NCBI GenBank assembly: GCA_021018815.1
Contig: JAITYX010000066.1
Coordinates: 3,508,001 to 3,572,000, forward strand
Reading direction: 5' to 3'
Source: Talinum fruticosum
Lineage: Eukaryota > Streptophyta > Magnoliopsida > Caryophyllales > Talinaceae
DNA: 64,000 nucleotides
Part shown: piece by piece, positions 1 to 64,000 of the stretch
Position numbering within the stretch: the first letter of the stretch is position 1
How the letters are laid out: the number at the start of each line of letters is the position of its first letter
Translations under genes and position numbers: made by a program
The notes under the pieces: model-generated
What the model saw: only the letters and a program-made list of their open reading frames with translations
What the model was told of the DNA's origin: nothing
Databases searched by the model: none

Positions 1-650
1 TTCGTTTAATTCCCGACTTCTTCACCGCCAGCAATTATTCCAGCCACTTGAGAAGCAGTAGGTAAATAATATTGAGGTTTATTCGATGGTTTCTCTCGAA
101 TTAGAAGTCTACAGATGTTGTATGTCTTCTCGTTGTGCCAAATTTCGAATGTTTTGAATAAAAGGGTTATATATGTCCGTAATATCTTTGAGTTGTTTTA
201 ATCATATCAGGTCGTAAGGTATTATTCTCTAAAAGCCGATGCTCAAGCTCATGATCCGTATCATATATATACAATCGAAGAAAGCAAGGTTGACATTGAG
301 GTGTAGCTGGTATGAACTCGCCGATCCTATGATATATAAAACCTTTAGCCCAAAAAGTGTAGACCCCATGTTGAGCATTTGCTAAGTTGTTGACTATATG
401 TACAACCATAGAAGTAAAAGAAAATACATGGTTATATTTTCTAATGTTCTTCTTAAAGTGTACTCGCATCAAGTGTCTCGCTTTGTGTAAAGTGCAAACA
501 ACTCATCCGGAACTGGAATTTGTGGTAAATTAATCTTTTCGGATGAACAACACAATTCCGATGTTTCATGCTCAAATAAGCGAGTTTCACAGTGGGGAAA
601 TGATCTTGGAGGAGGCAATCGTAGGATAGGAACACCATTTTGTACATGAT
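1..650 (-). pseudogene. Helitron Rep/helicase fragment (Helitron_like_N region), cut by the window edge
   Basis: The minus strand carries two frames that resemble the start of plant Helitron Rep/helicase proteins. The upstream part (about 650-453) includes a Cys-Cys pair followed by a 'KINLPQIP' stretch. The downstream part (472-167) has 'FSFTSMVV', then 'VYTFWAKGFIYHRIGEF' and 'LYIYDTDHELEHRLL', which correspond to the block before the HUH nuclease domain. In the intact family this protein drives rolling-circle transposition. The HUH motif and helicase would lie to the left, outside the window. Frames are broken by stops and a frameshift, so this is a remnant. The assignment rests on recognised motif order, not on an alignment. 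Confidence 0.7.
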
Positions 651-848
651 AGTTAGTTGTAAAATGAAAGTGGACTCTTCGTCTTTGGAATTCTAAGGGT
701 AGAATTCCTTAGCCTATTTGACTGATCGCTTTCATCGACATGTATGGAGCGGTTTGACTCGCTACTTTGATCATCATAGATGGGCATATTGGTTGTTCTA
801 TTTTTGCAAGTAGTAATAGTGTTATCCAGCAGTATGAATGACAAAATA

Positions 849-1345
849 GCTTAAGTTTGGATACACTAAATAGAAAATAACTAAAGGCATACAATATTCT
901 ATGTAAAACAAAACGTGCCATAGACCATATTTAACAAAAATTATTGTTAACAAAATTGATGCTTTCATATATTTTATTGTATAGAAAAAGAAAATAAAAT
1001 ATAATTATGTTATGAATTCATGAGTTCTATTATATGAAACTATATAATAACATGATTGGTCGATTACACCCGTAAAATTTGATGCAGCTTATGGAATCAA
1101 TGATATCCATATGGAAAACCCATAAAATATAAATATATGTACATATTTAAGAAATAAAATGGGAATACAAAGTATATAAACAGTAATTGCATAATTTGAT
1201 TTGAAGTTATTTTGTAACATGTTTGAAATATTGGACAATGGTGGTCTAGAGGAACCCGAAGTAGATGATATAATTTGAACAGAACTTATAAATATGGCGG
1301 ATTTGCTCCTTCATTTTCATTTTTTTGAATAAGCCACCTCCTCTG
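849..1345. repeat. Direct repeat copy 1 (about 0.5 kb)
   Basis: About 500 bp repeated with few changes at 1797-2292. Both copies start with 'agctta(a)gtttggatac' and run through 'gcatacaatattctatg' to 'gaggaacccgaa/ccccaat' and 'cttcattttcatttttt'. No coding potential is recognised. The offset between copies is about 950 bp, and the spacer contains a MITE-like insertion. Confidence 0.85.
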
Positions 1346-1381
1346 TTTTTAAAATTGTTTTTGAAGAAAAATTGAAATGTT

Positions 1382-1770
1382 CGGCCTAAATTTTTATAAG
1401 TGTTTTGTAAATAATTAATTTATTTGGCCAAGATTTTTAGAAAGAGAGAGAGAGAGAGAGAGAAGATAGAGATACAACAAAACAAAGATAGAAGAAAGAG
1501 ATAGAGAGATGGAGGAGGGAGAAGAGATTAAGATCACATAGAACGAGAGGAGAGAGAGAAATGAGAGAGAGAGAGGATGAGGTCGTGGGCGGTTGTTAGG
1601 AAGTTTTTGCAAAAATTAGAAACGAAGCAGCTTATTTGTTGTTTATGTTTTTAGGGAGTTTTTTTTTTCTAAAATCACTTTTGAAAAACAGTTTTAATTT
1701 TATAAGAAATTAGTGTTTGGCCTAATTTTAGTTTTTAGAATCCAAAAATACTTTTAAAATTTAGGCCAAA
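1382..1770. mobile_element. MITE-like insertion with GGCCTAAATTTT inverted ends, containing a (GA)n tract
   Basis: The left end reads 'ggcctaaatttttataagtg'. The right end read on the other strand gives 'ggcctaaattttaaaagt', so the ends form imperfect terminal inverted repeats about 18-25 bp long around roughly 390 bp. A second internal 'tttggcctaa' occurs at about 1712. The middle (1440-1576) is a (GA)n-rich tract that produces spurious long ORFs. No target duplication was resolved with confidence. Size, TIRs and lack of coding suggest a non-autonomous DNA transposon. Confidence 0.5.
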
Positions 1771-1796
1771 TACCCACTAAGAATAAAAAAACAGCT

Positions 1797-2292
1797 TAGT
1801 TTGGATACATTAAAGAGAAAATAACTAAAGGCATACAATATTCTATGTAAAACAAAACGTGTTATAAGCCATATTTAACAAAAATGATTGTTAACAAAAT
1901 TGATGCTTTCATATATTTTATTATATAGAAAAAGAAAATAAAATATAATTTACATTATGAATTCATAAGTTGTATTATATGAAACTATATAATAACATGA
2001 TTGGTCGATTACACCTATATAATTTGATGCAGTTTGCAGAATTAATGATGTCCATATAGAAAACCCATAAAATATAAATATATGTATATATTAAGAAATA
2101 AAATGGGAACACAAAGTATATGAATACTGCTTGCATAATTTGATTCGAAGTTATTTTGTAAAATGTTTAAAATATTGGACAATGGTGGTCTAGAGGAACC
2201 CCAATAGTAGATGACATAATTTGAACGGGAACTTGTGAACACAGTGGATTTGCTCCTTCATTTTCATTTTTTGAATAAGGCACCACCTCCGT
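1797..2292. repeat. Direct repeat copy 2 (about 0.5 kb)
   Basis: Second copy of the 849-1345 repeat in the same orientation, differing by scattered substitutions and short indels. Similarity ends near 'caccacctcc' (2291). Beyond this the sequences diverge. Confidence 0.85.
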
Positions 2293-2944
2293 CTTCGTGT
2301 GTTATTTGTGGCATTTTCTTGAGCGAGTTGATCAAATGTTATTCTTTGTCTTTGTAAACGTTGATAAGCAGCGTTACTTGGTCTTTAAAGTGATCTATTG
2401 TCCATTGAAATTGTATAACTAAGGAAAAATAAAATGAAAATAATAGAGCAATTGTTATATTTGTATATGACAACTTTAGTTCAGTCAAAGAATATAATAA
2501 ATTAGTAACTTCAAAAGAAATGCAAATTGTGATAATATCACTATTTTAATATTGTCATGTATCGAGCGAGTTATTTTGACAACCATCTATGTTATTAGCA
2601 AGTTGATTAGGTTTATTAATTTTACTATCTAAAAATTTAAAATTAAATTAAATTAGATTTCTTAGAGTCCGATACATTATACTCTTTACTCTTTTGAATA
2701 TTTAAAACTTGGTGATCGAAAAAGAAGATTGAAAACTTGGTACAATGTCTAAATCAATAAAGAAGATTTAAAACTTAGTGATCAAAAAGAATTATTTTGA
2801 AACTTTTTTATTTTTTATAGAATGTCTACATTCAAATTAAAAGTATTTTATATATAAGTATAGAATTTTGACAAAAATCGTGTTCACCTAATAGGGAATT
2901 TTATTAGTGAAACTATTTAAAAATAGTAAAGTTTTTTGAGGTGG
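2293..2944. other. AT-rich intergenic stretch, nothing recognised
   Basis: No ORF with family resemblance, no RNA gene and no clear repeat boundary was seen. Confidence 0.5.
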
Positions 2945-3640
2945 ACATAATTTGACATTATAAAGTAGTTTTTGAAAGAAAATAATAAACTTCAAAATTA
3001 TGGAAAACAAAATTCCTTATGCCATTAAATACTGATATCATTTTATTATTTCTATTTTTTTTTACAATTCTAATTATTATTCTATTTTATCATGTTCCAT
3101 TAGAGACTTATTTTGTATAGTTAATTATAATACATTACAGGCATATTATAAATATGTACAATGTAAATTCCACTAAGGAAATATAGTGACATTATAAGTA
3201 GTTTTTGCAAGAAAACAATCAACTATAAAATTATGGAAAAAAATTTCTTACAATTAAATACTGATATCATTTTATTTTTTATCTATTTATTTTTTCAATT
3301 CTTATTAATATTCTATTTTATAATATCCTATTAGAGGCTTATTTTGTATATTCAATGGTAATACATTAGAGACATATTATAAATATGTACAATGTAAATT
3401 CCACTAAGGAAATATAATAACATTATAAAATAGTTTTTGTAAGAAAACAATAAACTATAAAATTGTGGAAACAAAAATTCCTTGCCATTTAATACTGATA
3501 TCATTTTATTTATTCTCTATTTTTTAAATTTTAATTATTGTTCTATTTTATTATGTCCCATTAGAGGCTTATTTTGTATATAATCTTAATTTTTAAAATA
3601 AAATTATATTTTTTTGGGATAAGTAGATAATTTTTATTTA
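2945..3640. repeat. Three tandem copies of a repeat of about 235 bp
   Basis: Copies start near 2949, 3184 and 3415 with 'gacattataa(a)gtag' or 'aacattataaaatag'. Each continues through 'aaacaataaactataaaat', 'ttaatactgatatcatttta' and 'tcccattagaggcttatttt'. Spacings are about 235 and 231 bp. The copies have diverged from one another. No coding sequence is seen. Confidence 0.8.
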
Positions 3641-5289
3641 TAGATCTTCATAAAACAAAACACTTGAAATTATTCGATATTTTTCTATTTTTGAGATAAT
3701 GTTTCTTTTCTTTTAAAAAAATATCAATCATTATCATTAGAGGTATTATCAGAGCTATTAAATGACATTATTTGTCAAGGTGAACCCTAGCCTAACTCGT
3801 TCTCCCTCATTGTCATTCAGCTATTCACCTTCTCCTCCTTCTCCCTCTTCTCGGCATCCTCCATGGGTGCTTTTTGCCGTTCTTCCCCTCTCTCGATCTC
3901 CGCCTCCATCTCACCGACCGACCTCCTCGTTGAGCCACCTCTTTTAGTATCCCTCCTCCCCCTTTTCTTGGCATCCTTCATGGGTTCTTTTCGCCGTGCT
4001 ATTCCTTCTCACGAACTCTGCCTCCATCTCACCGGCCGACCTCCTTGTTGAGCCATCTCGTCTCGATATCCGCCTCCTTTCCCCTCTTCGAGCTCTGTCT
4101 TGTGTGTGTTCTCCGGTTGGACTGCGCTCGCTTCTCTCTACATCGGTTTTGGGTATGTTGAATTGGATGTGAACAATGCTCCTCTTCCTCTATCTTAATC
4201 GTTTTTAGGTATGTTGAATTACATCTATATTTTATGTTTTATAATCGTGAATCTCGCAATCGTTTTATGTTTTATGTTTTTGGACAACACATAACATCTA
4301 CAATATATCCAGAATCGTTGTTGCCTCTGCCTCGTTGGAAATTTCATCCCCCCCATGTCTTCTCTCCTTCTACCCGAATTCTAGATTTTGCTTTTATAAA
4401 TTGTGAGTTTGGATGGAGTTAGATATGTGGTGACTTGTGAAGTTGATTTGTACATGAAGGATAGAAGAATATGTCAAGTTATGCTTGGGAGCTTGAATCT
4501 CTACAACTTATTTACAGATTATAATAAAAAAAACCAAATTGAAACAAAGGAAAACAAAAAGAAATTGGTAACCAAATCGAAACAAATGTCCCGGGTGACT
4601 TGATTATTTATAGAAGATTGATGACCAAATCCGAAACTTTAGAGTCGTTTGCGGAAGATTCAAGCTGGTTTGTGAAGGTGGGAGAAATGGAGTTAGATGA
4701 AGATGAGAAGGAGAGTTTAGAGAGAAGAGGGAAATTGACATGAGGCGGGGAGGGGGAGGAAAATGACGTGAGAGAGAGGGGCAAGAGAAGAGATAGACAA
4801 TGAAATAACCGTAAATGACAATTATAACCTTAAAAATTTAAGCTAAGAAAGTGGTAAACATGATAAACAAAGATTTATACAACATAAAGTCCCTCTTCCC
4901 TTTATATATAACATAGATAATAGCTCCAAGAACAAATGTAATGGTATTGTAAAAAAGGTATATACTTTAGAAGTTGGATGAGTAAAGATCTCAAGGGTTT
5001 AATATTTATCAAAATAAATGAGTTGAAAATAGACCTGATTGGGTCTTGGATAGGATTTTTGAACAAGAATCCATTTGGGTCAAATCCTTTAGGGTTAGGC
5101 TTGATTATATGGGTTACACAAATTTCTTAAAAGAATTTTTTTATATAAAATTTTTATTTATTTAATTATCTATGCTTGATTTTTTTGATTTTAATTGTTA
5201 TAAGGTAATTATGAAACTGAAATTTTAAAAGTAAAACTCATATATTCCACCCTCTTTTTATGTTTAGTGTCTTTCCTACATCTAGTTTC
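3641..5289. other. Intergenic, CT-rich then AT-rich; nothing recognised
   Basis: 3790-4110 is rich in tct/ctc and gives proline/serine-rich frames on the plus strand with no known domain. 4680-4800 is purine-rich. Two similar CT-rich passages (about 3860-3940 and 3965-4055) suggest a local duplication. No gene is called. Confidence 0.4.
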
Positions 5290-5516
5290 CTTTTTTTTTA
5301 TTAAAAAAAATATTTTAACGCTGTTAGAAGATTAAAAATATGTAATGCGCTTCTAACCCATTGGTCCGACCAAAGATCCGACACTTTAAGGGTAGGGTTT
5401 AATACTTTTAACTCTGAACTCGAAATACAACTAATCCATGTTCTATCTCAGAATTTGAATCTTGGTGAGGAGAGTAAAAACTCCACTCCCATACCAATTG
5501 AGCTACATGCTCGTGA
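5290..5516 (-). mobile_element. tRNA-derived SINE candidate, copy 1
   Basis: On the minus strand the 5' end reads like a tRNA: A-box-like 'TAGCTCAATTGG' (5505-5494) and, about 32 bp on, a degenerate B box 'AGATTCAAATTC' (5462-5451). This is followed by an unrelated body and an A/T-rich tail near 5290-5330. The spacing of the two boxes fits an internal pol III promoter. The anticodon stem does not fold as a functional tRNA, so it is taken as a SINE head. The 3' boundary is approximate. Confidence 0.55.
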
Positions 5517-6079
5517 TTGCTAGATCTATAGTTGTAAGTATGAACTTTGAATGAGGAAAAATGATGTTGAGAGTCTCATTATATTAAAGAAAATATTCGT
5601 CATAAGACAATTAGCTTATGAAGGACGTCTAGAGTCCATTTGACTTATTGAAAGTAATAATAGCTTTTATTAATATGTTTGGTCATAAATTTAGAAATAT
5701 ATGTTATCGAAGTTATGGATAGTGGCAATTATAATGAAAATTGCCCATTAGAAGCATGTTAGGAGTCCACAAATTTCACCAACGAAATTGTGGTCATTAG
5801 GATTTGAACCGTGTTGAGGAGTGTGAAAACTCCAGTCGTATACCAATTAAGCTACATGCTCTTGATTGCTATATCTATAATTGTAAGTATGAAATCTGAA
5901 TGAGGAAAAATGATGTTGAGAGTTTCATTATATTAAATAAACTATTCATCATAAGACAAATAGCTTATGAAGGACCTCTAGTGTCCATTTGACTTATTGA
6001 AAGTAATAATATGTTTGGTCATAAATTTAGAAATATATTTTATCAAAGTTGTGGATAGTGGCAACTACAATGAAAATTA

Positions 6080-6080
<1 letters not shown>
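5463..6080. repeat. Tandem duplication, unit about 350 bp, each with a SINE head
   Basis: The segment following each SINE head is repeated: 5511-5755 and 5861-6075 share 'gattgcta(g/t)atctata', 'gaggaaaaatgatgttgaga', 'aagacaa(t/a)tagcttatga' and 'tagtggcaa(t/c)ta'. Copies differ by small indels. Confidence 0.75.
5750..5861 (-). mobile_element. tRNA-derived SINE candidate, copy 2
   Basis: On the minus strand, A box 'TAGCTTAATTGG' (5854-5843) and a consensus B box 'GGTTCAAATCC' (5810-5800) are separated by about 32 bp, as in tRNA genes and SINE heads. The body runs to 'CTTCTAATGGGCAATTTT' near 5740. The head is similar to copy 1 but the bodies differ, so the 3' parts may have been exchanged or truncated. 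Confidence 0.6.

Positions 6081-6161
<81 letters not shown>
6080..6161. repeat. (AAT)n microsatellite
   Basis: An uninterrupted trinucleotide run of about 82 bp at the end of the duplicated segment. Confidence 0.95.
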
Positions 6162-6164
<3 letters not shown>

Positions 6165-7047
6165 CGAAAATATTAAAATAGAATCCTCATATCAAAAAAT
6201 TAAATGATAAATATGCAGTCAATCGGTTCTAAACTTACAATTTTTTTAGCCACTAATTATGTCCAATGACATCTTTTGTAAATGTCAGCAAGTTATAATA
6301 TAACTCAGTAGCATGTATCAGCTTAACATGATAGAAAGTATATGAAATGAAGATCACTATAATAGATTCATATGAAATTCCATTGATGATTCACTTCTGA
6401 ATACTTAATTGTTTGGCATACTAAAGTGACAACATAGTATCAATTACAAATTATTGATGTACAAGTGCCTATTCAAAAGTGGCTCATGGCAAATAGGAAG
6501 AGGGTTGAGAAAAGAGAGGAAAGACAGAAGGGTGTTACATAGTTGGGTAAGTTTCTCATTATGACAGTCATGAATGTTTTTCTTTTTTCTTTGCTTTTTC
6601 CGTATTTTTTTTTCTTAAAATTAAAAAGAGGAAGTATGAAAATAGACTTATCTTGCCTCATTGTTTTTTTTTTTGGTCTAAAATCTTTTGTTTCTAGTAA
6701 ATTTTCTCAAATCTAAATGCAACCATAAGGTTGCAAGCAAAGAAATTCACCTTCTCTATCAATATAGTTCATGAAATAAAATGCCACTGCACTTTCAAAA
6801 AATTTCAATTTTTCACTATTTTTATTTTTTAAAATCCAAATAGACAATTAATTTTTTTAACATTGTTTAAAAGTACCACTATAAGCTCAATGGACCCATT
6901 TTTTTAATGCATTTTTTTATATGTAATTATAAAAAAAGGGTTTTAAACCCCTCTCCCCCATTTCCTCCCAAAACAACAAGAGCACTCGCTCCCCGGGAGT
7001 TCTCAATTCATCAAACCTCATTTCTCCCTCTTTCTGTCTCCCTCATA
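6162..7047. other. AT-rich intergenic stretch, nothing recognised
   Basis: Poly-T/poly-A tracts and short unconvincing frames only. Confidence 0.5.
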
Positions 7048-7069
7048 GGTGATAAACAATCAAAATTTT

Positions 7070-8349
7070 GGCCTTCTACATCCAAGCCTTGAGAATTGTA
7101 TCAACTATAATTTAGAGAGCAATGATGGCATTATCCCATATTTAATGCCTACAAGAACAAAAACTTACTTGGAAGTTGTGCAGCAAGACCATGAACCTAG
7201 TGAGGACCTTTCATGACCTCTAGGCTTTAAATCCCCAGTCAGATTGGATCTGGCCTTCCACGAATCCACTAATAGGAGTAAAGAAGGCCGATAAATAAAG
7301 AAGAACAAAAAGAGGAAGTGCAAAACTTCAAAAAGAAGCTTGTCAGAAGAATGAAAACAATAACAAAAGCCCAGCAAAGTAGAAGCAACAATAGCTCAGA
7401 CACATGTGTAAAAGTGGCTAAAGAAGCAATTCATATTGGAAATTTAGTAGGACTAAAATTCATAGACAATGTGGGCACAGTAGAAGCAAGAATCACAAGA
7501 AGCCTGAAAAAAAAAGCTGATTGAGAAATCAACAATAATTCATTGAGACATTTCGTCGAACATGTGGTAGGCGATTTGGTGTTCGTGTATACATTCACTA
7601 GTCTATGCGATTTTAAGGGAAGGAAGAAGACATGGATGTCGTGCTTTCTTGGGTGTATGTTAGGAGGGTGGGTGACTTAAATTGGCATACCCGAGTTATC
7701 GTTTTTCTATGGAAATCGAAATCGAAAGGAAACCCAAGGCATTTATACAAGCATTGTAGTTAATGGATTGATTCCATTTGCACCGGGCTCGGAGGTTTTG
7801 AAGAGAGGAGAAAATGGAATATTCAATCCAAGCTAATAGGGGAAGAGAAGGGCTCTTGATATCCGATGTCGAGAGAGGCCAAAAATATTAGTGAAATTCA
7901 ACCCTGTTTTTGTTGGACCTGAAGTGGGGAGGGACGAAGAGAAGGTCACGGTGAGAAGTAGCAGCTTGGATACGTATTGGCTACTGGTGCCTAGTTTTCT
8001 TAATGAAACATGTTGGATTAATGGAGAGAGAGTTATATTTATCTGCGAGGGGTTGTAGAGGATGGAAGAAATCTCTAAAAAGGATACAAATTGCCGTAAT
8101 TGAAACATCTAGGAAGATGAAGTTGTAATGATGTGAAAATTGGGGATTGTTTGATGAGAGAATTTTTGTTGTTGTCTTATTTTTTAGGTGGAAAGTTTTT
8201 TTTTTTGGAAGAATTAAAAGAGAGTTTTGAGGAGTGGTAAAGGATATGCCCGATCTTGTTCCTTCTTTCCTGCTTTTTGTGTCTTCAAGGTTTTCTTATA
8301 TTTGGTTTTGTACACTTTGTCCCTAGTGAAATATTAATTATAAAAAAAA
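7070..8349 (+). mobile_element. Retroposed sequence (5'-truncated LINE or similar) with A-rich 3' end and 22 bp TSD
   Basis: The block is flanked by near-identical 22 bp direct repeats starting 'ggtga(t/c)aaacaatcaaaa': 7048-7069 on the left and 8350-8371 on the right (20/22 identical). The right copy directly follows an A-rich terminus 'ttataaaaaaaa'. This layout is the signature of target-primed reverse transcription, so the inserted strand is plus. Inside, plus-strand frames near 7560-8110 contain 'VKFNPVFVGPEVGRDEEKV' and 'LDTYWLLVPSFLNETCWIN', broken by stops. I do not recognise the protein; an ORF1-type LINE fragment or a retrocopy are both possible. Confidence 0.65.
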
Positions 8350-8371
8350 GGTGACAAACAATCAAAACTTT

Positions 8372-9158
8372 AAACTGCCATCTTTGAGAACCTCAATCCT
8401 TGTCATTATCAGGAGAGAAAGGTGTGGAATTTGGTTAGAAGGGAAAGTCAATAGTTAAATCCATAGTTATCATTAGATATGATTTAGGATTTTAGTTGTT
8501 AATTAAAATTCAAAAAGAATGAACTTTATAATGATTTTAATTTGAATATATTGATTTAGACAAGTGTAATTTAAACTCTAATTCATGAAATTATCGTAAA
8601 GAGTGAAAATTAATTATATCAACTATAGATATTTTCTTAATCCTTTGTTCTGTAAAATACTCGTATAGTGATATTTTATTTTAAAAAAGAATCAACTTTA
8701 TTGTGTATATTTTGACATGGTAGCTGCTTATATGAAATTGATATGTTCATTTTGTAATAAAATAGGAGTAAAGAATTGACGATTGTTTGATAATGTCCTA
8801 ATCCCCTGTTCTTGACAATGACGATGGATGTTGTGGTTTTTTTCAAAAATTTTTTGTTGTATACCTACGTCAAATTAGTTCATTTACGAGATCTCTATGT
8901 CTAATGTATATTGAGGGAGAATATAGACACTAACTACCTACCTAGGGGTTGATGATGTAGAGGAATTCGTAGTGAAACCTGAATATCCATAGAATGGGAT
9001 GAGGATAGCATATTATTACTTCCCAATTTTTTTGCCTGAGCATAGTTCAGTTGCAAGTAAGAGTGCCACACAAGTGAGATAATTGATTGCTTTTGACTCT
9101 TGAACAAAAATTTATGTAAAATTGTATGCTGAGCATGCCGATGTCTATAGGGAGAATA

Positions 9159-9160
<2 letters not shown>
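8372..9160. other. Intergenic, nothing recognised
   Basis: AT-rich sequence without a supported gene. Confidence 0.5.

Positions 9161-9161
<1 letters not shown>

Positions 9162-9236
<75 letters not shown>
9162..9236. repeat. (TA)n microsatellite at the left junction of the viral array
   Basis: About 75 bp of pure TA, followed at 9237 by 'gaccggactagagc', a sequence found internally at 14909, 20583 and 26519. The microsatellite therefore abuts the viral array. Confidence 0.95.
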
Positions 9237-9239
<3 letters not shown>

Positions 9240-9881
9240 CGGACTAGAGCTTGGGGACGAAGCTCGGGATACTGTTTGTGGTGGAGTAGCAGGGGAGATA
9301 GGAGGACAAATTATTTTAACAAATTGAACTTTCTAAAACAAAAGATTGAAATCAGGAAATTGAAAATAAACGAAAGTAATTGAAATAGAGAAGATAGAAT
9401 TGAATCAAAACTTACTTTGATTGATAATGAAAATTGATACAAAGATTTGGATAGTGCTCTCTGAGAGAGGTTGGATACAATGAGTGTTTTGGGAGTAGGG
9501 ATAGAAGGCAAGTGTTTGCTTGTGTGAGTGAGCAAGTGGTTTTTTTCCGATGCCTCCCTAATGAGAAGTGAATACATATTTATAATAAAACAAAATGAAT
9601 AATCGTCGCACACTTGGACGGTTGAGAGTCTTGACTGGAATGGAATCTTGATCTTCAAAAATCTTCCGACAATGTTGAATTATTGGAACAGTCTTGATTA
9701 GACAAAAGTATGAGTAGTGTTTGAATAGTAAAATCCATTATGAAAAGTCACATGGATTTTTACTATTGTTATTGACAAATCCTTGCATAATTGCTCGCTT
9801 TTGACAAAATGGCACCTGCGTCCATTAATCCAAAACAAACTTGTCTTCTTGAAATAGTGTCCCCGAATAGTAAGTGAATAG
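9237..9881 (-). repeat. Quasi-terminal repeat (QTR) copy 1, 3' end of array
   Basis: About 645 bp nearly identical to 14909-15552, 20583-21226 and 26519-27161. It begins (minus strand) just after a polypurine tract and ends about 12 bp before the primer-site position of a following unit, so it spans the same interval as an LTR. It holds a TATA-like box. It is the right-hand neighbour of the left (TA)n tract. Confidence 0.85.
9578..9585 (-). promoter_or_regulatory. Candidate TATA box of the viral promoter (QTR copy 1)
   Basis: Minus-strand 'TATAAATA' is the best TATA match in the QTR and is conserved in the other three copies (for example 15249-15256 and 26858-26865). The copy at 26858 would drive the array; the others would drive internal units. 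Transcription start is not determined. Confidence 0.5.
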
Positions 9882-9888
9882 TAACATC

Positions 9889-9904
9889 CACTTCCTTCCC
9901 GGGG
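9889..9904 (-). promoter_or_regulatory. Candidate polypurine tract (plus-strand primer), unit A
   Basis: Minus-strand 'GGGAAGGAAGTGG' lies just upstream of the QTR start and is repeated in units B and C. The right-hand end of the whole array falls about 10 bp downstream of this position, which supports its role as a priming site. An A-rich run at 9976-9995 is the alternative. Confidence 0.45.
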
Positions 9905-10003
9905 CATTTTGAGAGGTGAAATGAGAAATTTCACCGAAGCAAAATATCGAATACCTGCACAAAAACGTTAGTTATAAAAAGTTTTTTTTTTTTTGAATCT
10001 CCT

Positions 10004-10384
10004 TTACGAATTATATATCGTAAGGATCTTGAGCACATGGCCCATCAAAAGGGTCATAATCGGATTGAATTTCCTCATCGGAACCAATACTTGGTTCCTT
10101 AAGAAGTAATTGCCGATGTTGTTTTTTGAGTAACATAATCTCTTTCTTGAGTAGTTGAATTTCTTCTTCTTGAATTTTTCTTTTCCTTTCGACGTTGTCT
10201 CTTTCTTCCGTGGAGTAGGTGGTGCTGGTTGAGTAGGTGGGGCTGTCTTTATTCCTAAAGCAGCTTTGAAATTGAAGCGTTCCCACCATTTGGTCTTGAA
10301 TTCACGAACTAATGAATAGGATGCTCGGGGGTTTGTAATGCTGGATAATTGAGAATGACAAACAAAGGATCCATGGGAATCCAT
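10004..10384 (-). CDS. Small 3' ORF of unit A: WW-containing N-terminus plus basic coiled coil
   Basis: The 126-codon frame starts with ATG at 10384 ('MDSHGSFVCHSQLS'). It has a 'REFKTKWWERFNF' motif at residues 27-39, a proline-rich linker and a Lys/Glu-rich tail. An overlapping frame (10289-10011) carries 'KKEIMLLKKQHRQLLL', a heptad-like coiled coil ending in an acidic patch 'SDEEIQSDYDPFDG'. Unit B has the N-terminus and coiled coil in one frame (15683-16057), so unit A is shifted by an indel. It follows RNase H with no overlap. I do not recognise the family; a virion-associated or transactivator-like accessory role is only a guess. Confidence 0.5.
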   Translation of the reverse strand: MDSHGSFVCHSQLSSITNPRASYSLVREFKTKWWERFNFKAALGIKTAPPTQPAPPTPRKKETTSKGKEKFKKKKFNYSRKRLCYSKNNIGNYFLRNQVLVPMRKFNPIMTLLMGHVLKILTIYNS

Positions 10385-10424
10385 ATTTTATACGGGAAAA
10401 GGTGTGAAAATGGAATTGGCAAAA

Positions 10425-10838
10425 TTAATCTTGAGAGTTAGAAGAGCCTTGAAGAAATTCTCTTGTTAAAAAATCAGGTAGAGAGTTATTTTCTCCTTTA
10501 ATAAATTCTATATCAAAATCAAAACAGGATAAAATTGCTTGCCAACGAGCAAATATTTGTTTGGAAACAAGATTTTGAACATCTTTGGTAATAATTTCTT
10601 TTGCTGATTTACAATCAATGCGAAGAAGGAATTTTTTATTAAATAAATCATCTTGAAATTTTGAAACGCATAAAACAATTGATAAAACTTCCTTTTTAAT
10701 AGTTGAATAATTTTTTGCGTTAGATTCCAGATTCTCGAATGGTACCTCACTAATTGAGTCTCGTTTGGAAGTTGTAGACATTTTTTGTTTTAATATACCA
10801 CCATATCCTAATTCGGATGCGTCTGTTTCAACTATCAT
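10425..10838 (-). CDS. RNase H domain of the viral polymerase, unit A
   Basis: This 137-codon frame is the RNase H part of the pararetroviral pol, which degrades the RNA strand during reverse transcription. Visible motifs: 'VETDASELGYGGIL' at the start with the first catalytic Asp, 'LLRIDCKSAKEI' with a second acidic residue in the middle, and 'IKGENNSLPDFLTRE' at the end with the last Asp. This is the Caulimoviridae form of the C-terminus. It is separated from the RT frame (11000 onward) by an out-of-frame connection region. No integrase follows; the next frame is the small WW ORF. Confidence 0.85.
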   Translation of the reverse strand: MIVETDASELGYGGILKQKMSTTSKRDSISEVPFENLESNAKNYSTIKKEVLSIVLCVSKFQDDLFNKKFLLRIDCKSAKEIITKDVQNLVSKQIFARWQAILSCFDFDIEFIKGENNSLPDFLTREFLQGSSNSQD

Positions 10839-10999
10839 CTGGATGTGGAATACCTAGACATGGTAAAGATTTAACTTTCTGTTTGAGAAGGCGTACTACT
10901 TGAGTATGTTCATCCGACCATGGTGGTGGGTTTTTGCGTAATCTTTTGTAAAGGGGCTGACAGATTTGCCTTAATTTTGGAAAGAAATCGGCCACATAA

Positions 11000-11816
11000 T
11001 TAAGACATCCTAAAAACCTCTCGTAGTTGAGTTTTATTAATTAATTTATCTGGAAATTTGTCCGCAAATTCAATGGCCCTAGTAATCGGTTTAATAGTTC
11101 CTTGATAAATATCATGTCCTAAAAATCTTATTTTAGTTTGGAATAGTTTGATTTTAGGTGCGTAAACAACTAAACCATTTTTCTTGATTATATGTAAAAA
11201 AGTTTGCAGATGTTTGAAATGTTGTTCAATATTATTTGAATAAACTAGAACATCATCAATATAAACTATTGTAAATTGAGTGTAAGGATTAAAAATATCA
11301 TTCATAATATGTTGAAATTCCGAAGGAGCATTTTTTAAGCCAAAAGGCATTACGTTCCATTCATAATGCCCGAAAGGAACAAGTAAAGGCTGTTTTATAA
11401 CGATCTTGATTAGCTATTTGGACTTGCCAAAAGCCACTTTTCATATCGAATTTTGAAAATATTTTTGCTTCGTAAAGTCTATTGAGTAAATCTCGTTTAT
11501 TAGGAATGGGATACCTAATCCATTGTAAAACTTTATTTAAAGGTTTATAATTAATAACTAGGCGAGGAACTCCTCGTTCCTTTCTCGCTTGATTATTGAC
11601 ATAGAAGGCCGCACGACTCCAAGGAGACTTAGAAGGCCTTATTAAGTTTTTATCTAAAAGTGATTGAATTTCCTTTTTACGGAATTCTAAAAGTTCTTTA
11701 TTCATTTGAATAGGTCGAGCTTTAGTAGGGATTTTATTTTCTGAAAATTCTTTTTCATAAGGAAGCGTGACAACATGCTTTTTCTTTCCCAAAAAGCATT
11801 GGGGAGATCGGAGCAT
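11000..11816 (-). pseudogene. Reverse transcriptase of unit A, frameshifted
   Basis: Two minus-strand frames make up one RT domain. The first (11816-11361) covers the fingers and start of the palm ('FSKFDMKSGFWQVQI' with the first catalytic Asp). The second (11350-11000) carries 'MPFGLKNAPSEFQ' and 'VYIDDVLVYS' with the YIDD active site at about 11250-11265. They are separated by a one-base shift near 11368, which is also present in unit B. A second indel near 11020 (CTCG here, CTG in unit B) ends the frame early in the thumb. The enzyme copies viral pregenomic RNA. Both breaks lie at CTG/CAG-like sites where copies disagree, so decay versus sequence error is open. Confidence 0.85.
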
Positions 11817-13161
11817 ACTTCTTTATGGAAAAGATTTTGTAATTCTTTAATTTTGTTTTGGATAGAAAGATTTTGTAATCTTTCCTCAATTCGTCTATAA
11901 GTAATTTCTTTTGAAGAAAATCAATTTGCTGCTTTTTTCTATTAATAAAATTTATTTGTTTGATTATAGTAGACTCCTGGAGTAAGGATAGATCTTTTGC
12001 ACGAATGGGAGAGATGAATTTGAAAGAAATAATTTTGCCCAAAATTTCCGTATGTATACCAATTTGGTCAACTTTGAAAGGATATATTTGAGTAATAAAA
12101 GGAGTACCTAAAATGACTTCTTGACCTATATCTTTAACAAGGATAAAAGTATTTTTAAAACAATATCCTTGATTACAAATATAAGCATTTGATATCTTGT
12201 ATTTGATTTGTAATGCCATTCCATTAGCACTATGAAGGCGTTCTTTGGTTTTCTCATAATAAATTGATGGAATTAAACCTTCTTTAATACAATTTTGATC
12301 TGCTCCACTATCAAGTAAAGCAATAGTATTGAACTCATAATTTTCATTAATTTTTAGAGTAATATGGATATACCATTTTTGATAATTTATATGGTTAATT
12401 GTTGAGATAAATAGTTGATTAGAAGAACTCGGAGTGTCTTCATTAATAGTTGGACTTTTTGATTTATTTTCTATTATTGACAGTTTTGTTTCTAATTCTA
12501 AGTCTTTAGTTTGAAGTAAACACAAATTTTGATTAATTTCTTTAATCTGTTCTTTAAGATTATTTATTTCCATTTTTAAATCTTGAATATTAACAACCTT
12601 TAAAATATTTGGGGTATCATATTTTTCAAATATTTTATTGATACTTAAACCTGGAGGAGGGGTTTTCAAAAGATCTTCTTTAATTAAAATACCTTTGAGT
12701 TTTTCTAAATATTCTCTTTTTAATTCAGGATCTTGAATTTGTTCAATTAAATCTATTAAAAATTCTTTTTCATTTTTAGTAGCATTAATCATATTAATAC
12801 ATTCATAAATTTTTGGGGACTCATCTCCCGATGAATAATTACTGGAATAATAAAGAAATTCTTTTTCATTAGAAATTTTATTAATATCGGTTGTTTCATG
12901 TTCTTCTTGAGAAATATCTAAAACATTAAGAGTGTTATTTGAACTAGAAGCTTGATTAAGTTTTTCATCTATTCTTTTAATTAATGGGCTATTGGGAATT
13001 TCTAAATTTTTGTTCTTGTTAAATTTAATGAGAGGAGAGGAAATATCATTAAGAAATATTGGTTTCTTTGAATCTCTGTTTAAATCTAAATTTTCCAATT
13101 TTTTGGATAATTGGTCAATATCTTCTTTCTTAGATATTGCCTCAATTTGAGTTGAAACCAT
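11755..13161 (-). CDS. Coiled-coil and aspartic protease region of the polyprotein, unit A
   Basis: 468 codons from ATG at 13161; the frame is open upstream to about 13263, so it may be entered from an upstream frame. Residues 1-90 are Lys/Asn/Ser-rich. A coiled coil lies near residues 190-230 ('LKMEINNLKEQIKEINQNL'). A retropepsin-like protease follows at about 270-390: 'FNTIALLDSGADQNC' with the catalytic DSGA, then 'VILGTPFITQIYPF'. The protease would process the polyprotein. The tail leaves the frame of RT by an indel. Unlike unit C, there is no capsid or CCHC knuckle: the frame passes straight from 'KISNEKEFLYYSS' to the coiled coil. Confidence 0.75.
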   Translation of the reverse strand: MVSTQIEAISKKEDIDQLSKKLENLDLNRDSKKPIFLNDISSPLIKFNKNKNLEIPNSPLIKRIDEKLNQASSSNNTLNVLDISQEEHETTDINKISNEKEFLYYSSNYSSGDESPKIYECINMINATKNEKEFLIDLIEQIQDPELKREYLEKLKGILIKEDLLKTPPPGLSINKIFEKYDTPNILKVVNIQDLKMEINNLKEQIKEINQNLCLLQTKDLELETKLSIIENKSKSPTINEDTPSSSNQLFISTINHINYQKWYIHITLKINENYEFNTIALLDSGADQNCIKEGLIPSIYYEKTKERLHSANGMALQIKYKISNAYICNQGYCFKNTFILVKDIGQEVILGTPFITQIYPFKVDQIGIHTEILGKIISFKFISPIRAKDLSLLQESTIIKQINFINRKKQQIDFLQKKLLIDELRKDYKIFLSKTKLKNYKIFSIKKYAPISPMLFGKEKACCHASL

Positions 13162-13252
13162 ATTGACTTGTTGCGAGACCGTATGTAAAACTTCATTAGT
13201 ATAATTGTTTTGATGATAAATCTTTTTAATGTCATCTAACTCTACTTGAGAG

Positions 13253-13921
13253 TTATCTCGGGTTATTTCTTCCTATTTTGAAAGGAGATGCAGGAATATG
13301 ACCTTGATCCGTAGGGATCAAAATCTCTTGCTTAGGAGGAGTTATTGCTATAACAATTTCTCCATTTTTTAATGTCCATTTTTTACTAAGATCAATATTA
13401 GTATTGATTTCTTTAATACCAAGAGGATCCGGTAATCTATGTTCTTGAGCAAAGATGGACCACCATGTAAAGAATCGGATATTGCATCCTAATCTTTCCA
13501 TTAGTGAATACCATTCTTGCCTAATGAAAGCTTGAGCTTTGAGATCGAAATGAGATAAAAACCATTCTTTTTTATCTCTATTTTCTATGGAATCGAAATC
13601 TTCTCTTAAAAAGTTTTTATTTATTGTAAAAGGTTCTGTAATAACATTAATTGAAGAGTAAGAAGGAGGTTGCATAACTGAATGAGTAGGAGAACCTATT
13701 GATGAACTGGTATCATCAACCGGTTCAACTATTGGTGATTTGTAATAAATTTTTGAGGAAGAGGAAGTTGAATTATCAACTTGATTATCCCTAAGAAAAT
13801 CATAATTAGTAGATCTTGAAGGCATAGAAAAGGAAGATCTAGGAAGATCTCTTTTCTCCGAAAGTTTTGAAGAAAAGGATCTTTCATTAATAGAGTTGAA
13901 TCTTATTAGTATTCTCGCCAT
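13253..13921 (-). CDS. ORF2 of unit A: Ser-rich N-terminus and WW-type C-terminal domain
   Basis: The first ATG is at 13921 ('MARILIRFNSINERS'), inside the end of the movement-protein frame, which stops at 13887 (35 bp overlap). Residues 20-75 are Ser/Thr/Asp-rich and look disordered. The C-terminal part has 'DKKEWFLSHFDLKAQAFI', 'CNIRFFTWWSIFAQEH' and 'KKWTLKNGEIVIAITPP'. I recognise this only as a block that follows the movement protein in plant endogenous pararetroviruses; its function is unknown. In unit C a CCG/CTCG difference at the junction puts the MP frame directly into this frame, so MP and ORF2 may belong to a single polyprotein. Confidence 0.6.
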   Translation of the reverse strand: MARILIRFNSINERSFSSKLSEKRDLPRSSFSMPSRSTNYDFLRDNQVDNSTSSSSKIYYKSPIVEPVDDTSSSIGSPTHSVMQPPSYSSINVITEPFTINKNFLREDFDSIENRDKKEWFLSHFDLKAQAFIRQEWYSLMERLGCNIRFFTWWSIFAQEHRLPDPLGIKEINTNIDLSKKWTLKNGEIVIAITPPKQEILIPTDQGHIPASPFKIGRNNPR

Positions 13922-14714
13922 CGTGCTCTTCAATAACTTGTTGAATATTCTTTTGAGCAATATTTCTAGGAGGCCTAATGTTTTGAATAATAAACTCTTG
14001 GGGAATGGTTATTTCATTCCACTTTAGTAATTTAGGAGTAAAGCTTGAGGTATTTTCTGATTCAATCTTTAATAATATTGTTTCATCCAAAGATGGCTTT
14101 AATAAACATTTTGGGTTCAAATGAGAAGATAAAAGCTTGAAATAAACTCTATAAGTAATAGCAAAATTTCTTGATAATTCTCTAAATAATACTTTTGAAT
14201 TACTTTGCATATGAATATCTAAAATTAAGGTGTCCATGATCCAGGGATCATTCAGATCTACTGAAAAGTTTGGACAACCATTGAAATATATTGGACCATT
14301 ACAAGTATTAGTTTGAATCATAGCTAATAAAGAGTCTTGATATCTAATTAATCTATTGTCTCTAAGTGCCATAAAGATAGGACAATCTAATCCTAGTCTT
14401 GTTAATGGCTTGAGTGCTATTTGAATCATACCAAAATGAATATATCTATATTTCTCTTTATATTTATTAATAGAAATATTAGATAATAACTTGATAGTTT
14501 GAAACTCTTCATCTAAGCTGAAGGTTTCTTCGTGATCTTTAATAGAGAAAGCAATGTTGAAATCAAACTTTCCTATTTGATAAATAGTTTCTATCTTTTG
14601 TTTTGGAATAGACCAATTTGAGAAATCAACTTGGCAGCTAACTTCTCTGCTATTGACTACATTAGTACTCTTGCTAGTTCCTAAACCTAGATGATCTCGT
14701 AACCAAGAGGCCAT
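13887..14714 (-). CDS. Movement protein (30K superfamily) of unit A
   Basis: 275 codons from the ATG at 14714 ('MASWLRDHLGLG'); an upstream in-frame GTG at 14717 is less likely. The central part, about residues 85-190, has the 30K movement-protein pattern: 'YRYIHFGMIQIALKPL', 'FMALRDNRLIRYQDSL' and 'FSVDLNDPWIMDTLILDI', ending with a 'NFAITYRVYFKLLS' strand. Such proteins modify plasmodesmata for cell-to-cell spread. Their presence separates plant pararetroviruses from LTR retrotransposons. It is the first ORF after the primer site and leader, and the frame is fully open here and in unit B. Confidence 0.85.
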   Translation of the reverse strand: MASWLRDHLGLGTSKSTNVVNSREVSCQVDFSNWSIPKQKIETIYQIGKFDFNIAFSIKDHEETFSLDEEFQTIKLLSNISINKYKEKYRYIHFGMIQIALKPLTRLGLDCPIFMALRDNRLIRYQDSLLAMIQTNTCNGPIYFNGCPNFSVDLNDPWIMDTLILDIHMQSNSKVLFRELSRNFAITYRVYFKLLSSHLNPKCLLKPSLDETILLKIESENTSSFTPKLLKWNEITIPQEFIIQNIRPPRNIAQKNIQQVIEEHDGENTNKIQLY

Positions 14715-14878
14715 CACAGCTTAAGCTTGACTACTTTGTCGCTAATTACGCACACACACTACCGGGACCACCGGACCACCCTCTACCGGGACCACCTTAC
14801 ACGGCTGACCAACGGATAACATGGGGCTGACCAACGGCCGACCAACGCTAGGCCTTACGGTGCAACAACAAAATAGAC
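14715..14878 (-). other. Leader between primer site and MP start, unit A, with GC-rich tandem motifs
   Basis: On the plus strand 'ctaccgggaccacc' occurs twice, with an extra 'ggaccacc' between, and 'ctgaccaacg' or 'ccgaccaacg' occurs three times. The same block is in the leaders of units B (20389-20553) and C (26325-26490). It is strikingly GC-rich compared with the AT-rich viral genes. A structured RNA element is possible but not shown. Confidence 0.6.
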
Positions 14879-14897
14879 AAACCTGGCTCCGATACCA
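14879..14897 (-). promoter_or_regulatory. Primer binding site (tRNA-iMet type), unit A
   Basis: Minus-strand 'TGGTATCGGAGCCAGGTTT' differs at one base from the expected complement of the plant initiator tRNA-Met 3' end. It lies about 12 bp downstream of the QTR and 165 bp upstream of the MP start, the usual position for minus-strand DNA priming. Confidence 0.85.
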
Positions 14898-14908
14898 ATT
14901 AGGGACAG

Positions 14909-15552
14909 GACCGGACTAGAGCTTGGGGACGAAGCTCGGGATACTGTTTGTGGTGGAGTAGCAGGGGAGATAGGAGGACAAATTATTTTAACAAATTGAA
15001 CTTTCTAAAACAAAAGATTGAAATCAGGAAATTGAAAATAAACGAAAGTAATTGAAATAGAGAAGATAGAATTGAATCAAAACTTACTTTGATTGATAAT
15101 GAAAATTGATACAAAGATTTGGATAGTGCTCTCCGAGAGAGGTTGGATACAATGAGTGTTTTGGGAGTAGGGATAGAAGGCAAGTGTTTGCTTGTGTGAG
15201 TGAGCAAGTGGTTTTTTTCCGATGCCTCCCTAATGAGAAGTGAATACATATTTATAATAAAACAAAATGAATAATCGTCGCACACTTGGACTGGTTGAGA
15301 GTCTTGACTGGAATGGAATCTTGATCTTCAAAAATCTTCCGACAATGTTGAATTATTGGAACAGTCTTGATTAGACAAAAGTATGAGTAGTGTTTGAATA
15401 GTAAAATCCATTATGAAAAGTCACATGGATTTTTACTATTGTTATTGACAAATCCTTGCATAATTGCTGCTTTTGACAAAATGGCACTCGCGTCCATTAA
15501 TCCAAAACAAACTTGTCTTCTTGAAATAGTGTCCCTGAATAGTAAGTGAATA
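14909..15552 (-). repeat. Quasi-terminal repeat copy 2, between units A and B
   Basis: About 644 bp, almost identical to the other three copies. It serves as 3' end of unit B and 5' end of unit A. TATA-like box at 15249-15256. Confidence 0.85.
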
Positions 15553-15682
15553 GTAACATCCACTTCCTTCCCGGGGCATTTTGAGAGGTGAAATGAGAAA
15601 TTTCACCGAAGCAAAATATCGAATACCTGCACAAAAACGTTAGTTATAAAAAGTTTTTTTTTTTTTGAATCTCCTTTACGAA

Positions 15683-16057
15683 TTATATATCGTAAGGATC
15701 TTGAGCACATGGCCCATCAAAAGGGTCATAATCGGATTGAATTTCCTCATCAGAACCAATACTTGGTTCCTTAAGAAGTAATTGCTGATGTTGTTTTTTG
15801 AGTAACATAATCTCTTTCTTGAGTAGTTGAATTTCTTCTTCTTGAATTTTTCTTTTCCTTTCGACGTTGTCTCTTTCTTCCGTGGAGTAGGTGGTGCTTG
15901 GTTGAGTAGGTGGGGCTGTCTTTATTCCTAAAGCGACTTTGAAATTGAAGCGTTCCCACCATTTGGTCTTGAATTCACGAACTAATGAATAGGATGTCTG
16001 AGGTTTGTAATGCTTGGATAATTGAGAATGACAAACAAAGGATCCATGGGAATCCAT
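15683..16057 (-). CDS. Small 3' ORF of unit B: WW motif and coiled coil in one frame
   Basis: 124 codons from ATG at 16057. Order: 'MDSHGSFVCHSQLS', 'REFKTKWWERFNF' (residues 27-39), proline-rich linker, basic coiled coil 'KKEIMLLKKQHQQLLL' and an acidic C-terminus 'SDEEIQSDYDPFDG'. This is the most complete version of the ORF; units A and C have a frameshift in the linker or coil. It follows RNase H and precedes the polypurine tract. No family recognised; the basic coiled coil with acidic tail suggests a small multimerising protein, which is inference. Confidence 0.55.
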   Translation of the reverse strand: MDSHGSFVCHSQLSKHYKPQTSYSLVREFKTKWWERFNFKVALGIKTAPPTQPSTTYSTEERDNVERKRKIQEEEIQLLKKEIMLLKKQHQQLLLKEPSIGSDEEIQSDYDPFDGPCAQDPYDI

Positions 16058-16097
16058 ATTTTATACGGGAAAAGGTGTGAAAATGGAATTGGCAAAA

Positions 16098-16511
16098 TTA
16101 ATCTTGAGAGTTAGAAGAGCCTTGAAGAAATTCTCTTGTTAAAAAATCAGGTAGAGAGTTATTTTCTCCTTTAATAAATTCTATATCAAAATCAAAACAG
16201 GATAAAATTGCTTGCCAACGAGCAAATATTTGTTTGGAAACAAGATTTTGAACATCTTTGGTAATAATTTCTTTTGCTGATTTACAATCAATGCGAAGAA
16301 GGAATTTTTTATTAAATAAATCATCTTGAAATTTTGAAACGCATAAAACAATTGATAAAACTTCCTTTTTAATAGTTGAATAATTTTTTTGCGTTAGATT
16401 CCGATTCTCGAATGGTACCTCACTAATTGAGTCTCGTTTGGAAGTTGTAGACATTTTTTGTTTTAATATACCACCATATCCTAATTCGGATGCGTCTGTT
16501 TCAACTATCAT
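16098..16511 (-). CDS. RNase H domain, unit B
   Basis: 137 codons, nearly identical to the unit A copy. Motifs are 'VETDASELGYGGIL', 'LLRIDCKSAKEI' and 'IKGENNSLPDFLTRE', so the acidic catalytic residues are kept. A local compensated indel pair changes a few residues near codon 37 ('NRNLTQKNYST' against 'NLESNAKNYST' in unit A). It acts with the upstream RT during genome replication. Confidence 0.85.
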   Translation of the reverse strand: MIVETDASELGYGGILKQKMSTTSKRDSISEVPFENRNLTQKNYSTIKKEVLSIVLCVSKFQDDLFNKKFLLRIDCKSAKEIITKDVQNLVSKQIFARWQAILSCFDFDIEFIKGENNSLPDFLTREFLQGSSNSQD

Positions 16512-16568
16512 CTGGATGTGGAATACCTAGACATGGTAAAGATTTAACTTTCTGTTTGAGAAGGCGTA

Positions 16569-17488
16569 CTACTTGAGTATGTTCATCCGACCATGGTGGT
16601 GGGTTTTTGCGTAATCTTTTGTAAAGGGGCCGACGATTTGCCTTAATTTTGGAAAGAAATCGGCCACATAATTAAGACATCCTAAAAACCTCTGTAGTTG
16701 AGTTTTATTAATTAATTTATCCGGAAATTTGTCCGCAAATTCAATGGCCCTAGTAATCGGTTTAATAGTTCCTTGATAAATATCATGTCCTAAAAATCTT
16801 ATTTTAGTTTGGAATAGTTTGATTTTAGGTGCAGAAACAACTAAACCATTTTTCTTGATTATATGTAAAAAGTTTGCGAGATGTTTGAAATGTTGTTCAA
16901 TATTATTTGAATAAACTAGAACATCATCAATATAAACTATTGTAAATTGAGTGTAAGGATTAAAAATATCATTCATAATATGTTGAAATTCCGAAGGAGC
17001 ATTTTTTAAGCCAAAAGGCATTACGTTCCATTCATAATGCCCGAAAGGAACAAGTAAAGGCTGTTTTATAACGATCTTGATTAGCTATTTGGACTTGCCA
17101 AAAGCCACTTTTCATATCGAATTTTGAAAATATTTTTGCTTCGTAAAGTCTATTGAGTAAATCTCGTTTATTAGGAATGGGATACCTAATCCATTGTAAA
17201 ACTTTATTTAAAGGTTTATAATTAATAACTAGGCGAGGAACTCCTCGTTCCTTTTCTCGCTTGATTATTGACATAGAAGGCCGCACAGCTCCAAGGAGAC
17301 TTAGAAGGCCTTATTAAGTTTTTATCTAAAAGTGATTGAATTTCCTTTTTACGGAATTCTAAAAGTTCTTTATTCATTTGAATAGGTCGAGCTTTAGTAG
17401 GGATTTTATTTTCTGAAAATTCTTTTTCATAAGGAAGCGTGACAACATGCCTTTTTCTTTCCCAAAAGCATTGGGGAGATCGGAGCAT
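16569..17488 (-). pseudogene. Reverse transcriptase of unit B, frameshifted
   Basis: Three frames tile one RT domain: 17488-17222 (entry and fingers, 'KNLIRPSKSPWSCAAFYV'), 17286-17032 ('FSKFDMKSGFWQVQI') and 17021-16569 ('MPFGLKNAPSEFQ', 'VYIDDVLVYS', and a thumb that continues to 'RFLGCLNYVADFFPKL'). The break near 17048 is shared with unit A. The break near 17250 is unique to B, while B keeps the thumb that is broken in A. Thus the two tandem copies are broken at different places, mostly at CTG/CAG-like sites or homopolymers. Confidence 0.85.
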
Positions 17489-18909
17489 ACTTCTTTATGG
17501 AAAAGATTTTGTAATTCTTTAATTTTGTTTTGGATAGAAAGATTTTGTAATCTTTCCTCAATTCGTCTATAAGTAATTTCTTTTTGAAGAAAATCAATTT
17601 GCTGCTTTTTTCTATTAATAAAATTTATTTGTTTGATTATAGTAGACTCCTGGAGTAAGGATAGATCTTTTGCACGAATGGGAGAGATGAATTTGAAAGA
17701 AATAATTTTGCCCAAAATTTCCGTATGTATACCAATTTGGTCAACTTTGAAAGGATATATTTGAGTAATAAAAGGAGTACCTAAAATGACTTCTTGACCT
17801 ATATCTTTAACAAGGATAAAAGTATTTTTAAAACAATATCCTTGATTACAAATATAAGCATTTGATATCTTGTATTTGATTTGTAATGCCATTCCATTAG
17901 CACTATGAAGGCGTTCTTTGGTTTTCTCATAATAAATTGATGGAATTAAACCTTCTTTAATACAATTTTGATCTGCTCTACTATCAAGTAAAGCAATAGT
18001 ATTGAACTCATAATTTTCATTAATTTTTAGAGTAATATGGATATACCATTTTTGATAATTTATATGGTTAATTGTTGAGATAAATAGTTGATTAGAAGAA
18101 CTCGGAGTGTCTTCATTAATAGTTGGACTTTTTGATTTATTTTCTATTATTGACAGTTTTGTTTCTAATTCTAAGTCTTTAGTTTGAAGTAAACACAAAT
18201 TTTGATTAATTTCTTTAATCTGTTCTTTAAGATTATTTATTTCCATTTTTAAATCTTGAATATTAACAACCTTTAAAATATTTGGGGTATCATATTTTTC
18301 AAATATTTTATTGATACTTAAACCTGGAGGAGGGGTTTTCAAAAGATCTTCTTTAATTAAAATACCTTTGAGTTTTTCTAAATATTCTCTTTTTAATTCA
18401 GGATCTTGAATTTGTTCAATTAAATCTATTAAAAATTCTTTTTCATTTTTAGTAGCATTAATCATATTAATACATTCATAAATTTTTGGGGACTCATCTC
18501 CCGATGAATAATTACTGGAATAATAAAGAAATTCTTTTTCATTAGAAATTTTATTAATATCGCTTGTTTCATGTTCTTCTTGAGAAATATCTAAAACATT
18601 AAGAGTGTTATTTGAACTAGAAGCTTGATTAAGTTTTTCATCTATTCTTTTAATTAATGGGCTATTGGGAATTTCTAAATTTTTGTTCTTGTTAAATTTA
18701 ATGAGAGGAGAGGAAATATCATTAAGAAATATTGGTTTCTTTGAATCTCTGTTTAAATCTAAATTTTCCAATTTTTTGGATAATTGGTCAATATCTTCTT
18801 TCTTAGATATTGCCTCAATTTGAGTTGAAACCATATTGACTTGTTGCGAGACTCGTATGTAAAACTTCATTAGTATAATTGTTTTGATGATAAATCTTTT
18901 TAATGTCAT
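17488..18909 (-). CDS. Coiled-coil and aspartic protease region, unit B
   Basis: Nearly identical to the unit A frame; the open frame spans 18909-17374, with the comparable ATG at 18832. The coiled coil 'LKMEINNLKEQIKEINQNL' and the protease fold region are present. The active-site motif reads 'LLDSRADQNC', whereas units A and C have DSGA: a Gly to Arg change next to the catalytic Asp. If real, this should inactivate the protease. The C-terminus runs on into the region before RT. The capsid/CCHC block of unit C is absent, as in unit A. Confidence 0.75.
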
Positions 18910-19001
18910 CTAACTCTACTTGAGAGTTATCTCGGGTTATTTCTTCCTATTTTGAAAGGAGATGCGAGAATATGACCTTGATCCGTAGGGATCAAAATCT
19001 C

Positions 19002-19595
19002 TTACTTAGGAGGAGTTATTGCTATAACAATTTCTCCATTTTTTAATGTCCATTTTTTACTAAGATCAATATTAGTATTGATTTCTTTAATACCAAGAGG
19101 ATCCGGTAATCTATGTTCTTGAGCAAAGATGGACCACCATGTAAAGAATCGGATATTGCATCCTAATCTTTCCATTAGTGAATACCATTCTTGCCTAATG
19201 AAAGCTTGAGCTTTGAGATCGAAATGAGATAAAAACCATTCTTTTTTATCTCTATTTTCTATGGAATCGAAATCTTCTCTTAAAAAGTTTTTATTTATTG
19301 TAAAAGGTTCTGTAATAACATTAATTGAAGAGTAAGAAGGAGGTTGCATAACTGAATGAGTAGGAGAACCTATTGATGAACTGGTATCATCAACCGGTTC
19401 AGCTATTGGTGATTTGTAATAAATTTTTGAGGAAGAGGAAGTTGAATTATCAACTTGATTATCCCTAAGAAAATCATAATTAGTAGATCTTGAAGGCATA
19501 GAAAAGGAAGATCTAGGAAGATCTCTTTTCTCCGAAAGTTTTGAAGAAAAGGATCTTTCATTAATAGAGTTGAATCTTATTAGTATTCTCGCCAT
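19002..19595 (-). CDS. ORF2 of unit B (Ser-rich, WW-type), early stop
   Basis: ATG at about 19595 corresponds to 13921 in unit A. The frame has the same 'CNIRFFTWWSIFAQEH' block but stops at 19002 after 'IVIAITPPK', because the codon corresponding to the Gln after this Lys in unit A is a stop here (single-base change). Function unknown. It overlaps the end of the movement protein frame. Confidence 0.6.
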   Translation of the reverse strand: MARILIRFNSINERSFSSKLSEKRDLPRSSFSMPSRSTNYDFLRDNQVDNSTSSSSKIYYKSPIAEPVDDTSSSIGSPTHSVMQPPSYSSINVITEPFTINKNFLREDFDSIENRDKKEWFLSHFDLKAQAFIRQEWYSLMERLGCNIRFFTWWSIFAQEHRLPDPLGIKEINTNIDLSKKWTLKNGEIVIAITPPK

Positions 19596-20388
19596 CGTGC
19601 TCTTCAATAACTTGTTGAATATTCTTTTGAGCAATATTTCTAGGAGGCCTAATGTTTTGAATAATAAACTCTTGGGGAATGGTTATTTCATTCCACTTTA
19701 GTAATTTAGGAGTAAAGCTTGAGGTATTTTCTGATTCAATCTTTAATAATATTGTTTCATCCAAAGATGGCTTTAATAAACATTTTGGGTTCAAATGAGA
19801 AGATAAAAGCTTGAAATAAACTCTATAAGTAATAGCAAAATTTCTTGATAATTCTCTAAATAATACTTTTGAATTACTTTGCATATGAATATCTAAAATT
19901 AAGGTGTCCATGATCCAGGGATCATTCAGATCTACCGAAAAGTTTGGACAACCATTGAAATATATTGGACCATTACAAGTATTAGTTTGAATCATAGCTA
20001 ATAAAGAGTCTTGATATCTAATTAATCTATTGTCTCTAAGTGCCATAAAGATAGGACAATCTAATCCTAGTCTTGTTAATGGCTTGAGTGCTATTTGAAT
20101 CATACCAAAATGAATATATCTATATTTCTCTTTATATTTATTAATAGAAATATTAGATAATAACTTGATAGTTTGAAACTCTTCATCTAAGCTGAAGGTT
20201 TCTTCGTGATCTTTAATAGAGAAAGCAATGTTGAAATCAAACTTTCCTATTTGATAAATAGTTTCTATCTTTTGTTTTGGAATAGACCAATTTGAGAAAT
20301 CAACTTGGCAGCTAACTTCTCTGCTATTGACTACATTAGTACTCTTGCTAGTTCCTAAACCTAGATGATCTCGTAACCAAGAGGCCAT
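19561..20388 (-). CDS. Movement protein of unit B
   Basis: 275 codons from ATG at 20388; identical in protein sequence to the unit A movement protein over its full length as read here. Same 30K-family motifs ('YRYIHFGMIQIALKPL', 'FSVDLNDPWIMDTLILDI'). Preceded by the GC-rich leader and the primer site. Confidence 0.85.
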   Translation of the reverse strand: MASWLRDHLGLGTSKSTNVVNSREVSCQVDFSNWSIPKQKIETIYQIGKFDFNIAFSIKDHEETFSLDEEFQTIKLLSNISINKYKEKYRYIHFGMIQIALKPLTRLGLDCPIFMALRDNRLIRYQDSLLAMIQTNTCNGPIYFNGCPNFSVDLNDPWIMDTLILDIHMQSNSKVLFRELSRNFAITYRVYFKLLSSHLNPKCLLKPSLDETILLKIESENTSSFTPKLLKWNEITIPQEFIIQNIRPPRNIAQKNIQQVIEEHDGENTNKIQLY

Positions 20389-20553
20389 CACAGCTTAAGC
20401 TTGACTACTTTGTCGCTAATTACGCACACACACTACCGGGACCACCGGGACCACCCTCTACCGGGACCACCTTACACGGCTGACCAACGGATAACATGGG
20501 GCTGACCAACGGCTGACCAACGCTAGGCCTTACGGTGCAACAACAAAATAGAC

Positions 20554-20571
20554 AAACCTGGCTCGATACCA
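20554..20571 (-). promoter_or_regulatory. Primer binding site, unit B (one base missing)
   Basis: Minus-strand 'TGGTATCGAGCCAGGTTT' lacks one base compared with unit A and with the expected tRNA-iMet complement. Same position relative to QTR and leader. Confidence 0.8.
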
Positions 20572-20582
20572 ATTAGGGACAG

Positions 20583-21226
20583 GACCGGACTAGAGCTTGG
20601 GGACGAAGCTCGGGATACTGTTTGTGGTGGAGTAGCAGGGGAGATAGGAGGACAAATTATTTTAACAAATTGAACTTTCTAAAACAAAAGATTGAAATCA
20701 GGAAATTGAAAATAAACGAAAGTAATTGAAATAGAGAAGATAGAATTGAATCAAAACTTACTTTGATTGATAATGAAAATTGATACAAAGATTTGGATAG
20801 TGCTCTCCGAGAGAGGTTGGATACAATGAGTGTTTTGGGAGTAGGGATAGAAGGCAAGTGTTTGCTTGTGTGAGTGAGCAAGTGATTTTTTTCCGATGCC
20901 TCCCTAATGAGAAGTGAATACATATTTATAATAAAACAAAATGAATAATCGTCGCACACTTGGACTGGTTGAGAGTCTTGACTGGAATGGAATCTTGATC
21001 TTCAAAAATCTTCCGACAATGTTGAATTATTGGAACAGTCTTGATTAGACAAAAGTATGAGTAGTGTTTGAATAGTAAAATCCATTATGAAAAGTCACAT
21101 GGATTTTTACTATTGTTATTGACAAATCCTTGCATAATTGCTGCTTTTGACAAAATGGCACCTGCGTCCATTAATCCAAAACAAACTTGTCTTCTTGAAA
21201 TAGTGTCCCTGAATAGTAAGTGAATA
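20583..21226 (-). repeat. Quasi-terminal repeat copy 3, between units B and C
   Basis: About 644 bp, nearly identical to the other QTR copies although units B and C differ strongly in their middles. This common end is the main reason for regarding C as a component of the same virus. Confidence 0.85.
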
Positions 21227-21350
21227 GTAACATCCACTTCCTTCCCGGGGCATTTTGAGAGGTGAAATGAGAAATTTCACCGAAGCAAAATATCGAATAC
21301 CTGCACAAAAACGTTAGTTATAAAAAGTTTTTTTTTTTTTTGAATCTCCT

Positions 21351-21730
21351 TTACGAATTATATATCGTAAGGATCTTGAGCACATGGCCCATCAAAAGGG
21401 TCATAATCGGATTGAATTTCCTCATCGTAACCAATACTTGGTTCCTTAAGAAGTAATTGCTGATGTTGTTTTTGAGTAACATAATCTCTTTCTTGAGTAG
21501 TTGAATTTCTTCTTCTTGAATTTTTCTTTTCCTTTCGACGTTGTCTCTTTCTTCCGTGGAGTAGGTGGTGCTGGTTGAGTAGGTGGGGCTGTCTTTATTC
21601 CTAAAGCAGCTTTGAAATTGAAGCGTTCCCACCATTTGATCTTGAATTCACGAACTAATGAATAGGATGTCTGGGGTTTGTAATGCTTGGATAATTGAGA
21701 ATGACCAGCAAAGGATCCAAGGAAATCCAT
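21351..21730 (-). pseudogene. Small 3' ORF of unit C (WW motif), frameshifted in the coiled coil
   Basis: ATG at 21730 gives 'MDFLGSFAGHSQLS', then 'REFKIKWWERFNF' and a basic tail. The coiled-coil part is in another frame (21635-21351), as in unit A. Compared with A/B, the first codons differ while the rest is almost identical. The block of high identity with units A and B starts at about 21720 and runs through the QTR. Confidence 0.55.
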
Positions 21731-21751
21731 ATTTTTGTGGAATAAGATTTT

Positions 21752-22560
21752 TTAAGATCCGGACTCGCTAGTTGAGGTGTTTGAATAGCCGATGAAGTGT
21801 TTTTGCACTTCCTCCGGCCAAATATCTTGAAGCGATCCCATGGTTATCCACCATTCGTAAAACCAAATGGGAAATTGAGTATCTGTTTTTGTATCAAAGC
21901 ATATGAACCATGAATGATTGAAAGGTCTCGTAGAAGAATGTGAAATACCGGGCTTTTTCATAGTCGACATAATTATAACCCGGTGGGTTGAATGGTTGAG
22001 AAAATGATTTAATTGTATATTTGTCACCAAATTCTTTATTAGTAAGAATCTTGAGAATTCGTAACTTGGAGTAGGCAATTTGGTTTGTATTGGTTTTGTC
22101 GGTACATGCTCAATAAGAGCAGATTTTGAATCAACACGAATGTATTCATAAAAGGTTCTTGTTTTGAGAGGGTTATCATGAATAAAGAAACATTCAGGTT
22201 TGAATGTTGTTTTGACAAGTTCATTGAGTGTGGAAAGGTTTTGAGGTTGCCTATATTTAGTGTAGGCAATGTGTTCTTTATTTGGTTTTGTAAAATATTT
22301 TGAATCAAAAGAAGAGTTCGAATTGATGGTTTTTGATATTTTGTAGAAACTCGAGCATAAGAAAGAGAGGGAAAATCCTGTTTTGCAAAACTTGAAATGT
22401 ATTGGTAGTTGGTATTGAGATTTGCGAAGGAGTAATTGGTCTCGATTGCATAATGAAGAGGAGTTTGAATCTTTCGTTCTTTGTCTTGACTCATGGCTGA
22501 AAAGAAAGAATCTTTATTAAGAAGCATATTGATAAAACAATGTTTTGAGAATGAATCTTT
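21752..22560 (-). CDS. Unrecognised ORF region of unit C, replacing RT and RNase H
   Basis: Two minus-strand frames: the end of 22752-22039 after the protease ('RKIQTPLHYAIETNYSFA', 'SYQ/YQYISSFAKQDFPSL' type blocks) and 22078-21752 ('MPTPSYEFSRFLLIKN', 'NHSWFICFDTKTDTQFP', 'IWFYEWWITMG'). Together they span about 260 codons that have no counterpart in units A and B. The region lies exactly where A and B have RT and RNase H. The 'WFYEWW' block resembles in style the WW motifs of ORF2 and of the small 3' ORF, which hints at a shared protein module. No polymerase motif (YIDD, DAS) is present. I do not recognise the family. Confidence 0.55.
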
Positions 22561-22579
22561 CGAAAGTATGGAAGATATA

Positions 22580-23357
22580 AATTTAAAGGAAATACATTTT
22601 TCATGAATGTATGTATGAATACCAGATGTATCAACTTGAAATGGATAAATTTGGGTAATGAATGGGGTTCCTAATATAACTTCTTGACCTATGTCCCGGA
22701 CTAAGACAAAAGTGTTCTTGAAATGATATCCTTGATTGCAGTACATAGACATTTGATAGCTTGTATTGAATTTGTAATGCTATTCCATTAGCACTATGGA
22801 GTCGCTTCTTTAGTTTACTCATAATAAATTGATGGAATTAAACCTTCCTTAATACAATTTTGATCTGCTCCACTATCAAGTAAAGCAATAGTATTGAACT
22901 CATAATTTTCATTAATTTTTAGAGTAATATGGATATACCATTTTTGATAATTTATATGGTTAATTGTTGAGATAAATAGTTGATTAGAAGAACTCGGAGT
23001 GTCTTCATTAATAGTTGGACTTTTTGATTTGTTTTCTATTATTGACAGCTTTGTTTCTAATTCTAAGTCTTTAGTTTGAAGTAAACACAAATTTTGATTA
23101 ATTTCTTTAATCTGTTCTTTAAGATTATTTATTTCCATTTTTAAATCTTGAATATTAACAACCTTTAAAATATTTGGGGTATCATATTTTTCAAATATTT
23201 TATTGATACTTAAACCTGGAGGAGGGGTTTTCAAAAGATCTTCTTTAATTAAAATACCTTTGAGTTTTTCTAAATATTCTCTTTTTAATTCGAGATCCGG
23301 AATTTGTTCTATCGGATCTATAAGGAATTCTTTTTCATTCTTTGTAGTATTGATCAT
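22580..23357 (-). pseudogene. Coiled-coil and aspartic protease region of unit C, frameshifted
   Basis: Frame 23357-22815 carries the coiled coil and 'FNTIALLDSGADQNC' (active site at about 22863-22890). After a frameshift near 22825, the flap and C-terminal half continue in 22752-22580 ('VILGTPFITQIYPF'). The first part is almost identical to units A and B, while the part left of about 22830 is clearly diverged. The switch from near-identity to divergence within one domain points to recombination or gene conversion. Confidence 0.75.
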
Positions 23358-23399
23358 ATTAATGCATTTATAACAAATTCTTGAGGACTCATTTCCGAT

Positions 23400-24420
23400 G
23401 AATAATTACTTGAATCACTATCTAACTCATAAAGATTATTATCTTCGTGGTCGAAGATGAATTGTCCGAGTTAACTGGAGTATCTTTGAGTTCAAATAAA
23501 GAAATAATTTTTTCTTTAATTTCTTGATTATCTTCACAAATTTCATTTAATTTTTCTTTAACTTTGCAATTTTTTGCATAATGACCTTGTTTTCCACATT
23601 TGAAACAAGTGGGTTTATTAGTAGTTTTCTTATTTGGAATTTTTTTCTTGGGAGCAATATTCGTTTTGTTATTACGATTGAATTGTTTCCTTTTATTTAG
23701 TTGATTAACTTTTCTTTTTGAACTGATGGTGCAACAGGTTGTGGAATACAAAAGGCTTCACAAAAGGATCCTAACTCCTTTCTTGTAGCTGCTTTATCTC
23801 GTTGAATATCTTGCTTGTAATTTTAATTCATTGCATAGAGAAATACCTTCTTTTTAATGAATCCTAATAACCGGCCAAATATGATTTGATCATATGGAAT
23901 TGGATCTTGCCCTGTAACATCTTTTAGTTTTTTGAATATTCTTTGGGAGAAAAGATTTGGTAATCTTGAGATAAATTTCTCTTTCCAATATGGTTGGCGA
24001 CAATCTTGTCTTTTTAATAGATATGAAAAATATGTATCTTTATACCAATTGTAATCTTCTAATCTGGAGCATCTAAGGTTGGTTAAGAGGATTTCTTGGC
24101 CACTTAACATATCCTTTGGAGTTCCTAGAAGATTGACAACTATTGTATGGACTAATGTGTAGACGGCTTCTTTATGATTTTTAATGCTCGGACGTTCTTC
24201 GTCTCGTCATGTAATTTTCCCACCAAGATTTTAAAGATCCGGTGAAACCTGAGATTAATAAATCAAAAGCTTGAGTTTCTGGAGCTCCTTTAGATGTATA
24301 GGCAGCATATGCCATCATCATCCTATGTAGAATAATTAATGCCTCATGTTCGGATTTTCCATCTAGATTTCATTCATAGATGGAGCCACCATCAAAGGCT
24401 TCGTAACTATTGTTTTAATT
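23400..24420 (-). pseudogene. Capsid-like region with CCHC zinc knuckle, unit C only
   Basis: Frame 24110-23823 holds 'LEDYNWYKDTYFSYLLKR', 'YWKEKFISRLPNLF' and 'IPYDQIIFGRLLGFI', the pattern of a pararetroviral capsid C-terminal half. Frame 23751-23422 follows with a basic stretch and the zinc knuckle 'CFKCGKQGHYAKNC' (C-x2-C-x4-H-x4-C, about 23565-23606). Upstream frames to about 24420 are broken. Capsid protein packages the viral RNA and the knuckle binds nucleic acid. Units A and B have nothing equivalent: there the flanking sequences are joined directly. Several stops and shifts are present. Confidence 0.75.
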
Positions 24421-24424
24421 GATT

Positions 24425-24769
24425 CTAATTGAAGATCCGGAGGGGTACTTCTAGAGTAGTAAGGAAATTCTTTTTGTTTGAAATTTTATTAATATCTGAT
24501 ATTTCTTGTTCTTCTGGGGAAATATCTAAAACATTAAGAGTGTTATTTGAACTAGAAGCTTGATTAAGTTTTTCATCTATTCTTTTAATTAATGGGCTAT
24601 TGGGAATTTCTAAATTTTTGTTCTTGTTAAATTTAATGAGAGGAGAGGAAATATCATTAAGAAATATTGGTTTCTTTGAATCTCTGTTTAAATCTAAATT
24701 TTCCAATTTTTTGGATAATTGGTCAATATCTTCTTTCTTAGATATTGCCTCAATTTGAGTTGAAACCAT
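24425..24769 (-). CDS. N-terminal part of the unit C polyprotein region before the capsid
   Basis: Starts at ATG 24769 ('MVSTQIEAISKKEDIDQ'), the same start as the coiled-coil/protease frame of units A and B, and is nearly identical for about 95 codons. It then diverges at about 24480 ('ISNKKNFLTT') where the capsid block begins. This gives one border of the module exchange. Confidence 0.6.
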   Translation of the reverse strand: MVSTQIEAISKKEDIDQLSKKLENLDLNRDSKKPIFLNDISSPLIKFNKNKNLEIPNSPLIKRIDEKLNQASSSNNTLNVLDISPEEQEISDINKISNKKNFLTTLEVPLRIFN

Positions 24770-24860
24770 ATTGACTTGTTGCGAGACCGTATGTAAAACT
24801 TCATTAGTATAATTGTTTTGATGATAAATCTTTTTAATGTCATCTAACTCTACTTGAGAG

Positions 24861-25525
24861 TTATCTCGGGTTATTTCTTCCTATTTTGAAAGGAGATGCA
24901 GGAATATGACCTTGATCCGTAGGGATCAAAATCTCTTGCTTAGGAGGAGTTATTGCTATAACAATTTCTCCATTTTTTAATGTCCATTTTTTACTAAGAT
25001 CAATATTAGTATTGATTTCTTTAATACCAAGAGGATCTGGTAATCTATGTTCTTGAGCAAAGATGGACCACCATGTAAAGAATCGGATATTGCATCCTAA
25101 TCTTTCCATTAGTGAATACCATTCTTGCCTAATGAAAGCTTGAGCTTTGAGATCGAAATGAGATAAAAACCATTCTTTTTTATCTCTATTTTCTATGGAA
25201 TCGAAATTTTCTCTTAAAAAGTTTTTATTTATTGTAAAAGGTTCCGTAATAACATTAATTGAAGAGTAAGAAGGAGGTTGCATAACTGAATGAGTAGGAG
25301 AACCTATTGATGAACTGGTATCATCAACCGGTTCAGCTATTGGTGATTTGTAATAAATTTTTGAGGAAGAGGAAGTTGAATTATCAACTTGATTATCCCT
25401 AAGATAATCATAATTAGTAGATCTTGAAGGCATAGAAAAGGAAGATCTAAGAAGATCTCTTTTCTCTCGAAAGTTTTGAAGAAAAGGATCTTTCATTAAT
25501 AGAGTTGAATCTTATTAGTATTCCG
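24861..25525 (-). CDS. ORF2 of unit C (Ser-rich, WW-type)
   Basis: The frame 25496-24861 has the same C-terminal block ('CNIRFFTWWSIFAQEH') and ends 'KIGRNNPR' as in unit A. Its beginning is disturbed by an indel near 25470, and the original start region (about 25525) is fused in frame to the movement protein. Function unknown. Confidence 0.6.
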
Positions 25526-26324
25526 CCATCGGGCTCTTCAATAACTTGTTGAATATTCTTTTGAGCAATATTTCTAGGAGGCCTAATGTTTTGAATAATA
25601 AACTCTTGGGGAATGGTTATTTCATTCCACTTTAGTAATTTAGGAGTAAAGCTTGAGGTATTTTCCGATTCAATCTTTAATAATATTGTTTCATCCAAAG
25701 ATGACTTTAATAAACATTTTGGGTTCAAATGAGAAGATAAAAGCTTGAAATAAACTCTATAAGTAATAGCAAAATTTCTTGATAATTCTCTAAATAATAC
25801 TTTTGAATTACTTTGCATATGAATATCTAAAATTAAGGTGTCCATGATCCAGGGATCATTCAGATCTACCGAAAAGTTTGGACAACCATTGAAATATATT
25901 GGACCATTACAAGTATTAGTTTGAATCATAGCTAATAAAGAGTCTTGATATCTAATTAATCTATTGTCTCTAAGTGCCATAAAGATAGGACAATCTAATC
26001 CTAGTCTTGTTAATGGCTTGAGTGCTATTTGAATCATACCAAAATGAATATATCTATATTTCTCTTTATATTTATTAATAGAAATATTAGATAATAACTT
26101 GATAGTTTGAAACTCTTCATGTAAGTCTGAAGGTTTCTTCGTGATCTTTAATAGAGAAAGCAGTGTTGAAATCAAACTTTCCTATTTGATAAATAGTTTC
26201 TATCTTTTGTTTTGGAATAGACCAATTTGAGAAATCAACTTGGCAGCTAACTTCTCTGCTATTGACCACATTAGTACTCTTGCTAGTTCCTAAACCTAGA
26301 TGATCTCAGTAACCAAGAGGCCAT
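25500..26324 (-). pseudogene. Movement protein of unit C, frameshifted near its start
   Basis: ATG at 26324, but an extra base near 26308 ('ctcagtaacc' against 'ctcgtaacc' in A and B) and differences near 26122 break the first third. From 26120 down the frame is open and nearly identical to units A and B ('YRYIHFGMIQIALKPL', 'FSVDLNDPWIMDTLILDI'). At its 3' end, 'attccgcc' replaces 'attctcgcc', so this frame runs into ORF2 ('GGILIRFNSINERS') instead of stopping. Confidence 0.8.
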
Positions 26325-26490
26325 CACAGCTTAAGCTTGACTACTTTGTCGCTAATTACGCACACACACTACCGGGACCACCGGGACCACCCTCTACCGG
26401 GACCACCTTACACGGCTGACCAACGGATAACATGGGGCTGACCAACGGCCGACCAACGCTAGGCCTTACTGTGCAACAACAAAATAGACA

Positions 26491-26507
26491 AATCTGGCTC
26501 GATACCA
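26491..26507 (-). promoter_or_regulatory. Primer binding site, unit C (variant)
   Basis: Minus-strand 'TGGTATCGAGCCAGATT' lacks one base and carries a substitution compared with unit A. Same spacing to the QTR. Confidence 0.75.
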
Positions 26508-26518
26508 ATTAGGGACAG

Positions 26519-27155
26519 GACCGGACTAGAGCTTGGGGACGAAGCTCGGGATACTGTTTGTGGTGGAGTAGCAGGGGAGATAGGAGGACAAATTATTTTA
26601 ACAAATTGAACTTTCTAAAACAAAAGATTGAAATCAGGAAATTGAAAATAAACGAAAGTAATTGAAATAGAGAAGATAGAATTGAATCAAAACTTACTTT
26701 GATTGATAATGAAAATTGATACAAAGATTTGGATAGTGCTCTCCGAGAGAGGTTGGATACAATGAGTGTTTTGGGAGTAGGGATAGAAGGCAAGTGTTTG
26801 CTTGTGTAAGTGAGCAAGTGATTTTTTCCGATGCCTCCCTAATGAGAAGTGAATACATATTTATAATAAAACAAAATGAATAATCGTCGCACACTTGGAC
26901 GGTTGAGAGTCTTGACTGGAATGGAATCTTGATCTTCAAAAATCTTCCGACAATGTTGAATTATTGAAACAGATCTTGATTAGACAAAAGTATGAATAGT
27001 GTTTGAATAGTAAAATCCATTATGAAAAGTCACATGGATTTTTACTATTGTTATTGACAAATCCTTGCATAATTGCTGCTTTTGACAAAATGGCACTCGC
27101 GTCCATTAATCCAAAACAAACTTGTCTTCTTGAAATAGTGTCCCTGAATAGTAAG

Positions 27156-27161
<6 letters not shown>
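26519..27161 (-). repeat. Quasi-terminal repeat copy 4, 5' end of array
   Basis: About 643 bp, nearly identical to copies 1-3. It ends at 'gtaagtgaata' and passes directly into the right (TA)n tract. In the internal copies this point is about 10 bp from the polypurine tract. Its promoter (TATA-like box 26858-26865) would drive the whole array. Confidence 0.85.

Positions 27162-27226
<65 letters not shown>
27160..27226. repeat. (TA)n microsatellite at the right junction of the viral array
   Basis: About 67 bp of TA directly next to QTR copy 4, mirroring the left tract. Confidence 0.95.
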
Positions 27227-27229
<3 letters not shown>

Positions 27230-27787
27230 AGAAAAATATGGTTTAGATAGTAAGTATAACAATTTCAGTCGAACCTTAAAAATATCCGATTCACCAAACC
27301 CGAAAAGACGAGTGAAAATCCAACTAAATGGGTGAATTAATCGGGTCATGAATCGGATCGGATTCGGTGATGGTCAATCCGACCCATCATCCAATTAATC
27401 GCTTCGATTAAATAACATATACATAAAGATAAACCCCAAATTTTCGGCTAAGACCTTATTTCTCCCATTCCTATTCAAATATGAATTTCTCACTAATTCA
27501 CTTAATCGTCTCGCTTTTCCCTTAGACCCTCTTGATCTCTCTCATCCAAACCTATTTGCTCCCGCTATTGTTGAAGTCGGAGCTTCTTCATTGCCAACAT
27601 ACAACCGTTGTCAACGTTGTACTCTTGTTTCAATTTTTCCCTCCTCAAGGTCTTCTCTGCTTACCTCTTTGTCCTCGTCTTTGTTTCCAAGCACTTCTTC
27701 GGTGGACGTTGCCACCTCTTATGTTGAGAACATTGTAAACATTCCACATTTTGGGATTTTTTTTTATCAAACCTCTCACTATTTTCT
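27227..27787. other. Intergenic, nothing recognised
   Basis: Contains short repeated 'aatcggatcggattcgg' and 'gatggtcaatccgaccca' motifs near 27330-27400. Related 'gggttggatcggatggaggtccacccg' text recurs near 31730, which suggests a dispersed repeat. No gene. Confidence 0.4.
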
Positions 27788-29083
27788 CGCTAAGGCTCTG
27801 TTTGATTATCGGAAAATAGGTTATAAACAAAATTTAAGTGAAAAAAATGAGGAAGAAAAATAGTGTGGAAAATTTTTTTCTTTTGTTTGAATCAAGGAAA
27901 AAAATTTAACAAAAAAAAGTTGGGCTGATTTTTGTAGTGAAGAAAGTCAAAAGTGTTTGATTAATTTTAACCAATTAGCTGAACACTCTCTTTCTTCTCT
28001 CCACCTATTCATCCACAAACAGAGAGGGAAAGGAGAGAGATTATCGACCCTTTCACCCACAAATAGAGAGGAAAAGGAGAGAGAGTAGCAGCAGATTCAA
28101 GGACCAAGCACAACAGGTGAACGTCGGAAGAGGCAACGAAAGAACGGCACAACGATTTCTGCTGGTGTGATGGGGGCGCCAGAAACCATGGCTGCGGGTA
28201 AGATTCCTACAAAGAACAATGCAAATAAAGGGGTCGGTTGGTGGATTTTAGGTGGTTTCCGCGATGGGGCGGCGACAGTGGAGGTTTAAGGGTGGCCGGA
28301 AGCCGCGATCTTCATCATCATCAATCTCATTGTTGGATGTCTTTCCAAATCGATCAATGGAGCAAGGTTTTGGCAATTTGGGGACGCTAGAGGAGAGCTT
28401 TGTGGGTCGAATTTGGCTGAGCTTGTTGGCGGATGAAATGAACGATAGATATCTCCATGAGTGGAAGTGAGGATGAAGAGGAAGGGAAAACCGAGCGTTG
28501 GGATTCATGAGCTCATAATTTTTCTATAATTTTCAACTTAGTTTTGGAAGGAAAGTTAAATGTGTTATTTTAGGTCATTTTTCCACCTAAGAGTATCTCG
28601 CATCCATAATCCAAAATTTTGGATCACATGTGAAGCCTCCATCCTCCACATCATCTTATAATCCAATTTTTTGAAATTCAATCCATCACCTCTACACCCT
28701 TAGTTGGATCCTCAAATAAAATATTTCCTATAGAGCCCACAAATATATATATTTAATTAGTTTTCTTTTTTAAATATGGAAATGTTGACAAAAATAAAAT
28801 AAGAAAAGAAAAATGATGCAAGATGGATACGCGGGCGGATCGAGTACACGAGCGACCATACAAGTGGATTGACCTCGGATTGAATGGAACGTGCGTTACA
28901 CTAAGATGGATTGAATCATACGGACAAAATTGGATCACATGATCCTGCGTTACAATTGCTTTAATTTTCCTCCCAATTTTTTTCTTTACAATTTCTTCAA
29001 ATGAAACATGAAAAGTAAAGTAACTTTCCTAATTTTTTTTTCTTTTCCACTTATTTCTCCAAAAATTAAATAGAGCCTAAGAT
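27788..29083. mobile_element. Putative non-autonomous DNA element with 'ggctctgttt' ends
   Basis: The left end reads 'taaggctctgtttgatta'. The right end on the other strand reads 'ttaggctctatttaattt', a short imperfect inverted repeat 1.3 kb apart. The interior is AT-rich at both ends and has a GC-richer core (28100-28500) with short opposite-strand frames of no known family. No clear target duplication was found, so the ends could belong to two unrelated MITEs. Confidence 0.35.
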
Positions 29084-29829
29084 ACTAAATCAAAATTTTT
29101 TTGGTAGATAAAGTAATATCAGATACAATGATCTTTTTACCAGTCTGAACTCCCTTCTTGCCTTTCTCTTTCCCTCTCTGCTTTCTAGTTCAAATTTGAT
29201 TTGCATTCTTCATTTTGATTGATTCCATTTTGCTTTGATTAATTGATTAATTTTAGTGGAATCACCATTTAATAAAAATTAAGCTTGACGAATTGGGTTG
29301 TTTAGATTATAATATTTTTTAGACTCTGATACTCATTTAGACAATGTGTGTAAACTCTACTAGTAGTAACAATTATTCCTTATTCCATCAAGGAGATACC
29401 TACTTGAAACTCAAGTAAGCATTGTTATAATCAAGTTGGAATATAATATATGTTTTTTTAAAACATATTATGCTTACTTTTGTATTAAGTAGGTTAAGTT
29501 TCAGAACTCGAAGGAACCGAATTTAAATGGACTACAAGTGCAACAAAAGTGAAACCTTTGGCGTAATACATGAACTTAAATAGCTTATCATAAAGGATCA
29601 AGAAAAAAACACTCCAATAATAACTACCAAAGTTAAGTCAAATTTATCATTTGTAGGGAACTATAATAACTATGGTAAATGGTTAGGGATGTAGAAGATA
29701 ATTGTGTATGCTAGATAGAAGATAATTGTGTATGCTAGATAGAAGATAATTGTATATGGGGTAGAAATGCATAATGTTCTGCCATTATTGTTACCAAAAT
29801 AAATATTTTTATTGGTTTGTTAGTGAGCA
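29084..29829. other. Intergenic with a 24 bp minisatellite
   Basis: At 29693-29758 'agaagataattgtgtatgct' with a short linker is repeated about three times. Nothing else recognised. Confidence 0.6.
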
Positions 29830-30960
29830 ATGACGGGTATGAGTTTGAATATGGATCATCTTGTCAAGAACCAAATACAACTCCATCGTCAAGTATCCCA
29901 CCATCTTTACCGACTACACCTTCTCATAGCCCTCCACCTCCGCATCTAAACTCATAAGTTGAGTATGACTTTATTCAACCTAAACTTGAAGTTACTTAAG
30001 CACTATACCGTAAGCCTAGGCAACTCAAGTTGGAGGTATGGAATCACTTACGAAGTTGATGATAGGTAATGAGCTAAAGGTTGATTTTTGCGTTGTGGTA
30101 AAAGGTTTCCCGCAATTAGCAAAAATGACACTTCTTATCTGAAAGACCACTATGAGACTAGTTTACTAAGAAGCATATTAAATTAGATACTATGCAACAA
30201 TTCTTGAATTTCAATCATAAAAAGGATGGTTTAGTGACCTTTGAAAACACCAACTTTAGTCAATGAATGTCAAGGAAAGAGTAAGAAATATGATAGTCAT
30301 GCACGAGTATCCCTTGGCTATTGTAGACCATGTTAGATTATGGTGGAGTTTTATTTTGATGAGATTAAGGAAGATGAGGCTTATGGTGAATTTGAAAAGG
30401 TTAAAAGTTTATTGTATCGAAGTATCCCTTGGCTATTGTAGACCATGTTAGATTATGGTGGAGTTTTATTTTGCTAAGATTGATAGAGATGAGGCTTATG
30501 GTGAATTTAAAAGGGTAAAAGTTTATTGTATCAACTTTTGATGGAGTATAAGGATTCATGTGAAGATTATGTTCCATCTATTTCTAATGTTTTTGGGATA
30601 AGCCATGATATAGTATATCCTCATGTTCCTCCCACAAGTATAAATACTCGATGGGGTGAAGCTAAGAAAACCTAAAGAAACAAGACAAACGTGAGGACCG
30701 AGTTAGACTCTTATTTGGAAGAAGATCCATATCCAAGTATTTTGATATCTTTATATTTTGGAATAACGATACCAATGTCAAACCTTGAAAAAAATAGCCC
30801 AGGATGTCTTAGTAATTCATGTATCTACCATTGCCTTAGAGAGTGATTTTTTGGTGTGGGTGATAGGATGTTGCATTATCATCTATCTTCTCGTGAATTT
30901 GATACTGAAGAGGCAATGATGTGCTTGTAAAACTAGGTAGTTTTTTGAATTTTGTTAATT
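29830..30960 (+). pseudogene. hAT (Ac-like) transposase remnant
   Basis: Plus-strand frames with many stops follow the order of an hAT transposase. About 29995-30175 resembles a BED zinc-finger region ('EVWNHFTKLMIGNELKVDF', then 'HYETSL'-like text). At 30263-30345 is 'MIVMHEYPLAIVDHVRLW', the conserved block after the BED domain. About 30690-30890 resembles the C-terminal dimerisation region ('ELDSYLEEDPYPS', 'VSTIALESDF'). The central catalytic part is mostly missing. hAT transposase performs cut-and-paste transposition; this copy is dead. Confidence 0.65.
30304..30537. repeat. Tandem duplication of about 117 bp inside the hAT remnant
   Basis: Two adjacent copies beginning 'agtatcccttggctattg' (30307 and 30421) each run to 'gtttattgtatc', differing at a few bases. 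Confidence 0.9.
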
Positions 30961-31300
30961 ATTTTGGCTTATTATCAAGTGTTGGCTCAATCAGATTTGT
31001 TTGTCATATTTAATTTCTTATATTGATAATGCACAAACATGTGCTACAATACTTGAGAATGCTGATGTGGGAGAAGAAAGAAGTTGCCTTACCGAAGTAA
31101 CCAATGTAGATCCAATGTTGTTTCACATCTCTTATTCTTTGTTTATGTTATAATAATTTTTAGTTACTATTACTTCCTCTTCATGTGGTAGACACTGGTT
31201 GGGGAAGATCACTACATGGGTATGAGCATTGGTTGGTGGTTTGATGAAGAGTTGTTAAACACTTACGTCATTGAACAATATGCTGCCTTAAGGCTTCTAG
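30961..31300. other. Intergenic, nothing recognised
   Basis: AT-rich; may contain further hAT-derived sequence but no motif is clear. Confidence 0.4.
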
Positions 31301-31384
<84 letters not shown>

Positions 31385-31395
31385 CTCTCTCTCTC
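31301..31395. repeat. (TA)n followed by (CT)n microsatellite
   Basis: About 80 bp of TA followed by a short CT run. An apparent ORF across it is a microsatellite artefact. Confidence 0.95.
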
Positions 31396-31839
31396 TTGTG
31401 AACTATTTAAAATAATTTCTATTTGGGTTGTTATTGTATGTGTTGAACACTTAAAACATTTAGTTAATTAGTTCGTGGAAGAATTGTAATGATTATTATG
31501 TTAAAGTTTGGATCTGAACGGTGGCCATATGACACTTGCTAATTATGTTGTTTAGGTTGTATTTGACATATTTGTTGAATTAAACTAAAAATTCAATATG
31601 TTAAAATTGAAAAATATTCAACCTGATCCACTCACTTACTACCTATTTCACCTGTAAGTTATAGGTGGACCGAATAAGGATGACGGATTAAACGGGTGAC
31701 AAGTATAGCAAGTGAAGTAGATCAGATAAGAGGGTTGGATCGGATGGAGGTCCACCCGCTATAAATTTGATCCGTCATCAGGTCTGTTAGATAATGATAA
31801 TGAAGTAATGTTAAGTACATACTTTTGATGAATTTAATG
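31396..31839. other. Intergenic, nothing recognised apart from a short dispersed motif
   Basis: 31615-31790 has 'cggattaaacgggtgac' and 'gggttggatcggatggagg', similar in character to 27330-27400. Confidence 0.4.
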
Positions 31840-33070
31840 ATGACTTTGAGGATGACAACTGGATTAATTCAAATGATAAAAATCTAAATAAGGTAAGACA
31901 ATAGACTAAGAGAATGTAGGGATACCTTTTAAAGGAACAATAGTAACAATGCTAACAATGGGGAGGGATGTAGCTTGCAAGTTGTCGAGGCTGTTAAACC
32001 AGATAAAAAGTCCTGTAAATTGTGTAGAAAATCCTATATCTAGATCAGATGATGAGTTTGAGCTAACAAAAATTAGAAAAAAAGAAAATGGCAACATAAA
32101 TTTCTTAGATGTAAAGGCAAATAATCATGCATAAGGATATAAGTTGAACATGGACATGTCATCCATAAATAAGAACAATTACAAAATATTATTAAGGATT
32201 ATAAAGTATTGAGAAGGGATAGTTTAAGATTTGTGAAGTGTGACAAAGGTAGACTTCAATACTTTTATAAAGAAGAAAAGTGCGAAAGGAGCTTTTGGTC
32301 ATCTAAACTAAGATTGAGGATACCTTATAAATCAACACAATTTAGGACTACATATATTAATACTTTTGGTTATTTAATAAGGGGAGTTGAAGGTGTTAAT
32401 AAATTGATTAGATAAAGAGTATATAGAGACATCCAGGTTGATGCCATTTATGAGGTTAGGGTTTAAAAATATGTTTTTGAAAAAAGATATAAAATATTCA
32501 AGTTTACAATGGCTATGTACCTAATGGTTCATAACAAGGATTTGACACTAATTATTTGAGACTAGGACTTAATTTTATTGTTAAAAGGATTATTATTTGA
32601 GACTAGGACTTAATTTTATTGTTAAAAGGATTATTATTTGAGACTAGGACTTAATTTTATTGTTAAAGGATTATTGGTATGCATTTTTCAGGCAAAACAT
32701 GATGCCAATTATAATATTTGCTACTAGAAACTCCCTATTATACATACTCAAGGGTATGCATATGTGTTTGGGTAGTTTAAAGTAAGGATCCTTAGATCGA
32801 TATATGAAAGTGTTGTCTATTAGCACATGTTAATTACAAGCCTATTGAATGCCCAACTCTTAGTAATAGTAGTTAGGGATTAAAACAACCACATGTATTG
32901 CATGGAGTATAGGGCAAAAAGAGAATTGTGCAAAGTGGACTTGGTTTTTGTAAGGAGTTGGTTAATGATTTACAAATGAGAGACATAAGATTGGACTTTG
33001 ATTTCTGATAAGCAAAGGTTACCATGTTATCTCAAGGTGTGAATGTTTCGATTTAAGTACATTGCTTCAA
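31840..33070 (+). pseudogene. Mutator-like (MULE) transposase remnant
   Basis: Plus-strand frames with stops. At 32209-32340, 'DSLRFVKCDKGRLQYF' followed by 'CERSFWSSKLRLRI' matches the MuDR N-terminal DNA-binding pattern (hydrophobic, KxDK-R, then C-W/S-x-SK). About 32400-32520 resembles the following helical block. Near 32930-33030, 'ELVNDLQMRDIR' and 'LISDKQRL' frames resemble the MULE catalytic segment around the 'ISD-KG' motif. MULE transposases cut and paste with about 9 bp target duplications. TIRs were not found. Confidence 0.5.
32551..32674. repeat. Three tandem copies of a 42 bp repeat inside the MULE remnant
   Basis: 'ttatttgagactaggactt' followed by 'aattttattgttaaaaggat' is repeated three times with almost no change, so the amplification is recent. 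Confidence 0.9.
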
Positions 33071-34029
33071 CAATCTGCTAAAGTAGTTTTTTTTTTAATG
33101 TTTTGAGAATTGTACCTATTATGTTGAATATGTAAGGTCCTATTGATGTAATCAAATTGTTGTTGATGTTTGCAAAAAGCCTTTATTGATTCAACTCTCA
33201 CTAAACTCTTAAAATTATAAGGATATTGTGATCTAAATGAATTCAAATAATATATGATATGATTATAATACAATTTTATGATTCACACGCCATCCATGAT
33301 TCGTAATAAATCTCATAAAGTGGTCATTCATAATTATAATAGATAATTTATTACAATAATATACATTTTACATTAAAGTTTTCAACAAAATATAGTTAAA
33401 TTTAATCTCTGTAACATTTATAAGTGTTTATTAAGACTTTTATTCTTATAAAAATAATTTTCACTATTCTAAATAGATTGTAAAATTTTACAATCCTCGA
33501 TTTGATTTTATAATTCTCATTTTAATTATTTTCGATCAATTCAACTAAGATATCGATTTTAATAACCTTTGTAATAACTAGGATTATAAACATGCATAAA
33601 TATATTACATCTTTAGGTCAAACTATATGTCAAAGAACATTGACAAAGCTTGAAAAAGCTAAGGACTAATCAAGATATTTAAGTGAAAGAAAGATTAGTA
33701 GCAATGGACATTATAATATGAGACATAGGACGGAAGTGTTCATTGTTGACATTGCTGAGTCATATTCCATATCCTCATTCTCTTACAGTGATGAGAGAGG
33801 AAAAATAGAACATGTTAAATATATTGATGAGTGTTACAACACGGAGAACCTTATAAAAACATATGCATATCGATAAGGAGAACGTGCGGGAAAGAGCTTA
33901 AGGTGATGCAATCCCCAACTTAAAGTTCAAGGCAAGAGGAAAATTAACCAACTTGAGTTTAACATTTTCATAATTGTCAAAAAGAGGAAGGTTAATTCAT
34001 TACGTAATATATGATCATCTCTTATATTA
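33071..34029. other. AT-rich intergenic stretch, nothing recognised
   Basis: No supported gene or repeat. Confidence 0.5.
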
Positions 34030-34439
34030 AAAAATCTCAAGGCGTCAAAAAGTGCACCGGGTCTTAGGGCTCGAGGCATGAGCTCTGAGGCAAGGCACAT
34101 GCTTTTTGAAGTCAAGTGCACTTTTTATATAAAATTCTTAAAAATAATTCTCAATTCATATTTTTTTGACAAATAAGTAAGATAGACAATCAACTAAGTG
34201 ATTAGACATCATTTTAACTAAAAAACACTACATGTAGTCTATGATATAATAATCTAACATTATATCTCAAATCACACACTTAAGATAGTTTTTAGTTATA
34301 GAACTCTAGAGCAAAACAAGTGACCATAGTCATAGAAGGAAAGCATAAAAAACAACGCAAAAAGCAAAGTATTTCATAAACCCCCAAAGGTCAAATACGC
34401 ATCGTCACACTATCTAACCACATGCTCTTCTTGCACATC

Positions 34440-37400
34440 ATCATCATCATTATCCAACTCTAACTCCTCTCCATCTTGAATATTCCCTTTTGTTTAAGTT
34501 CCTCTTCCTTATGTTCATCACTCAACGATTTAAAAAAATCGCCAAAGGCAGACCTACGTTAAGATAACTCTTCTTTGAAACACTTTGGTAGTGCTTCGAA
34601 TCAAAGTTTAAGTAAATAATGAATCGGAGCACATGGAACATGAATTTATACTTTTGTGACTGAAAGTATATATATTTATGATGGCAGTTGGGGCATATTT
34701 AAAGTTGAGATCGAGAAGATTTAGATCCGGAGGCTTGAGTTAGAGTTTTTCCTTTGTCCTTCACTAAAGCTCTAATGATATTTGATGATCCTGTCTACCT
34801 TGTGTCATAACGAGAGTTATTTGCCCCGAAGTTTGACCAATAGTTGGCCAAGTCAAAGTATCCCCCTCAAATACAAACTCATTGCCATTTAAATCATCTT
34901 CCATTATTCCTAACCACAATCCATTACTATCATTAATTTCTTTCAAAAGGAAGGGATCTTTGGATATGTTATCTTAGCATATGCGTTTTAACACATGATT
35001 TGATTCGACAAATACTGAATCATTCAATTGGGATCATACCAATCTCTTTATCTTCTTGGTGTGAAGCTATTAACAAAGTAGTAGGCTTAATTACTCACTA
35101 ATAGAATAATAATAATTATAAAATGGCCTAGTAGACAATTTTTTGAAAGCCATAACTAACGTATCAAAAAACACTGTAACATTCCCTAGTAATATAAGTG
35201 AATCTAAGATTCCTTTCGACAACTTCTTCAAATTCGACGCCAATGATCAATGTGTACTCCAAAATAAATTAGAATCAATACCCCTTAGAATTATAAAACT
35301 AATAAGTTTGATTTGTAAAGTTTGACAATAATATTCTTATAAAAAGATAGTGTTGTCTTTTGCCTTGTAACCACGGGCTTTCCAAAGAGACTCTCAATAG
35401 TTCTCTATTTTAAAATTAGGAAGTTACCTTATCTTGATCACCAAATATAGAATCATCTTTGAAATGTAATCAAACAAACAAACCATTTTCACTTTGTCAC
35501 AATATCGGTTAACATTTGTATTTGAGTAATTCATTTTCGAATCCAAATAGTGGTCTGCTGCATGTAAAGATTGATGAAATTGACATTCTCATCTTGCATA
35601 AAAACTTGAATGCTATCTCATAATTATCCTCATTCTTTTGAAAACAATTAGCAGTAGCTTCCTTAGCTTTATCATAGCCTCATATATATAACCCATAGGC
35701 GGTTTTGTTTCTCAATTAACCATGCAAAAACCTTGACAAAAAAACCTATCATTTTAAGAGCATAGAGAATCAATAATTATCTTGCAAGACATAATTTACT
35801 ATCTTCTTCCCCTAGCATCCTTTTTACCATTTGCTTTTATTCCATTGTTGAGAAGTCATGATCTTCCTCAAATTGTTTGTTTTAGTGAATAAGGGAAAAA
35901 GTGATAAATGATATAGCAATCCAGGCATAACAGGCCTATATAAGTTCCTTTAGTTAGTGAATCACCTCATCAAATTCATAAAGGTACAAAGCTATGGATA
36001 TAAGCATTGACAAACATACTCTTCTTTAGAGTACTATTGACTTTTTTGATATTATTTCCAATATCTTCCAATATAAGATCAATGCAATGTGAGACACATG
36101 AAGTTCAAAAGAAATGTTGCCTCTTAGCCCCATTAATAGTTTTCCTAAAATCAAATTAATTTATGGATGGAAATATGGAATAAGTAGCTAAGTAATAGAA
36201 ATTAGAAATTATAACATTGATAATAATTTTTTACCCGCCTTAACGTAATTGTATGCATTGTCCATCACCACTTGGACCATATTCTCCTTTTCAATCTCCT
36301 CCACCATATCATTTAGAACCATGAACAAAAGGGTTGAATCATTTACAACTTTAGAGACATTTCTTGATCTAATGAAAGTGACCCTTTTGGAGAGTTTACA
36401 AGAAAGTTGACAATATCCTTTTGAAGCTGCTATCACACCATCCATTGAATAAGATTAAATAATATATTTGTGCCCATTGTTTCTTATGCTCCTCTATTGC
36501 CTTCTTGGTCTCCTCTACTTCTTTCTTGAGAAAAGGAATTCCCAACTTATACGTGGAGGTTGGTTTCAATCTAAGGCAAAAGTGGTCAATAAATTAAATG
36601 GCATCAACAAAACTATTAAGCGTGGCCGCATAGAAAAGAATCTCGACATCTTAAAACCACCTAGCTAGGTCTCTACAAGCCTTTTTTTCTTAACTCTTTC
36701 TTGCATAGTTTATTTAGTGTAATTTGTCTTCCATGGTCCTTTCTACCCTTCACAACATGCACTTGATTAGGCATAAAGAGCATATCCAATGGATCTTTTT
36801 GCTTGAGTTTCTTATAAGGTATGCTAATATTTTCCTTAGCCTTTATCCCACCTAGGGGTGTGAACAATCCGAGTCAAGGCTCGGACTCGGGCTCGGGCTC
36901 AATCTCGAGCTGGACTCAACTTGGTTAGATTTTATCTCGACTCGAAGCTCAATGATACTTTAAAGTTTAGGCTCGGGCTCAAGCTCGACTAATAATTATA
37001 GTTTTATGTTTGTTTTTGCTTTTAAAAGTTTCTAAATAGGTTAATCAAAGTTAAAATTCGTATTTTTAAATTAGACTCAAGAAATAGGGGTTTGAATGAA
37101 AATATTGTTGATCTAAATGGTAACACTCTTCACACAAGTACTTGCTAAAAAATTAAAACAATTGATCTAAATCAAGCCAAACCAACCTGAGCCAAACTAA
37201 GCCTTGCAATTCTTAAGCAAGGCTCGATGAGTGTTTAAGTCGGCTCACACTCGACTCGACTTTGATTTAAGTTGAGCCTGAGCCGAGCTTTAACTGAGTA
37301 GAAATTGAGCACTCGATAAGTCGGTTCAGACTTACCACTTTTAGGATTTATCTCAACACATTCTTTATCTCGCAAAATAGCCTTGCCTAGACATCTCATA

Positions 37401-37650
37401 ATACTCCTTGATTGCTTTTTTCCCTCTCCATGTATTATCAAGTTTATTCTCTAACATGCTCTGGGATCTTTCTACAACCTAGTGCATTTTGATATGCATA
37501 AGCTAAGTGTTGCTTAAGCCAAAAGAGCTTCCTCCATAGTCGTCATTCTACAAAAGTTGCAAAATAAATTATTGTTATTACTTTCATCTTACTTTCCATA
37601 CTTCCTTCGGAGTCTAAAATCTCTAGATGAGATCGAATTTGGATACATCC
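34440..37650 (-). pseudogene. hAT-family transposase remnant (BED, DUF659-like, C-terminal part), interrupted
   Basis: Read on the minus strand from 37650: a BED-type N-terminus ('LKQHLAYAYQNALGCRKI' leading to 'PEHVRE', about 37560-37455). After an inserted repeat (36854-37343) follow 'RKDHGRQITLNKLCKKEL' (about 36760-36690), a DUF659-like block with 'SFIRSRNVSKVV'-type text and 'VQVVMDNAYNYVKAGK' (36270-36225), and near 34946-34764 a C-terminal acidic stretch ('GLWLGIMEDDLNGNEFVFEG'). The order fits plant hAT transposases. Stops and frameshifts throughout. A second copy of the BED segment lies at 57873-58075, on the far side of the CACTA element. Confidence 0.7.
36854..37343. mobile_element. 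Insertion rich in 'gctcgggctcaagctcgac' within the hAT gene
   Basis: Starts 'aggggtgtgaacaatccgag' and ends 'gtcggttcagacttaccact' before 'tttagga'. The ends are weakly inverted (GGGGTGTGAA against AAAGTGGTAAG). It separates two parts of the hAT frame, so it is an insertion of about 490 bp. The style, with a repeated clamped 'ctcgggctc' near both ends, is that of common plant hAT-type MITEs. Confidence 0.5.
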
Positions 37651-37779
37651 TCCATTGAAAGCCAAATAGCCAACTATCACTACAATCTACAATGATTTTT
37701 ACAATAAAGGAAAACGCAACTAACACTACTAGAGGAACCACTTTTAATTACGATTAAAAATGACCTTTAACTACGGTTA

Positions 37780-38015
37780 ACCGGCCTTGTGTATGTGGCC
37801 GTCGTTGTATGTAGCATCTTTAACTACGGTTCAAAAATCGTAGTAAAGATCATCTATGACAACGGTTCAAATGGAAAAACCGTCATCATAGGTCACTCTA
37901 TGACGACGGTTCTTACATTAGAACCGTCGTCATAGGTCCTGCACTGAACAATTGCCAAAACATGTAGGAATGGGCATATGATGACGGTTCTAATGTAAGA
38001 ACTGTTGTCATAGGT
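37780..38015. repeat. CACTA left subterminal repeats
   Basis: Several copies of 'tatgacgacggttct' and its complement 'agaaccgtcgtcatagg', arranged head to head with short loops (for example 37903-37940). Such arrays are the transposase-binding region of CACTA elements. Confidence 0.8.
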
Positions 38016-39422
38016 CTATATTTTTTAATAGATTATTTTGTTTTCCGTTCCCCTTGTACAAAATACACTCCAAAATACATCACAACTTATTATACAACAA
38101 CCACCAACACCCTCAATTTTCCAATATATACAAAAATTTCCAACTTACCGCAACCACAACAAAAGTTCCATCTTGAATAAGTTCTCAACACAATTCCATA
38201 TTTCACAATAAGTTCCAACAAAGAATATTTACAAATGACGTGAAATATAATACAAAGAGTACTCTTCTTTCAGTATTTAATGTGAAGAAGTTCATCTCTC
38301 CTCTTGAAACTTTGTGGTATAAACTGATTTCAATGTTTTTGCCCCAAGGAAAATCTCTATTTCCTAAAGTGATGATTTTGTAGTAGATTTAGTCATGTGA
38401 TTGTCTTTATGACGATATTGCTTGCTTGGAGTTGTTGCAGAGGTAGCCTGGACAACATATATATATCATATTTGCAGTCCACACTACCTTTGCAAGAACT
38501 CCAAGCAAGCAATACAATCATAAAGCAAGCACATAACTCAATCTACTAAAAAGCATCACATGAGAAAAATAGAGATGATCAACCTTTGGTATAAATATTG
38601 AAATCATTTAAAACACAAAGTTTCAAGAGAAAGAGATGGACTTTTTGACATAAGTATTGAAAAAGGAATACACAAACAGGACATCGTACCAACAATCTCT
38701 ATTTCCTTAGTCATTGTCCCAAAGTGATGCTTCTCTTATGTACTTGTTCGCTTAGAGTTCGTGCGGGGGTAGACCGGACAACAAGAAACTTAATAACTAT
38801 GGAAAACATTAAGCGGGGAAGAGATTAGAGATTTGCAACCAAAACCGAGAAAAGCATTAAGCAACAATTATCCACAAGAAATATGCACAAGAAACTTTAC
38901 TTCAAAGGCTTAGTCCTTTGATCCTCATCGAATGAGGATCTTCTACCCTTCCATTAGAGAGCTTAGTCCTTATTTTGCTTCTTGGAGTTTGTGCAGGGTA
39001 GAGGTTCTACCACATAAAAGCGAGGAAAATATTATACGGGAGCCGATATTTAGCAACCAAAGCGAGAAAAGTGTTAAGTAACAAATATTCACAAGAAACA
39101 TTACTCGAATGATGGCCTTCATCAAATGATGATCTTCTAACCTTCCAATTGGACAGCTCAGCCTTATTTTGATCCTTATCGAACAATCATCTGTTTACAT
39201 GAATACTACAAGTCAAAAAATAATGAAAACCAAGCTACAATTTCTAAAACAAGAAACAATACCGGATTTCATTCGGAATAAAATTAATGTTCCTACCGAA
39301 TTGATATAATTATATGGTTTATGCCTTTTCCCCCTCCTTTAGACTTATCTTCAATATATATTCCCTCTTGATGGTCAACCCTTAAATACAATTCTTTAAA
39401 ATTAGGATCCTCATTTTCCACA
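38016..39422. other. CACTA left internal region, no gene recognised
   Basis: A 'gaagttcatctc...' / 'gcaagaactccaagcaagca' sequence is repeated in inverted and direct forms (for example 38410-38520 and 38740-38770), and 38880-39200 has two related segments with 'aagaaac(t)ttac' and 'gaggatcttctaccctt'. The end of the transposase gene may lie close to 39422, but no domain is visible. Confidence 0.4.
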
Positions 39423-40800
39423 TGTAAGACCCGTAATTTTGGATTATGTAGTTATATGAGTTACATTAATTATTTAGCCTTAAGTAGTTAAAGTGGGTCG
39501 AGTTACTAGGATATCTACGTGGTTAGATGTTCGTAAATTTATTTGGGCGAATTATTATTAGTGAAGCGTAACTATAATTAGTGAAGCGTATTAATTCTTT
39601 CCTCCGAATTCTCCGCCCGAACTAGCTAAATAAAAACCCGAGTTAGACTTGGTAGAGTGGGTCCGATAATTATTAATTAAACCGACCTTTTTCCTAATAT
39701 TTCTACTTAGTTAAAAAAAAAAAAGAAAAGAAGAAGGGGGACAAAGAGATAAGAAGAGGGGAGCAAGTACATGTTAGCGAGCAAATTAGGATTAATGGAA
39801 AGGAGGAGGAGTGGCTCCTTCCGGAAAAGCCACGAAAGAAAAAGGGAACCGGTTGAAGGAGAAGCGAGAGAGGGCTCGGGGAAAAGAAGAAGCAGAGAAG
39901 CGAAGAAGAAGGGGGAAATGAAGAGGAAGCGGGAGATAGGGTAAGAGAGGGAGCGAGAGATTGAGAGGGAGGACGAGAACGGAGCGAGAGGGAGAACACG
40001 AGAGAGAGATGGAGCGGCTGCGATTGCTAAAGAGAAGAAGAGGAGGCCAGTGGCACACTTGAACGGAGACGACCGACGAGCTGAAAGTGAAAGGCCGACG
40101 GGCGAGAGTCGGTGAGCGAACGAGGGTCACGGGAAGCAGAGAAAGCGAGAGAAATTGACCGAGCAAGGAAGAGGAATTGCAGCAGCGACAACCGACAGGG
40201 AGGACAAAGGCGAATAGGAAGTGAAGGGGGCGAGAGGCTAAGCGGGAATCGGGCAAAGGGAAACCGAGACCAAGGAGAATGGGAGTAGCGAGAGTAAGAC
40301 AGAGAAAGACAGAGAAAGAACGGGAAGAAGAGGAGGGCAAGGAACCCAATTTGAATTCATCCAAATCAGATTCCAAACCCTAGAACTTGAGGTGGGTAGT
40401 CTTATATGCTAAATTTATAGTAATTGCGAACTCAATTGAATTTTGTTATGAATATTGAATGTTTGTGCTTGTTAAACGAATTTAGTAGTTGTTAGAAGTT
40501 GAAATTAGGAGCCTTGAAGGGACTTGGTAGTTGTTTAGGCCTAAATTGGGAACCCGGGAATTCAAATGAAGTTAGGTTGCTTAGGTCTAGTGAGTAACAT
40601 CGAGATTTCGATCGATCGGGGATGAGCACGTTGTGATTTGGGCATAGATTATGAATTAATGTTTCGATTGAACCCTTAAGGACTTCCCAAATTCTCTGCG
40701 TTGGAAGATAGCTATTGATATTGGAGACAATGATTTGGAGTATAAAGGGGAGTATGAGTTTATCTTGATTCGAGCACAATCGAGGCGTGGATCTAACAAG

Positions 40801-40963
40801 CGGGTGATGTTCGGTTAAATTGAGTTTAGAATATATCTAAATCCTTGAGAGCAAATTACACTTGGAGATGAATGGAGCTGGTGATGTTAGGTTAAATTGA
40901 GTTTAGAAGATATCTAAATCCTTGAGAGCAAATTATACTCGGAGATGAATGGAGCTAGAGGAA
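40801..40963. repeat. Tandem duplication of about 82 bp inside the large LTR
   Basis: 'ggtgatgtt(c/a)ggttaaattg' to 'gagatgaatggagct' occurs twice in direct succession with few changes. Confidence 0.85.
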
Positions 40964-41274
40964 TTTTAGTAGTGAAGTAAGAATCGAGCTACCGACTAAG
41001 TTTGAGTAAGAAGAGTTGATTAGTAATGTGGAGCCGTAATCGGAGAACATTAAAGCAAATATGGTAAATTGTGAGAAGTTGGGACACGTGAGATTAATGG
41101 TAACTACTTGTGGTTATTGTGACTCGAAAAAGGAATTAATGTTACTAAATTGATAGATTTAGAAAGGCATAGTCGGAAAGGAGCTAAGGAAGACTGTGTG
41201 TGTTGAGTTGTGATTAATTGTGCTAAGTGATTGTGCTAAATGATGTTCAAAAGTTAGTTTTGAAAGAAGTTCTA

Positions 41275-42809
41275 TGAAGGTTTGCTCTTGGAGAGAGTTA
41301 GTCACCCTAAAGAGGGGCTGAATAGGCTGATGAGGAAATTTAAATAATAAAAGGAAGAATTAAGCTAAAAGCCGACTTTGAAGTAATCCGAGTCTAGATT
41401 GGACTCGGAAAAGTGATAACTCGAAATTACGTGGAAACCCTCCTAGGGCAGAAAACCACGACCAATGCTAATCCAAGCACCAAGTCAAATCCACTATTTT
41501 GAATCCACAAAATACGAGTAGACAGACTTAACCGTAATTGCTCTCTTAAACAATTCCTTACAAGGTTTTCCTAGACTCGAAATTCCCTTATCCGATCTAG
41601 TACTTCCGCCTGACGTAACCTTTACTGACTAGGGACAACTGGGCTGACTTAACTCTTATAGCTCGGTCAAGGAACCTTACTCGAAAGTAAGAAGAGAAGT
41701 TGTGACTGATTACAAGACCTTACGACTCGGAAAGATGTTAAGTACGAGTTGGAGTTGTAAATAGAAGATTGAATATGAATACAAAGACTTTTGCTTAAGT
41801 ATGTGTATGATAATGATTCCAGCAATCTTCAAGTCTTAAGAGTTGGCTTCGTTTATAGATGACCACGCAGATTAGCCATTGTGACTAGCTTCGATTGGAA
41901 GTCTTTTGTGACCGTTGTAAAGGTTGTTCTAAGTCACTCGGAAAAGATCCGTTGAGTTGTGAACGTTGTGCAACAGCTCTTGACTCCTTAGGATGTCCCA
42001 ATCCACTGGTGGTGTCTCGAAAAATAGAGTGGAAACCACCGTTGAGCTTGGTGTTGAAGATTTCCAATTTTGGAAATAGACAACCTTGACAAAGTTTCGG
42101 GCCTTGGTCAAAAGTAGAAAAAGCCTTGTCTGCTGGTGATTTGACAACTTGAAGCTAGTTACTTTTGTAATTCAAAAGTAGGATAACCTTATTTAAATAA
42201 CCTACAAAAGTAAATCAATTTGGTTCTCAAAGTATAAAATACTTTGGTCCAAGATTAGACACAGATAAAAATTTAATTAAGATAATTAAGTGTATAATTA
42301 TCCGAGTCCTGGGAGAGTGGAATTTTCTAAGTCTAATATTCATTATACTTAAATTCCAACTAAGTCGATCTAGGCATAACTCAAATCGGATAAAGAATAT
42401 TAGAGTAGTACTGCTTGATCTAGACTAACAAAGTTTAAACGAAACAAGTCGACTTGGAAAGATGAATTACAACCGTAATTCACTTAGAACTTAAAATATG
42501 AAGTCGAACTCGAATATAAGAATGTTAGAGTGATTACTTGAACATGCGATATATCCGAATGTTGTCCGAGTGACTCGGAACTACGGATGTAGAAAGATGA
42601 TCAATGAGTATGCTTTTTGAGTCGATCATAATCAAATGAAAACAAATACAATAATTTCGTAACACTTAGAAAAGATTCTATACCGCTCGGAAAAGTTTCT
42701 ATATCACTTAGAATGACTTGTAATCAAAACTTATAAGAGATGGAGTTTTATACCTGATTCCTTGACAGTCACTCGGAATGTTACTCATGCACGATCTAAG
42801 TCTTCAATC
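41275..42809 (-). repeat. 3' LTR of the nested copia element
   Basis: On the minus strand it begins 'TGAAGACTTAGATCGTGCAT' next to a PPT and ends 'CCTTCA'. Many 'actcgga' motifs. The same LTR family occurs in plus orientation at 63465-64000. Confidence 0.75.
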
Positions 42810-42811
42810 TC

Positions 42812-42824
42812 CCCTTTTGATAAA
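42812..42824 (-). promoter_or_regulatory. Polypurine tract of the nested copia element
   Basis: Minus-strand 'AAAAGGGGAGAT' lies immediately upstream of the 3' LTR start, as expected for second-strand priming. Confidence 0.75.
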
Positions 42825-43940
42825 AGACATTCTTTACTCGGATACAAACTTTGTTAGTGATAAAAATCCTGAGTTTTCATTCTTTCTCAACAAACATGTC
42901 GAGAAAGTAGAGTTTAGATTACATCGAGCTAAAAGATGAAATATCGCATAGAAATGAAGTGAAGCAAACTTAGAGTATTGCGTATATCGGAGCAAACAAA
43001 AAAATGTAACCGAGTTGATAAGAAAAAAATGAAGTATCCGTAACACGCGGAAGATGAACTTAGAAGAAATAGCTTGAAACTCAGAAATCACTTCATTAAT
43101 ATTTACACAGAAAAATATATACACAAAAAAATGAGAGAAAAGAAAATCTCCCCTAAACAAGACAACATAAATTTTCTAACTCTTCTCCCCTTGCCTTTCA
43201 AGAAAAAAACAAAAAATAAACAAAACAGGGGAAGAAGGTATCAAGAAGATACAGATGTGTATGTCTGGACAAAAAAAAAAAAAAAGAAAATTTCTAAGAT
43301 GGAGGGGAGGGAGCAGTCTGAGTCGAGGTGGGTGGACAAGCAGTGCGCCTTTTCCGATAAGATCATTATGAAGTTGAAGATCGAGAAGGTGACAACACTC
43401 GGTATCTCCGGGATGGGCTCAGCTCGAGTAGGCGACCCGGAACCAAGTCGTCCAGAGGTTCATCTGCCTGAAACTCGACCGAGGGAGGTGCTTGCTCGGA
43501 CCGGACGGCTACTGACTCGTCCTCGGTCGCGAGGTCTTCGATCCACTCGGACTACTGTCCGAGCCGATCGGTCCCGGTTGTAGGATAGGAGCACCTTGTC
43601 CCTCTCGCTGCTCGCTCCTTTGGCTTCTTCTTTCTCCCCTTCCTCCTTCTCCTCGGATGGAGTTGCCTCAGCCATGCAGCTCCTCTTCTTTTCTTCTTCT
43701 TCCTCTCCTCCGGAGGATGATTTGGCTGGGCTCGAGGATTCCTCGAAGTGTTTGAGTCGACCGGATCCTCGAGCAGCCTTGGAGCACCATTCTTAGAGGA
43801 GCTCTATGATTTCCTTATGCTCCTTGACAAGTGCTTTCATCTCAAGAAGCACATCTTGCTGCTCTCTCGATTTGGGACTCGAGCAGTCTTTTGATTGATG
43901 GTCATAGACCGTAGGACAATCTTGAATGACCGGAGGATGT
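42825..43940. other. Extra 3' region of the copia element, no domain recognised
   Basis: Between the PPT and the extra ORF. It contains a poly-A run (43270-43285) and a Ser/Arg-rich stretch with opposite-strand frames (43460-43800) of no known family. Confidence 0.4.
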
Positions 43941-43948
43941 CCTTGAGT

Positions 43949-44910
43949 TCAATGGACATCGAGGAGATCTTGTCCATTATTGCAGTGGACAAGGCAAAGG
44001 AGAGTACTGAGAAACACCTGAGGTGGAGGCACCATCAGGTGGAGGAGGTAGAGAAAGAGGGGATTGTGTCCGAGTCCGAGGCGGAGAAGGTGGCCTCGGC
44101 TTCGAGTTATGGACCCGGACACCCGGTTGGGTCTCCCGATATCCATACCTAAGAAGTTATTTCTTGCCAACAACAATGGCAGCCTCGAAACCACATTAGG
44201 ATTTGAGGGAAGAGGAACTTTGAATTGTTTAAAGATGAGGGCGAAAAGAGCCCCGAAAGGAAGTGGGGTTGACTTCTTAGTCTAAGTCCGAGTTGGTACA
44301 GTGGCCATCCGCTCGACTATGGCAGAAACAGGTCTACTTCGTAGCCCTTGATAATATCATACGAGCTTTAAGATACTTGGAGTTAGGGTTCTCCTCGCTA
44401 GAATGCTCGAGAGAAGAAGTTTCTCATCAGCATAAAACACGTAAGTCAGGCTTCGACTTTAGTTGAGTCACGGAGAAATTTTTGCATGACTCAGGAAATT
44501 CTTTGGCATACTTCTCGAAGAATTCATCAGCAACCTCGTTGAAAGGTATGGGGTTGTTGTTGAGGAAAAGAGAAGAAACTTTGAAAAGACGGTAGAGAAG
44601 AGAGACATTGACTTGGACAAGTAATGTTTTGAACTCTAAAAGTGAGTATGCCCTCGAGCTAGATAGGTTGGAATAAAACTCGAAATGAGTTATGGGTAGA
44701 TGAACTCGCTGAAGCAGAGGAAATTGTATACTCTGTTGATTTGATGTGATTCAACCACGAAAACTTTGTGGTTGGGAAGAATTTGTCATCCAACGTTAGG
44801 TGTTGGGTGACAATGATTTTGGAAGGATTAGAAGGGCCCTCTTGGCTTTTTGTTCGGGGTTTCTTGGTTACGGAACCAAGAAAGTCTGCGTGGGAACCTC
44901 TTTTCGGCAT
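43949..44910 (-). pseudogene. Extra ORF after pol (SIRE-type additional ORF), broken
   Basis: Starts near ATG 44910 ('MPKRGSHADFLGSVTKKP'), a basic Lys/Ser-rich N-terminus, followed by 'LDDKFFPTTKFSWLN'. Left of 44659 the likely continuation is in other frames, with hydrophobic stretches down to about 43950. Position downstream of RNase H and on the same strand matches the additional or env-like ORF of SIRE/Maximus copia elements. The function of that ORF is not established. Several stops and shifts. Confidence 0.5.
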
Positions 44911-45116
44911 GTTTTGATGAGAAAAGAGAGAGGATGAAGTTTGAGAAAGTGGTAGAAAGCTCGCAGAGATAGAGTGAGTAGAGAGTAGAGAATAAAAGAA
45001 AATGAAAGAGTAGAAAGAGAGTTTATAGCAATCGGTGCTTACTTGAGACTTCTTTCACTTAGCTTGAGAGTCTGGTTCATGCCTCGAAAACAGTGAGCTT
45101 GCCCGAGATGTAGTAC

Positions 45117-45149
<33 letters not shown>
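45117..45149. repeat. (GA)n microsatellite
   Basis: 'gagagaga' run in the spacer between RNase H and the extra ORF. Confidence 0.9.
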
Positions 45150-45152
<3 letters not shown>

Positions 45153-45619
45153 GGAGAGACTAAAGTATCGAAATAAAGGAAAAAGGATGCTATTTATAGA
45201 GAAAGAATTATCCTTCGAATTCGTTCGACCTAACTCTCCAACGCTCGCCCTCGGACCGGTGTGACCGTTACGCTTCTTCAATGGTTAGAATTCCAGCGAT
45301 TGTCTTCCAACGGCTAGTTCTCTAACCGATGCGCATGAGAGATAGAGAGAAAAGAGAGATTTTAAAAGAGATTTCGAAATTCTCCACCGATCTAGAGATG
45401 ATTTCGTAAGTTTGATGTCCATTTTTCTCAAAATCTAAGTCTAACTCGAGTAGAGTTTCCGAGTGACTCGAAACAGACAAGCGAACAATAACTCATAGCA
45501 CAGTATCACTAGCTCAACTGAACTAATTATAATGAAAGTAACGTAATGAAATATTTAACATATAAACATGCAATGTAATTTCACTCAAAAAGCACATAGT
45601 TATGCATTACTCATACCAC

Positions 45620-46200
45620 GTTCATTCCTAATGAAACAAAACCGATCTTCACTAAGTGGCTTAGTAAAGACATCAGCTAATTGAAGTTTGGTAGGAATGA
45701 TTCAAGTTCAATATCACCTTTCTCAGAATGGTCTTTTAGAAAATGATACCCGACCTCAATGTGCTTTGTCTTTGAGTGCTCGAACTGGATTCTTGGTGAT
45801 GCCGATTGCACTTTGATTGTCACACTTGATTGGAATTGATTTGTATGAAAGTCCAAGATCTTTCAAGTGTTTCTTGATCCATAAAATCCGAGCACAACAT
45901 GCTCTAGCTACAATATATTCAGCTTCGGCAGTTGATAGGGCTACCGAGTTTTGCTTCTTTGAGTGCCGGGATATAAGGGATTGATCCGAAATTGGCAGGC
46001 TCCTCGAAGTGCTTTTTTATCAACTTTGTACCCAAGCATAGTAGCCAGTGAGAGTCGGTTCCGAGTCTCTTGAGTACATAGACCTAGATTCCGAGTCCCC
46101 GCAAGATATCTCGAATATTCTCTTCACCGCAGTGAGATGTGATTCTTTTGGATTAGCTTGAAATCTTGCACATAGACATACACTAAACAAGTATGTCTGG
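45620..46200 (-). pseudogene. Copia RNase H domain
   Basis: Minus-strand frames contain 'SVALSTAEAEYI' (about 45940), 'LWIKKHLKDLGLSYKSIPI' (about 45860) and 'ADVFTKPLSEDRF' (about 45670), the classic copia RNase H C-terminus. 46232-46020 carries the preceding segment ('HLTAVKRIFEISCGDSES'). Interrupted by frameshifts. Confidence 0.8.
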
Positions 46201-46231
46201 TCTAGTGGAAGTAAGATATAACGGATATCCA

Positions 46232-49135
46232 ATCATACCTCGATAAAGTTTATGATCTACCGCTTTACTTTTTCGTTTGAGTCCAGTTTTATGCTTTTGC
46301 TCATAGGGGTTGCTGCATGTTTTACATCCCGAAGTTTGTACTTCTTCAACGAACTCCTTGGTATACTTGAATTGATGGACATATATGTCATCTTTGTCTT
46401 GCTTGATATGTAAACCAAGGAAGAAATTGAGTTCTCCCATCATGCTCATTTGAAATTCCTGTCTCATTAACTCGAAAAATCTCGACACAAAATTTCATTA
46501 GTAGCTCCAAAGATTATGTCATCAACATAGATCCGAGCAATAAGAAAGTCTTTCCCCTTGGTTTTTATAAAAGAGTCTTGTCAATCTGACCTCTTCTAAA
46601 ATCATTTTCAACCAAGAAATTGCTCAGTCTTTCATACCAAGCTCCGGGAGCTTGTTTAAGACCATAGAGAGCTTTTTGCAACTTGAAAACATGATTTGGA
46701 AATTCCGAGTTTTCAAATCCAGGGGTTGCTCAACATAGACTTCCTCTTCAATGAAACCATTAAGGAATGCACATTTAGCATCCATTTGATACAATTTGAT
46801 ATTCATGCTAGATGCAAATGATAATAGGATTCTAATAGCTTGAATTCCGCAACAGGTGCAAAGGTTTCCCACAATCATATTCATGCTAGATGCAAATGAT
46901 AATAAGATTCTAATAGCTTCAATTCTGGCAACAGGTGCAAAGGTTTCCCAACAATCATACCTCGATAAAGTTTATGATCTACTGCTTTACTTTTTTCGTC
47001 TCGAGTCGAGTTTTATACTCGTCGCTCATAGGGGTTGTCTGCATGTTTTACATCCTGAAGTTTGTACTTCTTCAGCAGCTCCTTGGTATACTTGAATTGA
47101 TGGACATATATGTGATCTTTGTCTTGCTTGAATTGTAGACCAAGGAAGAAATTGAGTTCTCCCATCATGCTCATTTCAAATTCCTGTCTCATTAACTCGA
47201 AAAATCTCGACACAAAATCTCATTAGTAGCTCCAAAGACTATGTCATCAACATAGATCCGAGCAATAAGAAAGTCTTTCCCCTTGGTTTTTATAAAAAGA
47301 GTCTTGTCAATCTGACCTCTTCTAAAATCATTTTCAACCAAGAAATTGCTCGATCTTTCATACCAAGCTCCGGGAGCTTTTTAAGACCATAGAGAGCTTT
47401 TTACAAGTTGTAAACATGATTTGGAAATTCCGAGTTTTGAAATCCAGGGGTTTGCTAAACATAGACTTCTTCTTCAATGAAACCATTAAGGAACGCACAT
47501 TTAGCATCCATTTGATACAATTTGATATTCATGCTAGATGCAAATGATAATAGGATTCTAATAGCTTGAATTCCGACAACAGGTGCAAAGGTTTCCCCAC
47601 AATCATATTCATGCTAGATGCAAATGATAACAGGATTCTAATAGCTTCAATTCGGCAACAGGTGCAAAGGTTTCCCCACAATCATACCTCGATAAAGTAT
47701 ATGATCTACTCGCTTTATCTTTTTTGTCCGAGTCGACTTTTATGCTCGCTCGCTCATAGGGGTCGCTGCATGTTTTATATCCTGAAGTTTGTACTTCTTC
47801 AGCAGCTCCTTGGTATACTTGAATTGATGGACATATATGTCATCTTTGTCTTGCTTGCTATGTAAACCAAGGAAGAAATTGAGTTCTCCAATCATGCTCA
47901 TTTGAAATTCTTGTCTCATTAACTCGGAAAAATCTCGACACAAAATTTCATTAGTAGCTCCAAAGACTATGTCATCAACGTAGATCCGAGCAATAAGAAA
48001 GTCTTTCCCCATGGTTTTTATAAAAAGAGTCTTCTCAACCTGACCTCTTCTAAAATCATTTTCAACCAAGAAATTGCTTAGTCTTTCATACCAAGCTCCG
48101 GCAACTTGTTTAAGACCATAGAGAGCTTTTTGCAACTTGAAAACATGATTTGGAAATTCCGAGTTTTCAAATCCAGGGGTTGCTCAACATAGACTCCCTC
48201 TTCAATGAAACCATGAAGGAATGCACATTTAGCATCCATTTGATACAATTTGATATTCATGCTAGATGCAAATGATAATAGGATTCTAATAGGTTCAATT
48301 CCGCAACAGTGCAAAGGTTTCCCTACAATCATATTCATGCTAGATGCAAATGATAATAAGATTCTAATAGCTTCAATTCTGGCAACAGGTGCAAAGGTTT
48401 CCCCACAATCATACCTCGATAAAGTTTATGATCTACTCGCTTTACTTTTTCATCCGAGTCGAGTTTTATGTCTGCCGCTCATAGGGGTTGCTGCATGTTT
48501 TACATCCCGAAGTTTGTACTTCTTCAGCAGCTCCTTGGTATACTTGAATTGATGGACATATATGTGATCTTTGTCTTGCTTGATTTGTAGACCAAGGAAG
48601 AAATTGAGTTCTCCCATCATGCTCATTTGAAATTCCTGTCTCATTAACTCGGAAAAATCTCGACACAAAATCTCATTAGTAGCTCCAAAGATTATGTCAT
48701 CAACATAGATCCGAGCAATAAGAAAGTCTTTCCCCTTGGTTTTTATAAAAAGAGTCTTGTCAATCTGACCTCTTCTAAAATCATTTTCAACCAAGAAATT
48801 GCTCGAGTCTTTCATACCAAGCTCTGGGAGCTTTTTTAAGACCATAGAGAGCTTTTTACAAGTTGTAAACATGATTTAGAAATTCTGAGTTTTGAAATCC
48901 AGGGGTTTGCTAAACATAGACTTCGTCTTCAATGAAACCATTAAGGAACGCACATTTATCATCCATTTGATACAATTTGATATTCATGCTAGATGCAAAT
49001 GATAATAGGATTCTAATAGCTTGAATTCCGGCAACAAGTGCAAAGGTTTCCCCACAATCATATTCATGCTAGATGCAAATGATAATAGGATTCTAATAGC
49101 TTCAATTCGGCAATAGGTGTAAAGGTTTCCCACAA
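46232..49135 (-). pseudogene. Copia reverse transcriptase with a segment of about 725 bp present four times
   Basis: The anchor 'aatcatacctcgataaag' occurs at about 46232, 46956, 47682 and 48409 (spacing about 724-727 bp). Each copy carries the same RT part on the minus strand: '[17 protein letters not shown]'-like text, 'KALYGLKQ'-like text, 'ARIYVDDIIFGATNEI' with the YVDD active site, and 'GELNFFLGL'. Normally an RT has one of each. Copies differ by small indels, mostly at CTG/CTCG sites. A subrepeat of about 65-80 bp ('tattcatgctagatgcaaat' onward) is doubled at each junction. Confidence 0.85.
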
Positions 49136-49820
49136 TTAGTCCCTTCTTCTTGATTGTAACCTTGAGCCATAAGTCTAGCCTTATTTCGACTACCAACCCA
49201 CCTTCATCCAATTTGTTCCTGAAAACCCATATGGTGCCTATAATTGGGTGGTCGAGAGGTCGTTTAGTCGAGTCCGGACTTGGTTTCTTTCAAATTGATT
49301 GAGTTCCTCTTGCATGGCCTGTACCCATTCAGGTTCATTTAGGGCCTCTAGTGCATTTCGGGTTCGGTTAATGAAATGAATGCAGTGAATGCACATAAAT
49401 TTTGTAGAGAGGAACGAGTTCTTACCCCCACTATTGATATTAGACAAAATGTTTTCTAGTGGGTGGCTCAAAGCATACTCGGAATGCTCTACCTATTCTC
49501 TCGGTTCACCAGATTTGTAGGTTGAATTGGTTGATCTTCATAAGTCCTGTTCTAAGTGAGCTTGTTCATTTGATTGACTCTCAGCATTCCGAGCTGGTTC
49601 TTGAGTCGTTTCATTCCGAGTCAAGTTATTCCGAGTCACTTCGTTCGATGACTTCGATTTGACTCTTTTTAAGCTCATTTTCACCAAGATCATCATCTCT
49701 GCTGAGCTTCGGTTCCGAGAATGTTGACTCACTTGGTTTTCCCTATTCAATCTCATCAAAAACAACGTGGATGCTTTCTTCCACTTTGTTCGTTCTTTTA
49801 TTGAAAATGCAGTAAGCTTT
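49136..49820 (-). pseudogene. Copia RT N-terminal and linker region
   Basis: Frame 49471-49238 has 'EALNEPEWVQAMQEELNQF' followed by 'RNQV', the conserved start of the copia RT domain. 49211-48984 has 'LDEGGLVV'-like text. Upstream (49765-49538) is a low-complexity Ser/Glu/Asn linker typical of the segment between integrase and RT. Confidence 0.75.
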
Positions 49821-50640
49821 ACTTATGAGATGAATAACCAAGAAAAATATCTTCATCCGACCGAGCATCAAACTTGGTCGGGTGATCCTTACCATTGCTA
49901 TGAACATAACACTTACATCTAAAAGGATTGAAGTATGAAATGTTAGGTTTCTTCCCTTTGTAAAGCTCGTATAAAGTTTTCTTTAGGATGGGTCCGATGA
50001 GGCATCTGTTAAATGTGTAGTTTGCTATGTTGATTGCCTCAGCCTCAAAAATAGTAGGGTAGATCATGTTCAATCATCATTGTCCTTCCTATTTCTTCAA
50101 GAGTCCGGTTCTTTCTCTCCAATACTCCATTTTGTTGAGGGGTTCTTGGTGTTAAGAAGTTGTGGGAGATGCCATTCTTATCACAAAACTCTGCAAATTT
50201 TAAGTAGTTGAATTCCCTTCCGTGGCCAATTCGAATTCTCCGGATCCGAGTCCGAGACTCAACTTGGATTTTTCTGCAGAGCTTGGTGAACTCTTTGAAA
50301 GCTTCATTTTTGTGCTTAAGAAAACAAACCCAAGTAAATCATGAATAATCATCAACAATTACAAACACATAAGATTTACCTTCGAGACTCTTGACAGGAT
50401 TTCACCACATAAATCCATATGCAACATTTCAAGCACTTTGGATGTGGAAACAGTTTTGAGAGGTTTGAAAGATGATCTAACCTCGTTTCCCTTTTGTGCA
50501 TGCATCACAAATTTTATCTTTCTTAAATGCACAGTTAGGCAATCCTCTAACTAAACCATGAGAAGCAAGCTTCTTAATCGTATGCATGCTAACATGACCT
50601 AGTCTATGATGCCATGTCCAAGAATCATCATGTAAAGATG
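49819..50640 (-). pseudogene. Copia integrase
   Basis: Frames from about 50640 to 49819: the zinc-binding/GAG-pre-integrase segment ('KIKFVMHAQKGN' type text with 'RLGHVSMH'-like remnants near 50580), the catalytic core near 50450-50080 ('LHMDLCGEI', later 'NMIYPTIFEAEAINIA'), and its end 'GYSSHK' at 49819. Integrase inserts the cDNA. Broken by several indels. Confidence 0.75.
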
Positions 50641-51460
50641 CTTTTAAACAAGATAAATTCTGACTTGGGTCGAAAGAGGAATAGTGTAGGTATTACCCGA
50701 TCTCTTACCCGAGAGCTTAGTCTCCTTGGTAGTTTCATCGAAATATAACAGTTGGTCCGAGTGAATCTTACCTCTTGACCTTTGTCACACAGTTGAGAGA
50801 TGCTAAGTAGATTGTACTTTAATCCCTTAACTAGTAGACAGTGGCTGACCAGGATTATCTCTTTTTCCAATCTTGCCTATCCCAATTATCTTTCCCTTGC
50901 TGTCATCTCCAACTGTGACTTTGCCTCCCTTGTAATCTTCTAACTCAAAACGAGTCTTGGATTTCCGACATGTGATGTGAGCATCTACTGTTCAGGTACC
51001 GGTGTCCTTTGTTCTTTTCTAAGCCACTCGCAAGTCGAAACAAACTAACCTTTCTCACTTCCTTTAACGAACCTAGTAACTCCCTTTACTCGTGGTCCTT
51101 TTCGAGGAAAAAGATTCTTGGGAACCCAGATTTGAATTAACTTTGGGTTTGGTCGATTCTCGAGTCTTTCTTTTAGAGAACATTGTCTATGTCTCTTTCT
51201 TTTGAAAATCTTTTCTTTTATAAATCGGTGGAGAAGGTTTTCTCCCGTAAGTTGGTCCGGGCTTAGTCCTCGTTTCATTCTTATGAATGGGACCATACTC
51301 AGCCATCCCGAACTTCACCGTTCGAAAAGATCCGAGTAGGAATTGGATTCCTCGTCCTTCCTTCCTTTCGAAGGGGACACATTGAGACCCTAAGAGCATG
51401 TCAAAATTCTTCGACCTTGAGTAAATTTCAAAACCAGTTCTTAAGAGAGTTAGCCGAATC
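50628..51460 (-). pseudogene. Copia gag C-terminus and protease region
   Basis: 51462-51187 has 'FDMLLGSQCVPFERKEG' and 'FGMAEYGPIHKNETRTK', gag-like text of SIRE elements. 51296-51045 has 'IWVPKNLFPRKGP'. About 51010-50870 has the protease region ('RFELEDYKGGKVTVGDDSKG' in a broken frame, then 'IIGIGKIGK'). 50870-50628 has 'LKYNLLSISQLCDKGQEVRF', the conserved end before integrase. The zinc knuckle and the N-terminal gag are absent because the 5' end is deleted at about 51452. Confidence 0.7.
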
Positions 51461-51633
51461 AAATGAAAACAAATACAATAGTTTTTGTAACACTCGGAGA
51501 AGATTCTATACCACTCGTAAAAGTTTCTATATCAATTAGAATGACTTGTAATCGAACTTATAAGAGATGGAGTTTTATACCCGATTCCTTGATAGTCACT
51601 CACAATGTTACTCATGCACGATCCGAGTCTTCA
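51452..51633 (-). repeat. 5' LTR fragment of the nested copia element
   Basis: 182 bp that match 42629-42809. The left border at 51452 joins directly to gag-coding sequence, so the rest of the 5' LTR, the PBS and the leader have been lost. Confidence 0.75.
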
Positions 51634-52860
51634 ATCTATGTTTTACACGTAATGATACTTGCATGTAAATTTTGTGATATATGCTTTTAAGCATGAAAAT
51701 ATGTTTCCAAGAAACGAAACCGATTAAAGAATGCTCGTTTGAAACAACCGTGATGAGTAAATGTGTTAAAGAAATTGTTTTGAATCGACTTTGTTAGGAT
51801 CCTTTAGCACAAGGAAGGATTCTAGCTAGGGACTGGCTAGCCAGGGATCCTAGTGTATCGGGATGCCCAATTGGAAGCTTCCTAGATAGGTCCCGGAGCC
51901 TTTTATTTGGGGTCGCACCCCGGAGAAATCGGAGAAATTATGAGAAATTGCTTAGTGCTAGTTCGAGTCCACAACCTAGAAAGTGATTCACCAAAAGAAA
52001 TTCATCGAAAGTGATTTATGAGAAGCGATTCAAGTAGAAATGATTCAATTTCTTATTGAAAACATTTTAAAGAAAGTATTGGTGGTTGCACCACCTTGGT
52101 TAAAGAGGATTCAGTTCCAAAAAGAGTTCTTAATGATTGCCAATCGTGCTTTAAAATAAGTGAAGTGTTGTGATCTTTATGTTATAAAGAATTTCATGAA
52201 TGATTATCTATATTCCTATTATACTATTCTTGTTTTCTCAATGATTATTACTGGTAGTATCTCGTGAAGTACTTTCCATTTTAAGAGTGTAAGACTCTCC
52301 GGTGAGCGCGTGGTTTGCTCACCCCCACAAATTCCCCCTTTTCCCTCCCGAGTGTTGCGGTGCACTCTCGAAGGCGTGTCTCTTACTTTAGCATAGACTG
52401 GACTCCCGTATGTCGTTTACCGTTTGTTGTTTACCGATTGTTGATTGCTGAAGTGGCCCCAGCTGACATGCATTCCACGTTTCTAAGTGTTGTAATTTGT
52501 AGTTTAGTTCATATAGTTTGTACTAGATGTATAATGAACCATTTAGATTATCTTAAGCTTTAATGCATGATTGGGTGGACTCCGCGTGTGGCCGTTGAGT
52601 TGTATACTCCAAGCATATGGATCGTTGAGTTGTATTATGATTTTTATGTAGGGTTCTAAGACTTTAAGCCTAGGGGTTAGTCCATATTACAAACGGGACT
52701 CTACCGAAATTTTTAAAAAATTTTCAAACTCTTGAAGAATTACTTCTTTTACCTTAAGTTGGAATTAGAAAGCCAAACCGACACCTGAATGAGCCTTGGG
52801 AGTTCCTTGTGAGGAACTTTGGCGATATAATACTCCTAGGGTTGGTTTTGGGGTGTTACA

Positions 52861-55800
52861 CGACAGTGCATTCCCAAGGAGAAGGGTGGGGTGTCTTCAA
52901 CAAACTCACACATATCTTCACCATCCCCACCAAGCAACGTGTCTCTTCCCTTGAAGAACAATAGACCACTTATCATTGGCCGGGTCCTCAATGTAGAACA
53001 CTTGTCTTGCTTGGGATGCCATAACGAATTGATCCCCTTTAGGCCCTTCTCTTATAAGATTGACCATTCGTGAATCCTATCTCATCAACTTAGACACCGT
53101 TGTTATTGTCGACCCATTTGTATCGGAAAATGGGCTCACCGAAGTCACCATAGTGTAGCTCTCATATCTCTTCAATGACTCCTTAATATAACATTTTATC
53201 TACAACGGGATTTTTGTCCTTGGAGTTGGAAACATGAAGTGCATGAGCCTCCAATGTGACCCTACTATTTTGTTAGTTGCTCCGATTGTCCTAGCTCTTT
53301 GTGTAGAAAGAGTATCCATTGATGTCATACCAATGGTAAGATATGACTTCCAACTGCAGCCCTCTAGCCAATCTTACTAATGTTTATGATATATGTTCGT
53401 GATTCTTCCAATTGGCTAGTGATCACTCTATCTTTGAACCAATTGACAAATGTGCGATTATAATAGGTGAGTACCCACGTCTCATTTTTTCCTCGATACT
53501 ATCTCCTTATCGGGATTTGTGATCACTCTATCATTGTTTTGTAGAATATAAAGATGTGCTTGATCCCTCATATCACGACCGATTGTTAGAACTATCGGCC
53601 CTAATTTCCTATGCCCACCGATCTTCCCCATAAATCGATGTTTTGGAATACCAACTTCTTCCATTTGGGGGTAGTATTCATAGCGAGAACTTGGCACACT
53701 CCTCAGCTGTGTATGCCTCAACAATGCACGCTTCCAGTCGGTACCGGTTTCGACATACCCTTTGAGAATTTTCATAAAACGTTCAAAAGGGTACATCCAT
53801 TAGTAAAAACCGGCCACCGAATCGCACTTCTCTCATCAAATGGACAATTAGGTGCACCATGATATGAAAAAGGTGGGAAGTACATCTCAAATTGGCACAA
53901 TGAAACGATCATGCCACACTAAAGATCATCCAATGTCTCCAAATCAACGACTTTGTTGCATATGCCATTAAAGAAGAAGCAAAGTCTTATGATCGCTTGT
54001 CCGACATGTTTCGGCATCACGGCTCGGATAACAACCGACGATATTTGTTGCATCAAAGCATGATAATCGTGAGATTTAAGACCAATTAGTCTATAATCGG
54101 ACATCGAAACGAGTCTACCGATGTTTGAAGAATATCCTCGTGGCACTTTGAGTTTCTTCAAGGTCTCACACAAACGTTGTTTTTCCCTTCGACTCAATGT
54201 GTAAGACGCCGGAGGCAAATATGTTCGCTTTCTCTTTGGTTGTGGTGCTAATTCCTCCCGTATTCCCATTTCACACATATCGAATCGTGCTTTCTCTCTG
54301 TCCTTGGTCTTCCCGATATGTTCGGAAGAGTGCCAATGAGACTTTCACAAATGTTTTTCTCTACATGCATTACATCAAGGTTATGTCTCATATACAACTC
54401 TTTCCAATATGAAAGATCAAAAAATATTGATCTCTTTTTCCACACACCATTTTCGGATTGATGTTGGTATGGCTTGCGTAACTCTACATCAACGCCTTTT
54501 ACTTGCTCATATATTTGATGTCCTATTAATGGATTTGGAGCGAGAATCCATCTTGGTTTTACCATTGAAAGCCTTCTTTTTCTTACGATATTGATGGGAA
54601 AAGGGAAAAAACTTTTGGTGTCCGAGATAGGCCGTTTTTTCTGCGCTTAAGTTGATAGGAGCAAGTACCCTCTCGCACAAATGGGGCATGCCTCGTGGCC
54701 TTTGCCGAGTGTATCCGAACAAGTTTCCGTACGCGGGAAGTCATTGATTATGGTGAAGATCATAGCTTGCAATGTAAATTGCTCTCGACGGTATGCATCA
54801 TACACTCGAAACACCTTCATCCCACAAAAGCTTGAAATCTTTAACAAACGCGCCAAGTACACATCTATATCATTTCCTGGCTATTTAAGCCCGAAATGAG
54901 CATTGACAACATAATGTACTTGCTTTTCATACACAACGATGAAGATAGGTTGTAGATAACCAAAAGAACAAGCCAACTCGTTGTGCTTGCTACCGAGGTC
55001 ACCATGGGGGTTTATTCTGTCCGTACAAAGACCTAGACGTAGATTCCATGCTTCCCTACCAAATTCGGGAACAATGAATCGATCTTCTTCCATTGAGGAG
55101 AATCGGTAGGGTGACGTAGCTTGTCATCATAAACTCTTCCTTCGAGATGCCACGTCAAGTTCTTGGCATCGGTTGCACTTGAAAATAAGCGCTTAAACCT
55201 CGGTATTATCAACAAGTACCATAACTCCTTTGTGGGAGGTCCTTCAACACTCTCTCCATCGATGTACTTAATTTTGTATCGAGGTACATCACACTTAGGA
55301 CATTTGTGTCTATGTGCATGTTCTTTTCAATACAATATGCAATCGTTCGGAGCGTGCATATATCTTCTTATACCCCATGCCCATAGGACACAACATCCTC
55401 TTCGCCTCATATGTACGGTTGGGAAGGACAATGACTTCGGGAGTATAATTATTGAGCACACTCAGCAAGTCCGTGAAACTTTTGTCACTCCAGCCATTAG
55501 CCGTTTTCAAGTTCGTTAACCTCAACACAGCTGATAAACGAGTATATTTATCACACCCGGGTAAAGAGGCTTCTCCGAATCGGCTAAAAATTGCTCCAAT
55601 ACGTGTGGTTGATCAACTAACTCATGTTCTACTCCATGAACTGGATCTTGAGGCCGATCTTCTAATTCCATACAACTATCGGCTTCATTTTCATCATACC
55701 CTTCATCTTCCTCTCGAACGACATTATTCACGGACTCCTCCTCCTCCCTATTCCATACCCATACCTTATAAGTTGTGTCAAACCCATGCCAATATAGGTG

Positions 55801-55976
55801 ACCTTTACGGCCTTAGGGGTAATCTTGAGGAGTTGAAACACCTTAAACACGGATAGAATATGGACTATTCTCTCGAAATTTGGCAGCATGTTCGGCGGCA
55901 ATCTCTAGGAAGTTGTTAACACCATCACGATATTCTACACTCTTCCTATTGTTATAAACCCACGCTCGATGCATAC
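52861..55976 (-). pseudogene. CACTA transposase (TNP2 type)
   Basis: Starts near ATG 55976 with a Transpos_assoc-like segment ('MHRAWVYNNRKSVEYRDGVN'). Then 'GWSDKSFTDLLSVLNN' and 'YEAKRMLCPMGMGYKKI' (55528-55400), 'NLTWHLEGRVYDDKLRHP' (55180), 'NLRLGLCTDRINPHGDL' (55045), 'DVMHVEKNICESLIGTL' (54390-54340), 'SHDYHALMQQ' (54080, DUF4218-like) and finally a DUF4216-like part with 'GVIEEI' and 'DEIGF' (53190-53050). This is the standard TNP2 order (Transposase_21 family), which binds the ends and catalyses transposition. Many frameshifts. The large LTR insertion cuts it at 52861. Confidence 0.85.
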
Positions 55977-57470
55977 CTTACCCATAAACACGAGAAGTAA
56001 TTAACCACATATAGTTCGATAAATACGTACTTACGCACAAATAATATGACATGAGCCTAAAATCCTTGTACAGAGATAGATGGTCCTAAACCCATTCAAT
56101 AATAATATGACCCTAGACCGTGTAGCAAAATCTTATCATACATTTGACAAAATTCCAACAAGCATTTCCCTTTATTCCTTTAAGTACAACATATGAAAAC
56201 AAAGTGGCTAATGTGTATATCCTTACTTAATTGTATGGTAACATAAGTCAACATATACACATCAAACCCATCGTCATCATAATTGCACCCGAAGAATGAG
56301 AGGGGAAATGAGCACTGTGATATCTTGTCAAATGTATGATAAAGATTATAATAGCCACACAACCTATTATCATATTATTCTCAAACTGTCCAACACGGAC
56401 AATTCAAAAACCCACACATACCAAACTAACATCCTAAGCGCTATACGCACATTTATGCACGTACTACGACCTAGGATAACTTGTTATGTACAAATTTTTG
56501 AACGGGTTCTCTAAACTTATGAAATGCATACGATAATTTAATGAAAATCAGATATTGGTAAGCAAAGTAACCATAATTACACACAATTAAGCATGTCATT
56601 TATCAAATTAAATGTGAGGAAGGAGAGCAAAAGTATCAAAAAAGATCACACATGATATTATTTTGAGGGACTACTCTTAGAGACTATTTGAGAGCTTTGC
56701 TTGAAGATGACAAGAGAGTATGAGGAAGAGAGAAGGTCTTTGCACCCTAAACTCTAATCATATTTTATACAATTTATATTTTCTCACTTTTGATCCTTAA
56801 ACCCTAAATCACAAATTTTCGTATTTCCTCAAACCCTAAACCATAAATATTTTTATTTTCTCCCTTTGGATACAAATGTATTTTTATTTACCATCCTTAG
56901 CTATTATTCTATTTTTCTATAATTAAATCCTAAACTACCTAAACCCATTTATCAAAATCTCAAACATTTCATGAATTTCCAACTTATTAAACTAAACAAA
57001 TGTTACCCACATTCTCAATATTCAACATTTCAACAAAGATTCAACATTTCAACAATCTCAAACATTACCTACATTTTCAACATTCACATAATTACTCCAA
57101 ATACATTCAATATTTAATTATATAAATCTTGTAAACAAATTAAAACGAAAAATAAGAAATGATAAAGATTCATACCGTAAGAACGAAGAAAACAATGACG
57201 AGAGTGAGTGAGAAGATTCACAGCGAAACACACACAACCACCGACGCAAATACTTTGTAAGAGAAGACATCTACAATAAATAAGAGAGACAAGAGGATAT
57301 AGTGAGTGAAACGAAACATTGAACAATAAGAGGACAACGATGAGGATAACTTAGAGGCGAGTATTACTCCGAGTAGATCTAGATCAAAGTAGTAGTGGAC
57401 GAGGGTGAACTGTGGAGCACGAGAAAACCGAGATTAAATAGCAAATGAAGTAGGCGTGGAAACAAGCAGG
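55977..57470. other. CACTA right internal region, no gene recognised
   Basis: AT-rich upstream region of the transposase gene; likely promoter or leader. 56750-56860 has 'ctaaaccctaa' type text and 56990-57110 has repeated 'attctcaa(t/c)attcaacat' motifs. No ORF of known family. Confidence 0.4.
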
Positions 57471-57474
57471 TATA

Positions 57475-57730
57475 TTCTGGGGTTTTTTAGATTGCATCCG
57501 ATAGACATATGACGACATTTCTTTCATAGAACCATTGTGATATGTGACATTTAATGACGGTTCTATTAAAGAACCGTCGTTAAATTTCTTCAAGCAATAC
57601 ATATGACGATGGTTCATACGAAAGAATCGTCGTCATATGTGTTAAACAATGTCGCTTGTTTACAAAAATGCCACCGCTCCATTTTTTCATGACGGTTTGT
57701 CCTTTTAACCTCGTTAAAGACCCGTTGTTA
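57475..57730. repeat. CACTA right subterminal repeats
   Basis: 'atatgacgacatttctttc', 'atgacggttct' with 'agaaccgtcgtt', and 'atatgacgatggttc' with 'gaatcgtcgtcatatg' are arranged as inverted pairs, matching the left subterminal array in motif. Confidence 0.8.
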
Positions 57731-57764
57731 AAAGTGATTTTTGTAGTAGTGTAACACATATTTG

Positions 57765-58180
57765 CTATTTAATTAGCACTATAGGTGCATGTGGAATACT
57801 TATATACTTATTTACTTAAATTAGCATAGTGGCCAATGGGTAAATGTTAATATATATATATATATATATATAACATGCTCTGGGACCTTTCTATAATCTA
57901 GTGCATTTTGATATGCATAATCTAAGTGTTACTTAAGCTGAAAGAGCTCCCTCCATAGTCGTCACTCTACAAAAGTTGCAAAATAAATTATTCTTATTGC
58001 TTTCATCTTACTTTCCATACTTCCTTCCGTAGTCTAAAATTCAAGATGATATCGAACCCAGATACATCCTCCATTTAATTAGCACCGTATATACATGTTT
58101 AATACTTATTTACTTAAATTAGCATAGTTGCCAATGGATATATATATATATATATATATTGGCTAATGGTTATATGCTAG
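57765..58180 (-). pseudogene. Second hAT BED-domain segment, in a tandem duplication
   Basis: 57873-58075 matches 37455-37670 closely ('aacatgctctggga', 'gtgcattttgatatgcata', 'gcaaaataaattatt', 'agatacatcctccat'). It encodes the same BED-zinc-finger part on the minus strand. In addition, 57769-57850 and 58070-58150 share 'tttaattagcac(t/c)' and 'acttatttacttaaattagc' before a (TA)n, so the segment was tandemly duplicated and the CACTA element landed in one copy. Confidence 0.75.
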
Positions 58181-60213
58181 AGAGAGAGAGAGATTTTGCT
58201 CTCGAAAAAGAAAAATAAAACATTCGGACAGATAACTCAAGAAGAATAAAAGAAAGACACAAAAAAATCAAAAAGATAATAACAACTCTTAAAATCTAGA
58301 GATGAATAAGGAGGGACAAGAAAAACGGAGATCTAGAGCAGGATGTAGAGGAGAAAGAAGAAATAAAGCATACCTTGTTGAGGAGCACTACTTAACAGCT
58401 AGGGTTTTGATTCGAGTAGCAGACAAGGGTCAATTTGCTAAGAAGCACCAAAATTCTCACTGGAGGGGAGGAGATGAGGAAGAAGAATAATAAATGTGGT
58501 ATTTCTTGTTGAGGAGTATTTTTGGCCTAGGGTTTATGGTTTTCTACTTCTCCACTTCACCCGAAGACAGCGTTTCCCTTTCTTGAAACACATAAAAGGT
58601 CATTTTCTTTTTTATTTAAACCTAAACAATCAGTCAATTAAAACTCCAGAAAGTTGCACCCTGCTCACTTTGCCATGGTCAAAACTGCCGCCTATAGGCA
58701 CATGCTAGTATGGGCTTTTAAGATAAGGCTTTCCTAACCCTGTTTTAAACACAGGGGTTGCCTCCTTTGCTTAGTTGCGCCTAGGAATGCCTTGGGCATA
58801 CTTTTTGAACACAAGGTCATCTTGGCATAACATAAAGAGATGCCTACATAATTTATCTTTGATAGTTGTGATCTTTTTTAATTTTTTAAATTTAAGAAAT
58901 ACTAACCTTATTATCTCTTTTATGATATGATACAACTTAAGAGGATCCAACTACTGCTACTAAGCTAATTGGGAGAACTGTTTCACTTAGATGTTAATAT
59001 GAAATGCCACATGCTACACCTTTCAGTCAGTAATCATCCAATTTTCAACTAATTAGGAGAATTGCACCATTTATATCTAAGTTGAAGGTGCCCATGCCTC
59101 TTTAATTTAAACATTAAGCAGTTTAACAATCATTCACATATACTTTTTACTCTATTTTACTATAAGTCATTATATCTTTAAAAGTTTCAATTTTTCCTAC
59201 CAGTTCACCTACTATTATTGATATGCCACACCTCTCCCTCACCAATCATCTAGTTGTCAACTTTCATCTTTCACCTTCCATTACATGTGAAGAGCGAACA
59301 TCTACCACTATCTTTTTCTCATCTTGTAATTGAGCCATCAACCTTATTCAACCAAGAAATTTAAAGCTAAAGTCGTAATTCCTAATACTACTTAATTATA
59401 CAACTCCTATAATATCATTGAATACACATCCCAAGTTTTTTTTTTTTTTTTTTTTTGATTCCCTTTCTTATGTCTAGGCTCCCTTTTGCTTTGCATACAC
59501 AAATAAGTTCATGCTAGATTTATATCATGCGTGGAATTTTGCTGCGAGATCTGGTTGTATGTAGTTTTCTTTTGAGTTCTTTAATTGCAAATGAGTATTG
59601 TGTAAGATTGTTATCTTCTTGGCATTAAATTTGACATATTTATAATATTCTAAATATTCTTATCACTTTTACTTTCAATTTTGAACTATATATGAAAATG
59701 ATTGCAAATACATACTCAATTAAAATTACATGAAGAAAATCGTCCATTTTACTTCATAATATATAATACTTAAAACATTATAAAATTTAACTTGTCTCAA
59801 CATTTTCAATACAATTTAAAACTTTTGCAAATTGTTCGAAAAAATAAAAAATACACCAATTGTCCACCCCCAGTTACCTATATAGCTACCATTGAATCCC
59901 TTTTCCTTTCCCCTATTCTAAACCCAAACAACAACATATTAATCCTCTCCCAATCACCCACAGGCATAACTCTTGCTTACAAATTCTAGGCATATCTTTT
60001 ATGCTTTCTTATCTCTTCCTTGTTTCAGCTTCTCGAATTTTTAAACTTTTCTACTTAAACAATTCATTTTTCATAATCAAAGTCGTTGATCAAACTCTAT
60101 AGAAAGAGAGTCTCAATACATTCGAAATGCTTACAAATTCTAGGCATTTCAAACCTCTTATACCTTGTAAATAACTTCATAGGGTTTCACTTTGTCATAC
60201 TTGTAAGAATCAT
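58181..60213. other. Intergenic, nothing firmly recognised
   Basis: 58680-58840 contains 'ttgcctcctttgcttagttg' and 'gcgcctagg' text that resembles plant hAT subterminal sequence; a similar 'gaggcatgagctctgaggca' region at 34040-34110 lies on the other side of the hAT gene. Both could mark the hAT ends, but no TIR or target duplication was found. 59437-59456 is a poly-T run. Confidence 0.35.
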
Positions 60214-60220
60214 GTTAATA

Positions 60221-60555
60221 AGAAAAATTACATATGGGTCCATTGTGGTGCGGTAAAATAATTTATGGAAGCCATAATTTTGGATAAATAGTTATGGAAC
60301 ATATGAGGTTTGGTTTATAAGGGGCCAATTTCGAGGACAAACTTTATTTTTTGACTAATTTTTTATCGAAAACCGACATCGCAACCGAATTTACAACTCG
60401 CCGGATCATTTTTTTCACCTGCAAAAGTTTGTCCCTAGAATTGGTTCCTCATAATATTTAACGAAACCTCATATGTTCCACAATTATTTATCTATAATTG
60501 TGGGTTTCATAAATTATTATAGCAAATTACGATGGACTCATATATAATTTTTTCT
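60221..60555. mobile_element. MITE with long (about 120 bp) inverted repeats
   Basis: The left arm starts 'agaaaaattacatatgggtc'. The right arm read on the opposite strand starts 'agaaaaaattatatatgagt'. The arms stay alignable through 'aataatttatg', 'gataaata' and 'tggaacatatgaggttt'. 'ttaata' flanks both ends (60215-60220 and 60557-60562), a possible target duplication. Non-coding. Confidence 0.75.
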
Positions 60556-60564
60556 ATTAATAAA

Positions 60565-60567
<3 letters not shown>

Positions 60568-60599
<32 letters not shown>
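60568..60599. repeat. (TA)n microsatellite
   Basis: About 32 bp of TA, directly left of the next element. Confidence 0.9.
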
Positions 60600-60603
<4 letters not shown>

Positions 60604-61479
60604 GAGTGAGCATGAATTTGTTCAGTTCGATTCAGGGAGTTTTGGTTTGATTAACTGGATTTTTCGATTCGGAAAAATGTGAACAGGAACCGTAAGCGGA
60701 TAAACCGGTTAACCGGATATCGGTTAACCATACTTTTTGGTTTGAATCAATGGTTAACCAAAACCGTTGGATAAAATTTTTTAATTTTTTCAAAAAAAAT
60801 TCATAATTAACATGGAGGGGAGTAGTAGCCCATCAAATTCAACTTTTAAATTGGATGAAAATGTTTTAGGTTCTATTTTATGGGTTTTCAATAAAAAAAA
60901 TGTTTGATTGCAATAAAATTGTAATTTATTCAACTGATAATGTATTAAACAAGAGAAGAATTGAGGATTCAGAGGAGGAGTGGCAGCAAGTGTATGGCGA
61001 GACTACTGAGAGAGGAAAGAAAAGTGGGGAGATTGACAATGTGAAGAAGAAGCGGAGAGACGAGACATAGAGCACTAGAAGAAGCAAAATGTGAAGGAAA
61101 AAACAAAACCCATTTTCATTTGCATTCGACATCCAGGCCAAGGCCCAATGTCACTTGGCCCAGTGTGCACCCAAGTCATTGGTCCACTGCTTGTCTGCCT
61201 ATTGCTGCCCAGACCGGCCAGAGGCCCTCCCCAAGTAGGTAGCATGCACACAATGCACATATTTTAGCTTAATATTTCACAAAAAAATTTAAAAAATTAT
61301 TGGCTTTGTTCGATTGACCTCCGGTTTCAAAATCGTCAACCATAATTGGAACCGAATAAATCGGTTAACCGGATATCGATTGCAAGATTTTTAAATCAGC
61401 TCGGTTAACCAAAAAGTCGATTCGATTTTGTCGGTTTTACGTTAGGTTCAACGTTTTTTTTTTTTTTTTCTCACCCTAA
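60600..61479. mobile_element. hAT-like non-autonomous element with 'ggttaaccgg' subterminal repeats
   Basis: The ends are 'ttaggagtgag' (left) and, on the opposite strand, 'ttagggtgag' (right). Subterminal 'cggttaaccggatatcg' occurs near both ends (60700-60730 and 61360-61380), as do 'tcgattcgg' type motifs. (TA)n lies on both sides. The core (60930-61260) contains no recognised gene. Confidence 0.55.
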
Positions 61480-61487
61480 TATATATA

Positions 61488-61656
61488 TGTAACATATTTT
61501 GTTTAGGAGTCTTGTAATTGTGTCATAGTTTACTTCTATAATTGTCTCCTAGTTGACTTTTGTAAGTTGTATTCTAGTTTAACTATGTCTACCTTTTTCT
61601 AATATAAATAGACACCCAAACACCTCAAGTGAGGTAGGTTGCCTAATACTTATACA
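61488..61656 (+). repeat. 5' LTR of the plus-strand copia element
   Basis: Begins 'tgtaacatattttg' and ends 'cttataca' (TGTA...TACA). 'TATAAATA' at 61603-61610 is a good TATA box about 50 bp before the LTR end. Confidence 0.65.
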
Positions 61657-61659
61657 CGA

Positions 61660-61671
61660 TATCATAGCCAA
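61660..61671 (+). promoter_or_regulatory. Primer binding site of the plus-strand copia element
   Basis: 'tatcatagccaa' is close to the 'TATCAGAGCC' core complementary to initiator tRNA-Met, 3 bp after the LTR. Confidence 0.65.
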
Positions 61672-62069
61672 GAAAGAGAAACGCTAGTCCTCTTGTCTCT
61701 CCTTTGCTTGTCATGTAATCTAGCTTCCTGTAGTTTTCTTCGTGTTGCATGGCAAGGGTCTCTCACCACCTTCCACCCCTCCTCTTTCTCTTCCTGAAAT
61801 TCCTCCCCAACCCACGATTGCAACCACCGTACCACCATCACTTCCTTCCCTTATTTTTCCCCGACCCCGACTCCTTGCTCAATTCCGTTCGTAGACTCAC
61901 TTCAGAGCATTTCTATCCTAACTATTCCAACCGTCCATGACCCTCCGCTGCCCTTCTTGTCTGGAAGTTTCATAATGTCTTCGTCACCAACAGCTTTGCT
62001 TCCTGCACCTGATGCATCGTGGTCCCTGCCTGGTTCCCTACTCTTGCCTCTCCATCCAGGCTTGTTTGT

Positions 62070-62860
62070 GATCCATGTGAAGCACTATGTAACCACTATA
62101 CTTTCAAAAGTCGATGAATTTTTGCCATTGCGAACTAGTTCATCGCTTTCTTGGTTACCCTGTAGTTTCACGGCCTTTTTGATGGTTCATTCTCATGGCT
62201 CCAACCCTATACGTTTCTATCTGATGGCACTTAACTACCTAATCTGTCCTACAAGGAGTGGTTGTGACTAAACCAACTTTTTTGGCTTTTTGCGATAATA
62301 TCCCTATAATTACTCACCAAGGTACACAAAATTATCCAGTTCCATGCCATATAGGAGCGGTTAGCAACTCGGTTTAACCATGTTATCTTAGCTTGTGGTT
62401 TGGATCTCCGATGATAACTGACTAATTTGTCGAAAGAGGAGACTCAGAATACGGAAGAGTATCTCTGTGCCATCAAACGAATTACAAACTCTCTCGCGTC
62501 TATTCAATCCCCGGTTCTGGATATTGATCTTATTAAACTTACTCTCAGTGGTCTTGATCCGGACTCCTATCATTTTGCCACTGTTCTCACTTACGGGACC
62601 AGTGTCCTCAACTTCGATGATATGAGTGCGAAATTACTGCACTATGAATAACCCCTTAAGTTCGTTAAACAAAATGATTTAGCTCATGTCCAACATCCTA
62701 CTCTTATGGCATCATCTTCATCGTTTACCACCACCTGCAACACCAATAATCATGGCCAAAACAATAATAATTGGTGCAATAATCATCAGAATAATACCCA
62801 TCATAATGGAGGGAGAGAGAGGTCTTTTCATAACAATTCCAATGGAGCATGCCTATAGGT
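62070..62860 (+). pseudogene. Copia gag (UBN2 type)
   Basis: Plus-strand frames with stops. Upstream text near 62085-62160 ('HYVTTILSKVDEFLPLRT') matches the gag start. 62427-62651 is open and reads 'MSKEETQNTEEYLCAIKR', 'LASIQSPVLDIDLIKLTLS' and 'GLDPDSYHF' to 'LLHYE', the conserved UBN2 block. An Asn/His-rich stretch follows to about 62860. Gag forms the particle in which the RNA is copied. No zinc knuckle visible. Confidence 0.75.
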
Positions 62861-63250
62861 ACATGTGTAAGTAAGTCCAACATGTTATGTTTTGTTACTC
62901 ATGCTCAATCAACTTCTAACTCTTTATTTCTAGGTAAATTCTAGTTAATTGGGAATATTGGGGTCCAATCCCACTGATCTAGCTTGTCAAATTGGATTTG
63001 TATCCAGTCATTCTACCTTGCAGTGTCTCCGTTTTTGTTCTAGTACATGACCTACAATTGATTGTCTTAATCCCTCGTTTGTTACAATGACTGTTGGTGA
63101 TAGTCAAGAAACCTAGTATCCTAACTCCCTGGCTTCTCCTTATATAACTCCATTTGACGGTAATATAGTTTCTAAATCTCCTTACAACAGATTCATTAGA
63201 ATTCTAGTTGGGTTAGACACCAAAAAAAGTGTCGTTCCTTTTCTCTGTTT

Positions 63251-63464
63251 TTTATTTGTTGGCTCGATGATGAAATCTCGGGTCCTATTTGAGGATTTAG
63301 ATCACGAGTTGTGAAGAACCCCTAGCATCACATAAATAGCCTTTTGCCTTGGGTCGATCCAAAATCCCCATTTCTTTCGGACGATCCAAAACCAGGCCAA
63401 GCCTTCGAGAGATAACAGAGTCCAAGTATCGCGTACGGGAAATTCCAGGCTCGGAGCATCTGCG
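63251..63464. other. Short unrecognised spacer
   Basis: No gene or repeat recognised between the copia remnant and the next LTR. Confidence 0.4.
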
Positions 63465-64000
63465 TGAAGACTCGGACATTGCTCAACGCATTTCGAGTTG
63501 TATTAAGGAAATCAGGTATAACCATGTCGTACCTATAGAGTTTTGATTCCAAGGCATTCTCTCGTGTCTTAGAAACTTTTCCGAGTGATATGATTTATAT
63601 ACTCTAGATGTTACAGACTTTTACCTCGGATATTTCTTGCTTATCTTTGAGTGACTCGTAAAACCGATATGCGTATCTCACTCGGTTCCGAGTTCCTCAT
63701 TACTCGGATTTATCGCATATTGAATAGACTCAGTATTCGGATCCGACTTATGGTTATAAGTTCCATGTTACCATAGTCGGTATTTCTAGTCTGTTTCTTG
63801 CTTAGTCTATATCAAGTTACTTCACTTTGTTATTCATCATTTAACTTGATTCTTCACTTAGACTTAGTCGGATGGAATTTCGAGCTATATGGATATTAGA
63901 CTCGGAAAATTCCATTTCGGTTCGACTCGGATAATTAGTTGTTTAATTATCATAATTATTTGATTATCTCGTGTCTAATCGTGGACCAAAGTATTTTATA
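63465..64000 (+). repeat. LTR of the SIRE-like copia family, plus strand, cut by the window end
   Basis: Begins 'tgaagactcggac' like the minus-strand LTR at 42809. Its far part ('gtgtctaatcgtggaccaaa' then 'gtattttata', 63971-64000) is the reverse complement of 42225-42270 with few changes. So a second, diverged copy of this LTR family lies here. Solo LTR or part of a full element cannot be decided. Confidence 0.7.

What the first reader, a model, noticed from the sequence alone, without database searches (positions are those of the whole stretch)
9237..27161. Two complementary genome types of one pararetrovirus in a single array
Seen: units A and B encode MP, ORF2, protease, RT and RNase H but no capsid or CCHC knuckle. 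Unit C has near-identical QTR, leader, MP, ORF2 and 3' small ORF, carries capsid-like sequence with a CCHC knuckle and an unknown ORF, and has no RT or RNase H. Known: a bipartite genome organisation has been reported for some florendoviruses. Inference: A/B and C are two components of a split-genome virus, integrated together. Neither unit alone has a full gene set. The alternative is that both are deletion derivatives of one full-length genome.
Basis: partly seen in the sequence, partly recalled or inferred. Interest (0 to 1): 0.9.

Follow-up and report, generated by a model that had tools for sequence, protein, structure and literature searches.

The report
Two-part endogenous plant pararetrovirus array
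A decayed plant virus sits in this DNA as three linked copies of two kinds, one with the polymerase genes and no coat protein and one with the coat protein and no polymerase; this split layout is already described for some florendoviruses, and this array is probably one more case of it.

Summary
A 17,925-bp array lies on the minus strand between two (TA)n repeats: a leading QTR copy, unit C (5,936 bp), B (5,674), A (5,672). A and B carry MP, DUF7588, protease, RT and RNase H but no coat domain. C carries MP, DUF7588, coat domains, zinc knuckle and protease, but no convincing RT or RNase H. Every unit has broken frames.

The alternative of simple recent deletions fits poorly. B and C are about 98.6-98.9% identical in three shared blocks, yet 50-column windows bordering the missing segments fall to 66-86%. 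In one border, differences crowd into third codon positions (15/9/37). So the two kinds had separate coding histories and became alike in blocks, by viral recombination or by later conversion in the array.

The layout matches components A and B of the bipartite florendoviruses (Geering et al. 2014), including compound insertions and (TA)n sites. A possible difference: A and B keep only a ~125-aa stub of the last ORF, C a longer form.

Host, genus and genome-wide census could not be tested. Probably a new member of a known kind.

The parts
9237..27161 (-). whole array: QTR - unit C - unit B - unit A, read on the minus strand from 27161 to 9237
   Evidence: self-comparison; length 17,925
9162..9236 (.). 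(TA)n microsatellite, 37.5 copies, at one end of the array
27159..27226 (.). (TA)n microsatellite, 34 copies, at the other end
26519..27161 (-). leading terminal repeat (QTR) copy, 643 bp; other copies 20583-21226, 14909-15552, 9237-9880
   Evidence: pairwise identity 98.75-99.53%
20583..26518 (-). unit C, 5,936 bp, coat-bearing kind (component-B-like)
14909..20582 (-). unit B, 5,674 bp, RT-bearing kind (component-A-like)
9237..14908 (-). unit A, 5,672 bp, RT-bearing kind (component-A-like)
14886..14897 (-). tRNA-Met-type primer binding site of unit A; one-base-shorter versions of B and C at 20561-20571 and 26497-26507
   Evidence: one mismatch to a recalled 12-mer; eight other places in 8,500-28,000 match within 3 mismatches, none that well. 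B and C versions read by eye from the sequence printed
13887..14717 (-). MP, unit A (unit B 19561-20391; unit C in two frames, 26117-26305 and 25447-26181)
   Evidence: PF01107 E 1.1e-16 in A and 3.9e-16 in a C piece; B by tblastn; runs
13253..13960 (-). DUF7588 segment, unit A (B 19002-19634; C 24861-25511)
   Evidence: PF24496 E 2e-15 in A, 1.4e-14 in C; B by tblastn
17374..18909 (-). coiled region + aspartic protease, unit B, one 511-codon open run that crosses the point where C has its coat region; unit A counterpart 11755-13272 (505 codons)
   Evidence: PF00077 in A and B
16569..17488 (-). RT, unit B, in several frames (unit A about 10899-11822)
   Evidence: PF00078 in two A pieces; B by tblastn
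16098..16511 (-). RNase H, unit B (unit A 10425-10838)
   Evidence: PF17917 E 3.2e-16 in A; B 96% identical
23422..24369 (-). coat region of unit C: DUF7746 (24181-24369), Caulimovir_coat_dom (23823-24206), zinc knuckle (23422-23757), in more than one frame
   Evidence: PF24925 E 8.6e-18 and PF22909 E 4.7e-8; PF00098 E 2.6e-6
22631..23405 (-). protease region of unit C, split between frames; 23264-22815 is a near-identical block to B, both borders diverged
21752..22513 (-). C-only reading frame, 253 codons, followed in the same frame after one stop by the run with the shared small ORF: probable front part of the last (ORF2-like) protein
   Evidence: no Pfam match; identity with florendovirus ORF2 is inference
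15683..16057 (-). shared 3' small ORF, unit B (A 10004-10384; C 21351-21751 in several frames)

Best explanation
A compound insertion of a florendovirus-like endogenous pararetrovirus whose genome existed as two components sharing the intergenic region (promoter, leader, primer site), MP, DUF7588, protease core and the tail of the last ORF. Component 1 (units A, B) supplied RT and RNase H. Component 2 (unit C) supplied the coat protein and the long form of the last ORF. DNA of both kinds was joined head to tail and captured at a (TA)n site. Shown: gene sets, shared blocks, tandem order, (TA)n flanks, mosaic divergence, and third-position bias in one border. Inferred: that the two kinds replicated together by complementation; that the alike blocks come from copy-choice recombination between them; capture during break repair; florendovirus membership.
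For: Complementary gene sets. QTR copies 98.75-99.53% identical. B and C differ at 5 of 450 sites in the protease core but at 82 of 404 in its two borders, Fisher p 8e-23; the fewest differences in any 400-column window of that alignment, 2, was reached in 0 of 10,000 shuffles. In the 3' border the differences by codon position are 15/9/37, p 2.3e-5, so the kinds diverged while this stretch was coding. The coat-less join in A and B lies inside open runs of 505 and 511 codons. Geering et al. report components of 5.5-6.9 kbp with these gene sets, intergenic region >90% and MP >87% identical, compound A+B insertions and a (TA)n bias.
Against: No second locus, host genome or relative could be examined; one array cannot show that the two kinds recur independently. 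Every unit is broken, so no function can be read directly. The 5' border of the protease core gave no significant third-position bias (6/4/11, p 0.16), and differences in the shared blocks are too few to test (MP 5, DUF7588 7, core 4). Conversion between tandem units after integration could also have made the alike blocks; A and B themselves differ unevenly (8 in about 2,900 sites against 36 in about 2,750, p 1.1e-5; counts, test). Published component A keeps an ORF2; A and B here keep only a stub.
Confidence: 0.68

Rival explanations
1. Both kinds are simple deletion derivatives (defective genomes) of one full-length virus that supplied everything in trans; the array is a by-product.
For: Each kind lacks a segment at a definite place; defective genomes of this sort need no special biology; a helper cannot be excluded from one locus, and Geering et al. 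also leave a helper open.
Against: Recent deletions predict even identity up to the breakpoints; instead the border windows are 66-86% identical between blocks of about 98.6-98.9%, with third-position bias in one border. C also has about 800 bp in place of RT-RNase H that A and B lack.
Confidence: 0.17
2. Unit C comes from a second, related virus species; recombination with the A/B virus gave it the same QTR, MP, protease core and tail. A mixed infection, not a stable two-part genome.
For: The borders of C's own regions are markedly diverged from A/B while the rest is nearly identical.
Against: C shows no convincing RT or RNase H, so in this form it could not have been self-sufficient. Published component B sequences are also described as substantially diverged outside MP (PMC9719215), so divergence does not set C apart.
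Confidence: 0.1
3. Post-integration origin: different integrants lay side by side, and unequal crossing over plus gene conversion duplicated A/B and made the shared blocks alike.
For: A and B end the MP run and begin the DUF7588 run at the same places and are nearly identical; identity between them is uneven.
Against: A and B are broken at different places in RT; the joins between units read through the primer site in the same way, as expected for circular or terminally redundant viral DNA.
Confidence: 0.05

Closest known systems
Bipartite florendoviruses, components A and B (VvinBV, VvinDV, OsatBV, SbicV; Geering et al. 2014, PMC4241990)
   Same: Component A lacks all or part of the coat domain; component B has MP, CP and AP and lacks RT; shared intergenic region and MP; 5.5-6.9 kbp; compound A+B insertions; (TA)n sites.
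   Different: Here A and B hold only a ~125-aa stub of the last ORF and C a longer one. Published component B lacks only the N-terminal portion of RNase H; here only a weak trace (E 0.15) is seen. Sequence relationship not tested.
Florendoviruses of sugar beet with bipartite layout (as cited in review PMC10377300)
   Same: Reported there as additional evidence of bipartite florendoviruses (passage).
   Different: The original paper could not be opened; no comparison made.
Petunia vein clearing virus / petuviruses
   Same: MP, CP, AP, RT and RH domains in one large polyprotein in PVCV; tandem integrants with QTRs (recalled, from no call).
   Different: PVCV has its domains in one component and is told from florendoviruses by lacking the second ORF.

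Membership tests
Caulimoviridae (endogenous) | 30K-type MP, caulimovirid coat domain, AP, RT and RNase H | tested here: met
   PF01107, PF22909, PF24925, PF00077, PF00078, PF17917, spread over two kinds of unit
Caulimoviridae (endogenous) | tRNA-Met primer binding site | tested here: met
   12-mer (recalled) with one mismatch at 14886-14897 in A; one-base-shorter versions in B and C read by eye
Florendovirus | falls in the florendovirus clade in an AP-RT-RH tree | not testable with these tools
Florendovirus | second ORF of 45-58 kDa specific to the genus | tested here: inconclusive
   C has a 253-codon run and the small-ORF run in one frame with one stop between; A and B only ~125 aa; homology to ORF2 not testable
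Bipartite florendovirus | component A lacks coat; component B has MP, CP and AP and lacks RT | tested here: met
Bipartite florendovirus | intergenic region >90% and MP >87% identical between components | tested here: met
   QTR copies 98.75-99.53%; MP 5 differences in 758 sites, B against C
Bipartite florendovirus | many independent integrants of both components in the genome | not testable with these tools
Bipartite florendovirus | component B keeps the C-terminal part of RNase H | tested here: inconclusive
   only a 21-residue match at E 0.15 in C
Petuvirus | all domains in one component | tested here: not met
   no unit has both coat and RT; sequence-level membership not testable

The most novel reading that the evidence does not exclude
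A further origin of a two-part pararetrovirus in which not only coat against RT/RNase H but also the last ORF is divided (long form only on the coat component), the parts being kept compatible by recurrent recombination over shared blocks. The array would then record in one locus both components and the recombination tracts that held them together.
Probability: 0.3. Interest if true: 0.65.

Novelty: new member of a known kind. Interest (0 to 1): 0.5.

Why it matters
Geering et al. call bipartite genomes unique among viral retroelements and know no divided genome in an extant caulimovirid, so the evidence is fossil. An array with both kinds side by side, sharing blocks of near-identity between diverged borders, gives an internal test of deletion derivative against co-evolving component that needs no reconstructed genome.

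Tried and rejected
Relatives: the search for related loci in viral contigs with MP, an RT fragment and a coat fragment gave 15, 17 and 21 pattern matches but no confirmed relative. One degenerate RT-motif pattern gave 0 matches in viral contigs, and a slightly longer form of it 0 in genome contigs (bacterial and archaeal genomes). These show no match at that sensitivity, not that no relative exists. The fold of an RT fragment was poor (mean pLDDT 39.1) and was not used for a fold search. The idea that the C-only region encodes two overlapping proteins was looked at: the double-open stretch is unusual, but a frame break inside one long gene could explain it as well. A first Fisher test on rounded counts was replaced by exact counts. 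Two literature searches were answered and ten failed, so no claim is made that this array, or more of its kind, is absent from print.
Full report
What is there. On the minus strand, from 27161 down to 9237, lies an array of 17,925 bp: a 643-bp repeat copy, unit C (26518-20583), unit B (20582-14909) and unit A (14908-9237). The longest self-match, 6,837 bp at 99.15%, pairs 9237-16062 with 14909-21735, that is A and the start of B with B and the start of C. C shares 24451-27161 with the other units at about 98.4-98.5%, 20583-21735 with A at 98.5%, and 22555-23415 at about 89%. Both ends abut (TA)n repeats, 37.5 and 34 copies. The array ends 11 bases short of the place where each unit has its tRNA-Met-type primer site, so the 643-bp repeat behaves like a long terminal repeat ending beside the primer site. 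The primer site was found with a recalled 12-mer; in 8,500-28,000 the best match (one mismatch) is at 14886, eight other places match within three mismatches, and the versions of B and C are one base shorter and were read by eye. A TATA-like sequence can be read in the repeat at about 15256-15249 (not tested).

Gene content. Pfam gives MP, DUF7588, retropepsin, RT and RNase H on pieces of unit A, retropepsin on the one piece of B scanned, and MP, DUF7588, DUF7746, Caulimovir_coat_dom and zf-CCHC on pieces of unit C. The protease piece of C scores 19.7 bits against a cut-off of 20.7 but matches B's protease region at 94%. With 12 window pieces against the whole window at E up to 1e-3, coat and knuckle pieces hit only C, RT and RNase H pieces only A and B, and no piece hit anywhere outside the array. 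With 8 pieces against the three units at E up to 10, composition adjustment off, the strongest off-target values were 0.009 and 0.032 (knuckle piece in the coil region of A and B) and 0.058 and 0.079 (same piece elsewhere in C), 0.10 (coat piece in A and B), 0.12 (RNase H piece in C's coat region) and 0.15 (21 residues of the RNase H end in C). The last may be the remnant that published component B retains, but it is too weak to claim.

State of the genes. No unit has an intact ORF1. Open runs of at least 55 codons change frame several times in every unit. A and B end the MP run and begin the DUF7588 run at the same offsets; C also changes frame there, but its MP run ends at another point. A and B are broken at different places in RT. 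The coat-less join in A and B sits inside one open run of 505 and 511 codons, so the frame is kept across it; by chance alone that would happen about one time in three. In C the 253-codon C-only run is followed in the same frame, after one stop, by the run that carries the start of the shared small ORF. I read these as one last protein, of which A and B keep the rear; that it is florendovirus ORF2 is inference from position.

Deletion derivative or separate component. If C and A/B were recent deletions of one genome, identity should be even up to the breakpoints. It is not. In 50-column steps, B against C falls from 50 of 50 to 43 and 35 before the coat region (then 9 of 28 where homology ends); after it runs 41, 41, 43, then nine windows of 48-50, then 43, 39, 37, 37, 33 and 8 of 10 toward the RT gap; and at the tail goes from 19 (no homology) and 43 to 47-50 (the last window there, 19 of 24, is cut by the piece's end). 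Exact counts: 21 of 146, 5 of 450 and 61 of 258 differences in 5' border, core and 3' border; core against borders p 8e-23. A 400-column window with only 2 differences was matched in 0 of 10,000 shuffles. Over whole regions B and C are 98.58% (5' block) and 98.87% (tail) identical. In the 3' border differences by codon position are 15/9/37 (p 2.3e-5); in the 5' border 6/4/11 (p 0.16, not significant); in the shared blocks too few to tell. So the two kinds diverged as coding sequence and later came to share alike blocks. Viral copy-choice recombination explains this simply; conversion inside the array is not excluded. A and B themselves differ unevenly, 8 in about 2,900 sites against 36 in about 2,750.

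Comparison. Geering et al. 2014 (PMC4241990; outline and abstract, passages, section 6, section 24, section 12 part 1; the rest not seen) describe components of 5.5-6.9 kbp. Component A lacks all or part of the coat domain; component B has MP, CP and AP, lacks RT and the front of RNase H, and has a C-terminal extension homologous to the ORF2 protein of component A. They report near-identical intergenic regions, compound A+B insertions and a (TA)n bias, from V. vinifera, O. sativa and S. bicolor, with three independent origins. The review PMC10377300 (passages) adds sugar beet. CAULIFINDER (PMC9719215; [quoted passage not shown] Diop et al. (PMC5766536; passages) was seen for genus context. The layout here therefore matches a known kind. 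The possible difference is the divided last ORF. Genus, host and recurrence were not testable here.

Judgement. The added value is the internal mosaic, which weighs against the deletion-derivative alternative from a single locus.

Noticed in passing
22042-22513 (-): 472 bases of unit C are open in two frames at once; 0 of 1000 dinucleotide shuffles reach it, and 14 and 3 of 5000 codon-order shuffles. It may be an overlapping gene or a frame break inside one long gene.
   Followed up: partly
9237-9880, 14909-15552, 20583-21226, 26519-27161: Among the four repeat copies all 8 substitution columns are transitions (4 further columns are indels), as would be expected of methylated, silenced DNA.
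   Followed up: partly
17374-18909 (-): The unit B protease reads DSR where A and C read DSG at the presumed active site; the motif's role is recalled.
   Followed up: no
46230-49136: Tandem copies about 720-730 bp apart at roughly 93.5-95.5% identity, with copia-type RT (RVT_2) fragments in them: a locally repeated piece of a retrotransposon.
   Followed up: no
31302-31380: A further (TA)n microsatellite (39.5 copies); no viral piece matched there.
   Followed up: no
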